Origin: Inonotus obliquus
Taxonomy: Eukaryota; Basidiomycota; Agaricomycetes; Hymenochaetales; Hymenochaetaceae
DNA: 64,000 nucleotides
NCBI GenBank assembly: GCA_032164295.1
Contig: JAJHTX010000012.1
Coordinates: forward strand, 1,302,001-1,366,000
Direction: 5' to 3'
Below are positions 1 through 64,000 of the stretch, in pieces. The notes under the pieces were generated by a model that saw only the letters and a program-made list of their open reading frames with translations, was not told the origin of the DNA and ran no database searches. The position numbers and the translations under genes were made by a program. Position 1 is the first letter of the stretch. The number at the start of each line of letters is the position of its first letter.

Positions 1-1376
1 GTCGGCATGCGCATAACTACGATCCTTCATTGTTGCACAAGTTCGAGAAATTGAGAAGGATAAGCGTGATAATGCCTAGTGCAGAAGTTGTACATGCATT
101 GCCTAGATGTTTTGAGAAAAAAATGGAAAGTCTACAGGAACTAACGATTATCTGCAAGGTGTGCATATCGAATACGTTTGCTAGATTAACTCAGCATTGA
201 CGGGTCCTAGTTTACTTCGGTCGTCAACGATGCTTGGATTCAAGCTCTAGCTCCCTCTTTATCTCAACTTAAGAAGCTTCATCTAGCCGGTTGTCCCAAA
301 ATAACTCATAAAGGGATGATACACCTACTCCAGGCCAATGTTTCTGGACTCGCAGACTTGGCGCTTGAAGGTGTCTCTCCATCATTTGTAAGTTCGCACC
401 CCCAAGTGTATGCATTACTCAATTATATAATTCTTCCTACCCGTTTCTTCGTCGTGAAGGACATGAAAGAGTTCGCCGCAACGACCTCTCATACCCTCTC
501 GAATCTCGTCTCAATCACATTGACATTCCCTGTGGCCGGGGTTACCCATGCCTGGCTCACAGATGTTGAGGCCCTTCTCTTGGAATCTATAAATCTCAAA
601 CAGTTCCATTTGTACGCCTCCGGAGATTGGAGAAAGAAGTCTGTGTCTTTAGATGCAGGGTTTGTACGGCGGTTCGTGGAGACACATAAGGAAAGTCTTA
701 CCAGGTTTGCGTTACTACGATTACCTGTGAGCCTTGACTCACTCTCCCATGCCGTGAAGACTGCAAACAAACTGGAGCAGTTGTTTGTGAGCGTATGGAG
801 AAAGGATCTGGTACGTATGCTCTCACACTAATTTATTCATGATTGTTTTGCTAATGGATTGTATTGCTCGATGATGCTATCCAGAACAATCTCGGTTCAA
901 TCGTCGCACAATCGCAGTCTCTTCGTTCTCTTCACATCACGTACGCGTACAATATCGTTACCGACCGCGAGAACATCATCGCGTCCAATCCCGACAACAG
1001 CACGAACCCGGCTCTCATCAATGGGCTAATTCAGCCATACGAGAATAGCGACGATATTACAAGTGACGAAGAAAGCGGATTGAATTCATTATTCTCTGTA
1101 CGTTCAGCAGAGGCAGATAACTCGCGTTTGATGACGAGTGGTCAAAGGGGCACGCAAAACCCGCTACCATCAATGGCCGAGCTGGAGGAACTCGCAAGCC
1201 ATTTTGGTGAGAGGCTAACGCAGTTTGGTGTCCAGAGTCGGGTGTGGCAGGTAGAAAGCGTTATCACGGGAGGTGACAAAGTGGAAGGGAACAGTAAAGG
1301 CGCAAAAAGGAGGGTGAGGTTAGCACCGTACGAAAGTCCCGACGTACCTGATGTGTTTCTCGTTGTTCGTACGTGA
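1..1376 (+). CDS. Leucine-rich-repeat protein, 3' part (5' end outside window)
   Basis: Seen: an open frame enters from the left edge and continues through exons at about 3-158, 211-387, 460-810 and 885-1376, joined by clean GT-AG introns. Exon 2 encodes LKKLHLAGCPKITHKGM, a typical cysteine-containing LRR of the AMN1/F-box type. Exon 3 continues with leucine-spaced segments. The last exon is polar and ends in VFLVVRT. Known: such LRR tails in Agaricomycetes usually belong to F-box proteins that recruit substrates to SCF ubiquitin ligases. The F-box itself would lie upstream of the window, so this role is inferred. The gene is convergent with ERT1, with about 290 bp between the stop codons. 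Confidence 0.7.
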
Positions 1377-1670
1377 ACGTTGACGGGGCCGGTCGGGAGG
1401 TCAGAGAATTGAGCGGGGAATCTGGGTATTTGGTTGTGCGATTAGAACATATAGGGTCCGACAAGTCTATACCCAGAGGAAAGGAGCTAAATATTCAGAA
1501 CGACAGCGACATATATACAATATACAGTAACTTTCCCGTCCTGAGTCTACACATTATCCCAATCGGAATCACACGGCCATCTACTTCGTTAACTGCATCA
1601 CCTTCAGCAGCCTCTCCAACGCCAACTCCAAATTAAAACCAAGACCAAAAAGATATCCGGAAAACTTCAT

Positions 1671-3755
1671 TCAGCACTTGATGAAGTTCCCTACAATCAT
1701 ACTTGGTATCCCAACCATATCCCTCCTAATTGTAAACGAGAAACAGCAACTAACAAAACCCTCTTCTTTTTTCTCGTTTTTGGGACTTGAGAAGGAACGA
1801 CGGTGTTGGGAGACTGGGGTGTTGTAGCCTGACGAAGAGAAGGAAATGAGGGGTTTGTAACGGAGGACGCAGGAGGTGAGGACGGCTTTTTGGGATGAGT
1901 CGAAGGCTACTTGGCCGTATTTCTGGGGAGAAGAGGTAGTGGGTGGAGGTGGTAAGTGTGAAATGAACGAAGTGAACATGGCAGGAAGGTTTATTTACCT
2001 CCCAATAGTTCACTGCAGATTCTTCAGCCATCATCTCGTAAATGCATAATCGTCCCTACGAAATTCAGCAAACTCATCAATCAACCCAACCCAAACAAGA
2101 AACAAGAAAAGGAACTGACATCTCGCAACATATAATCGTCTACACCGACAAGTTCCGCGAACTCTCTGTTGCCTTTGACGATTTCACCTGTTCGTCGCCA
2201 GAGACATGCCGGTACGGCCATTGCGGAGAAGACTCGATCGTAGTCGAGCAGTAGACGTTCGAAAGCTTCTTCGATGAAGACGAGGTCCTAGACAGCGTAC
2301 GAATTGGTGAGTATAGGTCGTAGAAGATAGAGGATGAACGTACCATGTCTCGAAGAGTTTGTGCTACTGCCTGTTGTTGCGCTTTTATATCAGCTTTCTA
2401 AAACGCTTGAGAAGCACGGACGAGAGACGTACTCGGAATTTTGGTCGTAGAATAGATAAGGGCTGTAAGATTTGTTGCTTCGACTCTTGCGATACGCTAA
2501 CAAATAGTAAGTTCAGTACTTTCGTACCACTCGACACACTCCCAAAGATCCCGTCACTCACTTCCTGTCCATCCACTTCGAAAGCCTCGCATACCCCTTG
2601 ACATAATTATACGGTTTCAACAACCCCGCTTCATACTTCGCTTGAATCACACGATTAAGTCTTTCATCACGCGATCCCTGTCCTTGGTCTGCAGCAATCA
2701 GCAAGAACCTCTCCTTCTTAGTCGCGGACTGAAGTATCTGAACGTTCTCCTTCGGTTTGGGCTGCTCCAAGAGGCTCGGGTCGATTGGTATGGAAGCCGA
2801 TGAGGAAGTTGAGGCATTTTGCTCTATTTGTTGACCTTGTTGCGAATGTTGCTGTGCTGGTTGGGACCCCTGGATGTGTGCGAAGGATGTGCTGCCGGCG
2901 TTGCTGCCATCGGGTAATGAGAGTTGTTGTTGAGATTGATAGGCCGTTGGTGGACCCTGTTGCTGCTGCTGCTGCTGCTGAACAGAGATGTTGCTCAGAG
3001 GAGCTGGAGCTGTTTGGTTTTGGGGTTGAGCGAAGAACGACTGTTCATCCAAGTTCTCAAGGAACTCGCTTTTCATATCGTACATATCATCAGAATCCAT
3101 GACAGAGTATTTGGGCGGAGGTTGCACGCACGTTAGGAATGAGAACTCGTTGTTGTTTGCGGCAGTCTCAACGGGGAAGCCGTAAGTATTCATGGGGACA
3201 CCGACGTTCCATGGTATTATCGTCGAAGCATCCGCACCTACACTAGGGTTTTCTAGATTTACAAAACCATTAGAGCCTTGTTAGTGTGCGACCTAGAAAC
3301 TTACGCTGCAGATTTCTCGTCTGTTCCGGACCCATGACAACGCTATCTCCGACCACGTACATTGCAATCTCAGGCTTTTCCGCAGGCTTAGGTGGAGGAG
3401 GTTTACGTTCATCATGGCACAAGTGACCAATGTCACGCTTCACACTAATTTATTTCAAACCAAGTTATTATCCCAACCTCAAAGTGTAAAGAGTGAGAAG
3501 AACAATGCGAACGTACCAGCGTTTGCACGGTCTGTTGTCGTCACACGTCATATGGCTTCGCCGGCAGTAGACGCACGCATGGTTGACCTTCCTCCGCTTC
3601 CCATTCTTGCCCTTTTTTCTCGGATCGTGGTCGTCGTCAACGTCTACGCCCTCCATAGCCGATACCGTCGCAAGACCAGAAGTCGACAGTATTTGATGGT
3701 CCATCTGTGAACCGGAGGAGATATTCCCCGTGTAACTATTCGACTCCATGGACAT
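1671..3755 (-). CDS. ERT1: ERT1/AcuK-type zinc-cluster transcription factor with PAS domain
   Basis: Nuclear Zn2Cys6 activator of gluconeogenesis and non-fermentable carbon use (family knowledge). Seen: after a basic stretch (RKKGKNGKRRKVNHA) the first exon encodes CVYCRRSHMTCDDNRPCKR. An intron splits the fifth zinc cysteine, and the next exon gives VKRDIGHLCHDE, so the cluster is complete (C-x2-C-x6-C-x5-C-x2-C-x8-C). A middle exon carries a polyglutamine run and SQQQL-rich spacer. Downstream exons encode ALSILRPKFR and LVFIEEAFERLLLDYDRV followed by ACLWRRTGEIVKGNREFAEL, the PAS-like half typical of ERT1. The last exon has YGQVAFDSSQKAVLTS and ends MVGIPSMIVGNFIKC. At least five introns. 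I chose the start at MSMESNSYTG; an in-frame ATG at 3809 would add 18 residues. About 1 kb of 5' sequence precedes it. Confidence 0.9.
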
Positions 3756-4829
3756 GACTCCCGGCTCGTCGTGTTGAAGGTACGAAAGAGATGAGAAAAT
3801 GCCGAGCAAGCAGCAAACTCGCTGGCTACAGTGTGAAGGAGCACGGCTTGGCCTTTCACTTCCACCTTGATTTCCGAAACAAGTAGGTTAGTCACACGTG
3901 AGCGCCGATCCGGTGAAAGATCTTCAACATAACCTTAACCAGTTTAGGAAATTCCTCTCCGTTAGTGGTGTGCATCGGTCTTCCGTCCAATCCGCATAAC
4001 TCAATAAATAAAAGGGAGAAAAATAGCCAAGGAAAATAAAGATGAGGCGGAAGTGGCTCTCATTTCCGTTATTCCTCTTCTGTTATTTGCCTGAGTTCAG
4101 CCTTGGGGAAGTGCTAATCGGGTAGTCGGGACGCTTAGCTAACGTGGCTTTAGAAACTAATTATCGGACCGTAGTGCATGAAGTTTCCAAGAGTTTGTCA
4201 TTCTAGTCCTTTGATCCTACGGCCTACATAGACGTAGTCTCTGCATGTGAGCGCTGGGCATGTGAGGAGGCAAAAACGTGCCCGGACTCATGAACGTTCT
4301 TCCCCGCCTGGCTATCTAAACTTCGAAAGTGGTGACGTGTGTTAGTGTTCCAGTTCCAGTAATACTGAAGAGGCTACCGGCAGCAAAGCAGTCGCCGTTG
4401 GGAAGGATACCAAAAGCATCAATCACCTATCTCTTTCGCTACCGAACGGCGAAACGTAGGACAAAATGCCCCACTACTGAATGCATCGGAGTAATACACT
4501 TGATCGAAAGCAGAAATCATGAGAGGATCAGAATATATATAACTCTTCTACCAACTTACTTTAACTAAAATGGCCACGCATCGTCATAGCTGCTATAAAC
4601 TAACACTGATGCAGAACGGTTCGAGATGCTATCGTACAAACGCCGGAGGCAGTTGAGGTCATAATGAATCATGTCATACACGCGAAGAAGGGGTCAAGAA
4701 AGAGAACGAGAAAGAGAAGCGGAGGAAAACTTAAAGAAGCGAAGAACAAAGCTTGAGGTGGCGCTCGGGGATACTAGAGGTCTGAATTGAGGTCTGGATG
4801 TAAACGAATATGGCCATAGCAGTCTATCT
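3756..4829. other. Intergenic region, probable ERT1 promoter
   Basis: No gene I can support lies in this roughly 1 kb stretch. It separates the ERT1 start from the 3' end of the GH1 gene, both on the minus strand. A CACGTG E-box occurs near 3895. The small open frames here have no recognisable domain. Confidence 0.5.
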
Positions 4830-7747
<2,918 letters not shown>

Positions 7748-7923
7748 CGTACAAAGTATATCGAGCAGGCCACGATTTGTCTGAGAGGGTTTGGAAAGAG
7801 GAAAGTTAAGTGTTATATATTCAGGCAAGGTGTCCGACAAATATCCGAGAGGGCGGGAGAACCTCGGCGTGTTCTTTCAGATCTCCCAAGTTCATCTCTT
7901 GATTCTCTTCGCTTTCCACCACC
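7748..7923. promoter_or_regulatory. Shared divergent promoter of GH1 and oxidoreductase genes
   Basis: Only 176 bp separate the two start codons, which point away from each other. Both promoters and 5' leaders must fit in this gap. Shared control is therefore plausible but is an inference. A TATA-like GTTATATATTC element occurs around 7811-7821. Confidence 0.5.
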
Positions 7924-9301
7924 ATGTCCTTCCAGTCCTCCGCCCTTGACTCGACCACAGCTATCGCCATCCTGGGCGCAGGAATATTCGCCAAGGAAGG
8001 TCTGCACATGTCGCGTTTCTATGCTATACAAAATCACGAAGATTCACCGTCCATACGCAGCTCACCTCCCGGCCGTAGCCGCGCTGGGAAGTAAAGTTAT
8101 TCTGCGAGCTGTGTATTCTCGTTCGCACAATTCTGCATCGCAACTTGCAGAAGCCGCTAGGGCAACGCTGCACCTCGAAGCTCCGCCCAATATCTATTCT
8201 GACGATAGTGCCGAGCCCGGATCAACGCTCGATGCGCTCCTCGCCCGTTCCGACATCGACGCCGTCATCATAGCGCTTCCGATCACGACCCAGCCGGAAA
8301 TTGTCATAAAATGTCTTCAGGCCGGAAAACATGTCTTATCGGAAAAGCCTGTTGCGCCAGATGTCAAATCGGGTCTCAGCCTGATCGCATCATACGAGAA
8401 AGAATTCAAACCCAAGGGTCTGGTCTGGCGTGTTGCGGAAAACTATGAGGCCGAGCCGGGTTATCGGAGAGCTGCCGAGGTGATTAAGCAGGGCAAGATA
8501 GGAACGGTCCGGTTCTTCAGGCTCACCGCAGTTGGTTATGTGGACAAAGACAGCAAGTGGTACAAGACCCCGTGGCGTACTGTGCCTGACGTGTGTATTT
8601 CCCTGATTTGCGCAAGAGAACGAGACTCTGATATAGAATCGCTCTTCTAGTACCAGGGCGGCTTTCTTGTTCGTCAACTTCTCCTCTATTCTTGATTCGT
8701 CGCGTGTGTTGCTGATATGAACCATGTGCTGCAGCTAGATGGAGGTGTACATTCCGTTGCTGTTTTGCGAACCTTGTTACCGGATCCGCTCAAACAGGTC
8801 ACGTCTTTCTCATCTCTTTCAAGGCCTCATCTTCCCCCGCAAGACACAATCACCGCACTACTGTCTTGCACGCCTCCGTCCGAGAGGTCCAGCGAACCGA
8901 AAGACAAGAAAGCGCATGGCATCTTCGAGCTGAGTTTTGCATCGCCTGCACCTTCTCGTCCGAAAGTCGGGAACACAACCATCATCACCGGGGACAAAGG
9001 CTGGTTGGAAATTGCTACGGGCGTCAAAGTCGGAGACAAGAGCGTTGTGCGCGTAACAGCGCATATTGTTACTCACGAGCAGGAAAAGGAAGGCGACCCG
9101 CTTCAGGAGACAGAAGAGATTATAGAAGAGGAACAGATGAGCATTCTGGAGGAGATTCGGAGCTTCCTGAATGCAATCAAAGGAACGGACGATGGGATCG
9201 GAAGTCCGCATGACACATTGTTGGATGTTGCTGTTATTCAGGCGGCACTAAACAGCGAAGGTGTACCTGTCGACCTCGAAAAGCTGGTTCGGGAGGGATG
9301 A
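7924..9301 (+). CDS. Gfo/Idh/MocA family NAD(P)-dependent oxidoreductase
   Basis: Exons by frame: 7924-7999, 8061-8590, 8651-8668 and 8735-9301. Seen: the N-terminal Rossmann motif AIAILGAGIFAKEAHLPA is split by intron 1. DIDAVIIALPITTQPEI follows, then AGKHVLSEKPVA, the family's signature with its active-site EKP lysine. KTPWRTVPD and YQGGFLLDGGVHSVAVLRTL cover the C-terminal domain, where the D-x3-H pair (DGGVH) is conserved. Length is about 397 aa, normal for the family. Members oxidise or reduce sugars, inositols, dihydrodiols or biliverdin; the substrate here cannot be told. Exon 3 is an 18-nt micro-exon with a GTTCGT donor. The head-to-head position with a beta-glucosidase hints at sugar metabolism, which is inference only. 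Confidence 0.9.
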
Positions 9302-9769
9302 GACAAGCAGGTCAAAAGATAAATTTGTAAGATTAAGGAAAGATAATGACTGTAGTAGATTGGATACGCACAACGGACATACCGGTGGGATTTGACGAGA
9401 GTTCTGATTCTGCACCAGAGGTCGCAATCACCTCTCAGCCTCAACGCATTCGATTGAAGCTATGCCGTTGAGATAATCTGAGAAAACTGGCAAAGCACTG
9501 ACAGCCACCAACACCTGCGGAACCTTGATTCTCGGGGCGTTGAGCCGTGGATGGTGGTCATCTGCCAAACACGAACGGATTCCGTCTCACTTGTTTCTTC
9601 CTGAGCACGGGATACAATGGCAATTAAACGCCGAGAAACCACTGGACTGATTAAACGGGAGAGTTTCATGTCATTCTGAACCGCCCCTTCGTGAAACTCT
9701 GATACGGCGATAGGTCACATGCCAGGGCGCGCCATCAGGAACTAGCATCCAGCATCGTCTATAGTACCC

Positions 9770-10775
9770 GATTAGGCTTGATATTACGGACAAGACGAAA
9801 GGAAAGCCTTACACAGAGAATGATAGCAGCTTCTATTGCGATAATGAAAATTATTGTGCGAAGGATCCGCAGACCGGGGAACCCTGTCTGGATTCCGGTA
9901 ATCATGTATACCTACGGTGAACGTCAGTAGAAAGAGCTCGAGGTAGTACGACATACACAAGTTTTCTCCGTCACGTTGCCGACATTTTCTCCCAGATTTC
10001 GAACGCTTTTACCAGCGCTGGGATGTACGACTTGCGCCATCCCTCGCATGCGAAGATACTCCGAGTCCTGAGTTTGGGCCGATCTATCGCACCAGCCAGG
10101 ACCTTCTCCCGTCTAATCGCGACTTCTTCGCTGGGAAGCAATAACAGGGCTCAGCAAACGAGTTCTTCTGAGCTGCCGGGAAATAGTTGAGCTGAAGACG
10201 CCCCTCCTGTTGTCATTCGTCACGACAACTGTATCCACTTTGATCGGAAGAATATGTCGAGCTAGATGGAGCTGAACATTGTCGTATCTATGGCGCGGAG
10301 AAATGCATCTTTGAAGCAGTTCCGTAACTGTGTCGTAATGATGAGTAAGTACAGGAGGCTATTGACTCACCAAGCAGCAAATTAGGTTGAAAGGGCATTG
10401 AGCATGGCCCTCCCGAACGGTCCGTACGCTCCGATGCTCGGTAATATCGCGATGCCAAAAAGAAATTGGTATATTTTTCGGAGATGCTTCACTACCTGTG
10501 TGGAAGTACTTCGGTGATATTGAAGGATTTCGTCTGAGCGCGTCGTGAGAGATGTTTGACATCCTTAATTCTTGGAGGCACATTTGTAGATTTGCAAGCA
10601 TGGAAACGAGCGAAATGAATCTGAAACGTCGGTAGGACCCTCGCTTCTGCGCAGAAACGAGCGGTGAGTGAGAAGGCGGGTTCGGAGAGAAGTCGCTCAA
10701 ATCCACCTCGTGCTGATAATTGCTAGTCTCTATATATCGAGGCAGTGTTTGTTCCATCGGTAGCATTCTAATCAA
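9770..10775 (-). CDS. Possible hypothetical gene, weak
   Basis: Not recognised. Seen on the minus strand: a 138-codon open frame (10775-10359) that ends at a good donor (CTTGGTGAGT). Further down, an open frame reads RNLGENVGNVTEKTC, then a GTATGT donor, then VYMITGIQTGFPG and a hydrophobic segment IIFIIAIEAAIILC that looks like a membrane span. The pieces may belong to one spliced gene for a small membrane protein, but I could not join them all. No family motif is visible. Confidence 0.2.
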
Positions 10776-10892
10776 GCATAGAGGTATCTACCACAGTCAA
10801 ACACTAGTCAAACCAGTAAAATAGACAGAAGCAAAGAGTGAGGTTCAGGATAGGTAAGGAAGACCAGGAAGATGACGTTGATCGTCGATCAT

Positions 10893-11222
10893 TTAGAGCT
10901 CCGACTGAACCTCACATGAAGGACGGCACGTGAAAGAATTTGTTCTCGCCTCGACTCTCGCATCCTGCTCGTAGCTGTGCCAGAAGGGAGCTGCTGTATT
11001 CTGTGTCGAGTTTCCGATGGCTCCGCAACTCTCTCTGCAAGCTAAGCGCTGGCGGACAATTATAGTCACTGTCCCGATCATTGGTGCAACATCCCGCAAG
11101 TCTTTCAGCGTGTTCACTTGAGGATCTACTTCTAATGCTATATCGTGTTGGTTCGACAGTGGTACTCTACCAGCGTCTGGTACAGGGTAGACCGCAACGG
11201 ACTCTACCACCTTCATCTTCAC
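10893..11222 (-). CDS. Possible hypothetical ORF, 109 aa
   Basis: Not recognised. A single open frame starts MKMKVVESVAVYPVPDAGRV and contains VNTLKDLRDVAPMIGTVTIIV before becoming Cys- and polar-rich. It lies between MIC10 and the weak gene to its left on the same strand. It has no domain, intron or neighbour evidence, and it may be chance. Confidence 0.15.
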   Translation of the reverse strand: MKMKVVESVAVYPVPDAGRVPLSNQHDIALEVDPQVNTLKDLRDVAPMIGTVTIIVRQRLACRESCGAIGNSTQNTAAPFWHSYEQDARVEARTNSFTCRPSCEVQSEL

Positions 11223-11560
11223 CGCTGGATGTACCTAGAGAAGGCCAGACTGGGAAAGAGGACTCCGGTACGCTGTGAAGGACCCAGATTTGTCTCTGAG
11301 TGAGCTCAAACGACCTGTTATTCCGCGCCGTTCTCACTTTTTCTAGTCGGTTTGGGCTACTACGAATCGTTTCGCTTGGCTTCCACCGAAAGCGCTCATG
11401 GACATGCGGGGACCATCGAAAGAATAGTCTATATTTTATAATCGAAACTTTCTGACACGGCGGACTGAGGGATTGAGGATGACCGCATCTGCGACTATCA
11501 AAGCGTCACTTTGCATTCAAGAACGCGCCGTACCGGCGCCAGTGTGGACGGCACCACTAC

Positions 11561-12111
11561 TCAAGACTTTCCTGCAGTATCTGTGGGAGACGGAACAACG
11601 GCGAGGCGCGTTCCGGGCACACGCGCGGGGTTGAAGGAACGGTCGCAGTCTGCGTAGGCGGCGCCAGCACCAAATCCGGTAGAGAGGGCTATGGGCCATG
11701 TGCGTCCTGTCGGACATTGAAGTAGAGCGTCCAGGTTGAAAAAATACGAGAGAAAGTTAATTAGATACCACTCAAGCTTAGGATACGGGTATAAGGGGCA
11801 TACGTCGGAAGAGGATGACTGAGGCTATAACACCCACGCCCAACCCGACGCCGCTGTAGTAAGATACAACATCAGTAAGAGCTCAGCAATATGAGAAAGA
11901 GGCTACGCACGCTTTTACGATCAAATCAGCCACTACGCCCGACCATGTTTTCGTTAGTCCTGCGCCCGATGGAATAGATAGAATACTCACAGCACCGATC
12001 ATACTGTAAACAGACACAATATAAGTACGTTAACAAATACAAATCTCGGTCTTAGCGACTTGCCTTTTGAGCGACAGTATTTTCGCTCGACGTCTTCGGT
12101 GCGTCGGACAT
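11561..12111 (-). CDS. MIC10: MIC10, MICOS complex subunit
   Basis: A 92-residue inner-membrane protein that bends cristae membranes at crista junctions (family knowledge). Seen by splicing five small exons: 12111-12064, 12003-11991 (only 13 nt), 11932-11911 (22 nt), 11853-11804 and 11706-11561, total 279 nt and in frame. The product starts MSDAPKTSSENTVAQK, then YDRCLADLIVK (family: WDRCLSNLLVK), then the first membrane span with its glycine ladder AGVGLGVGVIASVILFRRR. The second span follows as TWPIALSTGFGAGAAYADCD. The tail is NPARVPGTRLAVVPSPTD. Both hallmark G-x-G-x-G stretches are present. Intron 1 has a GC donor (AAG|GCAAGT) instead of GT. No single exon is long, so simple ORF searches miss this gene. 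Confidence 0.93.
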
Positions 12112-14515
12112 TTCGTAGTGTGCGCTGTATGAGGGACTGTTGTCCACCACGAAGACACGCACGATGACGGAGACAAGTACCAAAAATGGTAGTGGATTCA
12201 CACATCTCGGAAGAACCCGGTTGGCTGACCTTGACCGACAACTTGCGCTATGCAGCTGACTACTCCGAGTCGTCTACAGCCTGAGTGCTGATGATGCTCC
12301 TACTCTATGGTACAATCCGAGATGGTATTGATCTTCTGCTCCAGGTCTCTCACTCTGAACGTGCATGATCTCTTATTTCTATTCAGATATCTGAACCGCC
12401 TGGGCGTCTGAGTTAATGATGCTCATGGATGCTTGCTATCTATCTCTCATCTGACTGGCTTAATGTCTCGTACCGCTGCATCTACATGCTGCGATAAATT
12501 ATGATTTAACGATGTTCCGCTCTGGAGCACCTGTTTCCCCCAACGTCCACCGTTTTCGAATGCGTCTCAAGTACAGACGACACCGATGCACGCGCCTCTC
12601 ACTATACGTCTGTCGAGCACTTGCCACAGCCTAGGCACAGACTTTATGGGCGATAGCTAGACTGGTCTTGGTCGCCTTGTCGGTAGCCGGTTGGACGTCA
12701 TTTCGAGCATTTCCCTATACCAATCGGAGATTTTAACTCTGTTTTAACCCCGAGGATGAAAGTTTCAAAGAGGTCTTGGACGACAAAATCCACGAAGAAG
12801 TGCTAAGAAAGACGAGCTCAGTATGGAGCGAGATGCCTCGTACCATTGGTATGTATTGCACCAATGATCAATCTGTCTCGACGATGCGGTTGACTTACCT
12901 TTCTTTTCTGCATCTTCGCATGCTGTAGGAAACCTTACCAAGCGTTTCTCGTCATGAAAATGTTTAGGAGAAGTATCAATGCATACCGGGACAACACTAT
13001 AAATGAGTCCATTGCTCAGACGTGTACCGACACCAATGATCGATTCACCAGGCTATTCCCAGTGGGACGATCGCGAGGCATTTCACCGCACGTACATGAA
13101 CAGGCTGAACACAGAGTCGAAATACAACGGGTCTTGCTGTTCTGACAAACCGAAGAACATCTATGTGTTGGAGATATCTGAAAACAGGCTATTCGAGATT
13201 GCGATAAATCGCGGCGAACCATTCCAAAGTGGCTGACCTTGCAGGTGTCCTGCCTGATGCGATGAATAAGGAGCGCGAGCGGACATATCCGTTTCGGGCT
13301 TTACACGTATAAATTCGGTTTCCGCTTCGTGGGACTTAAATCCATCTTGAAGGACTGGATGAACCGGGAGACAGGAAGTGCGATGCCCTCATCGGACATT
13401 GCTGCTAGTTCCAGCAAGGTTCAACGTACCTGTCATTCAATCAACTCCTAAGGCTTGTGCGGATGCTTTAGGATGTTACGTACTTTCGAAGGGACCATTC
13501 ATCGGCTATTCGAAGGATGAAGTATATCCTGAGGTCGAAGAACGGTACGATTACAGAGGTGTCGACGAGAATGACCGCGGAGATCCAGGTGACGAAGTGC
13601 ATGACAGTTTTTCTGAAGACGGCGAACACAGAGAAACAGATGGACTGCATCATTTATGCTAGAGCTCTCAGTTACCTCATCACATGTCAGGTCCGACTGT
13701 GCAAGGTGAGGATACCGATATCAACCTTCCGTCTCTCTCGGAAGGCCGAACTCCCCCCCCTCATGAGAGCGGGACCAATGAGATATACGTGACGAACCAA
13801 GACTTCAACCTGATGAGCCGATGACCTCTGCAACTACGACAAGCCTGACTCGGAAGGTTCGATCGGATATTAGAAGGTCAAGACGGTGGGATCAAGTAAT
13901 GCTTGTTGCCTGAAAATGCATCAAGCCAAATACTCTCAAAGAAACTACACAAGTAGCAGTGGATGTAACGACTCGGAAAGTTTTGAAATGGCCGAATGTC
14001 CAGGGGGCGCAGCTCCAATTCACTGGCCAATGTGAAGGTAAGTTATATTCGACGCCAATTTATCCTTTCATCTGATCAAATATTAGGAAGTTGATATCGA
14101 TTTGGATGTGTAAGATACACCGTGCGCCGTCTCAGTGCAAATTATCACTCACTTGATCCCTTTCGGGCCAAGCAACTGACGAGAGGTATTTTGGAGCAGT
14201 GAGCCGTACGTGAATCTCTTGATTTTATATTCATGTAGTCCCAAGATAGGCCTTAAGACGTGGCTCCGTCAGCCCCACTGCGATGTGCAATGCTCCATAT
14301 TTATCCAAACCATGACAACAATTTCCCGTGCCAAATATATTGCTTGTTCGCAACATCAGCGCCCATGTATATTTATAGATATGTATAGATTACTGGGGTG
14401 ATGCTAGCTATTTCCGAGTCACAGCAACAGCACTCTTCCATCTACGAGTAACGCCAACTGATCAATCCTTTTTGTTCACGATCCACTACCACCGCAAGGC
14501 TTGCCGACGAGGGAG
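12112..14515. other. Gene-poor stretch with possible decayed coding fragments
   Basis: No intact gene seen. Several short open frames on the plus strand have protein-like composition. Examples are SPGYSQWDDREAFHRTYMN near 13,050, KDEVYPEVEERYDYRGVDEN near 13,530 and VDVTTRKVLKWPNVQGAQLQ near 13,980. I could not link them into one frame or to a family. They may be a decayed gene. Confidence 0.3.
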
Positions 14516-16337
14516 ATGGAGAACGATAGTGATATCGCCCAGCGAGTCCTCTACGAGCTGAAGAGCTACTCTCCCATCATTCTTCCGACGTTGTTGGTTT
14601 ATGCGATCGAAAGTCGTTTTGGTTTGAAGGTACGAGGCGAACACAATCTTCGATCCTTCTGATCTTTAAGCACGGCTATTTCATCATTTCACGCATGCAT
14701 GGTTAGCTTTGGCACACTGTCAGTCAGCTTCCTCTCGTCGGGGAGGAACCTGCAAAGGAGGATGTCGAGAATTATTCGACTGCTCAGATATCCGAGATTT
14801 GTCTGCAACGTAGGACGATCCAGAAGCAAGTCCGGAAATTGTGGATGTCGAAACTCGGCATGGGGTTGATCCTCTTCTCAATTGTCGCATATGATCAGTT
14901 TCTCGTTTTTTATCGACTTGTGAACCCTGCACAGCGTGGCGGGAGAGATGATGGGTGCGTGAGAGTTCTCTATTCACCATCATACTATGCCAGAGATGTG
15001 TTGAACTGGAATATATCAGTTCCCTGCTTAAACAGATCGAATCGGGACAAGCCATGTCGTATTACTTGTTCACAATGCTCTTGCCTGGAACTTGGATGAT
15101 CGCAAGGGTTGGTCGTACTTAACATGTTTGAAAGATGTGCTCTACTAATGTCTTGTTGTTCAGGTCTTGTTCCTGCTTTTCGGGCTTAAAGAACGAGCAG
15201 TCTTCCGGGTTGTTGATAACAGTAAGCAGCTTCCTTTTATGTTCCTTTCTGTGTTTTTATATGACAATCTATCCACAGAACCCTTCGTCACTTTTGTACC
15301 TCCACAAGAGTACACACCGCATCACCATTTGAGGACTGCGGCTATTCTTTCTGCTTCATTTCTCATCGCCATCGGTGCCCTCGTATCTCGAGGCTTCTCC
15401 ATCTACTCAACGATTCTTCTCGTATCTATGATTCACTATTGGATTTCCGACGGCCCTGTTAATGGAACTATCTCAACAAAGATTTTCGTCGTTGGAAGTA
15501 TGCTTTCCGTAAGTTTTCGTTTTCACCCGCCCTAGCCGTGGATATTTACGACTCTTGTGTATCTTTTTTCGTGCGGATCAGGTCGTTATAGTTTTCGTCA
15601 TGGTCCACTGGTGGAACTCGTTCACCTCATTCCCAATCCGCGCTCTTCAGATTCCAACACGCGGGGGAATGAGGAACTGGTCGGAGTTGGTTTGGACTAC
15701 ATTGATGAGTGCAGTATCCTATTCCTACATAGCGTTTGGCTACCGGATGGACTATGCATTCGCCAAGTTGGATGGGAGGCTTATAGCGAAGGCAAAGGAC
15801 GTTAGTGTTCCTGTACGCGTCCGTAACGAGTCTGGAGAAACTGTACACGCGAATTTGATCTGCAAACGCATTTCATGCACCAGCTCATCCCAATCCGATT
15901 CCGCATCTCCTGATTCTGGTCTTTCTCCACGTTCTCGGATCCTCCGTCATCTCCACAATCGCCAGAGGTGGCCCAAACCCTATTTCCACACATCCGTCCT
16001 TTCATTCTTCCTTGTATACATCCTCGTTGCATATTTTAAAGTCAAGGGATACATCGAAACAGACGCAGAACTGGCCGGGATATATGCGCTTTATATCATT
16101 CCGCCTGTTACGTGTTTTACGATCTTATTGCGCGCGGGATTGAAAGGGTGGAGTGAAGTGAAGAGGGTATGGATGTATAAGGAGGATTGGATGAGTGTTA
16201 GGGAAGATGAGGGCCCCAGCTCGAGTGCGGCGGGTGGTAATGATCTTGAAGCGGGAGGAGTTAAAGAAGGCGAGTTGGAAGGAAAGGTTCTGATCTCGGA
16301 AGATAGTGAGGAAGATGAGGTCTCGCTTCTCCCGTGA
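14516..16337 (+). CDS. Multi-pass membrane protein, unknown function
   Basis: No named family recognised. Seen: the start exon MENDSDIAQRVLYELKSYSP continues IILPTLLVYAIESRFGLK to a GTACGA donor. Later exons give STAQISEICLQRRTIQKQVRKLW, then about seven hydrophobic spans, including GLILFSIVAYDQFLVFY, YYLFTMLLPGTWMIARVLF, AAILSASFLIAIGALVSRGF, VVIVFVMVHWWNSFTSFPI, TLMSAVSYSYIAFGY, VLSFFLVYILVAYF and GIYALYIIPPVTCFTILL. A serine-rich loop lies between the last two groups. The acidic cytosolic-type tail ends EDSEEDEVSLLP. The first exon resembles those of the tandem genes at 27,792 and 29,928 (YSPIILP.LLVY..ESR pattern), so the three may be distant paralogues. Confidence 0.75.
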
Positions 16338-16773
16338 ATCTGAAGGTTGCTCACAACTAGCTCAGACACTTTGTTAGCATTCTGTAGGTCAATGGCTGAA
16401 TGTAAAGAATGTGATTTACTACAGATCTGATAACCAGATCACGGTGCATTATAATAGAGCTGTTGAGAAACAACCTGGGATCGATCACATGAAAGAACAC
16501 GAAGCAAAATGATGCATTTCATCACAGAGTGCACAAAGCCTTTTGTCGTTGCTCAACGCAGAATTGCATTCACATTACGGTGTTTCGTATTCAGAACCTG
16601 AGATTTGCGCAACTTATATCAGTCATCAAATGAGATGAACACTATCATATAATCATCCGATCGAAAGCCTTGCAATAGCATGGAGTCGCTAAAGCGAACA
16701 AAAGGTAATACACACATCATACAGCAACGAGAGCAGCCTCATCTTCATGCTTTAATACTCGACACCTCGCCAG

Positions 16774-17100
16774 GTGCAACCCCACTCTTCTCCTACACAA
16801 GCGAGTCTCGAAGAACTGATGGACGGCCTTGTCAGCTGCTATCACGAGTATGAAAAGATGCTTCCGGCAACAAGAAAAGACGTCTTTTGCGCATTTGACG
16901 ATACGGCTATCTGTGTTTTCAATGCCTGCGCCGACATGATGAAGGAGGTTAGGATTTCGTTACAAAGTCTTGGGAAGACAGCACCAAGAAGCATTCTCGC
17001 AGCCTCCCACTACACCCGACCCGTCAGCCCTCATCTCCAACCGAGAGCCTGCTCTTGATCCCACTTCTGCGGAAAAATGGAGGGAGGTGATAGATAATCA
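16774..17100 (+). CDS. Possible small hypothetical gene
   Basis: Not recognised. The frame reads SLEELMDGLVSCYHEYEKML then TRKDVFCAFDDTAICVFNAC, plausible helical protein. After MMKE another frame reads TTPDPSALISNREPALDPTS then AEKWREVIDNH and a stop. Joining them needs a 34-nt intron, too short to trust. It may be a pseudogene. Confidence 0.2.
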
Positions 17101-20020
17101 TTAAATCTGTCATAAGAACTAACTTAACTGATGAAGAAGTTCGAGAACCACGAGGTGGTTACTTCATAATCACTTGCATTCTTGAGGAAATCTACGCGGC
17201 TCGTTTCGACAGCACTCGGGAAGAACTGTTTTGTCCTTGATATCCGATCTTCCTTTTGCTTCGGAGATACCTCGAGACCATCTTCCTCATTGAAGAAAAG
17301 AACATAGTCTGAGATCTACCACAGTGATTCAGCATCATGAATCTCGTTCTGCACAATAGGAACGTGGGACTTTTGACATCTATCAGGATTCTCGTCCAAG
17401 CGAACCTTCTTCACTCGATCCCTAGTTATGAGATTAGAAAATCGTGGTGGCAGAAGTTGGTATCCGTTAATCATCACCTGAATAGCGCAGCAACTCAGAA
17501 AGCAAAGTCTCAACTAACAGATACAAACGTACCGTGAACATTTGATGCGACCCGTCCTTCTTCACCTTTTTGGCATACTCCAGGTCTCATATGTAGGTCT
17601 CATAGGAGACCTCGAGTATGCCAAAGAGGTGACAAAAGACAGGTCGCACAAGATAATCAGTAGACGGTGCCCACTCCAACATAAATAATCAGGAACTACC
17701 AGTTGCACTGTCTCCCATCGTGACAGATAAACGAGGGAGATTACTCGGTGTCCAGATCGGCTAAAAAATTCAATGATATCTCCTATGGTCTTCTGCGTTC
17801 AAGTCAAGCATGGTGGTTGAGGGGATGAGGGGATGGATGTGCACTGTGCAGTGACTGCAGTCACAGTCCGTACGGGTCACGCCAACGAGTCGCTAGGTCA
17901 CATTGACTTTGCTTGCAGTTACGAGGCGCACGCACACGCAAATTCTCTCATATCTCATGGTTCACAACTGGTTCCGCGCGTATCTTTTACTGAGTATCCA
18001 GTATATACTAGACCAAGGCTACTTATATGTGGAGATTAAAAGGTGCCCCAGAACATTCAAAGCACATAACGAAGCGCAGCTAGTGAGCTCGGGATTCTGG
18101 TCTGGTATTCAACATTTCTAGCAGTAAATATAACTGTATGGCTACCATCCTCAAATCGGCGGCGTTTCTCAGCAGTTGGAAGTGGTTAAGCAGACTTAGT
18201 GAAACCTTATGACACACAAACCTATGACACGATGGCTGGTGGGGTCGGATCGACTATGAGCCCTCCACGATCATCACTTCTCTGAGATGATGATTGTGAG
18301 AGCCTCAAGCTACTCCTTAGAAGAGATGAAAGCAGGGCATTGTTGCTCTCGGGAGGATGGCGGCTGAGATAGACAAGCGCGGTGTTATGAAGGGGTGAAA
18401 TAGTAGCGTGGATGAGGGACGTCCTGTATTGACACCCGTGATAGAAGATCCTCGCAGGAGGGCTACTTTGGAATTTGTTAAGTTGCATCAAATGTAAGGT
18501 CAAAAGATACTGACCAGGGCGAAAAGGGCCTGGGAATTGGAAATGTAAGATAGTGGTGTCATTGCCACATAGCTATGGTCTTACAGCCTTTTATTGTCCT
18601 GAATGCGGATTCTATGGATCACCTCGGAACCTTCTATGTCCGTCGTATCGATGAACGGAGAATGCGAGCAGCGTTAGCATCAATTTCCCGCCTCATTTAT
18701 GAACAGATGTTGGATCCAGTACAATAGCAGGATAATACATCGTCGTGGAAGCTGGGGGGAACGAAGCTAGAGGGGAATACTGTCTTGTAAGTAGCGCGAA
18801 AATTCCGACCTCATTAGTGATGCGTGGCTGAATGGAAAATGAACACTGCCGGTGCTGCGGGCGAGGCGATAACGGAGGTTTTTGTTTAGTATGAGCGCGA
18901 GTTCATTATCAAATATGCTGTGTTGTTCGTGCCACCCTTGTGTTACCAGTGAGAATCCACGATAGCCACGCCTACGATGAAGACGAAAAAAACAGCAATA
19001 GAGAAAAAAATTCCGGTTGGCTTGGGGCACCGTAATGTGACGATGGCGTTAGCTCGTATTGATGTCCATTCGATCTTGCAGGAACGGGAAAATTGTCGAG
19101 TATGGAAAATCTGATCCGGCCCGGCCGGCGAGCCGGTTTCCAATCGCACCCCCAATGACCCACTGCTTTACATATATTATCATTTGAGTTGATTCCTTCT
19201 ACATGAAAAAGCGTCAGCTAATCTCGAAGGAATATGACCAGTTGTTTGAAGGGTAATACTGAGCTTCACACGTACAACAGGTCACGCCTTTCATGTCATC
19301 AAAATCGTCTCCGTTGCCTGCCCGGAATGCAATGCAGTTTGCAAAAGTCGGTGGGCCATTACATCTAGATGTGAAATTCACAGCAGTATAGAAGCTAGGC
19401 GGTATTATCATCGCAACTTTGGTGCTGTAGGACGGGAATGATGTATTGCCGAGGCATGTGTGAGACGTGGCCACGGGTGAAGGACGACTGATGGCTCATC
19501 AACGACGGATAGATGACTGCGTACAAAAGAGCACAGAACTGGATTGCGTGTATGCGTTGCTCCGGCTGTGAGCCTTTGCTGTGCTGGTTTATTGAGGCCG
19601 CCGCGCCCAAACGAAGGTTAAGCGCTGAGCTGAGCAGGCTACATAAGCAGATGATTTGATCAGTATTGAGTGATCTTTCAACGGAACTTAAGAGAAGTCA
19701 TATTAATGAAAGGGATTCACCGGTCTTAGCGCTGAGCCGTTGCGGGGCGTCTTGAGTGAGTGAGGCCTGGTGGCCAGTACTTATTGTCCAGCCGAGTGGC
19801 GAGTGTCTAATTTCCTCTCTTTCTCGTCCTCTTCCCCACTATACATTTCGCGCCTAGTCATCCTTACTAGCATATAACTCATCCCAACGTTTTTGTGACT
19901 CGACTCTGCCCGCCCTTCGTCAAACGGCTAACACTCGTTTAACCGCTACGACCACGACCGCGACTCTAACGCTGGCGAAAACCATCCTACTCAGCAAATT
20001 ACGGCGGCGTGCGTTGACAG
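17101..20020. other. Long gene-poor region
   Basis: No gene I can support firmly. On the minus strand at 19474-19214 an 86-codon frame contains six to seven cysteines (HTCLGN, SRCNGPPTFANC, VTCCTCE) and could be the last exon of a small secreted cysteine-rich protein, but no signal-peptide exon was found. Near 19155-18943 a minus frame holds a hydrophobic run IFFSIAVFFVFIVGVAIV without a convincing gene around it. The segment from about 19,760 is probably PLC1 promoter and leader, rich in C and T. Confidence 0.35.
17562..17632. repeat. 27-nt near-perfect inverted repeat (hairpin)
   Basis: Left arm 17562-17588 and right arm 17606-17632 pair over 27 nt with two mismatches, around a 17-nt loop that itself repeats AGGTCTCAT. 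The core of the arm reads TTGGCATACTC. It lies outside any supported gene. Confidence 0.85.
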
Positions 20021-23000
20021 ATGGTGGAAGAGGAGACTAGCGGAGCCAACGCGGTTGCAGCTGCGGGAACCGCAGTGTCGACAGCCACGCCTCCCGCTCC
20101 AAATGCGAGGAACGGAGACGCCGAAGAAGAGCAGCACTATGGACGTGACGCCAAGAAAGTTCTTCCTTACCCACCAAGCCCTTCGAGTCATCAACCAAGC
20201 CAACCGATTGCAATCGCCAATGCAGACAGAAAAGCACGGCGTCCTACCACAGCAAGACAACCTTCCATAGGTCCACCACCGGGATACGCACTCAAACGCG
20301 CAAATAACCTGTTCACCGCGTCCGGTTTGCCATCGTCTCGCGCGTTACAAGAGGCGTTGGATTCTGCGTCCAGTTCTGGCGTGGGACATCGGGTGGCAAG
20401 TCCCGTGAGTATAAGCGGCAATAAGGACATTTCACGGAGCGGTACTGGCCTCAGCGACCAGAGTTTCTCAAACTCTAGTACAAGCTCAACTTCGTCCTTG
20501 GGTATCGGTGCTTCGTTACGGAGGACGCTAACAGAAGTAAAGAAGTCGGGTATTGGCCAAACGCTAAAGAGGAGTCTCTCCGGACGTCGCAACAAAGTTC
20601 CTGCTTTAAACGCTTCGATAAATAACGGGTTAACGAAACACGGTCGAAGTTTTTCAGAAGTTGGCGCAAAGGCATCTGTTTGCACAGAAAGCGAGAAGCG
20701 AGCCCATCGTCGGAGCGCAACGTTCCCGCTATCGTCGGGTATCAGCGAAGGTGCGTGGCACTCACTATATTCACGTATCCATCCACGTTACTTACCCTTT
20801 TACCTTTGCACATTCACATCTCTCTTCGTGCCTACCTCCGTATCTCACCTTTGACAGCATCACCTTTGCCTGTTGATCTCGACGAAAAGAAAGCCACTCA
20901 GACTTCTTCAACACCGAGCTACAACAAGCCAAAGATGGATGCTGAAGGTCGCATTGACGCGGACGTGAAAGTACCGCTACTTCTTCAGGAGGGGGTACCA
21001 TTGACCAAAATCTCTGCAAAGAAGAAAAAGACGGTCATTTTCCGCATCGACGCCGACCAAGGATATGTCTTCTGGGAATCGAAGAAGTCCGGTTTTAGTG
21101 AGCATATGCGCCTTCTTTCGCTTACTTTCCTCGTCATTCTGTTTCAGAGCAACGTTGCTGACCATTATTGGCATGATTTAGTCCCGATAGAGAACATAAA
21201 AGAGATTCGCTCGAGTTCAGAGACGCGGTACTACCGTGAACAATTCCAGATTTCTCAGGAATATGAATCTCGCTGGCTTACAATTGTGTACCTCGTCGAT
21301 GGACGGTACAAAACACTGCATGCAGTCGCATCTACTCCTGACGTCTTCCACCTCTGGGATCGTACACTCCGGGCTTTGCACGCTGTAAGGCAAGAGCTCA
21401 TGTCCGGGCTGGGTCACATCGAAGCTCGTCAATCAGTTTGGGAGAAGCGGTACTGGCGCAGTGCAGACGAGCAGAAGGATGATCGGCTTACTTTTGAGGA
21501 GGTCGAGAAGATGTGTCGACGACTGAATCTGAATCTGTCGAAGGATGAGTTGCTGAGACGGTTTAGGGAAGCTGATACGCGTACGCGAGGGTTCCTAGAT
21601 TTTGATGATTTCCGGAAGTTTGTGCGGATGTTAAAGGAGAGGCCTGAGATGATGAGGGTGTACAAGTCACAAGTTGGGGAGACGGGAGTATTTGATTTTG
21701 TGAAATTTGAAGTTTTTATGAAGGTTTTCCAAAAGGTGAGAATTATCATTCTTTCTGATTCTATACCAGCATTGTATTCATCCCTGCTATATAAAGTCCG
21801 AGGCAAGCAAGGAGGAAATAGAGACAATCTTCAAGAAGTATGCTACCCCGCGGGTAACTGAAAAGAAGCCTTCTGCAGAACTGCCTCCGCCGCCACCTCC
21901 GTCCGATCCCTCTGTAGCATCAGCTATTAACCAGTCCCAGACAGTCCGGCAAGCATGCACAGAATGTGTTTCGCCTCCACCTGCACCAGCGGAAACCGAG
22001 GAGGCACCTTCAACCTCTTCACTTCCTGCCCAATCCGAGTGCGAATCTGCACCATTCCAATTTGAGGCTAAGCACGCGCTGTCCGAACTCAATCTCACAC
22101 TCGAAGGGTTCACAAACTTCTTACTATCTATGGATAACTCGGCGTTTGCAGATCAGAATAAGTCAGTCTGGCAGGATATGACGCGTCCCTTGCCAGAGTA
22201 TTATTGTTCTTCGTCACATAATACGTACCTTGTCGGGCATCAGCTTATCGGTTCTAGTACGATTGAGGGGTACATTAGGGCGCTGTTGCATAGTTGTCGG
22301 AGTGTTGAGAGTACGTTCATCGCATAAACAGCTTTCATATGTTACTAATGTGCTTGTTTTTGCAGTTGACATATATGATGGCGAGACGGAACCCGTGATC
22401 TACCACGGCAAGACTTTCACGTCGAAAGTGCCTTTGCGAGATATTTGCGAGGCAATCGCGAAGTACGCATTTGTCGCATCCCCCTACCCGGTTATCATCT
22501 CCGCCGAAGTCCACTGTTCAATCGCACAACAGGACCTAATCGCGTCGATTATGCGCTCCGTCTTCGGAGACTCTCTCGTTGCCGCGCCTCCCGAAGGACG
22601 TCCACCGATCTCAGTGCTTCCCAGCCCCGATGATTTGAAGGGTAGGATCCTGTTGAAGGCGAAGAATTTGTATGTTACAGAGAGGGAAGGCTTGAAGGAG
22701 AAGAAAATTACGGTCGATACGGAATCCAGTGAGAGTTCGAGTAGTTCAAGTTCGACAGGCAACGCGAGTGATTCGGAGCCTGTTGCGAGTGATGTGAGGA
22801 CTGAGTTGGACAGGCGGTTGAGTAAGGCAAGGAACGTTGATGCCGCCAAAGGTAAGGGACAATTATGTGTCTGTTCGCTGTTTGGTGGACTAATTAATTG
22901 TGCACAGAAATACGGGAGGAATTGCAGAAGCCGATAAAGGGTAAGTATACATCCCAAAATCATCAGATATTCTACCTAACCCAGGGGTCACAGAAATTAA

Positions 23001-24228
23001 GGAAGAACTTAGCAAGGCTCGCAGTCTATATGACAAAGTCCGCCGGCGGAAATCCCCGTCTCCTGCACCAGCATCAACTTCCCTTGGTGCAACAAGTCTC
23101 CAATCTGCAACACTCGGTATCATCGACGGTACGGTCGTCCCGCTCCCTTCTACCACTGAACGCGAACGCAGTAAAGTTAAGATGTCATTCGAGCTCCTCG
23201 CTTTACTCGTTTACACTGTCGGCGTGAAATGTCGTGGTTTCAACAAGAAGGAATCATACGCTCCCGAACATTTGTTTTCTCTGTCGGAACGCACGGCAAA
23301 TAAGGTGATAAAGCGGGAAATGCTCGACTTGATTAAGCATAACAAGACACACCTATCGAGGATTTACCCGAATGGGACGAGGCTGAGTTCGAGTAACTTT
23401 GAGCCGCATAGATTTTGGGCGGCTGGTGCGCAACTTGTGGCTATTAATTGGCAGACGTTTGGTGAGTTCCACATGTATCTTTCGAAGCTGACGCTGATGC
23501 GTGAATAGATCTAGGATACATGATAAATCACTCGATGTTTCAGAGGAATGGGAGGGCCGGATACGTTCTTAAGCCTCCGGCGCTGAGGAATTACAACAAA
23601 GAGCTTCTAGCTAAGCGTACGAGCCATGTCCTAGAGCTAACGGTTCGCATTTCTATCATCGTAACTTCGCACACACATCCGCTGACCTACTTTGCTTTGA
23701 TTTCAGGTTATCTCAGCACAGCAGCTCCCCCGCCGTAAGGACTCAGAAGGCCGAGAGATTATCAACGGCAATATCGTCGACCCGTTCGTCGAAGTATCTA
23801 TCGACGTCCCAGACTGGTCAGGCTCGCCTTCCAGACCCAATAGTCCACCCACGGCAGCCTTCCCATCCGACACATCCATATCATCTACCTCTAGCTCAAC
23901 GATCACCGCACGTACAACCACAGTGCGCACTAACGTCGTCAAAAACAATGGGTTCAACCCCATCTGGCAAGAACCGCTCTCCCTTCCTTTCGATTGCGTT
24001 GGAGACATGTTTGATCTCATCTTCCTCCGCTTTGCCGTGCGTGACGAACGGAGTAGCGCTGGTAGCGCCGTTAGTGTTGGTGGTGGGAGTGATGAACCTC
24101 TCGCTGTTTACTGTGTTTCTCTGGGAAGTTTGAATTTGGGTTATAGGCATTTGCCACTACATGATACCCAACTTTCGCAGTACTTGTTTTCGACGCTTTT
24201 TGTGCATGTTGGGATTAAGAAGCTTTGA
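20021..24228 (+). CDS. PLC1: Phosphoinositide-specific phospholipase C (delta-type)
   Basis: Cleaves PIP2 to IP3 and diacylglycerol at the plasma membrane. Seen in order: a long Ser/Ala-rich N-terminus from [12 protein letters not shown]; a PH-like domain ([19 protein letters not shown] to [16 protein letters not shown]); EF-hand-like segment ([20 protein letters not shown], then [17 protein letters not shown]). The X box starts [15 protein letters not shown] with catalytic His, continues VEIDIYDGE (an intron falls inside it) and [11 protein letters not shown] with the second His. After a serine/acid linker comes the Y box ([17 protein letters not shown] then [20 protein letters not shown] and [19 protein letters not shown]). 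The C2 domain runs from [12 protein letters not shown] to the end at VHVGIKKL. About eight introns. Around 21,095-21,144 the frame is open but looks like a possible intron; see findings. Confidence 0.93.
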
Positions 24229-24606
24229 TTTACTTTCCTTTTCGAATCAATCCCACATTGTATACTAGCCAATCTTGCTCATTTTCTTGCCTTATTTCAT
24301 TCTTCGACATCTCTGCTAATCTTCAAGTTGCCATGTAGATTCTACTCCTTGCCACCATTCCTTACTGCTCATGAAATGTTACTCCAAATCTACTAACTTG
24401 TCTCCTTTTGCTTCATTTTCTTCTCGTCATCATCTCTCATTCCTACGTACTCAACGCACTTACCCTAAAGAAAGTGATTACCTTGTACAACATCCAGCGG
24501 AAGCAAATAAGTAATATAATAATTTAACCTTGTACATCTTGATTCTTTATTCTTATTGTCTTACATCTTCTGCCATTTACTCGACAGGATCCTCTTACAT
24601 GATAGA
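24229..24606. other. Convergent 3' regions of PLC1 and the 24.6 kb gene
   Basis: T- and C-rich sequence between two convergent stop codons. No coding signal is visible; it presumably holds both 3' UTRs and polyadenylation sites. Confidence 0.5.
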
Positions 24607-25212
24607 CTAATGATACGCAGACTCAGGTCCTGCGTGTCCCATCGAATCGGGTTCCAATGTCGGCCCAGAATAATGAGAGAGCGATTTAGGTCGTTCGAAC
24701 GTATCCATATGCTGAGCTCTGTCGTCGGTATTGACAATCTCCGTCTCCATATCGGAACCTGGCAAACCCGCAAACGGGTTTGGAACCACAGGTGCTTGAC
24801 GGGTCCAGTGATTAATCCCCATCGGACCAGAACTAGCCGTCGACGATGAACTCCAAGTCGCGCGTTGTCCTTCATGATCAGGCTGAGGCTGATCGAAATC
24901 GAGATCTGCAAGAAGGTTTTCAAAAAAAGTGAAATCGCTCTCAGATTTCACTTTGGGGCTGAATGAATAACGTGAATCGTCATATGCATCGTTAACTTCG
25001 TCCACATGCACATCTCCATCTCCGTCCACATGCGTACCATGCGCAAAACCAGCTTCAGTGGTTGTGCCTTCAATGGAATCGTCTGGAATTCCCGGAACGT
25101 CGTTGTAGAATTTTATATGGGTTCGAAGGCCGCGCTCAGTCATTTCCTCAATGATACACTTTGCTATGCGGTTAGCAGCGTCGTATTCCCAGCGCGTATT
25201 CACGGGGGACAT
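24607..25212 (-). CDS. Unrecognised serine/acid-rich protein, 201 aa
   Basis: Not recognised. One uninterrupted frame starts MSPVNTRWEYDAANRIAKCI and continues IEEMTERGLRTHIKFYNDVP. This N-terminal third looks folded. The rest is low-complexity and probably disordered: an acidic His-containing stretch (HVDGDGDVHVDEVNDAYDDS), then FFENLLADLDFDQPQPD and a Ser/Pro-rich end. An upstream exon is possible, since SETLSK|DVSK would splice in frame ahead of the Met, but it brings no new start codon. The promoter side contains an old MITE copy (25,466-25,687). Confidence 0.6.
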   Translation of the reverse strand: MSPVNTRWEYDAANRIAKCIIEEMTERGLRTHIKFYNDVPGIPDDSIEGTTTEAGFAHGTHVDGDGDVHVDEVNDAYDDSRYSFSPKVKSESDFTFFENLLADLDFDQPQPDHEGQRATWSSSSTASSGPMGINHWTRQAPVVPNPFAGLPGSDMETEIVNTDDRAQHMDTFERPKSLSHYSGPTLEPDSMGHAGPESAYH

Positions 25213-26027
25213 CTTGGAAACGTCCTGTGTGTGTCCAAGTCCTGTCAGCTCCTATTAGGAGAGTAAAGGGTGGTCAAATACCTTGGAAAGTGTCTCAGAG
25301 AAGTAGAGGAAGAGGGTTCGGTTCAGGTGAGCGTACGAGTGCGAAGTTGAGTTCTCACTTGACACCACTGAGCCAACATTTATAGAGCGCCAGCTCATTC
25401 CCACGCATTGGCAATCACGTTGTGGTGGCTCGTACTCAATGTGGTCTGGGCCAGTGGAGCATCACGTGTCGAAGCGATCACTGCGAGTAGACAACTGTAA
25501 CGTGTAACTTGCGTCACTTCAGAGAAACGTGTCACAGATACGGAGCCGCAGACATAGATAAATCTGTGGCTCGGTAGCCCAAATTGCGGGCCTGTAACGC
25601 GTAATTTCAACCGGGTTGCATCACTTCGAAGCGACGCAAATGTAACGCTTTTCCGAGGTTGCATATTCACAATTCGGTACTTACAATAGGATACGAGGGG
25701 TTGAGGGTGGGTCAATAATAACAGGATAACATGATTTCATTTGGGTAACGGTGTTTCGGTGGTAGGTAAAACAACATAATAAGAAGGAACGGGACGAATC
25801 GAAAAAAGCAAGGGAGGGGGTAGAGGTGGGCAGGTGAATCAATGATACACGGTTAATCCGTCAAGCACTTGAACAGGAAGCTTACATGAAAACGAAAAGG
25901 TAGGCAAAAATAACGAGAAAGGAATTCCAAACCGTGGGACACACAACCTCGTTCAACACGAAATTATTCCATTACATAGACGAAGACCAAAGAAGTGCTC
26001 TAGCGAAGTGATCACATTCGAGAAGGT
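25213..26027. other. Intergenic region with degraded MITE
   Basis: No gene seen. It is upstream of the 24.6 kb gene and downstream of the proline-rich gene. The main content is the MITE relic at about 25,466-25,687, listed separately; the rest is A-rich and plain. Confidence 0.45.
25466..25687. mobile_element. Degraded MITE, same family as the 51.7 kb element
   Basis: Read on the opposite strand, the block with GCGTTACATTTGCGTCGCTT and GTTACAGGCC matches GTGTTACATTCGCGTCGCCT and GTTTCAGGCC in the 51.7 kb element. Its ends also resemble that element's terminal repeats: GCGAGTAGACAAC on the left and GGTTGCATATTCACAATTCG on the right. It is shorter (about 222 bp) and diverged, so old. It sits in the upstream region of the 24.6 kb gene. 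Confidence 0.6.
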
Positions 26028-26740
26028 TTACTTCGGAGGTGGTGTACTCGGACCTAGTAGCAAATCAGAAAAGGTTCGTCCATTAGGAAGCCAAAGGGAG
26101 GAAAGGAAAGGCAACACGCTTACCGAAAAGGCCTTCATCCTTTGGTGCTGGAGCAGGGGCAGGTACAGCTACTCCCGGACGGGGTTGTGGGACTACGTTA
26201 TTATTCGCTGTAAATCAAAATAAAGGGGGCAAGTAGTGATCAGCACCTTGACTTCATAGAATAGTTGTTCAAATAGAGGATAATATAAAAAACATCGTGC
26301 ATTCTCCAGGATGAAAAGGGAAGTAAAACAAGACGAAGATCATCGAAAAGACAGAATCAAAAATCAAAATAAACATAGAATCGACACATACGTTTCCACT
26401 GAGCCCATGAGGGTAGCTGCGGAGAAGGAGCGACCATAGGAGTCGGGGCAGCAGTAATTTGTTGAGGTTGGGGAGATTTGGGATGTTGTTTCTTTTTACG
26501 GGGTTCGTGTCTGACAATTGTACGCCAGGCGGGAGGGGCAGGTTCACGTAGACCGTCTTCGATGGCAGGCGGAGCAGGTGGTTCGGGGAGAGCGGGTGGA
26601 AGTGGTTGCTGTTTATGTGCACGCAAAGGACGAGGAGTTAGCGAGAGGAGGGAGGACAATTAGGAGTGCATAAGGCGCACCTTTGGCATCCAGTCTGGGG
26701 TATATTCCCCTCCTGCGCCGTGCTTTGACTTCACAGCCAT
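26028..26740 (-). CDS. Small proline-rich protein, unknown function
   Basis: Not assigned to a family. Four exons join in frame. MAVKSKHGAGGEYTPDWMPK splices to QPLPPALPEPPAPPAIEDGL and continues to RKKKQHPKSPQPQQ, then LPSWAQWK splices to PNNNVVPQPRPGVAVPAPAP and DEGLFG, ending GPSTPPPK. All donors and acceptors fit (GTGCGC, GTATGT, GTAAGC with AG ends). Length is about 135 aa, nearly a quarter or more proline, with no membrane span or signal peptide. The fixed blocks around GGEYTPDWMPK and LPSWAQWK look constrained, while the proline linkers do not. Probably intracellular and disordered. Confidence 0.65.
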
Positions 26741-27791
26741 GAGTTCTGCAATTTCACTGTTCCATGAATGGGTTCGAGTCAGGTTGAAAGGTTCCACAGG
26801 TGGGATTATCGTCAGCAATCTTGAGACTAGGGTGATCCATCTGGAAATCAAAGAACGCACAATTGTAACTGTCGTCGCTCATCACGCAATTGCCCGACCT
26901 CCTGCAGAAGAATGCGTACTTCTGCCGCGAGGGCTTTCGTGAAATCATTCAGATGTCTAATAAGCAACACCAAGAAAGGAGAAACGAGTCGATGAAGGTT
27001 GGCGTCAGTCCCATCGTTCATTCAAAAGCAGAACTTATAGTAAGATGCAAACGACGTACTTTGGCGGAGCAGTCGGAGGACCCCTCTTTCCACCGTTCAT
27101 CTTTAAAATGCTCTAAAGTCGTGGGTATCGCAATAAAGAGATAGTAAGCGTTCAATGCAGGAATGGATGGTGAGATTGTTGAGGGAGTTGAAGCGGAGAG
27201 GAGCGTGGGCATGCCAAATTTGGAATCAGCGAGTCACCCATCCTGACACGCGGCTACCTTCATGCACCACGATACTGACCATTTACTTGCGCTTACAAGC
27301 TAGTGGTCTCGGACAGCGTGTATACCATGCGTTTGGAGTCACAAATGAACGTCGTCGAAAGGGGCTACCAGGATTTCCGAAGCATTTACTTCTGATGGTG
27401 GCATACGAACGAATATTTCCTTCACATTACGCTGGAGACGCCATCGCTTGATGTCTTTCTGGTATTGCGATACGCACTTTCTCTGAGTCCATGACTCAAT
27501 TACCGCGACATCAAGGAGATTTATACGCTTTCGTCCTTTTCATGAGTCTAGGGGACCTTAGTTGGCGCCTTACGGTGCTGCGGTTCCTTTGAAATGGTAT
27601 GATTCTTTAGTCTCATCGGAGACATCTGGACTACTCTGCTTCTCAGCGCCTCTGATGCGATACAAGTTGGGTTTACCTGTCCTATTCTCCCCCCACTACC
27701 CCTATCATCCATCCAATATACGATACTTTCGGTCTCTATCGAGGCATATAAAAGATGGGTCTCCCTTTCTCTACAGTATCACTCGTGAAGC
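26741..27791. other. Intergenic region upstream of tandem membrane genes
   Basis: No supported gene. Short open frames here have no recognisable content. The right end carries a TATA box (27747-27754) for the next gene. Confidence 0.45.
27747..27754 (+). promoter_or_regulatory. TATA box of membrane gene at 27,792
   Basis: TATAAAAG lies about 40 nt upstream of the ATG. The tandem paralogue has the same word in nearly the same position, which supports both. Confidence 0.5.
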
Positions 27792-29257
27792 ATGTCGCTG
27801 GTAAAGCTTGTCCAAGAGTTTGGATCGAACTTGATCAAATACTCTCCTGTTATCGTATCGTGCCTGTTCGTTTATCACCGGGAAAGCAAAGCTAATCTAC
27901 AGGTAAGACAATGGCAGGAGTCTATGCAGTTTCCGTTGACTTCATCCATACCTTTCAGGTGCTGCACGCCTTTGAACACTGCAGAGTCCCCGATGAGACT
28001 AGAGATACGAATGCGCCTAGGGAGGATATTGGAGATGGCGAGGTCAAGCGTATTCAAGAGCCGCGATTTGCTGTCTTAAAGTCTTCAGCACTGGTAGCTC
28101 TGGTCCTCATCATTGTTCTTTTCGACTTCACCACGGGTACCACCCTTCGAATGATTTTCTACTTATGTACAGTCTCCTTGCCTTTATCGATGGCTGTGAT
28201 ATTGGTATGTTTTCTCGTCACATCCTGTTGGTATTCTCTGATCTTCTCTCCGCAGGCTAGGCACATGATGGCACCCTCTCCACTTATTCACCGTGCTTTC
28301 AACCTTGGGAACGATTATGGTGAGAAACTCCTCTACCGTCTTTCGCAGCAGCATGTCTGACGGAAGAGCCTGAAAGGAGTTCACCTGAGAATAAGGGTCA
28401 CGGTTCAGAAAATAGACTGTATTCTGTCCCCGCTCGTTGTTACCGCAGCAGTCTTGTTTGAGTACTCCTTTCTGGTGCTCATTGTGTATATGAGCATACT
28501 GCTTATCTTGATAAGCATATTTGTACCATTACGCATTACCATAGCGCGTATATTCCCACCCAGGTTCAAAGTGTATTTTTGGATCGCAGTCGTCATGGTC
28601 AGTAGTGCATAATGCTTCATCTATTTGAGACAGTGATAATTGACTCTTGTCCATTTGAAAACACAGTGCATTGTTCTTCTATTAGTTTTTATCGGGCGTA
28701 TATTCCTTCAAAGTTCCGTACCTGAAGAAGCTGATGGCCTCAGATGGAGCTGTATCATTCTATCCATCCTTCTTTTACTGCTCCCCTTCGACATCCTATG
28801 CATGTTCCTTCATCTCGACTACACCGCAGCTCTCTACTCCGCTTCCGAGGAGAGTTCCGACTTGTCTGGCGCCCATATCAACCTCGAGAACCTCCCTACG
28901 CCTTACCATTCGATGGCGTACTGCATCTTCAGCTGTTCGTTGTTCGGTCTGGTTGTACTTTCGACGATGGGTGCGGTATCACTTAAGCTGGAGGAGTTTG
29001 GGTTCCTTGCAGTATCTGTAGCCATACCGAGTATGGTATGCGGCTCTCTCGTTCTGGCAGCGAAAAGGGGTCAGCTGAAGGAGCTTTGGGAACATGAGGA
29101 GTCTATTGCGGCTGCACATACGGGAGGATGGTTTTGCTATAATGCTGTCGGGAGGATCGCAGGAAATGCGTGCGAGGCTCTAACTGATACAACGCGGCCT
29201 ACGACGACGACTTACACTCACGAGCCTGTTGTATGTTCTGAAGGAGTTGGAAAGTGA
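27792..29257 (+). CDS. Multi-pass membrane protein, tandem copy 1
   Basis: Function unknown; paralogue of the next gene. The first exon MSLVKLVQEFGSNLIKYSPV continues IVSCLFVYHRESKANLQ to a GTAAGA donor. Further exons give a charged stretch (EDIGDGEVKRIQEPRFAVLK) followed by about seven hydrophobic spans, including SALVALVLIIVLFDF, FYLCTVSLPLSMAVI, LVLIVYMSILLILISIF, VYFWIAVVM|CIVLLLVFIG, IILSILLLLLPFDILCMFL, MAYCIFSCSLFGLVVL and SVAIPSMVCGSLVLAA. The cytosolic tail has GQLKELWEHEE. The joins in the middle (about 28,320-28,450) are less certain than the ends. The pattern RFKVYFWIAVVM and PFDILCMFL is shared with copy 2. Confidence 0.65.
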
Positions 29258-29927
29258 CTGGTGTTAATTTCCTAGGGGAGAAGACCTTACGGCTTTGCGA
29301 ATGTTTCAATGTTTCGTCTACACAATCTAATCAATTGAATGCTATGGTGTGATCAGTAATAATCATCTGATCCTGTCTTGATGAAAGGTAGCTAAATATG
29401 TGCTTCGTGCTCAGCATTCCTATCTTCTCGCGCTATTTTTTAAAGCATCAAAATCATGGGCGTTCTGAAAGAAAGCAACCGGAGGGTACAACGTGGGAAA
29501 CTGGTGGGATATTGATAGATAATGGCTGCGCCTATGTTTCTTCGCGCGCGTCTTGTCCTTTAACCGCTTACCATAACCATCGTGGCGCAGCACGAAGGCC
29601 GACTGCACCACGGAGCAAGCTCCCTTGATTATCCAATCACTGTACTCCTGTATCATACTGGCGCCGCCAGAGGAAGCTCCTGGCCGAGAACTAGAATCCT
29701 TGGCCATTCCTCACTGGTTCTTCTCGTAGCGGAAGGTACTAGGATGATGCCTTCTGACTCACTTTCGTGTGAGCATTCGCAGTTGTCCATTCTTCTGAGG
29801 TCCTAGTATTTGTTTCCCTATCAAATCCAAAGCGGTGTCTCCATGTGTTCTACTAGAACGGAAAGGCGGTGGTATAAAAGCTTGGGACTTCACGGTCTAT
29901 GAAAGGATCACTGGAATCTCCTCCGCC
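29258..29927. other. Intergenic spacer between tandem membrane genes
   Basis: No gene is seen in the 670 bp. It includes a TATA box at 29873-29879 about 50 nt before the next ATG. Confidence 0.5.
29873..29879 (+). promoter_or_regulatory. TATA box of membrane gene at 29,928
   Basis: TATAAAA lies about 50 nt before the chosen ATG, in the position equivalent to the TATA box of the tandem copy at 27,792. Confidence 0.5.
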
Positions 29928-31346
29928 ATGTTTCCTGAAAAACTTGCTTCGGAGACTGCGAAACAGCTGATCCACTATTGCCCAATTATTATACCGTGCT
30001 TGATCGTATTTTACCGGGAAAGCCGAAAGGCCTTGAAGGTAAGATGTTGACCATTGATACTTGTGCGAATCTGATCATGGTATTGTTGCGTGTGTAGGAG
30101 GTCCAAGGTACATCTGGAAACCTCCGAAGATACGAATATTACTGTGACGATGGAGTTGACGAAATCGTAACGGGAAACCTTCAGGAGCAGCACAGGACCG
30201 CCAGACAGTTTGAGCCGAGAATGCTTCTAGGCGTAATCATTCTCCTTCTACTTATATATGTCGATCTAGCCATGGAGGCAGATCGATGGAGAATCTCCTA
30301 TCAACGCGTTCCCCTCGCTCTTTTTGTGATAGTCGTGGCACTGGTATACCTGTCTCACAATGCAGATGCACTTTTACTTAAATCTTTCCAGAAGGTGCAG
30401 CAGACTCAAGTGATGCCTTCTGAAGGAGTCACGTCTGCCGTCCCAGTCAGTATTGATGACAATGACGGTGGGTATCTTGACAATTTGTCCTACTTTCAAG
30501 TTAACTCAGCTTTCTATACAAGAGGTGAACATCGATACCCCGGCTAATGCACCCCTAGAAGAGGTTGCAATTTCTATGACCGTAGTTGCTTGGGCACTGT
30601 TTTTCAACCAATCTGCTGCGGTTCTCGTCGTGCATATGTGCATGCTGCGGATGCTGGCAGCTATCTGTCTGGTACGCGTGTACGCAGTCAAGTTCAAGGT
30701 CTATCTCTACTTCGCAGCCGTTATGGTATGTAACTCATTCCTTCAATCCAGACAAGCTGCAAGCAGTATTGATATTCTTAATCAGGGGGCTCTTCTGCTC
30801 TTGATATTCATCGACCACCATATTTTCCAGAACATTATCGACCCGGATAGCGATCCGATTAGATGGGGAAGTGTTATTCTCTCGGCTATGACCCTCATGG
30901 TTCCTTTCAATATTCTTTGCATGCTTCTTCGCTTTGAACATAACATCGCGTCTCCACCAATTATCTTTCATCTGCACATCAACGATGTCACCTTCGCTTT
31001 CACGGATGGTAATCATGACCAAATCCCTCCACCATACTATGCGATGGCATTCTCCATGCTTGGTGCTTCCTTTGTTGTTTCTGCAATTATTTCTGCAGCG
31101 GGGGTGGTGACGCTTCGGATGGAAGAGGCCGGCTTCTTCACGGCTTTGATCGCAGCGCCAAGCATGATCGGTATTTCCCTCGTTATGGCTGCAACGAAGG
31201 GCCAACTGAAAAACATTTGGGAATATCAGGATGATAGGGTAGTTGAGGGGCTCTACGCATTAGTCTTGGATACTTCGCCGCTGACGGACGACGAGGCTGT
31301 TTATCCGTATACCGGAGCCAAGTATGCCTGTGATGACCTGTGGTAA
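29928..31346 (+). CDS. Multi-pass membrane protein, tandem copy 2
   Basis: Function unknown. Start MFPEKLASETAKQLIHYCPI continues IIPCLIVFYRESRKALK to a GTAAGA donor, matching copy 1 exon 1 (YSPVIVSCLFVYHRES). The next exon carries EPRMLLGVIILLLLIYVDLA and LALFVIVVALVYLS. After a polar loop (DDND) come MTVVAWALFFNQSAAVLVVH, FKVYLYFAAVM, GALLLLIFIDHHIF, SVILSAMTLMVPFNILCMLL, SMLGASFVVSAIISAAGVVT and LIAAPSMIGISLVMAATKGQ. The tail GQLKNIWEYQDD equals GQLKELWEHEE of copy 1. An earlier in-frame ATG at 29,835 is possible, but the TATA box and homology favour 29,928. Tandem duplication with clear divergence; both copies look intact. Confidence 0.7.
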
Positions 31347-31681
31347 TCGAACTCAGCTAGAACACGAGCGGTAACAAATGGTCGGGATAGGCCAGCAGGC
31401 TTGTTCTGCATTTTCCAGTGTTTATCTTGTTGTCCCGAAGGCCCTAGTATTAGTAATTATAATTTTGCTTCGATGCGCGAGAATCTACGGCCTACTCTAT
31501 TATGTCAACAGCCACACTTTGAAGCGCAGAGGATGAAAATGAGAGGTGGGATTGAGATCGCGGTGATGTACTCATCGAAAGCCAGTAAGGATACATACGA
31601 CCTCAATCCAGCTGTAATGAATGTACTTATGTAATACACATACAGTATTTGTAACGTGACACATCGTGACAAGATAATGAC

Positions 31682-33828
31682 ATGCCGCGTCTACCTGTCA
31701 CGCCGTCTCTCCCTTCTGCCACCGCTAGATTCTACTGCAATAACTGCGCGATGCCGGTAAACGTCTGTGAGTGCTTATAACTACGGAGACGATGTTACCC
31801 TCACGCTGAACGACGTATGGAGATAACGGTCCACCTCGACCTCCAAAGCCAAATCCAAACATCACTTATGTTGCAACACAGGTCGAACGGGACGATGCGT
31901 ACCCTTCGCTTGTCTGTCGTAGGAAGAAGCTCGATGTATCAGTCTTCGTAAAAGACTCGTGGATACTAGAAGGCCAGGATCGTGAAGGCGGATTCATTAT
32001 CGCTCTTCGTAACTTGTACAAAACTATGGATTTCCCGGAGATCGAGATACTCGCATTGGCGGAAGAATCTGGAGAGATGAAGGTGGACAAAGAGTTCATA
32101 CACGCGCCGAGACAGTTGATTGGGTTGCCAGAATTTGGGCCGCGTGTGCACATTCGGGATGAGAAGACACTTAAAGTAGCCACCAGGACTGCGGATGAGC
32201 AACCCAAGAAGCGTCTGCATACACACCAGGCCTACTTCAATCACTTCGAGAAGTTGACCAAAGCCAAGGGCCCTCGTGAACTCTGCGAGGTCCTTGAGGA
32301 TGCAATTCATGGTACTTTCACAACCTTTAATCTGAACATGGTTTGAGATGTGATAAACAGGACTCTTGAATGTTTTCAGGATGGGCTATGTCCATCGTGA
32401 GATTCAACCGGAGCACGTAGTAATGGCCAGAGGCAACGACTTAAATAGATTTGGATTTATGCTATCCAAGTACGTTTCCTCCCTACCTCCTGCAAGTGCC
32501 TACTGACGGCTTTCTCAGAGATGGAAAGTCTGTTGAGATGCCACCTCGTTTCTTCAAGGGATTCGTCTACGACTTCACCGTATGCAAAAATATAAACGGT
32601 GACGATGACCAATATGACGGTGATACGGAAGCCATCGTATGTCTGATCTTCGTCACGTTGTTCGCAGCTAACGGTCAGGCAGGAAACTAGAGGCGTGACG
32701 CCCACTTCGCTTGTCAAAGTCGAAAAACTCTCCGAATACAACCCTTCACCTATTTACGACCTAGAGTCATTCCTTTGGCTGCTACTTGTCACCGCTTCGG
32801 AAATAGTATGCGACTACATGGCTGGAAGACGGAAGGTCAAACTTGATGATCCTAATTATCTTGAAGCTCAAGCCGAAAAGGAGAAAAGAGCTGCTGAGAC
32901 CAAACTATCCGATGAATGTCCTGCCCTCGATTCTTTGGCGATCACTCCCAATCAAGGGGACGAAGAACCCGGGGAGGACGACGAGAAACCGACCGAAGTT
33001 GCTACGGTCATTGCCGCTGGGGATGCTGCTAACGCTCAAGGAGAGTCGCAGGAGACTGGCGGCACCGGAATTTCTATGGACGTGGACAGTAAAGAGGAAA
33101 CTATCGAGCAAGACAAAACGGGCGACGAAGAAGTCAAGATGGGCGAAAACGGCGACGGATCCCGGTCTGAGGATGATGAGGAAAAGAAACGCAAACGGGA
33201 CACCGATACGGACTCTGAGGAGCGCAGGAAGGCAAAAGGGAAGCAAAGGGCCAGTGTGGAGACGGATGAAGAAGATGAATCTTCTGACGACGAAATGGCC
33301 TTGCACCCTGCCATCTGGTATTACAAGAAACTATCGCCTTACATGATGATCAGCGTTATCAAGCCCTTTGTGTTCGAGCCTCCAGCCGGATTCAAGCCAC
33401 CTACAAAGCCACAATATGTCGCGTTCGCAGAAGATAGGATGGCGCATGTCGTCTACATGCTCCTAACACCAACTGAAATTGGCGCAAAGTTGACCTTTCC
33501 ACACTTTCGACTACATCTCCTGCAGAAACTCGATTACTTTATATCGAACAGCGTGGGCCTCAGACCTTTTCTTCCACTCGTCATGCGACTCCGTGCTCTA
33601 ACCTATCATTACTACGTGCGACGCGAACAAATACCGCACATAGTGTTTTCTAGAGAAGACGTGGAGATCGCTTTTGAACGTTACCTGTCCGCGTTCAAGG
33701 AGTTCATGCCTCAGAAAGAAGACTGGAACTACTTGAAGGAGTATGAAGGCTCCGATGTCCTCTACAAGTTCGATCATGATCAGTGCCTAGGCGCTTTTGC
33801 ATCGCCGAAGAATTACAAGCCTGCATAA
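31682..33828 (+). CDS. FunK1-type fungal protein kinase, catalytic loop altered
   Basis: FunK1 kinases are an expanded Agaricomycete family of unknown substrates. Seen: VFVKDSWILEGQDREGGFII is the family's KDSW block. Splicing of EDAIHG to LLNVFRMGYVHREIQPEHVV gives the catalytic loop, where the usual HRD is HRE. FFKGFVYDFTVCKN stands at the metal-binding DF position. After another intron, ETRGVTPTSLVKVEKLSEYN leads to SPIYDLESFLWLLLV, the FunK1 hallmark (HDLESFFWVL). A roughly 130-residue acidic and Lys-rich insert follows (EEKKRKRDTDTDSEERRKAK and similar), then a conserved-looking end (WNYLKEYEGSDVLYKFDHDQ). The N-terminal exon choice (MPRLPVTPSLPSATARFYCN) is tentative. The HRE loop may mean weak or absent activity. 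Confidence 0.75.
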
Positions 33829-34110
33829 TCGACACTCCGCATTCTTAGTCGATGAAAACAAATTATTGTGCCGCCATTTTCTTGGTCTTCAAAATGAGGC
33901 GTGCTGTATACGAATACGGTTGTAAAATAAAAATAGATTGTGTTGTAGTCAATAACTTAGCTATAAATCCAATGTGATACAATGTCAGATCAGATGTGTA
34001 TCTTATAATCTATTGTAGCCATTCTTTCACGTGACCCGAGGCTCCATATTCGCGAGCAGCGTTGTCGGTTGGTTACACGACAGTACACTCAACGACGCCC
34101 GACATACACA
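33829..34110. other. Short intergenic promoter region
   Basis: Holds the FunK1 3' end and the promoter of the small gene at 34,111, with a CACGTG E-box at about 34,028. No gene is seen. Confidence 0.4.
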
Positions 34111-34684
34111 ATGGTATCATTATTTTACGCGATACACTATATCATGAAGGTGCTAATGAAGGGTCTTTAGGGCGGAGGTGGACAATTTCCCTACCCGAAG
34201 GAGGTCTGGTCGCCAGCGGGTGCGTTTGCAAGCCTGCCGCAGCTATCATGTCACTCACACAATTCTCGTGTATTACGATCCACAACTTCTTTGCGGTCGG
34301 GATTGCATAGGTGGCTGGTGGACGCGTCCATCGAATTGGAAATCGAACACTGCCATTGCTTTTGGTGGGATCTTAGCGATAACTTATGGGGCATGGAGAC
34401 TTAGCGCTTCAAAAGAAGTGGGTCCTGGATGCTTCCCTATTTCATCAGGTTGTTACTGACGGTATATCCTCAACTGCCCTTTTGTCACGGCTCTTTGTGG
34501 TGATGTAGTTGAGACATTCTCCGCCGACTAGACCGATTCCATCGATGCTGGTACGTTCGTTTTTGGTTGGCTCGACAAGTCTAACTTTTCTAATAACTCT
34601 TTTGTTTTTGTGATTCTATCGTAGTGGGCTAAGCAGTATGAGGGACAGAGAAGTGCCGCTGGAGAGAAAAGCTCTGAAACTTAG
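34111..34684 (+). CDS. 86-aa single-span small protein, probably mitochondrial
   Basis: Function not named with certainty. Five exons join in frame: 34111-34113 (the ATG alone), 34171-34219, 34311-34417, 34509-34550 and 34625-34684, total 261 nt. The product begins MGGGGQFPYPKEVWSPAGGW and continues WTRPSNWKSNTAIAFGGILA, then ITYGAWRLSASKELRH, then PPTRPIPSMLWAKQYEG. It has one hydrophobic span (AIAFGGILAITYGAW) flanked by positive residues. The GGWW...W..NTA layout with a downstream R-x-IPS-M-x-W block is one I associate with small fungal inner-membrane proteins, from memory only. The intron right after the start codon hides it from ORF searches. Confidence 0.7.
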
Positions 34685-35064
34685 AACGCTGTGCGGTCAG
34701 GAATAGATGCAATATACAAACTCTTTTCGCGGGTTGATTGATTGGAGTATGGTGACGAGCCGTCAGGGACTCGATTTGCGCCTCTTGTCGTGTCATACCT
34801 GAAGAAGTTATCACGACATGCGAATCGGTGTTGAGGTTGACGAAGACCGTCTGTTTCCCAGCGATCCTGCTCCTCGTTTGTGACAAAACGAGCTTGACGA
34901 GGGCAATGAAGGCTTCCCCCCATTTCACTTACACTCTTCATAATCGTAAGTCAAATTTGCATCACGTAGATAGTCTGAACAACTAGTATTACAAGGTACT
35001 CATCTGTATAAAGGTAGAAAAGCACAAGTATAGTACTCGAGAAGACAAGGGAAAGCAATATTGG
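34685..35064. other. Convergent 3' regions
   Basis: About 380 bp between the stop codons of the 86-aa gene and SOF1. It contains an antisense 99-codon frame with no recognisable content. No gene is supported. Confidence 0.4.
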
Positions 35065-36848
35065 TCAACTCTGCTCCACCAGAACGACCTCTTTCTTTTC
35101 CGCCATTGGTTTTGTTTTCCCCGCACGAGTATGTTTCCGTCTGCGTTCCTCTTTGACGCGTTGCGCCTCGAGCATAGTGTGCTTGAGTTGTGCGGCTTTG
35201 TACACTGGGTTCGGTAGTCGACGACTCCTACGTGCATAAACATGGACGATTCGAGGTATGTAGAGTTAGAATCTGAGTTGTATGACATGAAGGCAATTAA
35301 GCTAGCGTACCGTGCAACTTTAGAAATCTCGGAGTCCATAGCCCAGCGTGATCGTAAACTATCACGATACTCCATTGCTGCCTTCTCACGAGTCGTTATG
35401 ATACCAAGCTTCTCTGATGCACGAGCCTTCCAGATGCGTACGTTTCCATCATCTGAACCACTCAAGACGAAACGGGCATCGGCAGTGTATGTCGTCGAGG
35501 TTAAGCTGCAAAAGACAGTGATGTTGAGCTGGCTGTTCTTTCAAACAGATTGGGGACCAACCGTTGCATGCGCTTTGTATGATATACCTCCGGCGAACGT
35601 CCGATACCTTCCTTCCATATGCGCACGGTACGATCCCATCCGCCAGACACAAACTCAGTACCTGTTGGACTCCAATCACACGACATTACAGCCGCGACGT
35701 GTGCTTTGTATATCTGTGTCGGTGAATCTAGGTTGCGGATGTCAAAGGTGTATAGATTATGGTCCTCAGAGGCAAGCAGGATAGAAGCCGGGAAGGTCGG
35801 TGACCAGGAAAGAGCGTTTGCACGGAAGCGCATTACGACTCGCCTCTCGGCTTTGCCGGTTCGGATGTCGTATAGTGTGAAGGTGCGATCAGATCCTACG
35901 GATGCCAGAATCGAGGATTCGGAGAGGTTGAAGCGGATGGCCGTGACTGTTTCAGTTGAAGTCGAGTGTGTGAGATTGGATATCGGTGTGCTCCTAAGGT
36001 GCTCTTTGTATAAGAGGAGGTCATTGGTATAAAGTAGAGGAACGAACTTTGTCTCGTCCCATACTTGGACAATGCTTGAGGCAGTAGCGAATAAGGGGTC
36101 ATTTCGGTGGTGATCTATTGAACTAATCCGACGCGTCAGATTGTCCGGGGGAGAGAAAGGAAGGAAAATACCAACTTTAAAGCAAATTTTCCTGGAAAGA
36201 CACCAAGTGGTTTCCTTCCCTAAAACGGAGAAAGTTCTTCGATCATACTGTGAACAGAGAAAACTGTCCAGTCGTACCTCTGAGGGTCCAGCATCAACAT
36301 CCTTGTCTCCATCTGCATCCGACAATGTTCGCGTGTCCCACAATTTCACGTTACGATCTACGCCACAACTGAGCAACCGGTCACCTTCTGCCCAGCATAT
36401 TCCTGCGACCTTTCCCTTGTGTGCACCAGACAACCGCAAGAGGTGCCGTCGTAATGGGATATCATGAACAATGATCTCTACCAATAGTTATTGAGTCTCC
36501 CAGTATGATTTGCTAGCATTCGCGACGCACCTCCATCCCAGCTTGCGCTTGCAACAACACTAAGCGATTTTGGCTTTCGAGCTAGTACTTCAACAGCATC
36601 GATATGACCATCCAAACTACCAACAAACGGCTTTGAAAACATCCTCTCCAACTTTGCAGCATTCAAGGCACGCATTCGTTCTCGCTGCCTTGCAAACGGA
36701 TGCATATTCGGGTCCAAGTTGCGGGAACGAGGAACAGGATCACCCCTACGATTGGGAATGTGGTCCGTGGGGGAATGTTGTAGTACTTTAATTTTCTAGG
36801 TTACTCTTAGCTCGTCGTCGTGGAAGATGAGGAGTGAACGCGTACCAT
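35065..36848 (-). CDS. SOF1: SOF1/DCAF13, WD-repeat ribosome biogenesis factor
   Basis: Nucleolar component of the U3 small-subunit processome needed for 18S rRNA maturation (family knowledge). Seen: the start codon forms an exon by itself (36848-36846). After an intron the frame reads KIKVLQHSPTDHIPNRRGDP then LDPNMHPFARQRERMRALNA and KLERMFSKPFVGSLDGHID, the highly conserved N-terminus. WD units follow: SASWDGG, LLSCGVDRNVKLWDTRTL, PLFATASSIVQVWDE, LASVGSDRTFTLYDIRTGK, LLASEDHNLYTFDIRNLDSP and EFVSGGWDRTVRIWKEG, then VLSGSDDGNVRIWKARASEK. The C-terminus splices to RSRRLPNPVYKAAQLKHTML and EAQRVKEERRRKHTRAGK, the basic tail. Divergent from the DUF2461 gene, with 326 bp between starts. Confidence 0.95.
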
Positions 36849-37174
36849 GATTCAAAACCTAATAAGTTTATCTACTTAGGTACAGAGACACACGGACTTG
36901 TGATTTCCTGGTACAATGGCTTGAATCCAGTTTCAGGCGCCTCCCTGCCTGCAGAGCTTGTTGGTCGCAGGATACTAGTAGGATATCCTTGTCAAGTCAA
37001 GAGTCGCGGTGCCCGTATCCAAAATTTGAGTGTCGATCCGGTGATTTCCGAAATGTTCAGCCTTCGGCAGATAATACTTCCCTTGCTTGGTTGCCACTCA
37101 AGTCCTTACAATCATCAAGAAAACATATCTCAAGACCTGCTTCATTCCCCGAAACGACACGTATCTGCTGTAAA
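36849..37174. promoter_or_regulatory. Divergent promoter region of SOF1 and DUF2461 gene
   Basis: A 326-bp gap between two start codons that point apart. No clear motif was identified. The frame is open upstream of the DUF2461 start, but homology to its decayed copies supports the ATG at 37,175. Confidence 0.4.
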
Positions 37175-38962
37175 ATGGCTCGAAATTCCAAAGTGAAGAA
37201 GACCTCTAATGGGAACGGTATCAAGTCTGAATCAACTCCCAGAACGCGACGTGCCTCTGTTAGAACATCGGACGCGCGAGACACACGACAGAACGGAAGC
37301 AAAAGCAAGAAAAACGTATCAGGGACTGATGCGGAAGTCAGCGAAGATGAAAGTGACGCGTATGTTCAAGATGAGGATGATGAAGACGATGTGATCTCCC
37401 TGAATAGCGACACACTTGACGATCCTGACTTCGACGCGTCAGGACGGAAGAGAAAGCGCGGTTCAAACTCCAAGAACTCATCTCCCAAGCCCAAGAAGAC
37501 ACGATCATCAAGCACCAAATCTCCGGCCAAGAAAAAGCGTATTAATTCTAATGACGAGGATGGAAAATCAGAGGATGGTGTTGAAGTAGTTGGCACCGTC
37601 GTACAAGCGCCGAAGACAGGACGTGGTATGTCTCAATCCAGTTATTCTTCATCGCTGATATTAATCACCCTCCTAGTTCCTTCTGGCCAGATTTCGCAGA
37701 ATACCTTCAACTTCTTGAAGCAGTTGCAAAATCCTGATTGCAATGACAGGACATGGTTTGTGTCCTTGCGCGAGTCAATACAAAGACGCTAATGTCTTGG
37801 GATTCTTAGGTTTAAGCTTCACGGTAATTTGGTACTTAACCTCTTCCAAATTCCTCATTAAACAGTGATTTGCCTCACAGAACCTGTATATCGACTCGCG
37901 GAGAAGGAATGGAAAGATTTTATAGATGAGTTCACACCACTACTCACAGAAGCCGATCCCCAAGTACCACCCCTACCGCCTAATGACGTGCTCTACCGCA
38001 TCTATCGAGATGTTCGATTCAGCAATGACAAAACACCTTACAAGACAAATTTATCTGCAAGTTTTTCACGGAGCGGCAGGAAGGGAATATTTGCTGGCTG
38101 TTAGTATCGTTCTTTGTTTGTTGGAGTGTTGGAGGTACTCGTCTGACTAATTTTTACTTAGATCATCTGTATGAGTATCCGCCATTTCCCAATTCAACGT
38201 ACTGACTGTGCTTCAATTTTCCGAAGGAGCAGTAAGCGATTTCCATGAGCGTGGGTCAATTTCTCTACGTATCTGACGGTATCCTCCAGTCAAACCGGGC
38301 GATAGTCTTTTTGCTGCTGGGGTGTGGTGCCCCCAGAAGAATGAATTACAAACCATAAGGTGCAGTGTTTTGTTTTTTACAATTCTTGCCCTGTACAACG
38401 ATGCTGATATAGTCTCAAGGAATAATATCCTTCGATCATCACGTCGCCTGCGGCAGGCGATCTCAGATCCCGCTTTTGTTGAGCTCTTTGGCGAGCCCAA
38501 ACCAGGCCCTAAAGGCTTACGGCGCAACATTTTCGGAAGGGATGACGAACTGAAAACGGCACCGAAGGGTATTGACAAGACTCATAGGTGCGATGCTCAC
38601 AGCTCTCATAAGCCGTACTGACGTTGCTGACCTGCTGCGCGTAGGGACATTGATCTGTTGAAGTGTCGTTCGTTCTGCGTCATTCTCAAGTACGGAGAGA
38701 TAACGCGTGTCCACCGGGTGGTGAAGCTGATGATTCCTTTTCTAGCTTTACGGATATGGAGGTCCTTGATCCGAATTTCAAAGAAACAGTGAAGAGGGTG
38801 GTAACAGTCACTCGACCTTTTGTTCATTGGTTCGTCAACTCCCACTTGCAGACAATAGCTGCATCCCTGACTACTCTTCTTGACACTGACAGTCTAAATG
38901 ACATGATAACTATCCCTCCTGACAATGATGAATCTGGGTCGGAGGATGAAGAGGGAAACTGA
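37175..38962 (+). CDS. DUF2461/TIGR02453 family protein with charged N-terminus
   Basis: Function of the family is unknown. Seen: start MARNSKVKKTSNGNGIKSES, then about 150 residues of Lys/Ser/Asp-rich, nuclear-looking sequence with DDEDDVISLNSDTLDDPDFD and SGRKRKRGSNSKNSSPKPKK. The DUF2461 domain begins NTFNFLKQLQNPDCNDRTW, then FKLHEPVYRLAEKEWKDFID, and has the family core VLYRIYRDVRFSNDKTPYKT followed by NLSASFSRSGRKGIFAG. Later exons give KPGDSLFAAGVWCPQKNELQ, RSSRRLRQAISDPAFVELFG and the tail with TVKRVVTVTRPFVHWFVNS and an acidic end. At least seven introns. This is the only intact copy; decayed fragments recur at 41.9, 47.3, 50.3, 52.2 and 60.1 kb among the A/B genes. It begins the repeated module. 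Confidence 0.88.
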
Positions 38963-39480
38963 GCTCGAGTGCATTCTTTAAGTAAGTTGTGCGTCATCCC
39001 AACAATATCTAATCCACATACTTACAAGCTGATTGAGTATGGTTCAGCGATCCCGCGTAGCTTGTTTTAGCTCAGACCACAGTGCTGTGCAAGCTACCAA
39101 ACTAATACAGTACAGGTCAACTATCACGTTTGGGATTACGATGGATACTCTCACATATGCATAAATTATCGTGGTACAGAGTGTAGGCAGATCATGCGCT
39201 GCTTTTTTCCTGAGCGAGGCAGCAGAACAGATCAGTTTTGAAAGCATATTTCTCGGCATTTGTTGCCGGCATTTCTTCTAAAACGGACCTAACTGAGAAC
39301 TCAGATAATAGAAACACAACTATGTTGATGTTTTGACGTTGAACAAATTCTTGAAGATTGGAGAAATAGGTAATGTGGAGAAATGGAGGATCATCTGGTT
39401 CAAGCCACGGCTAAAGCAACAGCCATCTTCCTCACCTCCACCTACATATGACCTCTTTATCTGAAACTCCGCATGTGATC
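38963..39480. other. Spacer before array gene A1
   Basis: No gene seen. Near the right end, GGTTCAAGCCAC (39397-39408) matches an element upstream of A2 and, with one inserted base, of C. Confidence 0.45.
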
Positions 39481-40109
39481 ATGCCTAACGACATCAGTAG
39501 AGGTGATGAGCGTCTCCCTCCCAATTCGGACGAATCCAATAGTGCATCTGATACTCGAAAGTACGTAGACTAATTTGCGCACCATTCGGTTCTGACAAGT
39601 AGTACAGATGGTATAAAAACGAGGAATGGGTATATGGTTTCAATCTTAAGAACCGTTATCTTGCTCGCTTCGCCAAGAAATTTGACCTGCCATGGGAAAC
39701 GCATCCCGGTGCTGTCTTAAACACCGTCGAGCTGGTCATCAGGGCCACTTCCTGTGTCCACTTCAAAGCACGCTACCTGTATCATCGAGGAAGGCCTACG
39801 TTGATATTCTTTTTTGCGGAAGATGATGGTCGTAAGAGACTCAAGCGATCTACTATCGCAAAGGAAGATATGGACGAAGTTCGCAAGGCCATGTACCTTC
39901 CCAGGGGAATGAAGCCCAGATGGTATGACTGCCATGGACGTAATGTTGAAACTGATGACGCAGTGTCCAGTGGAGACGACGACTGGCCAACTGCAGATGA
40001 ACGAGGCGCAGACGAAAGTGATTCTGACAGCGAGGACGAGTGTGATTGCTTAAACGAAATGGATGATGAAGGTGCAGAATTGGGGAGCCACAGCAATGTC
40101 AAATCTTGA
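39481..40109 (+). CDS. Array gene A1 (type A, intact)
   Basis: Family not recognised. Two exons, 39481-39560 and 39608-40109, joined by a 47-nt phase-2 intron, give 193 aa. Exon 1 reads MPNDISRGDERLPPNSDESN, somewhat diverged from the other copies (which have KGVERLSLHSDES). The core starts WYKNEEWVYGFNLKNRYLAR and continues AKKFDLPWETHPGAVLNTVE. Then come RYLYHRGRPTLIFFFAEDDG, RKRLKRS, MDEVRKAMYLPRGMKPRWYD and a strongly acidic tail (SGDDDWP, DESDSDSEDECD) ending GSHSNVKS. No signal peptide or membrane span; probably nuclear or cytosolic. It lies just after the intact DUF2461 gene and before B1, making this the most complete module. Confidence 0.75.
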
Positions 40110-40543
40110 GTGGCCATGGAATTCTTTCGCAAATTGTTTAAACCTCAGATAGTATTAACGAGCCCGTTTCTTACGTAGAACAGAACTAAACTCTTGCCCT
40201 GTACAGTGGCTTTGTTATTTTTCTCATTCTGCTCCCCTTCTACACTTCTCAAGTGTATATGCTATTACTTTTTCATTTTCCTACCTCTCCACTCTCAAGT
40301 GCATGACTGTTACATGCCCGAGCGAAGAGCCACCAGGCGGTGGAATCATTCTACCACCTACTAAGTATTGCGCAACAATTCCACTCATGGCTCGGATTCA
40401 GGAAGCTCCAGTCCACAAGACGGCACAAGTAGTGCGCGCGTTGCTCACGATAACCACAACTATAAAGCCACGAAGAGGCGGTCCTATCGGCCACATTCAT
40501 TGCTTGTACTCATTCAACCACCTCTCAAAAGGAGACATTCGCC

Positions 40544-41159
40544 ATGTCGGACTCTGAAGTTATCCAGAAAGGCATCGAGCACCTCTCAATTCACAAGGAC
40601 GATATTAAGCATCACATGTGAGCTCACCAATTCCCTCGTCGTATTCGCCTAAATGGTATTCTACCACAGAGATGAGCATTGGGTATATGGCTTCCACCTC
40701 AAGCATCGCGTTTTTCATAAAGTCGCTCGAAAGCTTGGATTGTCATGGACAACGGATCCTGCTAGCGTTAGTGATGCTGTAGAGGACTATATCAGGGACA
40801 CATCCTGCATGCAGTATTCGCTCACCATAGCTTATCGTCGAGGAAGGTGTTGTTTGATCGCAACCTTCGCAGAAGACGATGGACGTAAGAGATCCGAAAA
40901 CATCAAGTTCTCTCCGCAGGCTATGGACCGAGTGCGGAGGGCGATGATGCTCCCGAAGGGAACACAACCCAAGTGGTATGACACCACCGGAGAGGAGCAG
41001 GACGTGAATACGGAACTCAGTAGCGATGATGAGGAGTGGCCAAACAATGAGATCGTGACGACGACTAGAGACAAGCTCATGAAGGAAGCGGGAGCCCTCG
41101 ATATAAAGACTTTTTCTGTGGATGAAGGAGTACCCATGGGCACTCTGATTGGATTTTGA
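40544..41159 (+). CDS. Array gene B1 (type B, intact)
   Basis: Family not recognised; sister of type A. Exons 40544-40617 and 40670-41159 give 187 aa. Exon 1 reads MSDSEVIQKGIEHLSIHKDD, and the phase-2 intron falls at the same place as in type A. The core is IDEHWVYGFHLKHRVFHKVA, then RKLGLSWTTDP, YRRGRCCLIATFAEDDGRKR, MDRVRRAMMLPKGTQPKWYD and ELSSDDEEWPNNE. The end EGVPMGTLIGF is the type B C-terminal signature. B has fewer acidic residues than A and a hydrophobic C-terminus instead of an acidic one. It starts 434 bp after A1 on the same strand. Confidence 0.75.
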
Positions 41160-41889
41160 GTGGCGGCTCGTTTTACCTTCTGCTTAACCTGCTCTGTTAT
41201 TTCCTCAATACGATGTTTCTACGTAGCTCGTTGCCAGTATATTCTATGGCCTTTGAATTGAGACTCCAGTATCCTTGTCATTCTCATGTCAGGTGGATCT
41301 CGATGGAGAATGAGGAAATCCGGAGCGTTGCCCTAACGGTGGAATAAGTGGTTTATGAGAAGTGAATTTCAATGCATACCGGGGACTGTCGTGGTTTTCA
41401 GCTCCATCCTTTGCTTGGCCTTGGCAGTGCCCTGCTTGTCTTTCTGTGTGACACCTTCTTAGTAAACTTGTTGCCGGTACAGCGCACTCCGGTTTGTCTA
41501 TGCCTTTCTGAATCATGGGTCCCATATCCTCGCGGCTCGGAATCATGCTGTGCTTTCTCATTTCAAGCTTGTATGAATGGTCCCCTGCGACGTTTAGCAT
41601 CTGCGTCTGACGCAGCCAACCAGCATTGGAAAAGGATTCGCGGTCGTGAGGATCTGTACATGGAGATAATCCTATCAAAGTTGACTTAGGAATGATTTTG
41701 CAGGGCAGGGCAAACTGGGACGGCGGTAGCGTCAGCAAGTAAGTTCGATCGCGAAGCGGTCAGAAAGAGGAACGGCTCCTTTTCTGTGTGACATCACCGT
41801 GACGTCCAGTCACGACCCAATCGATCTCTTTCATCACTTGCAACGCTTGTCCTTCCTACCTCAAACAATTTCACCTTTATACATGGACT
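41160..41889. repeat. Repeated 3' flank of type B genes
   Basis: No gene. Sequence resembling this flank follows B2, B3, B5 and B6 as well. A recognisable piece is the TGCATACC(C/G)G block with CTTTGCTT downstream. It therefore belongs to the duplicated unit, though the copies have diverged. Open frames here are not coding. Confidence 0.5.
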
Positions 41890-42245
41890 CTATTCGGACC
41901 TGGAGATAGTGTACTCAGAGATATTTGAGTTACAGACCATCAGGTGCGTGATGCTCCGAGTCGCCTTGCAATATCAATCCTTGTCCATACTAGAACACTG
42001 TTATAGTCTTTGGGGATAGCTCGTCGCTCCACCTGCGGCAAGCGATCGCAGACTCCGCTTTTGCTGAGCTTTTAGAGAGTTAAAACCCGGTCCCAAGGGT
42101 GGGCGACGCAACACTTTCGGAAGGGACGACGGACTGAAAATAACACCGAAGGGCATGGGTGCAGAATTCATAGCTCTCATCTTCACTCCAACGTTGCTGA
42201 CCTGTTGCGCGTAGGGACATCGATTTATTGAAATGTCGTTAGAAG
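41890..42245 (+). pseudogene. DUF2461 pseudogene fragment 1 (3' half)
   Basis: Matches the functional gene at about 38,300-38,680. Recognisable blocks are GAGTTACAGACCATCAG (intact: NELQTIR), CTGCGGCAAGCGATCGCAGA (LRQAISD), GCAACACTTTCGGAAGGGAC (RNIFGRD) and GCGCGTAGGGACATCGAT. The frame is broken, for instance by a stop within LLES and another after GRDDGL. The 5' half is missing. Confidence 0.8.
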
Positions 42246-42456
42246 CGACAAATAACTAGTTACCTTGGCTTCTCTTTTGCGTTGGATCGGCGACGATGTG
42301 AGGCGACGAAATACGCTTCATAGTGGGGAATCTTGCCATTAAATTACGTTGATATGTAAGTTACAAAGAAAGTTGCATGCATTATATGAACGTTAAAAGT
42401 TGCACATTGGCAGGAAAGATGCGATAGAGGTACGCTTGCAAAGCGGGGGAAAGGAA

Positions 42457-43560
42457 CTACTGACTTCGGTTTGTGTCAAGGAACTCTTCGGCATCCGGCA
42501 ACCCGTAGATGGCCTGAAGTACCTTTTTCATTTCGTCGTTACTTTTTTGCGTTCCCAGACTGAAATAGGACGTGCCAAAGTCTATAAACATTTCCTCCGC
42601 ATCAACTCTGCTGGCCTCAAGAGTCCTACGGGGCTCATTGGATCGTTCTGGGGTGTTGGTTTCCAGTTGCTCATCAGCATCAGTTGACCCTTTTGTTTCC
42701 GTTTCATCGTGGCCGTCTTCATCGTTTTCGCTGTCGTTTTCGCTGTCGTTTTCGCTGCCGTTGTCGTTGTCGTTGTTGCAGTTGTTGTCGTTGTTGTCGG
42801 CATCGTTACTGGCATAATCATGGTCACCGGATATCTGTTGATCTCCATCACCTTGCTCATCACATTCATTGGTTCCAGTATCGTCTGATCGAGTATCAGA
42901 GGAGGTCTCGGATTCTTCAGGAGGCCTGTATGTTGCATCTTGGTTTTTCGAGACTGGCTTCGTTCCAGTAATGTCTGGCGTAAACACTTTCCAAGCCCAA
43001 TACATGCCAGCAGCATAGATTCCAACCACCTTTATTTCCTCTGCTTTCTTCCCCTTCTCGAATTCCTTTCTGAAAAGCATGTCCACTTGTGCACGGAGAT
43101 CCGAGTACGCTTCGTTCAAACCCTTTTTTATATTCTGTTTGGACCTCTCATCGGCTAGGCGTTTTATCTCAAGCAATGCTCCAGTCTTCTGAATGACATA
43201 ATTGCTTCCTCGGGCTTGCGTGCGGGGAGAGTGTCGCTGTCGTTTTTCACCCACCAGCAGAAGTGTGAAGTCTGGTATGAGCCATACCTCGATATCGCTA
43301 TCATCATTACTGGTGACAGTTCTGGACACCCATCTCTGCGGGCATGGGATCAAGCATGTACTATGCTCGCAAAGCCGTGCTAATTCACAGGACCATATTC
43401 CATACCAATAATGTTCATGACCTCGATAAACTTCTCTGGGGTCCTTAACATCAGTTATGCCCTGTCGTCTTCGTTCTTGCTTGATATGTCCGAGGATTGG
43501 GTCCATTCCGACCTGCAGCTTTCGCAGCCACTTATCTGAAGTTGTCATTTCATCGGACAT
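42457..43560 (-). CDS. PD-(D/E)XK nuclease-like protein 1
   Basis: Seen: MSDEMTTSDKWLRKLQVGMD, then YRGHEHYWYGIWSCELARLC, LIPCPQRWVSRTV, LIPDFTLLL with Pro96-Asp97, and KTGALLEIKRLAD with Glu131-Ile-Lys133. This PD...ExK spacing after a beta strand is the active-site signature of the restriction-endonuclease-like fold. VVGIYAAGMYWAWKVFTPD follows. A long Asp/Asn/Glu-rich low-complexity region is encoded partly by a 12-bp tandem repeat. The C-terminal block reads GTQKSNDEMKKVLQAIYGLP. Length 367 aa from this Met; an upstream exon may exist. Known: fungal PD-(D/E)XK-like proteins of this general type are mostly uncharacterised. Catalysis is inferred. Divergent from A2 and paralogous to the gene at 61,333. 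Confidence 0.7.
   Translation of the reverse strand: MSDEMTTSDKWLRKLQVGMDPILGHIKQERRRQGITDVKDPREVYRGHEHYWYGIWSCELARLCEHSTCLIPCPQRWVSRTVTSNDDSDIEVWLIPDFTLLLVGEKRQRHSPRTQARGSNYVIQKTGALLEIKRLADERSKQNIKKGLNEAYSDLRAQVDMLFRKEFEKGKKAEEIKVVGIYAAGMYWAWKVFTPDITGTKPVSKNQDATYRPPEESETSSDTRSDDTGTNECDEQGDGDQQISGDHDYASNDADNNDNNCNNDNDNGSENDSENDSENDEDGHDETETKGSTDADEQLETNTPERSNEPRRTLEASRVDAEEMFIDFGTSYFSLGTQKSNDEMKKVLQAIYGLPDAEEFLDTNRSQ
42724..42770 (-). repeat. 12-bp tandem repeat coding Ser-Glu-Asn-Asp
   Basis: About three to four copies of a 12-bp unit (GAAAACGACAGC on the coding strand) give repeated SEND residues, merging into Asp/Asn-rich codons. It lies inside the disordered region of nuclease-like protein 1, which its paralogue lacks. 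Confidence 0.7.
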
Positions 43561-44290
43561 GTCTGGCTGAAAGAGAAAGGAAGTGAGTAGCATGAAAGCC
43601 TATAGTGAAATACAAGCAACGCACCAAGGAGTTGGATGATGCTAAAGGTTATCCTGGAAGGAGCAAGCTGAGCCGCTCATGCTTAGAAGATAATGCTTTT
43701 ATACATGCCCACGAAGACGTGGCTTAGACACCTTCCGGATTACTATGAGTCACACTTCACTTTCTACAGTGGTAATGGCGTGACTGTGGCCTTGTGCATG
43801 GTCACGCCTATTGTCACCCTCTGTGGACAGCCTCAGCTCTCTTTTCGATGTGGCCTTCACCCGAGTCAGAAAACGCTAAGCGACTCCCATTATTGGCCAC
43901 ACGTCGAGCTTACCACTTGCCCTTACTATGGCTGATTCATTCATTTTTTTAGCACTTCCGGTCAAAGATTTGGGTTCAATCTAGACACGAATTCCTTCAT
44001 GTACTGATGCTGTACGGCCCTTACATTATGCAACTAGACCCCGTAGCGTGCTACTGAAGCTGACGTATAATTATCTTTCTATTATACCTACTATTATAGT
44101 GTGTAGTGACTCAGCGAAATGAGTGCTACAAATATTGACAAATAGAGTATAGATCACGTGAATGTTTGGTTCAAGCCACCAACGACAAGCAATAAATATA
44201 AAGCGACCGTAATTCCGATCCCCCAACTTCTCACGTACACTCTTACTTACGACCCACTCTTTATCTCTGGCAAATTCCGCGGTTACAGAT
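43561..44290. promoter_or_regulatory. Divergent region between nuclease-like gene 1 and A2
   Basis: Contains CACGTGA near 44,155, GGTTCAAGCCAC at 44168-44179 and TATAAAG at about 44197-44203, which together look like the A2 promoter. No further gene. Confidence 0.5.
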
Positions 44291-44925
44291 ATGCCCAAGG
44301 ACATCACGAAAGGTGTCGAACGTCTCTCCCTCCATTCGGACGAGTCTACTAGCTCACAGCAAAAGAAACCCAGAGCCAAAAAGTATGTAAATTATTCTGC
44401 AGACTATTTGGCTCTGACAAGTACTTCAGATGGTACAAAAAAGAGGAATGGGTATACGGCTTCAATCTCAAGAATCGTTACGTTAGCCGCCTCGCCAAGA
44501 GATACAATCTACCATGGGATACGCATCCTGGTGCTGTCTTAACCACCGTGCAAACTATCATCGGGATCACTTCCTGCGTCATGTTCAGAGCGCGCTACCT
44601 ATATCATCGCGGAAGGCCAACGTTGATCCTCTTCTTTGCGGAAGACGATGGTCGTAAGAGACTCAAGCGATCCACTATCCCGAAGGAAGAGATGGACGAA
44701 GTTCGCAAGGCGATGTACCTTCCCAGGGGAACGAAGCCCAGATGGTATGATGTCCATGGAGGCGAAGTTGATAATAGGGATGCAGAGTCCAGCAGCGACG
44801 ATGACTGGCCAACTGAAGACGAACTGGATGCAGACGAGAATGATTTTGACAGAGAGGATGAGCTCGAAGGCAATATGCATGAAGGAGGTGCTGATTCAGG
44901 TGGCCACGGTATTGTGAAAGGATGA
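44291..44925 (+). CDS. Array gene A2 (type A, intact)
   Basis: Exons 44291-44382 and 44430-44925 give 195 aa. Exon 1 is MPKDITKGVERLSLHSDEST with a Lys-rich end. The core WYKKEEWVYGFNLKNRYVSR and the FAEDDGRKRLKRSTIPKEEM block are both complete. GTKPRWYDVHGGEV leads into the acidic tail ending GGHGIVKG. From about codon 8 on it is nearly identical to A6 (57,521) without indels, so the two derive from a recent duplication or conversion. It is divergent from nuclease-like gene 1 and followed by the broken B2. Confidence 0.78.
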
Positions 44926-45466
44926 ATGGCCACGGATTTCATTCGCGCAGCGTCACAAGCCTCAGATGGTCTGAGTAAGATCAGCTTTTCGCGTAAGCGT
45001 GTGCTATGTTCAGCGGCTGGAGCTTTCCCCTTTCTGCTTATTCTTCTCAATTACGAATAGTATATGCTGTGTTGCCAATACCTTGTCGTTTGATCATATC
45101 TCGAACGGATTGACCAACACCCTCACTTGGACTGAATGGGTTGACGGATCTGATGGCGAAAGCTAGTCTTTCCAGTCCAATGAACCCAGCCATACGTTGC
45201 GTGAACTGCATTGCGATCGCTGGCACGGCCCTTGGCAGAACCCCTGAAGTCCATATCCATGCAATCCGAAACCACAACACGATACTTTGGAGTAAAGCGA
45301 CCTGACCTATTCTGCTCATGGATAAGAAGCTCCAGACCACAAAACGAGCTTCTGTGTGCGTTTCTCACGGTAACCACGACATTAAAGCCACTTTGATCCG
45401 TTTCATTCGTTGCCTGTACATATTCATTCAACCACTCACAGGCACTCTCAAAAGGAGCTATCCACC

Positions 45467-46036
45467 ATGTCGGACTCGGGAGGTGTCCAACAAGGCGTCG
45501 AGCGCCTTTCACTCCACAATGACAATAAGGAATGGCGTCCGATGTGAGTTCACCAATACCCTCGTCATATTTGCCTAACATTCCACGACAGAGGGTATAC
45601 GGCTTCCGCCTCAAGCATCGTGTCATTCATAAAGTCACTCGAAAGCTTGGATTGCCGTGGAAAACGGACCCGGGCAGTGTCCTTGATTCCGTAGACGACC
45701 ATATTGGAGACACATCTGACGTGCCGCATTGGCTCACCACGATTTACCGTCGTGGACGGTGTTGTTTGGTTGTAACCTTCGCGGAAGACAATGATCGTAA
45801 AAAGTTCTGAGAAAATCAAATTCTCTCCCGAGGCTATGGACCGGGTGCGAAGGGCAATGAGGCTCCCGAAGGGAACGCAACCCAAGTGATATGACTCCTC
45901 CGCAAAAATGCAGGACGAGGGTACGGAACTCAGTAGCGATGACTCGGATGAGGAGTGGCCAAACAACAGAATCCTCACGAAAGCCGAAGACACTATCGAG
46001 CTCATGAGAAGAGCGGGAGTCTTGGATACAAACTAA
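45467..46036 (+). pseudogene. Array gene B2 (type B, broken)
   Basis: Exon 1 (MSDSGGVQQGVERLSLHNDN) is intact and nearly identical to B6. Exon 2 is damaged. About 9-11 bp coding for the NEHW residues are missing, so the acceptor runs into GGGTATACGG. An indel near 45,800 in GATCGTAAAAAG shifts the frame after FAEDNDRKK. The Trp codon of PKWYD is TGA (AAGTGATATGAC). The end EGVPRGALIGF is lost. Clearly a recent pseudogene. Confidence 0.85.
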
Positions 46037-47333
46037 AACCCTCGTCTCAACATGGCGGATGAATACCGAGAGGTTCTCTGATTGGATTGTAGGTGGTGGC
46101 TTGTTTCACTTTCTCCTTAACATGCCCCGTTATTTCTTCAATTCGAAGTCTCCACGTAATTCGTCATGTCTATCTTCTTTTTACTATTGCTTTGGAATTT
46201 TGAAATCTCTTGATGTTTTTGCCTCTTCGCACTCTGCTCGCGTCCTTCGGACTACGGAGATAGTCGAATGTGACGGTGCATACTGTTTTACGGTATGGTT
46301 TAGCAATCGTTTCTTGAGAACCCTAGCTCTCTAGATCTGGAATAAATGGGCTCTGAAAGGGAACGTCAGTGCATATCCGACACTATCATGGCATTTACCC
46401 TTGCCCTTTGCTTACTAGTGTTTCGACCGCATTCGCATGGCCTAGATGGAAGGAAAATACGGCCGTATGCTAAGAGGAGGCAGTACATAGAGTTGCTCAA
46501 TGTACTTCGGATAACCCTGGGCACACACTGTAAGACGTTCTCGGATGTCAGGACAGTTGAGGGCTGGAAAATGGGAATATTCCGAAGTACAATCGGATGT
46601 CGTGCCTATAGGGGTGAGTCCCGACAATATTCGCAATGGTTTCCGTAACTATAACTTACTTCATGTTACCTTCGACAGGATTTTTCCGGTATACTATTGA
46701 ACTTCGGTGAGCAGGAAAGAGCTCTGCAATAATTTGGGAACTGATTATGGCGGGATACGGTGTAAATTGCGCCTCACACATGAGCGGCCCGTATGCACAT
46801 AACTCCTCAACCTCAAAGTCTCGGATATGTGGTCGGAGAATATTGCTTACCATTGCTCGGTCTTATTTACGGTAGATTTCATGCTCAGTACCAGCGGGAT
46901 CTGATTCCATCCTTGCGATTTTGATTGTGGGTCCCCGGTGTACTCCCGGCTTAGATTGTTGTCCGTGTTTTAATTGGTAGAAGTGTTTTGGTCCAACGCA
47001 ACAATATCTGCATGTGTGCAAAGCTCCAAGACGCAGCCATCCTGGGTAGATCGTTCGTGATCCTGAGATTGCACATGAAAAATGGCTCACTCAGTTTAGT
47101 CCTAGGAATGCTACATAGGATTATTTGGTTTTGGTCGACTTGGATCACTGGTAGCACTGGGTGGGAAACGAAACAAACGGTTGAGGTGAAGACAAATCCA
47201 CTTTTCCGGTGACATCGTGTTGAGTCACGGTCCAACGTCACGGCAATCAGCGTCTTGACTCTTGAGTCGGATTCTTGACCTTCATCACCTGCGAGGGCAA
47301 CGCAGCCCTTCTCTAGCTCAGTCTTTTCTCATC
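46037..47333. repeat. Repeated 3' flank and spacer after B2
   Basis: Related to the flanks after the other type B genes. The 100-codon frame at 46,346 has no homologue in the equivalent flanks and is not counted as a gene. The right end (47,210-47,333) resembles sequence before the other DUF2461 fragments, with GTGACATC and CAACGCAGCCCTT. Confidence 0.45.
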
Positions 47334-47760
47334 ATGGTAGGAAGGAAATGCGAGGACGACGGTGAATAATCCTAGCGGTAGCAACACCAGGACCGAGTCG
47401 ACTTTCAGATCCTGAAATACGTACGCTGCAGGACGGAAGCAAACATATCAGGAGCAATTCCGAGAACTACACAGAGATCAACGAGGACAGGAGTATCGCA
47501 TATACTGAAGAGAAGGAAGATGTTATGATCCAGCTGGATAAGGGCGTGCTGGACGACCTCGGCTTTGACGATGCACGTTGTGAGAGAATCTGCTTGTCAG
47601 CGGAACAGTCGTACAAGTCGCGGTATGCCTCAATAACATTCATTTGTTATCCGGCACTGACAACAGCCTTAATTTCCTTCTGGTCAGTATCCCAGAGTAT
47701 ATTGAACTTCTTGAACCATTTGTGAAATCATTATAATGACGGGACATTTCACAGAACAAA
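47334..47760 (+). pseudogene. DUF2461 pseudogene fragment 2 (5' half)
   Basis: Equivalent to the first exons of the gene at 37,175. It keeps GATAAGGGCGTGCTGGACGA, coding DKGVLDDLGFDDA for LNSDTLDDPDFDA, and an exon beginning CCTTCTGGTCAGTATCCCAG, which matches the exon that encodes PSGQISQN. The frame breaks repeatedly. The fragment ends at a sharp junction, AACAAACATCGACAAATAG, which leads straight into the A3 promoter. Confidence 0.8.
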
Positions 47761-47780
47761 CATCGACAAATAGAGGTATG

Positions 47781-47790
47781 CTCACGTGAG
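47781..47790. promoter_or_regulatory. CTCACGTGAG palindrome before A3
   Basis: A 10-bp palindromic E-box 76 bp upstream of the A3 start. The same word precedes A4 (50756-50765), and a one-base variant precedes A5. CACGTG is a bHLH target; regulatory use is inferred. Confidence 0.45.
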
Positions 47791-47865
47791 TATCTTTGCG
47801 ACTTGCGATCACCGTGCTGCTTCATTCGACCCACTCTTTCTCGTACAGACTCCGCAGTTACAAAC

Positions 47866-48505
47866 ATGCCTAAGGTTATCAGAGAAGGTATCGAAACCTC
47901 TCCCTACAATTGGACGAATCCAATAGTTCAAAGCAACAGAAGCCCCAACCCAAAAAGTACGTAAATTATACCGCGCACTGATTGGCTCTGACAAGTACTT
48001 CAGATGGTACAAAAATGAGGAATGGGTATACGGTTTCAATCTCAAGAATCGCTACGTTAGTCGCCTCGCCAAGAGATACAATCTACCATGGGAAACGCGT
48101 CCTGGTGCTGTCCTACCCACCGTACAAACTATCATCAGGATCACCTCCTGCGTCCGCTTCAGAGCGCGCTACCTATATCATCGCGGAAGGCCAACGTTGA
48201 TCCTCTTCTTTGCAGAAGACGATGGTCGTAAGAGACTCAAGCGATCCACTATCCCGAAGGAAGAGATGGACGAAGTTCGCAAGGCGATGTATCTTCCTCG
48301 GGGAACGAAACCCAGATGGTATGATGTCCATGGACAAAAGCTTGAAAAGGATGATGTAGAGTCCAGTAGCGACGATGACTGGCCGAGTAGTACAGACGAA
48401 CTAGACCGAGATGCGTATTATTTCGACGACAGGGAGGAGAGTGAAGCTGAAATGGATGGAGAAGATGGTGCCGGATCAGGAAGCCACAGTAATGTCGAGG
48501 ATTGA
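47866..48505 (+). pseudogene. Array gene A3 (type A, exon 1 frameshift)
   Basis: Exon 1 (47866-47956) is 91 nt, where the intact copies have 92. One base is lost after codon 10 (GAACGTCTCTCC in the others, GAAACCTCTCC here), so MPKVIREGIE runs out of frame before the intron. Exon 2 (48004-48505) is perfect and codes WYKNEEWVYGFNLKNRYVSR through FAEDDGRKRLKRSTIPKEEM and an acidic tail ending GSGSHSNVED. Total length is not a multiple of three. It may be a very young pseudogene, or exon 2 may be reached from another start. Confidence 0.75.
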
Positions 48506-48890
48506 AATGCCACGGAACTTGTTCGCGCATTGTTGCAAACCTCAGACAGTCTGGATAAGGTTAACGTGTTGCGTAAATCCGTGCCATGTACAGTTGTTTT
48601 GTAGCTTTTCACATTATGCTTATCCCTCTCAATCACGAATAGTATATGCCACTACTTTGCCATTCGCGTCTCAAGCACATTGCTTAACACCCTCGTGGAT
48701 TGAATGGGTCGATGGATTTATCACACATCAATTCTATTGGTGGCTGGGACGCAGCGATTCAGACCACAAATTGCTTACAAGTAGACAGTCCGTTTCTCAC
48801 GGTCATAATAATAAGCCACGAACTTCCATTACAGTTGTTCCCTATACCCATTCAACCACGTAGGATCCTTGTTGAAAGAAGACATCCATT

Positions 48891-49533
48891 ATGTCGGACT
48901 TGGAAGAAATCCAGAAAGGTATCGAGCAACTCTCAGTCTACAATGACTATAATGACATTAAGGACTGGCATGCAATGTGAGTTCACGAATACCATCGCCC
49001 GTGTTTGCCTAATATTCTACCACAGAAACGAGCACTGGGTATATGGATTCCATCTCAAGCATCGCATCATTCGTAAGATTGCTCGAAAGCTTAGATTGCC
49101 ATGGGAGTCGAATCCAGGTGGCGTTCTTTATACTGTAGATGAACATATTGGGAACACATCAGGCGTGCCGTATTGGGCCACCATAGTTTATCGTCGTGGA
49201 CGGAGTTCTTTGATCGCTACCTTCGCGAAAGACGATGGACGTAGGAGGTCTGAGAGAATCAAGTTCACTCCCGAGGCTATGGACCGGGTGCGAAGGGCAA
49301 TGAGGCTTCCGAGGGGAACGAAACCCAAGTGGTATGACACCACCGGAAAGGAGCAGGACGGGGAAACGGAACTCAGTAGCGATGATGAGGAGTGGCCGAA
49401 CAACGGGATCCTCACGAGGACCGAAGACACTATCGAGCTCATAAGAAGAGCGGGAGCCTTGGATGCGAACAGAAACCCTTGTCTGATCATGGCGGATGAA
49501 GGGGTACCCAGAAGTGCTCTGATCGAGTTTTAA
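48891..49533 (+). CDS. Array gene B3 (type B, intact)
   Basis: Exons 48891-48976 and 49026-49533 give 197 aa. Exon 1 MSDLEEIQKGIEQLSVYNDY is three codons longer than in B5 and B6 (NDIKDWHA). The core INEHWVYGFHLKHRIIRKIA, the block YRRGRSSLIATFAKDDGRRR, and GTKPKWYDTTGKEQDGETEL are present, and the C-terminus is EGVPRSALIEF. The usual E in FAEDDGRKR is K here (FAKDD). It follows the frameshifted A3 by 385 bp, so in this pair only B is intact. Confidence 0.75.
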
Positions 49534-50299
49534 GTGGTGGCTCGTTTCACCTTATGCTAGACATACTCTGTTTATTTTTATGCCACTTAGCTCGTTATCT
49601 GTATGTTACACTTTTACTTGCGCCTATGAATAATAGGATAGCTCACTGGTCTCGCTGCCTTACGCCCTGCTCGTGCCCTTCTCACATCAAATAACAGAGA
49701 TAGTTGAATGTGATGGTGCATATTGTCAGATGCTACAATATAGTAACTCGATTTCGGGCTTCTCAGCGTAGGAAGAAGGTATCCCTAGCGTTACTCGGGT
49801 GTTGGAATAAGCGGCCTCTGAGAGCAAACGTCATTGCATACCGGAAGATATCGTAGCGTTTAGTTCAATCCTTTGCTTACCATTGCGAGTGCTCCGTTTG
49901 ATTTCCCTATCGTATTTCTTAAACCTGTTTCCTGAGCTCTAATCCCGCCCAGTATCAGTAGTCCTAGCTTGGATTCATTTGCTATGGTCGATTGGCAAAG
50001 TCGTCCAGTGCAACGCTTGTGTCTGCGTGTGTGAAATGGGATACAAAGGTCTGTTAGGACGCGGTCATCTAGCATTGGGTAGATTATCCGCGATCGTGAG
50101 GTTTTACGCAAGAAAGAAAGGCTCATTTTAGTAATGCCGAAGCATAGTTCTGCAAAGCGAGGACAAATTGAAATTGTGTGTCAAACGATCGGAGTGACGG
50201 CTTTTCTGTGTGACATCACGTGACATCACGATCCGCCACATCGACAATCCTCTCTCTCGGCTTTCATCGCTTGCAACGCAGCCCTCAGCCTTTTCGCAT
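49534..50299. repeat. Repeated 3' flank and spacer after B3
   Basis: Same kind of flank as after B1, B2, B5 and B6 (TTGCATACCGGAAGATATCG and following). Near 50,212 the short word GTGACATCAC occurs twice in a row. No gene. Confidence 0.45.
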
Positions 50300-50735
50300 C
50301 ATGGATAGGACACTCGAGGACGACGGGGAACTATTCAAGCGGTATCAACACCAGGACCGTGTCAGGTTTTAGATCTTCGAATACGTACGCTACAGGACCT
50401 GGACGGGAGCAAATGCATCACTGCCATCAGGAACGAATCCGAGAGCTACACAGAGATTAATGAGGACAAGAGTTATCGCGTATACAGAAGAAAGATGTTA
50501 TGATCCCGCTGGATAAGGGCGTGCTGTACGACCTCGGCTTTGACGATGCACGTTGTGAGAGAAACCGCTTCTCATCCGAACAGTTGTACAAGTCGCGGAA
50601 TGCCTCAGTATCATTCGTTTCTTATCTGGAACTGACCACAGGATTGGTTTTCTTCTGCTCAGTATCCCAGAGTATATTGAATTTATTGAATCATTTGTAA
50701 AATCATTATAATGACGGGACATTTCACAGAACAAA
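50300..50735 (+). pseudogene. DUF2461 pseudogene fragment 3 (5' half)
   Basis: Same structure and same 3' junction as fragment 2: GATAAGGGCGTGCTGTACGA (DKGVLYDLGFDDA), then an exon remnant beginning GCTCAGTATCCCAGAGTATA, then AACAAACATCGACAAATAG. Fragments 2 and 3 are closer to each other than to the intact gene, so the broken form was copied as part of the A/B unit. Confidence 0.8.
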
Positions 50736-50837
50736 CATCGACAAATAGAGGTATGCTCACGTGAGTATCACGACTACTTGTCGCCACGCTGTTACTTCTA
50801 CTCTTTACTTTATCGTACAAGCTCAGCGGTTACAAGC

Positions 50838-51472
50838 ATGCCTAAGGACATCAGGAAAGGTGTCGAACGCCTCTCCCTCCATTCGGACGAGTCCAATAGC
50901 CCACAGCAATGTAAATCGAAAGCCAAAAAGTACGTAAACTATTCTGCGCAATAATGGGCTCTAACAAGTACTTCAGATGGTATAAAAACGAGGAATGGGT
51001 GTACGGCTTCAATCTCAAAAATCGTTACGTTAGTCTCCTTGCCGAGAGATACAATTTACCATGGCAAACGTATCCTGGTGCTGTCTTGCACACCGTGCAA
51101 ACTATCATTGAGGCCACTTCCTGTGTCCAGTGCAGAGCGCGCTACCTATACCATCGCGGAAGGCCTACGTTGATTCTCTTTTTTGCGGAAGATGATGGCC
51201 GTAAGAGACTCAAGCGGTCATACATCCCGAAGGAAGAGATGGACGAAGTTCGCAAGGCGATGTATCTTCCCAGGGGAACGAAGCCCAGATGGTATGATGT
51301 CCATGGACAAAAGCTTGAAAAGGATGATGCTGAGTCCAGTGGAGATGACGATTGGCCAACTGAAGATGAACTGGATGAGGACGAGAATGATTCTGACAGC
51401 GAGGATGAATGTGAAGGCAAGATACACGAAGGAGGTGCAGGATCAGGGAGCCACAGCAATGTCAAAGGATGA
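50838..51472 (+). CDS. Array gene A4 (type A, intact, no B partner)
   Basis: Exons 50838-50929 and 50977-51472 give 195 aa. Exon 1 is MPKDIRKGVERLSLHSDESN. The core WYKNEEWVYGFNLKNRYVSL and then AERYNLPWQTYPGAVLHTVQ are intact, followed by FAEDDGRKRLKRSYIPKEEM, GTKPRWYDVHGQKLEKDD, and an acidic tail ending GSGSHSNVKG. The type B gene expected about 400-550 bp downstream is absent; a MITE and unrelated sequence stand there instead. Confidence 0.78.
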
Positions 51473-51706
51473 ATGACCACGGAATTCATTGGCGCAGTGT
51501 CACAAGCCTCAAATAGTCTGAATAAGATCAACTCTTCGCGCAAGCGTGTGCTATGTACAGATGCTGAAGCTTACCCCTTTCTGCTTATCCTTGTCAATTA
51601 CGGATAGTATATGCCATTACTCTGACATCTGATCGCGTCTCGAGTGCATTGACCAACGCCCTCGTTTGCGATCGCTGGTATGCCCATGGCAGCCGCCCTG
51701 AAGCCA

Positions 51707-51988
51707 TACTGTACTCCGGTGTGAGTAGGCAACCTCCTTGGGAAGTGTTACATTCGCGTCGCCTCAAATTGATGCAGCCGCACCGGTGTTATGCGTTTCA
51801 GGCCACCGAACAAGCAACCAAAGGACATCATCTTGTGGCTTTTGTGTGTACTGGGTCGAGAGGCCACACACAAAGTAATATTTAATGCTCGAAACTCATG
51901 CAACCGTCATTGTGTTACACGTTACTGAAGCGACGCAACCGACCCCGTGTTACGCGTTACGGTTGCCTACTCACACCGGAGTACAGTA
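51707..51988. mobile_element. MITE with perfect 28-bp terminal inverted repeats
   Basis: Positions 51707-51734 and 51961-51988 are exact reverse complements over 28 nt; the left one begins TACTGTACTCCGGTGTGAGT. The outermost bases are TA on both sides, so a Tc1/mariner-like TA target duplication is possible, leaving a 278-bp element. The interior has no open frame for a transposase and contains palindromic GTTACGCGTTAC-like words. It is non-autonomous. A degraded relative lies at about 25,466-25,687. Confidence 0.85.
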
Positions 51989-52189
51989 CACCAAAATTCG
52001 ACAGTAAGTGTTTTTTCTAGACTCAGAATTTTGCTCAATTTCTCTAAGAATTTACACATGTACCAACACAGTCATTTATGACATTCTGATGTTTTTTCGA
52101 GGTGAGAAACAAAGAATTGAGTGAGAAAAGCCTAGGTGTTCGAAGGAACAGTCCTGTTTAGAGGACGCGTCTTTGACGTTGATTGTATA
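51989..52189. other. Unique filler after the MITE
   Basis: About 200 bp with no match to other units that I can see. It replaces the B gene and the start of the DUF2461 fragment found in other units, so a deletion or rearrangement took place here. Confidence 0.4.
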
Positions 52190-52440
52190 GAAGAAAGATG
52201 TTATGATCCCGCTGGATAAGGGCGACCTACGCTTTGATGATGCAGGTTGTGAGAGAAACCGCTTGTCATCGGAACAGTCGTACAAGTCGCGGTATGCCTC
52301 AATATCATTCATTTTTTATCTGACACTGACCACAGCCTTGGTTTCCTTCTGGTCAGTATCCCAGAATATATGGACCTATTGAATCACTTGCAGAATCCTG
52401 ATTGTAACGACGGGACACGCGTGCCCTTGCAATTGCACAG
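52190..52440 (+). pseudogene. DUF2461 pseudogene fragment 4
   Basis: Starts abruptly at AGAAAGATGTTATGATCCCG, keeps a shortened DKGDLRFDDA remnant and the exon CCTTCTGGTCAGTATCCCAG, and reads slightly further than fragments 2 and 3 (GAATCCTGATTGTAACGACG, as in NPDCND of the intact gene). It ends at the same AACAAACATCGACAAATAG junction. Confidence 0.78.
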
Positions 52441-52535
52441 AACAAACATCGACAAATAGTGGTATGCGCACGTGAGTATCTCACGACTATTTGTCGCCAC
52501 GCTGATACTTCTACTCTGGCTCAGCGATTACAGGC

Positions 52536-53170
52536 ATGCCTAAGGACATCAGGAAAGGTGTCGAACACCTCTCCCTCCATTCGGACGAGTCCAATAGCCC
52601 ACAGCAACAGAAATTCAAACCCAAAAAGTACGTAAATTATACTGCGCACTGATTGGCTCTCGTTTTTATACCATCTGAAGTACTTGTTAGGAATGGGTAT
52701 ACGGTTTCAATCTCAAGAATCGTTACATTTCTCGCCTCGCCAAGAGATACAATCTGCCTTGGGAAACGCGCCCTGGTGCTGTCTTACACACCGTTGAACT
52801 TATCATCAAGGCCACCTCATGTGTTCGCTTCAGAGTGCGCTACCTATACCACCGTGGAAATGCTACGTTGATCATCTTCTTTGCGGAGGACGATGGCCGC
52901 AAGAGACTTAAGCATGCTTTCGTCCCAAAGGAAGAGATGGATGAAGTGCGTAAAGCCATGTATCTTCCCAGGGGAACGAAGCCTAGGTGGTATGATGTCC
53001 ATGGGCGTAAGGTTGAAAACAACGATGCAGAGTCCAGTGGAGACGATGACTGGCCAACTGAAGATGAACTGGATGCGGACGAGAATGATTCTGACAGAGA
53101 GGATGAGCTCGAAGGCGAAATGCATGAAGGAGGTGCTGATTCAGGTGGCCACGGTAATGTGAAAGGATGA
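52536..53170 (+). pseudogene. Array gene A5 (type A, broken by micro-inversion)
   Basis: Exon 1 (52536-52627, MPKDIRKGVEHLSLHSDESN) and the bulk of exon 2 (52691-53170, from EWVYGFNLKNRYISRLAKRY onward) would be fully functional. Between them, 52659-52690 is the exact reverse complement of the corresponding 32 bp in A4, covering the end of the intron, its acceptor and the codons for WYKNE. The inverted piece happens to end in TTAG, a possible new acceptor, but its use would shift the frame. The tail ends GGHGNVKG. Confidence 0.85.
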
Positions 53171-53691
53171 ATGGCCACGGATTTCATTCGCGCAGCGTCA
53201 CAAGCCTAAAATTATCTGAATAAGATCAGCTCTTCGCGCAAACGTTTGCCACAGACGCTGAAGCTTCCCCTTTCTGCTTATCCTTGTCCATTACGAATAG
53301 TATATGTCATTACTTTGCCATCTGATCGCGTCTCGAGTGCATTGACCAACGCCCTCGTTTGCGATTGCTGGTATGGCCCATAGCAGCCGTCCTGAAGCCA
53401 TATTAGTACATGCAATCTGAAACCAGAACATGATGTCTTGAAATATGGCAACCTGGCCCATTATGAGAGCGAAGATGCCCGAGCGGAGGGCGATCAGGCG
53501 GTGAAAGTATACTTTGCTATCACTTAACGGTTCTACTCATGACTCGGATGCAGCAAGCTCCAGACCACAAAATGGCATCTGTGCTCGTTTCTCACGGTAT
53601 CCACGACAATAAATCCACGAAGAGGCAGTCCCATCCATTGCCTATACTCATTCAACCACGCACAAGCTCCCCTCAGAAGGAGCTATTCACC

Positions 53692-54317
53692 ATGTCGGAC
53701 TTGGAAGGTGTCCAACAAGGCGTCGAGCGCCTCTCGCTCCACAATGACACAAAGGAATGGCATCCGATGTGAGTTCACCAATACTCTCGTCGTACTTGCC
53801 TAATAGTATTCTACACCATAGAAACGAGCATTGGGTATATGGCTTCCACCTCAAGCATCGTGTCTTTCATAGAGTCGCTCGAAAGCTTGGCTTGCCATGG
53901 ACAACGGATCCGGGCAGTGTTAGTGAAGCCGTAGATGACCATATTGGGGACACATCCGGCGTGCCGTATTCGCTCACCACAGTTCATCGTCGTGGACGGT
54001 GTTCTTTGATCGTTACCTTCGCGGAAGACGATGGACGTAAGAGGTCTAAGAAGATAAAGTTCTCTCCGCAAGCTATGGACCGAGTGCGGAGGGCGATGAG
54101 GCTTCCGAAGGGAACGCCACCCAAGTGGTATGACACCACCGGAAAGGAGCAGGATGGGGATACGGAACTCAGTAGCGATGATGAGGAGTGGCCGAATAAT
54201 GAGATTATGACGACGACTAGAGACACTATCGAGCTCATGGAGCAAGCGGGAGCCTTCAAGAAGACGACCTATTCGGTGGATGAAGGGATACCCAGAGGTG
54301 CTCTGATTGGATTTTGA
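53692..54317 (+). CDS. Array gene B5 (type B, intact)
   Basis: Exons 53692-53768 and 53822-54317 give 190 aa. Exon 1 MSDLEGVQQGVERLSLHNDT; core INEHWVYGFHLKHRVFHRVA, then RKLGLPWTTDPGSVSEAVDD, HRRGRCSLIVTFAEDDGRKR, MDRVRRAMRLPKGTPPKWYD, ELSSDDEEWPNNE and the C-terminus EGIPRGALIGF. The second half is almost identical to B6, while the middle differs more, as expected of gene conversion. It follows the broken A5 by 521 bp. Confidence 0.77.
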
Positions 54318-55744
54318 GTGGCGGCTCGTTTTACCTTCTATTTGGCAAACTCCGCAATTCATCCAGTGCAATATTTCTACGTGTACCATTAACTGTATCT
54401 TCTACGGCCTTTGAATCAAAGAATTAGTGGTTCCCGCCCGGGAAGCGAACTTCGATGCATACCCGAGACTTTTGTAATGTTCAGCTTCCCTCTTTGCTTG
54501 CAGCTTAACATTCCTAGGCTTGTTACCTGTACACTCCGATTTCGCCTATGCCAATCTGGAATAAAGGTCCCCGATATCTTCCCATCTTGGACTGTCTGTG
54601 CATTCCTATTGTCAGCAGGAATGGTCCCATCCGAAGTCTTGCGTCTGCATGCATGTCAGGGTCGGAGAAGTGCCAGTTTGCAGCCATACAGCATTGATTA
54701 TTCGCAATCGGGAGGATTCGTACATGGTGCTCATCCTATTACAATGTTGAGCTAGGAATATTCATGCAGGGCAAGGCTAAATGGTGTGTTGCCGGTGACG
54801 GTAGTGTTGGAGTGACGAAGAAATTTCCGCAAAGACCGACACGTTAATACATCACAAAAAGCGGCGTGGTCTTGTTTTCGGTTGTTGACCTGACCAGATC
54901 AGGCAATGATTGACGTGCCATCTAGGGCAAGCCATGTGAATACAAGTTCTACAATTCTTCCACTTGCATATAATCCGGCTAGCAGAGTTGTAGTTCGAAT
55001 ACAAGGAGGGAAAAGACTTGTACAATTCTTGGAATAGCTTGAATGAAGAATACATTTTTTTGACAAGATCTCCGAGATAAGATGCAGTACTGCAAGTCCC
55101 CACTGACCGGCCCTAAGCTCAGGATCGGTCACACGACACTTTCATTTTGATGAACTGTGTGTCGATCAGTGTCAAATGGAGTAATAATATTACTAATAAT
55201 ACGTCTTATTTGACCGGCCCTAAGTTGAACACGATCATGTGAAAGGGTTTAGGGCACAGGGCACAGGGTATTTTAGACTTGGTTGCAACGCAACAAACAC
55301 AACACCATGCTTTCCCCACCTTCCCTCATGTTCAAAACAACGTATAGCCAGCCACTGCCGAGGTTCCTTAGCTGGATGTGAAATTAATGTGACCTCGCTT
55401 TAGTTGTACACCATCATGGTGGACTTTAACACATTGCTCATTTTTGCAGGCTAACTATCGCTGATTATAAACAGAGTGGGCTCAGTAAATCTCGTCCATA
55501 TTGTCAACTTCATGCACTCCATTGTTGAACATGGTTCTGATGAACTGAAAGACTTTCGTCTCACCTCGCTCCTTGCTGTTGGAGCCGCACTAGGTGTGTT
55601 TAGTACGTCAACTCCTTTCAAGTTTACGCAAAGAATCAAGCCAATAGGGATCTGCTTCGTACCGTGAAGTACGAAAACAGACCGTATGTATACAACATGC
55701 TGTATCGTACACCCCATTCTCCGTATCCAGTTCTCCAGATAAAT
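54318..55744. other. B5 3' flank and unrelated insert
   Basis: To about 54,770 this is the usual flank of a type B gene. The rest has no counterpart in the other units. GACCGGCCCTAAG occurs twice (about 55,106 and 55,211), about 105 bp apart, with a T-rich stretch between. A GGCACAGGGCACAGGG repeat lies at about 55,253. Open frames near 55,476 (+) and 55,882-55,451 (-) have no support. Confidence 0.4.
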
Positions 55745-56600
55745 CCATCTACGACCGTATACAGGATTCTGCACAACAGCCCATGCTGATCTGACAGCTG
55801 CTGATAACAGCTTCATCCAACGTCTTGCCGCTCTTTCTTCAAATCTGCATTTTGAATTATGAGGAGCGCAATTTGTAGTCAAACATCACGCCAGCGATAT
55901 TATGCACAATGTTTCTGGTATGACGGACAAGAACAAGGATACTCTCATTAAGGACTTGCTAGATCTCGTCGCATCTAGTGGCAACCAGTTTTTGCAGACC
56001 CTCTTTCCTGATTGACCTGGCCCGAATAGCAAGAAGAGGCCTCCTACTGCAGGAGACAAATAAAGGCAAGTGACTTTATCAGCAGGTGCATTGGTTGATA
56101 ATCTTATGTGAGCCTAGCCATCTTACATTTGCACCATCAAACCAAACCAGAATCAAAGCACGACGGAGTGTGATTCAAAAGCAGTTTTGCATTGAATCAA
56201 ATACCTTGGACTCCAAGAGAACATACGTGTCCGTCGCGCTGGCTTCGCATAGCCGCAACACTTCCGAGAAGGTCATTGAGCACTTTTATCTCTTGTCTCC
56301 CGCTACTTCCTATTCTGGAGACTACATTTGGGCAGGTGACCCGAGGTCAGGATGCGAGCGTATCCTTACTGACACTGGGATAGCGAGAGAAGAATGGCAG
56401 ATGGGAGTAACAAAAGCGCTTACCAAGAATCCAGAGACAGTAAGGATACTTTTCCATGTTGCTTCTGCTGTCACAGACGTTGACGAAATTCATCCTTATT
56501 AGCTCTTTACTCTCAAGTACATGCAAGATCGGTATTGGCACAACATAGCTGTTGTGCCCGCGAGATTATTTGGACCCTGCAAATCTTTGTAGGTGTGATG
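55745..56600 (+). pseudogene. Class I myosin (MYO1/MYO5-type) motor-domain pseudogene
   Basis: Reading through stops gives the end of a myosin-I motor: DLTAADNSFIQRLAALSSNL, then [50 protein letters not shown], a remnant of PNSKKRPPTAGDK, and later [40 protein letters not shown] and [16 protein letters not shown] final piece, LKYMQDRYWHNIA, matches the start of the IQ region. Several stops stand where arginine or glutamine is expected (CGA or CAG to TGA or TAG). Only part of the head is present, with no introns seen. It sits alone between B5 and A6, so it is an inserted or transposed fragment. Confidence 0.85.
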
Positions 56601-56764
56601 TTCTCTGGTTCGTGTCCAGAGAGTCCATCGAGCGTTATGAGATCCCGAGGTCCATTATTCATCGCAAATCAACTTGGCCTAATTTTACCCCCGCCTCACC
56701 TTGACCTAGTTCACCAGGTGCTCTGGCTACCGCCCCACCTCCAAACAAACGAACCAGCACTGGT

Positions 56765-57064
56765 TTGAGCAACATCTCAGTTCCTTTGTTAACTAATATT
56801 CCCACTACCACATCTGCTACAGGACCACCTGCCGCAGTGTTTGCATATTTGGCTGAGAAGCAGAGACTAGCACGGAATGACACAGTTCCTTCGGCTTCTG
56901 TTTATTCGCAGCCTTCTCAGCCTTCTCGGGTGCCGACGCCTCCTTCGGCAAAAGCTTTAAATATACAGCCTCAACAAATGAGTAGTGCAAATGTGGTTGT
57001 TCATACGGATGCGGGACGTTTTGCAAGGGAACCTTCTGATCAACCTCCCGCTTATCAGAAATGA
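56765..57064 (+). CDS. Possible hypothetical ORF, Ser/Thr/Pro-rich, 99 aa
   Basis: Not recognised. The frame MSNISVPLLTNIPTTTSATG continues PPAAVFAYLAEKQRLARND, then a Ser/Pro-rich stretch, and ends VVVHTDAGRFAREPSDQPPAYQK-like, a tidy end for a disordered cytosolic tail. It follows the myosin remnant directly and could be the 3' exon of another decayed gene brought in with it. No start context or intron supports expression. Confidence 0.3.
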   Translation: MSNISVPLLTNIPTTTSATGPPAAVFAYLAEKQRLARNDTVPSASVYSQPSQPSRVPTPPSAKALNIQPQQMSSANVVVHTDAGRFAREPSDQPPAYQK

Positions 57065-57520
57065 GCTTGACGTGGTGCTTTGGGATGCCTGGCTCCAGTG
57101 CATCGTCTGCTTCCTTTCTTCCTTCGATTGTACACGCTGTGGTCATATCACTGTACCATAGAGAGTATAATACAAGTTGTTTTGCATCTTACCATCTGAT
57201 AACATGTCTTGAAAAATCTGACAATGGGCTCCATGTCTTGTATATTTCGAAATACTTGTCAAAATTGACAAGTATTGTACGTATTGCCAATATATATCAC
57301 CCTAATAAATGTGATGACAATTTGATGTACAAGCCTTCTACATATTTTACATATTACTTATCTGGTTTTACATTCTCAGATCGTGCACTTTTTTGTGATG
57401 ATACTATATTAAGCAAGAGTTGAAACTCCGATGGAAAAAGCCTTTCGTTGTGAGAATTGCCAGTCCCCAAAGCGGCTGTTATTACCTGCTCTTTATCTTA
57501 CAAAGTCCTCAGCTACAAGC
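57065..57520. other. AT-rich spacer before A6
   Basis: AT-rich sequence with no gene. The promoter of A6 does not resemble that of A2, although the coding parts are nearly identical, so the duplication breakpoint lies near the start codon. Confidence 0.45.
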
Positions 57521-58155
57521 ATGCCTAAGGACATCAGGAAAGGTGTCGAACGTCTCTCCCTCCATTCGGACGAGTCTACTAGCTCACAGCAAAAGAAACC
57601 CAATGCCAAAAAGTATGTAAATTATTCTGCAGACTATTTGGCTCTGACAAGTACTTCAGATGGTACAAAAAAGAGGAATGGGTATACGGTTTCAATCTCA
57701 AGAATCGTTACGTTAGTCGCCTCGCCAAGAGATACAATCTACCATGGGAAACGCATCCTGGTGCTGTCTTAACCACCGTGCAAACTATCATCGGGATCAC
57801 TTCCTGCGTCATGTTCAGAGCGCGCTACCTATATCATCGCGGAAGGCCAACGTTGATCCTCTTCTTTGCGGAAGACGATGGTCGTAAGAGACTCAAGCGA
57901 TCCACTATCCCGAAGGAAGAGATGGACGAAGTTCGCAAGGCGATGTACCTTCCCAGGGGAACGAAGCCCAGATGGTATGATGTCCATGGAGGCGAAGTTG
58001 ATAATAGGGATGCAGAGTCCAGCAGCGACGATGACTGGCCAACTGAAGACGAACTGGATGCAGACGAGAATGATTTTGACAGAGAGGATGAGCTCGAAGG
58101 CAATATGCACGAAGGAGGTGCTGATTCAGGTGGCCACGGTATTGTGAGAGGATGA
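57521..58155 (+). CDS. Array gene A6 (type A, intact)
   Basis: Exons 57521-57612 and 57660-58155 give 195 aa. Exon 1 MPKDIRKGVERLSLHSDEST; core WYKKEEWVYGFNLKNRYVSR; FAEDDGRKRLKRSTIPKEEM; GTKPRWYDVHGGEVDNRD; tail ending GGHGIVRG. It differs from A2 at only a handful of bases across the gene, and the following 540 bp spacer is equally close, so the copy is recent. Confidence 0.78.
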
Positions 58156-58696
58156 ATGGCCACGGATTTCATTCGCGCAGCGTCACAAGCCTCAGATGGT
58201 CTGAGTAAGATCAGCTTTTCGCGTAAGCGTGTGCTATGTTCAGCGGCTGGAGCTTTCCCCTTTCTGCTTATTCTTCTCAATTACGAATAGTATATGCTGT
58301 GTTGCCAATACCTTGTCGTTTGATCATATCTCGAACGGATTGACCAACACCCTCACTTGGACTGAATGGGTTGACGGATCTGATGGCGAAAGCTAGTCTT
58401 TCCAGTCCAATGAACCCAGCCATACGTTGCGTGAACTGCATTGCGATCGCTGGCACGGCCCTTGACAGAACCCCTGAAGTCCATATCCATGCAATCCGAA
58501 ACCACAACACGATACTTTGGAGTAAAGCGACCTGACCTATTCTGCTCATGGATAAGAAGCTCCAGACCACAAAACGAGCTTCTGTGTGCGTTTCTCACGG
58601 TAACCACGACATTAAAGCCACTTTGATCCGTTTCATTCGTTGCCTGTACATATTCATTCAACCACTCACAGGCACTCTCAAAAGGAGCTATCCACC

Positions 58697-59322
58697 ATGT
58701 CGGACTCGGGAGGTGTCCAACAAGGCGTCGAGCGCCTCTCACTCCACAATGACAATAAGGAATGGCATCCGATGTGCGTGCACCGATATCCTCGCCGTAC
58801 TTGCCTAATAGTATTCTGCACCATAGAAACGAGCATTGGGCATATGGCTTCCACCTCAAGCATCGTGTCATCCATAAAATTGCTCGAAAGCTTGGATTGT
58901 CATGGAAATCGGATCCAGGTGGTGTTCTTGATATCGTGGATGACCATATCGAGGACACCTCCGGTGTATGGTATTGGAACACCATAGTTCACCGTCGTGG
59001 ACGGTGTTCTTTGATCGTTACCTTCGCGGAAGACGATGGACGTAAGAGGTTTGAGAAAATCAAGTTCTCTCTCGAGGCTATTGACCGGGTGCGGAGGGCG
59101 ATGAGGCTCCCGAAGGGAACGAAACCCAAGTGGAATGATACCACTGGAAAGCAGCAGGACGGGGATACGGAACTCAGTAGCGATGATGAGGAGTGGCCGA
59201 ACAATGAGATCATGACGACGGCTAGAGACACTATCGAGCTCATGGAGCAAGCGGGAGCCTTCAATACGACGACCTATTCGGTGGATGAAGGGATACCCAG
59301 AGGTGCTCTGATTGGATTCTGA
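58697..59322 (+). CDS. Array gene B6 (type B, intact)
   Basis: Exons 58697-58773 and 58827-59322 give 190 aa. Exon 1 equals that of B2 (MSDSGGVQQGVERLSLHNDN). Exon 2 reads INEHWAYGFHLKHRVIHKIA (the usual V of WVYGF is A), then RKLGLSWKSDPGGVLDIVDD, HRRGRCSLIVTFAEDDGRKR, a GTKPKWND motif where other copies have WYD, and EGIPRGALIGF. Sequence identity with B2 stops near 58,770, and from about 58,990 it matches B5 instead, so the gene looks mosaic. Confidence 0.77.
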
Positions 59323-60057
59323 GTGGCGGCTCATTTCACCTTCTGCTTAACATGCCAGTGCCCCGTTAGTTCTTCAATGCAATGCTTCTACGTAGTTCGT
59401 TGCCTGTATCTTCCATGGCCTTTGAATCATAGAGTCGAGGTTCGAGTGCCCTTGTCCTTCTCATGTCAGATGAATCTCAATGGAGAATGGGGAAATCCCG
59501 AACGTTGCTCTGGCGTCGAAATAAATGGTCTTTGGCAAGTGAGCGTCGATGCATACCCGACAGTGTCATGGACTTTTGCTCACCAATTCTCTTCATGATA
59601 TCCAATAAACTCGTCGCATGTAAGTTCTGTTCCCATCTATTCCGATATACTCCCAGTTCTGCAACAGAGTTCTTATCGTCGTTTGGAAGAAATGGGCCGA
59701 GAAGTAGATCAATATTAATGCAACGACGGCCGTCTGCGCATGTGTAACCTGAGGGTATCCTAGGGATGGGATAGCATCAAGACCGTGACGCAGTCATCCG
59801 GCATTGGGTAGACCATTTGTGATCGTAAGGATTTGTATGTACGGTCCTGTTCTATGTAATGTTGACAAGGTCGACTTGGACTCGGACATTCAATACTGAT
59901 GGCTGTAGCGCAGCAGGAAAACTGTGGTGACGAGCGTGTCAAGTCACGTACCAACGTCACAGCAATTGATCAATCTGTATCTTTCCCTTCATCGCTTCAT
60001 CGCTTCTTGCAATGCCACCCTTCTTACGAGTCCATAGCAGCTTCGTTTCTTAATATG
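59323..60057. repeat. Repeated 3' flank after B6
   Basis: Same family of flank as after the other type B genes (GCATACCCGACAGTGTCATG). Its right end resembles the sequence before the other DUF2461 fragments (GTCACGTACCAACGTCACAG). No gene. Confidence 0.45.
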
Positions 60058-60860
60058 CGAAGAAATGAGAAGACGATGAAGGATACTTCTGGTAGCAGCA
60101 ACGCTAGGAGGGCCGAGTCCAAGTCCTGGAATGATCATACGCTCTATGACGGAAGCAAACGCAAGAACGAATCTGCGAGCTATACAGAGACTGGTAAGGA
60201 TGAGAGTACCGGAAAGAAGGAAGACGATGCGATTTCTCTGGATAGGTGCATGCTTGATGACTTTGACTTTGGCGGGTTAGCTTGTAAGAGAAGTCGTGTA
60301 TAAAGGTTTTACAGATCACGGTGTGTCTCAATCTATTCGTTCTGCGACATCCTGATTGCGTCGACAGGACATGGTGTGTTTCTGTGCGAATGGATACAAA
60401 AATGCCAATGTCGTGGGTAGCTAGGCTTGAGCTTCGCGGTGATTCCACCTTCTGCAATTGCTCAGCAACAGGCGATTTTTTCCTTACAGAGCCTGTGAAT
60501 CAACTCGTGGAGAAGGAATGGAAGTACTTTATTCGCAGAAACTGATTCATGAGGACCACCCCTAGCACCTATTGACGTAGTGCATCGCATCTATCGAGGC
60601 GTTCGATTAGTAACGACAAAGACAGCGTACAAGGCGAGCATATCTATATCTTCTCGCGGGTATTTGCTGATTGTTCGTGCTGTAATATGCAGACGGGCAA
60701 CATTTTTGGAAGGGACGAACAGGTCTTAAAGACGGTATGTAAGACTCGCGAGTTCGTGTTTCGACACCTTTCATTTCAGTCCGCTGATTTCACAGTTCCT
60801 TTTCTAGCTTTACGGTTAATGTTCCTTATCACTCTTCTTGACGTCTGAGTGATACTGATG
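60058..60860 (+). pseudogene. DUF2461 pseudogene fragment 5 (longest)
   Basis: Covers most of the intact gene in shortened form. It keeps the N-terminus (MRRNEKTMKDTSGSSNARRA for MARNSKVKKTSNGNG), DAISLDRCMLDDFDFGG for VISLNSDTLDDPDFDA, and CATCCTGATTGCGTCGACAG. Next comes EPVNQLVEKEWKYFIR, then GCATCGCATCTATCGAGGCG (YRIYRDV) and GGCAACATTTTTGGAAGGGA (NIFGRD). A stop follows the Lys/Arg-rich segment, another follows YFIRRN, and introns are eroded. It precedes nuclease-like gene 2, as fragment 1 precedes nuclease-like gene 1. Confidence 0.83.
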
Positions 60861-61332
60861 GATACCACTCTTGATGGTGAGGCACTTTGTGGGTTGCTGA
60901 CCACCGTTTCTTGAGATCGGATACCCGTATCATCAAGCCAATGCCGGAATGCGAGAAAGCCACCAATCTATATATCCTTAAGCTACTGCGTCGTTGCATC
61001 ATGGGTTATCCCGAATCACAATGAAGGGAATCCGCAGCAAATCAAGTGAGTGGACGAAGGTGCTGGACTCGGCGAGGTGATGGTTTTTATCATATCGTAA
61101 AATTGATTTCAGCTCGGCATTCAATTGCGCATTGATACATGAAATATTTCAAGATTACAACATTTTTTGCGCCATGCATAAGACATACGACATGGAAGTT
61201 AAACAAACAAAATCACGTTGGAAGAATATGTGGTAGCAGCAATACCGGTGCCGCTGTGTGACCTCAGAAGTGTCAGTCTTCCCTTCGGCGACATTAGCAG
61301 GAACTTTTACAATAGGCAAAGAACTACTCACT
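60861..61332. other. Spacer between DUF2461 fragment 5 and nuclease-like gene 2
   Basis: No gene is seen; 3' side of the minus-strand nuclease-like gene. Confidence 0.4.
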
Positions 61333-62178
61333 CTAGCGTGCGTTACCGAACATGCGCAAGGATCCGTGCAAGTTGAAAATCGCCTCCAGCATTTCTTGCA
61401 TCGCAATGTCACTTTCGGGGGTTCCAAGTTCGTAACTTATCAATATCTCCTGTTGTTCATGCTCTTCCTCTTCTTCGGGAGGAGCATAGGTGGCGTCCTT
61501 ATTTACCGAGAGTGGCTTGATCCCCAAGTTGTCCGGATTATATACCTTCCATCCCCAAAATTGACCAGAGGCATATATGCCCACCACCTCCCTCTTCTTC
61601 TTCCGCCTCTCACTTGGCTTGCTGAAGAAGAGCCTCACTTGTTGAATAAGGTCAATTCTTGCCTCGAGAAGTCCTGCTTCAATTCCATCGAATGTGTCAC
61701 TTTCAGGTGGAGGCTTTATCTCCGCAAACGCAACATATTTCTGATGAACAAGAGCCCCAGTATGATTCGGACCTGGCTCCGGCTGATCATGCACTTGATC
61801 TTGAGCCTGAGAGACACCGGGCCCCTTTGGCTTCCGTGCTGAGCGGCGGGTGGGTTGGGCTGATGACCGAGCTTTACGACGTGCCTCTGAAACACGGATC
61901 AGTGTGAAATCTGGAACCAGGCAGCGTTCCTCCGTGGTTTGATCTTGGTTGCGAACAACACTTGTTATCCAGCGCTGCGGGCATGGCACCAAGGTCGTAG
62001 TGTAATCGCATAGCTTAGCCAATACACAGTTCCATACCGAATACCAGAAATGCTCCTGGCCACGATATTTCCTATATGTTGGTTGCTTCCGTCGCTCATC
62101 GATATGCTTGAGGATTAGACGCATTTCCAGCCTGAGCTTCTGTTGCCATTTATCAGTAGCCAACAGAACATCAGACAT
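61333..62178 (-). CDS. PD-(D/E)XK nuclease-like protein 2
   Basis: Seen: MSDVLLATDKWQQKLRLEMR, then YRGQEHFWYSVWNCVLAKLC, LVPCPQRWITSVV, CLVPDFTLIRVSE with Pro89-Asp90, a Lys/Pro-rich insert, and YVAFAEIKPPPES with Glu153-Ile-Lys155. VVGIYASGQFWGWKVYNPDN and the end IAMQEMLEAIFNLHGSLRMF correspond to those of protein 1. About 281 aa from this Met. An upstream exon ending DTSSSQ with a GTGCGC donor could add residues (acceptor TATGCAG|TTCACAATAGAC). It lacks the long acidic repeat of protein 1. Catalytic residues of the PD-(D/E)XK fold are kept in both, so a nuclease or nuclease-derived role is likely. Divergent from gene C. Confidence 0.7.
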   Translation of the reverse strand: MSDVLLATDKWQQKLRLEMRLILKHIDERRKQPTYRKYRGQEHFWYSVWNCVLAKLCDYTTTLVPCPQRWITSVVRNQDQTTEERCLVPDFTLIRVSEARRKARSSAQPTRRSARKPKGPGVSQAQDQVHDQPEPGPNHTGALVHQKYVAFAEIKPPPESDTFDGIEAGLLEARIDLIQQVRLFFSKPSERRKKKREVVGIYASGQFWGWKVYNPDNLGIKPLSVNKDATYAPPEEEEEHEQQEILISYELGTPESDIAMQEMLEAIFNLHGSLRMFGNAR

Positions 62179-62760
62179 GTCTATTGTGAACTGCATACAA
62201 ACAGGTTGAAGTATTATGGCATGCTCGACCAAAGTCAGAGTAAGGAAGCGCACCTGAGATGATGAAGTATCCAAGAATGGGACAAAGTTGGTTCAGCAGC
62301 TGGTTTGCTTACACTGTGAAGAACAAAGGTTGAAAGGAGGTAGTTACATATCAATTCGCTAGATTCAGGCTTTTTATTCGTTCCAGAGTGATGTGGCTTC
62401 TGCCACACTTAGGCCCATGTGTACGTTCCCAAAAGATTTCAGCGAGACACTAAAATTGCCGGATTGGAATTAATGTGGATTCAATGCTGAAGGAATTGTT
62501 ATCTGTGGCTGTCACTTGTAGACTTAAGAAAGGTGGCAGCCGTGTGTAATATGAGATACATATATTGGTGCTGTGGCTTGCCATTCAGGAGTTCATTGCC
62601 ATTTCAGCTAGGTCTACCCCCCGAGATACGTAAACGTGACGGAAGTTTATCAGGTCACGGGACCATAGGTTCCAAGCCACAGCGAATGGTATAAAATCAA
62701 CCAAGTTCAGGTTCTCCCACCCACTCACCAACCCTCATACTCTACGACCCATTGAACGTC
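62179..62760. promoter_or_regulatory. Divergent region between nuclease-like gene 2 and C
   Basis: Contains GGTTCCAAGCCAC (62668-62680), one inserted base away from the A1 and A2 element, and TATAAAAT at 62690-62697, 64 bp before the C start. No other gene. Confidence 0.5.
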
Positions 62761-63452
62761 ATGGCCGAGCATATCCAGAAAGGCGTAGAACATCTTTCCA
62801 TCCACCCAGATGAGTCGAGCAAAAAACTTACGTACGTAAAGCATGTCTCCTGTTTTCTGGTTGAGCTCTGATCGCTCCTTAAAGCCCGTTAAAGTGCATG
62901 CCCAAGGAATGGGTTTATGGATTCCACCTGAAGAACAGGATTGTCCGTCGCTTTGCCAGAAAGTACAATCTTCGATATCGCACCGCGAGTTTTGATACCC
63001 TATGCCGTGTGAGTGACCATATCATGGCCGTCTCTGGTGTTTGGTTCAGAGTCCGTGCGATCTCCTCTCGCGGAAGATCAAGCCGGGTCCTCTTCTTCGC
63101 GGAAAGCAAACAAAAAAGTCTCCAGAACCTCCGATTCACGAAAGACGAGATGGACAAAGTACGACAGGCCATGGAGTTGCCTGAAGGAACAGAGCCAAAA
63201 TGGTACGAGGTCAGCGAAAATTACACCGCTGAGGAGGAAGAAGGACGCAGCAGTGATGATTCGGAGTGGGACTCAGATAATCCGGGGCGCGGCTCTGCAA
63301 AGAGGTACGCGGATGTGTACGACAGTGATAGCGATTGCTGCATGAACAGTGACGGGGACTGCGACTGCGACTGCGAGAGTGACGAGATAGAAGTAGAGGG
63401 CGAAGCTGAGGGGGACAGGAAGTCTAATTGTGAGACCACAGTCATTAGGTGA
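62761..63452 (+). CDS. Array gene C (diverged member, intact)
   Basis: About 205-210 aa. Exon 1 MAEHIQKGVEHLSIHPDESS keeps the family motif. The intron is at the same site but phase 0 (TAC|GTAAAG), and two acceptors are possible, before CMPKEW or before EW. The core EWVYGFHLKNRIVRRFARKY mixes type A (KNR, KYNL) and type B (GFHLK) features. LFFAESKQKSLQNLRFTKDE replaces the DDGRKR block; PEGTEPKWYEVSENYTAEEE and an Asp/Cys-rich tail (DSDSDCCMNSDGDCDCDCES) follow. It sits opposite nuclease-like gene 2 just as A2 sits opposite gene 1. It may represent an older lineage of the family. Confidence 0.72.
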
Positions 63453-63839
63453 ACAGCTACTGGGTATCTGGGATTGGGTCATGTACTTACAGTTGCGCAA
63501 GAACTTGCTCTTCTTTGACCTGTTTCTATTATTCTATTATAATTCGTGTCTTTCTACGTGTGGATCAACGTGACAATGGAAGATTTTTACTCGTGGCCCA
63601 TCTTATGCGTCTGGCGTTAGGAACAGCCACTGTTTTTTTTTCATCTAAGCGATTATGCGAGGATTTTATCTGGTGATTAAACAGCCCGAACCATGAAACT
63701 GCAAAGTCGTCTCACAATACTCGTAACAATGCTGGGCACCTTTGAAGCCACAAACAGAACAGGTAATCCTCATTAAAAATTCTGCTTGTCCTCAATTCAC
63801 CACTGTTTCGAAACCGGGCAAGCCCTAACTAGAGAAACG
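63453..63839. other. Spacer between C and the last B copy
   Basis: No gene is seen. The sequence does not obviously match the A-B spacers of the array. Confidence 0.4.
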
Positions 63840-64000
63840 CCTATCGTGTCGGAAGCTATCCCTCCATCCACACTGACGATAAGGAGTCGCATCGGAAGTG
63901 AGTTCACCAGTATCCTCGCCATAATTGCCTAATATTCTATCATAGAAAAGAGCACTGGGTGTACGGCTTCCACTTCAAGCATCGCACCATTCATAAAATC
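63840..64000 (+). pseudogene. Array gene B7, 5' part, runs off the window
   Basis: Exon 1 is shortened and has GTG in place of the ATG (GTGTCGGAAGCTATCCCTCC). The type B intron follows (GTGAGTTCACCAGTATCCTC to ATCATAG). Exon 2 begins KEHWVYGFHFKHRTIHKI and leaves the window. No start codon is visible, so it is probably a pseudogene, although the missing part could change that view. Confidence 0.6.

Follow-up and report, generated by a model that had tools for sequence, protein, structure and literature searches.

Thirteen small genes of one family follow each other on the same strand between positions 39,481 and 64,000 of the window (the whole 64,000-nucleotide stretch of Inonotus obliquus DNA that was analysed), many of them as alternating A and B sister genes. 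The locus raises the question of whether this pairing means that the two products work together or against each other, as had been suggested in the preliminary description, or whether the partner of the family has to be sought elsewhere.

Gene content and extent of the array

The members A1 to A6, B1 to B6 and C1 (Table 1) confirm the count of six A, six B and one C genes on the plus strand within 24.5 kb. The two-exon model was recovered together with the exon-1 motif (K/Q)G(V/I)E(R/H)LS, degenerate in A1 and A3, and with the core motifs WVYGF..., FAEDDGRKR and GTKPKWYD. Other parts of the preliminary description stood only partly. The A-B spacing of 385-541 bp holds (434, 541, 385, 521 and 541 bp), but a B gene follows only five of the six A genes, with A4 directly preceding A5. 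One B had been called broken and another cut by the window edge; B2 is indeed broken and B6 cut, but B6 is broken too, lacking an ATG-plus-splice model and, by reading of its translation, frameshifted past the window end. The GALIGF-like end ascribed to B is found in the four open B genes of the window and in B11 and B12, but is absent in B8-B10.

Table 1. Positions of the genes, relics and other elements in the window.
Feature	Position	Strand	Remarks
DUF2461 gene	37175-38960 (extent approximate)	+	next to the array; parent of the relics within it
A1	39481-39560, 39608-40109 (exons)	+	193 aa; exon-1 motif degenerate
B1	40544-41159	+	187 aa
DUF2461 relic	42032-42240	+	between B1 and D1; 74% to 38447-38670
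D1	42457-43560	-	single exon, 367 aa; PD-(D/E)XK-like; long acidic Asp/Asn-rich insert
TCACGTGA	44154-44161		137 bp upstream of A2
Near-identical tract	44289-45488	+	94-100% per 100 bp; shared with ~57.52-58.72 kb (A6 to B5 exon 1)
A2	44291-44925	+	195 aa
B2	45467-46090 (end approximate)	+	broken: stops, core split across two frames
DUF2461 relic	47345-47747	+	upstream of A3
A3	47866-48505	+	exon 1 shifted in frame against A4; needs a donor 4 bp further on to be open
B3	48891-49533	+	197 aa
A4	50838-51472	+	195 aa; no B after it
MITE-like insertion	51707-51988		between A4 and A5; 28-bp perfect terminal inverted repeats
A5	52536-53170	+	acceptor inside ~30-bp in-place micro-inversion (about 52659-52690)
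B4	53692-54317	+	190 or 195 aa, depending on acceptor
A6	57521-58155	+	195 aa
B5	58697-59322	+	190 or 195 aa, depending on acceptor
DUF2461 relic	60055-60633	+	before D2; open 82-aa frame at 60055-60300
D2	61333-62178	-	281 aa in a single exon; PD-(D/E)XK-like; faces C1 head-to-head at 582 bp
C1	62761-63452	+	212 aa
B6 start	63847-64000 (placed by eye)	+	broken; continues past the window

The array continues for 18 kb past the window, with C in the place of A, and comprises 26 copies and fragments in all, half of which are the thirteen described here. Four further copies lie about 50 kb past the array, giving a family (hereafter ABC) of about 30 small genes that includes groups E and F beside A, B and C; the broken copies are B2, B6, B7, C3 and X1. 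In a search of the whole 36-Mb genome, all ABC copies found were located on contig 12 at 1.342-1.441 Mb, as were all copies of a second family, D, described below. hAT and LINE sequences are present directly past the main array.

Growth, divergence and selection

The array expanded locally through tandem duplication of a block containing the neighbouring DUF2461 gene, the copies of which are now relics (Table 1, and also at 50.3-50.8 kb and 52.28-52.42 kb). A and B probably recur as pairs because this block was duplicated in tandem, DUF2461 gene included, which leaves little weight to the idea that constant pairing reflects cooperating or opposing products. In addition, B is broken in three of nine pairs (B2, B6 and B7), and past the window C replaces A.

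Core identity to a reference copy exceeds chance, at 77-100% within A and, counting intact copies, 69-84% for B and 61-84% for C, with about 45% between A and B. Pairwise synonymous divergence within A, B or C ranges from 0.03 to 0.96. The ABC genes are under purifying selection, with dN/dS of 0.12-0.53 in all 61 within-group comparisons and no positive selection seen in any of them, all having dN/dS below 1. These ratios lend no support to the earlier assignment to conflict or recognition genes, despite a mean dN of 0.24 in the helix-2/strand-2 stretch of B, about four times that of strand 1 or the C-terminal part (0.06-0.07). The pattern of duplication, decay and conversion on which that assignment was based is itself supported by the broken copies and by conversion-like tracts. 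The tract starting just before A2 (Table 1) drops at its right edge to 60-88% identity and has no homology at its left. Inter-copy divergence and distinct flanks rule out an assembly artefact of a single A-B pair; near-identical tracts of about 1 kb may still mask local assembly error.

An upstream element, TCACG(T/G)GA, was found at 12 of the 26 gene starts examined. Besides A2, TCACGTGA precedes A3 (47782) and A4 (50757), and TCACGGGA precedes C1 at 62655. The window contains 14 matches against 4.85 expected, palindromes being counted twice, and common descent accounts for much of the excess.

The ABC proteins and the nuclease-like D family

The ABC proteins consist of a basic core of about 100 aa and an acidic tail, the charge being +1 to +15 in the core and -4 to -30 in the tail of all 27 sequences examined, a tally that includes two Fomitiporia proteins and leaves out the broken copies. 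Structure prediction (AF2) with the exon-2 frame of B4 gave a core with the order beta-alpha-alpha-beta-beta-alpha-beta, and the structural matches listed were mostly alpha/beta plaits (NikR, PII, ACT domains, SPOR and Mex67). The beta-alpha-beta-beta-alpha-beta order of ferredoxin-like and RRM-like plaits (Mex67, ACT, PII, NikR) may likewise be present in the ABC model. The core is probably a ferredoxin-like plait, predicted with moderate confidence, the tail is probably disordered, and we infer that ABC are most likely nucleic-acid-binding proteins.

The description of the family as unrecognised is upheld by the lack of significant Pfam, PHROGs or PDB matches. The only relatives found are FOMMEDRAFT_148562 (E 6e-32) and FOMMEDRAFT_149664 (E 3e-31), both of Fomitiporia mediterranea, which surfaced with the alignment as query; B4 alone matched nothing at E <= 1. 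No RRM family was among the Pfam matches of ten ABC cores at E up to 1, searches of viral contigs and of bacterial and archaeal genomes found no relatives of ABC or D, and a BFVD search with the ABC model gave a best E of 0.022 and none at E <= 0.001. Matches of the ABC profile to ribosomal uS13/RPS18 (E 0.77-1.1) and release factor 3 (E 0.49), and of ABC to AfAlkA TBP-like (E 0.08-0.11), PSP (0.059), DUF7224 (0.098) and phrog_1875 (E 0.044), were taken as chance, each being in a single member or near chance level. In titles and abstract openings of the open-access literature, the ABC family was not named under the terms used; the label FOMMEDRAFT occurs in two papers.

The second orphan family, D, which the preliminary description had missed, has four copies of 252-407 aa. 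All four are in divergent pairs with an ABC gene (D1-A2, D2-C1, D3-B12 and D4-F35), in each case the first of a sub-array. The head-to-head spacing is 515-730 bp for D1, D2 and D4 and 2.5 kb for D3, the 730 bp between D1 and A2 being measured from the annotated ATG (a second in-frame ATG is at 43593). The distal F and D4 unit shares only about 30-40% identity with the main array, and since this divergent unit keeps the order, the linkage of D to ABC looks old. The head-to-head, nuclease-like D genes, two of which lie within the coordinates of the preliminary description, are a better partner candidate than the A-B pairing.

PD-(D/E)XK nucleases have as their signature a conserved acidic helix residue, followed by (P)D and then (D/E)xK. 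The four D copies, 34-46% identical, are invariant at E49, P96-D97, E131-I132-K133 and Q158 and have this motif order, the helix position of E49 being a guess. From the motif order, D is most likely a PD-(D/E)XK nuclease, a prediction of moderate or low confidence. None of the profiles of PD-(D/E)XK member families matched D significantly, the best being VRR_NUC (PF08774), in one of the four copies, against D4 residues 69-139, which span PD and ExK (E 0.14; 12.6 bits, cut-off 23.8); for this reason D is here called nuclease-like and not a member of the superfamily. The single-sequence AF2 model of D, examined for a restriction-nuclease fold, had a pLDDT of 38, the best E of PDB sequences against the D profile was 1.7, and no Pfam match to a kinase domain was found in D proteins. 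Matches to PADLOC PD-T4-6 (E 0.034) and NCBIfam RNase E (E 0.042) were rejected, as they concern one of the four copies and lie on the low-complexity acidic insert of D1, and 2OG-FeII_Oxy_2 against D3 (E 0.034) was taken as chance.

Possible functions and comparison with known systems

Here it is tentatively proposed that the locus is a lineage-restricted module of ABC and D, in which small antidote or guide proteins outnumber an accompanying nuclease. The ABC proteins would bind D or its nucleic-acid substrate, the acidic tail would compete with nucleic acid for the basic core, and binding would restrain or direct D activity, so that the module might target mobile DNA or act as a selfish killer. 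The locus suggests, and we infer from it, the D-ABC interaction, the antidote or guide role and the biological purpose alike.

Nearly as likely, with the module slightly ahead, is the plain expansion of a small nuclear nucleic-acid-binding family by birth-and-death growth, for dosage or sub-functionalisation, with D and the DUF2461 relics as functionally unlinked passengers. The relics show that passengers travelled along, and purifying selection with no positive selection, the broken copies, and selection demonstrated on ABC and not on D all fit such an expansion. However, the DUF2461 copies of the same blocks decayed, yet all four D frames are open with invariant catalytic-type residues, which would hardly be expected of passengers.

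A further elaboration of the nuclease-partner module, rather unlikely as it stands, is an undescribed two-component fungal conflict system in which the small proteins of each sub-array would serve the D gene beside them as its cognate antidotes or guides (A for D1, C for D2, B12-type for D3 and F for D4), and array growth and conversion would create new specificities. Such a system might be a spore killer of basidiomycetes or a locus of genome defence. Improbable is a locus for self/non-self discrimination or allorecognition (heterokaryon incompatibility) in which A/C and B would be the variable partners in recognition; the conversion-like tracts, the relaxed helix-2/strand-2 constraint in B and the clustering of lineage-specific genes with HET genes reported for Neurospora (PMC10684091) would suit it, but dN/dS is below 1 throughout and the ABC proteins are without any significant domain match. 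Slightly less probable still is a remnant or domesticated mobile element, in which D would be a transposase or homing nuclease of PD-(D/E)XK type, assisted by ABC as accessory proteins. Two co-duplicated protein families and the nearby hAT and LINE sequences are compatible with it, but instead of being dispersed all copies found of both families lie in one stretch of about 100 kb, and the blocks contain local host-gene relics and therefore point to segmental duplication. A mating-type locus with paired sister genes like HD1/HD2, suggested by paired, duplicated genes in a basidiomycete, is largely refuted and was rejected, with Homeobox_KN matches on contigs 1 and 7, STE3 on contig 9, none of them on contig 12, and no homeodomain match in ABC.

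Should D prove to be a nuclease with ABC as its partner, two orphan families would form a fungal system of conflict or defence that is both compact and testable. To our knowledge, no killer or antidote has been described in Hymenochaetales, and a nuclease/antidote array would be the first there. Even otherwise, the locus clearly illustrates how an array is born, with two orphan families retained after local duplication while the accompanying copies of a known host gene decayed.

Among known proteins, the two Fomitiporia proteins are true homologues, having the core motifs and acidic tail in common with ABC, although two uncharacterised copies were found there against about 30 here. VRR_NUC shares with D the order of acidic residue, PD and ExK, with a profile match below the cut-off in one of four copies. 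In layout, ABC resemble HMGB1-type D/E-repeat proteins, with a nucleic-acid-binding core and a strongly acidic disordered tail, such tails being described as autoinhibiting DNA/RNA-binding domains (PMC10250230); no sequence or fold match between them was found, and nucleic-acid binding by ABC is putative. The Spok family of Podospora (PMC6660238, PMC9972908) is a multicopy, converting fungal family that combines resistance with a PD-(D/E)XK nuclease domain needed for killing, and the likeness extends to the multicopy state, the PD-(D/E)XK-type domain, a pseudogene and inter-copy gene conversion. Spok carries its coiled coil, nuclease and kinase in a single polypeptide, whereas the D proteins, at 252-407 aa, do not join nuclease and kinase in one protein, and the nuclease-like D, with no kinase match, is here separate and lies beside the many-copy ABC genes.

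Members and extent of the ABC family

In the source assembly (36.07 Mb, 30 contigs; the window is 1,302,001-1,366,000 on contig 12), all 13 same-family members claimed by the preliminary description were recovered, namely A1-A6, B1-B6 and C1, sister groups of one orphan family (here ABC) of small proteins with a basic core and an acidic tail. Its gene structure also stood, with a short G-E-L-S motif in exon 1 and core and tail encoded in exon 2, as did the A-B spacing of 385-541 bp, measured across the five pairs present. Two-exon models without an early stop were obtained for 11/13 window genes, and B2 and B6 (2/13) are broken copies. The A3 and A5 models are open only given unusual splice sites, and both may be broken genes. 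Flipping back a micro-inversion in A5 raised its identity to A4 from 64% to 92% (72 bp), and a new acceptor within it may keep the gene open. A MITE-like element sits in a position at which one would look for a B gene.

The next 40 kb past the window contain C2-C6, B7-B9 and E1, followed by an inverted block with X1 and B10-B12, E1 and X1 being placed in the family by weaker similarity. The main array reaches 82.1 kb (window-continued coordinates, the window numbering carried past its right end), and four distant members (F33, F42, F37, F35) lie at 1.432-1.440 Mb, for a total of 30 ABC copies and fragments taken together, a 28-residue scrap at 77.9 kb not counted. Whole-genome searches with A, B and a Fomitiporia protein found no copies outside this stretch; copy counts are lower bounds. 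The only named array relatives found were in Fomitiporia mediterranea (Hymenochaetaceae), which suggests a basidiomycete source within or close to that family. Past the array are a hAT dimerisation domain (region L011, 7502-7891, minus strand, E 3.5e-9) and a LINE-like element identified by eye (97.5-102.7 kb, region L012).

Past the window, C stands in the position of A ahead of B. A B gene comes next after an A or C gene in 9/12 cases (5/6 A, 4/6 C); in these nine pairs the A/C frame is always open (A3 and A5 via the unusual splice sites), and B is broken in three (B2, B6, B7). B8 and B9 are shortened. The element TCACG(T/G)GA was found 81-212 bp ahead of the ATG in 12/26 starts examined (A2-A4, C1-C6, B10-B12), and upstream of D1-D3, genes of a second orphan family, it was absent. 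In an unrooted tree of 27 proteins the groups came out separately, with UFBoot support of 99 for B, 95 for C and 96 for the A group. Core dN/dS was 0.13-0.25 within A (15 pairs), 0.12-0.53 within B (36 pairs) and 0.15-0.42 within C (10 pairs), for 20 of about 30 copies, with broken, distal and E copies excluded. In B, mean dN reached 0.24 in the helix-2/strand-2 stretch; it was 0.06-0.07 in both strand 1 and the C-terminal part, with values of 0.11-0.18 in between, and it stayed below mean dS in every stretch.

DUF2461 relics and near-identical tracts

A1 is adjoined on its left by a DUF2461 gene (about 37.2-38.96 kb), one exon piece of which matched the domain at E 2.8e-24. Two overlapping stretches spanning this gene had 13 and 15 matches to the array. 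Among 14 further stretches of 2.58 kb lying left of the gene, a single one (window 23221-25800) matched the array, once and at E 1e-7, and the remaining 13 gave no match. Relics of this gene precede A3, A5, C2, C4, C5, E1, D1 and D2, as well as A4, where the relic was recognised by its resemblance to those at A3 and at 60 kb; an inverted relic lies at 86.4-86.6 kb. From these positions before A/C and D genes, the duplicated unit probably consisted of DUF2461 gene + (D) + A/C + B. An open frame inside one relic may be a gene newly arisen from the decayed passenger, or it may have stayed open by chance.

Two long tract pairs are near-identical, both with abrupt ends. Pair 1 has older flanking homology on the right side only. 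Pair 2 (about 1 kb, 97-100% identical, covering the spacer and the beginning of C2/C5) is embedded in older homology on both flanks (76-95% per 100 bp), a conversion-like pattern, as left by gene conversion.

Coordinates of D genes and other features of the locus
Feature	Position	Remarks
D1	42.46-43.56 kb	opposite strand to array; 730 bp from A2
D2	61.33-62.18 kb	opposite strand to array; 582 bp from C1
D3	1.3866 Mb	2.5 kb from B12
D4	1.4403 Mb	515 bp from F35
Micro-inversion, in place	window 52659-52690	~30 bp; spans intron acceptor of A5
MITE-like element	window 51707-51988	between A4 and A5; perfect 28-bp terminal inverted repeats
Open 82-aa frame	window 60055-60300	inside DUF2461-gene relic
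Tract pair 1	44.29-45.49 kb with 57.52-58.72 kb	
Tract pair 2	64.67-65.67 kb with about 71.4-72.4 kb	window-continued coordinates (region L009)

The D family

The D genes were overlooked in the preliminary description, although D1 and D2 fall inside its coordinates. All four D genes stand head-to-head to the ABC gene that opens a block, and a genome search for copies beyond D1-D4 found none. The copies are mutually 34-46% identical (225 gap-free columns), and their dN/dS gives nothing firm because synonymous change is saturated. All frames are open, with E49, P96-D97, E131-x-K133 and Q158 common to all. PD-(D/E)XK nucleases have the residue order E, PD, ExK, and by this shared order D appears nuclease-like. 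The VRR_NUC profile matches D4 over the PD/ExK region at E 0.14, under its cut-off, and an AF2 model built from D1 alone was unusable. A search of 5.8 billion proteins, in which 4,432 candidates sharing words with D were scored, brought up no D relatives, and viral contigs and prokaryote genomes likewise gave none.

Interpretation of the locus

The explanation tentatively preferred here, possible rather than probable, is a nuclease-partner module, since a nuclease-like protein adjoins many small, bipolar, probably nucleic-acid-binding proteins; the ABC proteins would serve it as antidote or guide. Simple family expansion, with D merely linked, follows close behind as a somewhat more doubtful reading. 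Against it, D stayed intact and open while the DUF2461 copies decayed, though both were carried by the same duplications, and this contrast is the strongest reason for seeing D and ABC as belonging together. The locus as a Spok was rejected, the nuclease-like D protein being without a kinase match. Spok genes are fungal selfish killers that use PD-(D/E)XK domains, and their copies convert and decay (PMC6660238, PMC9972908).
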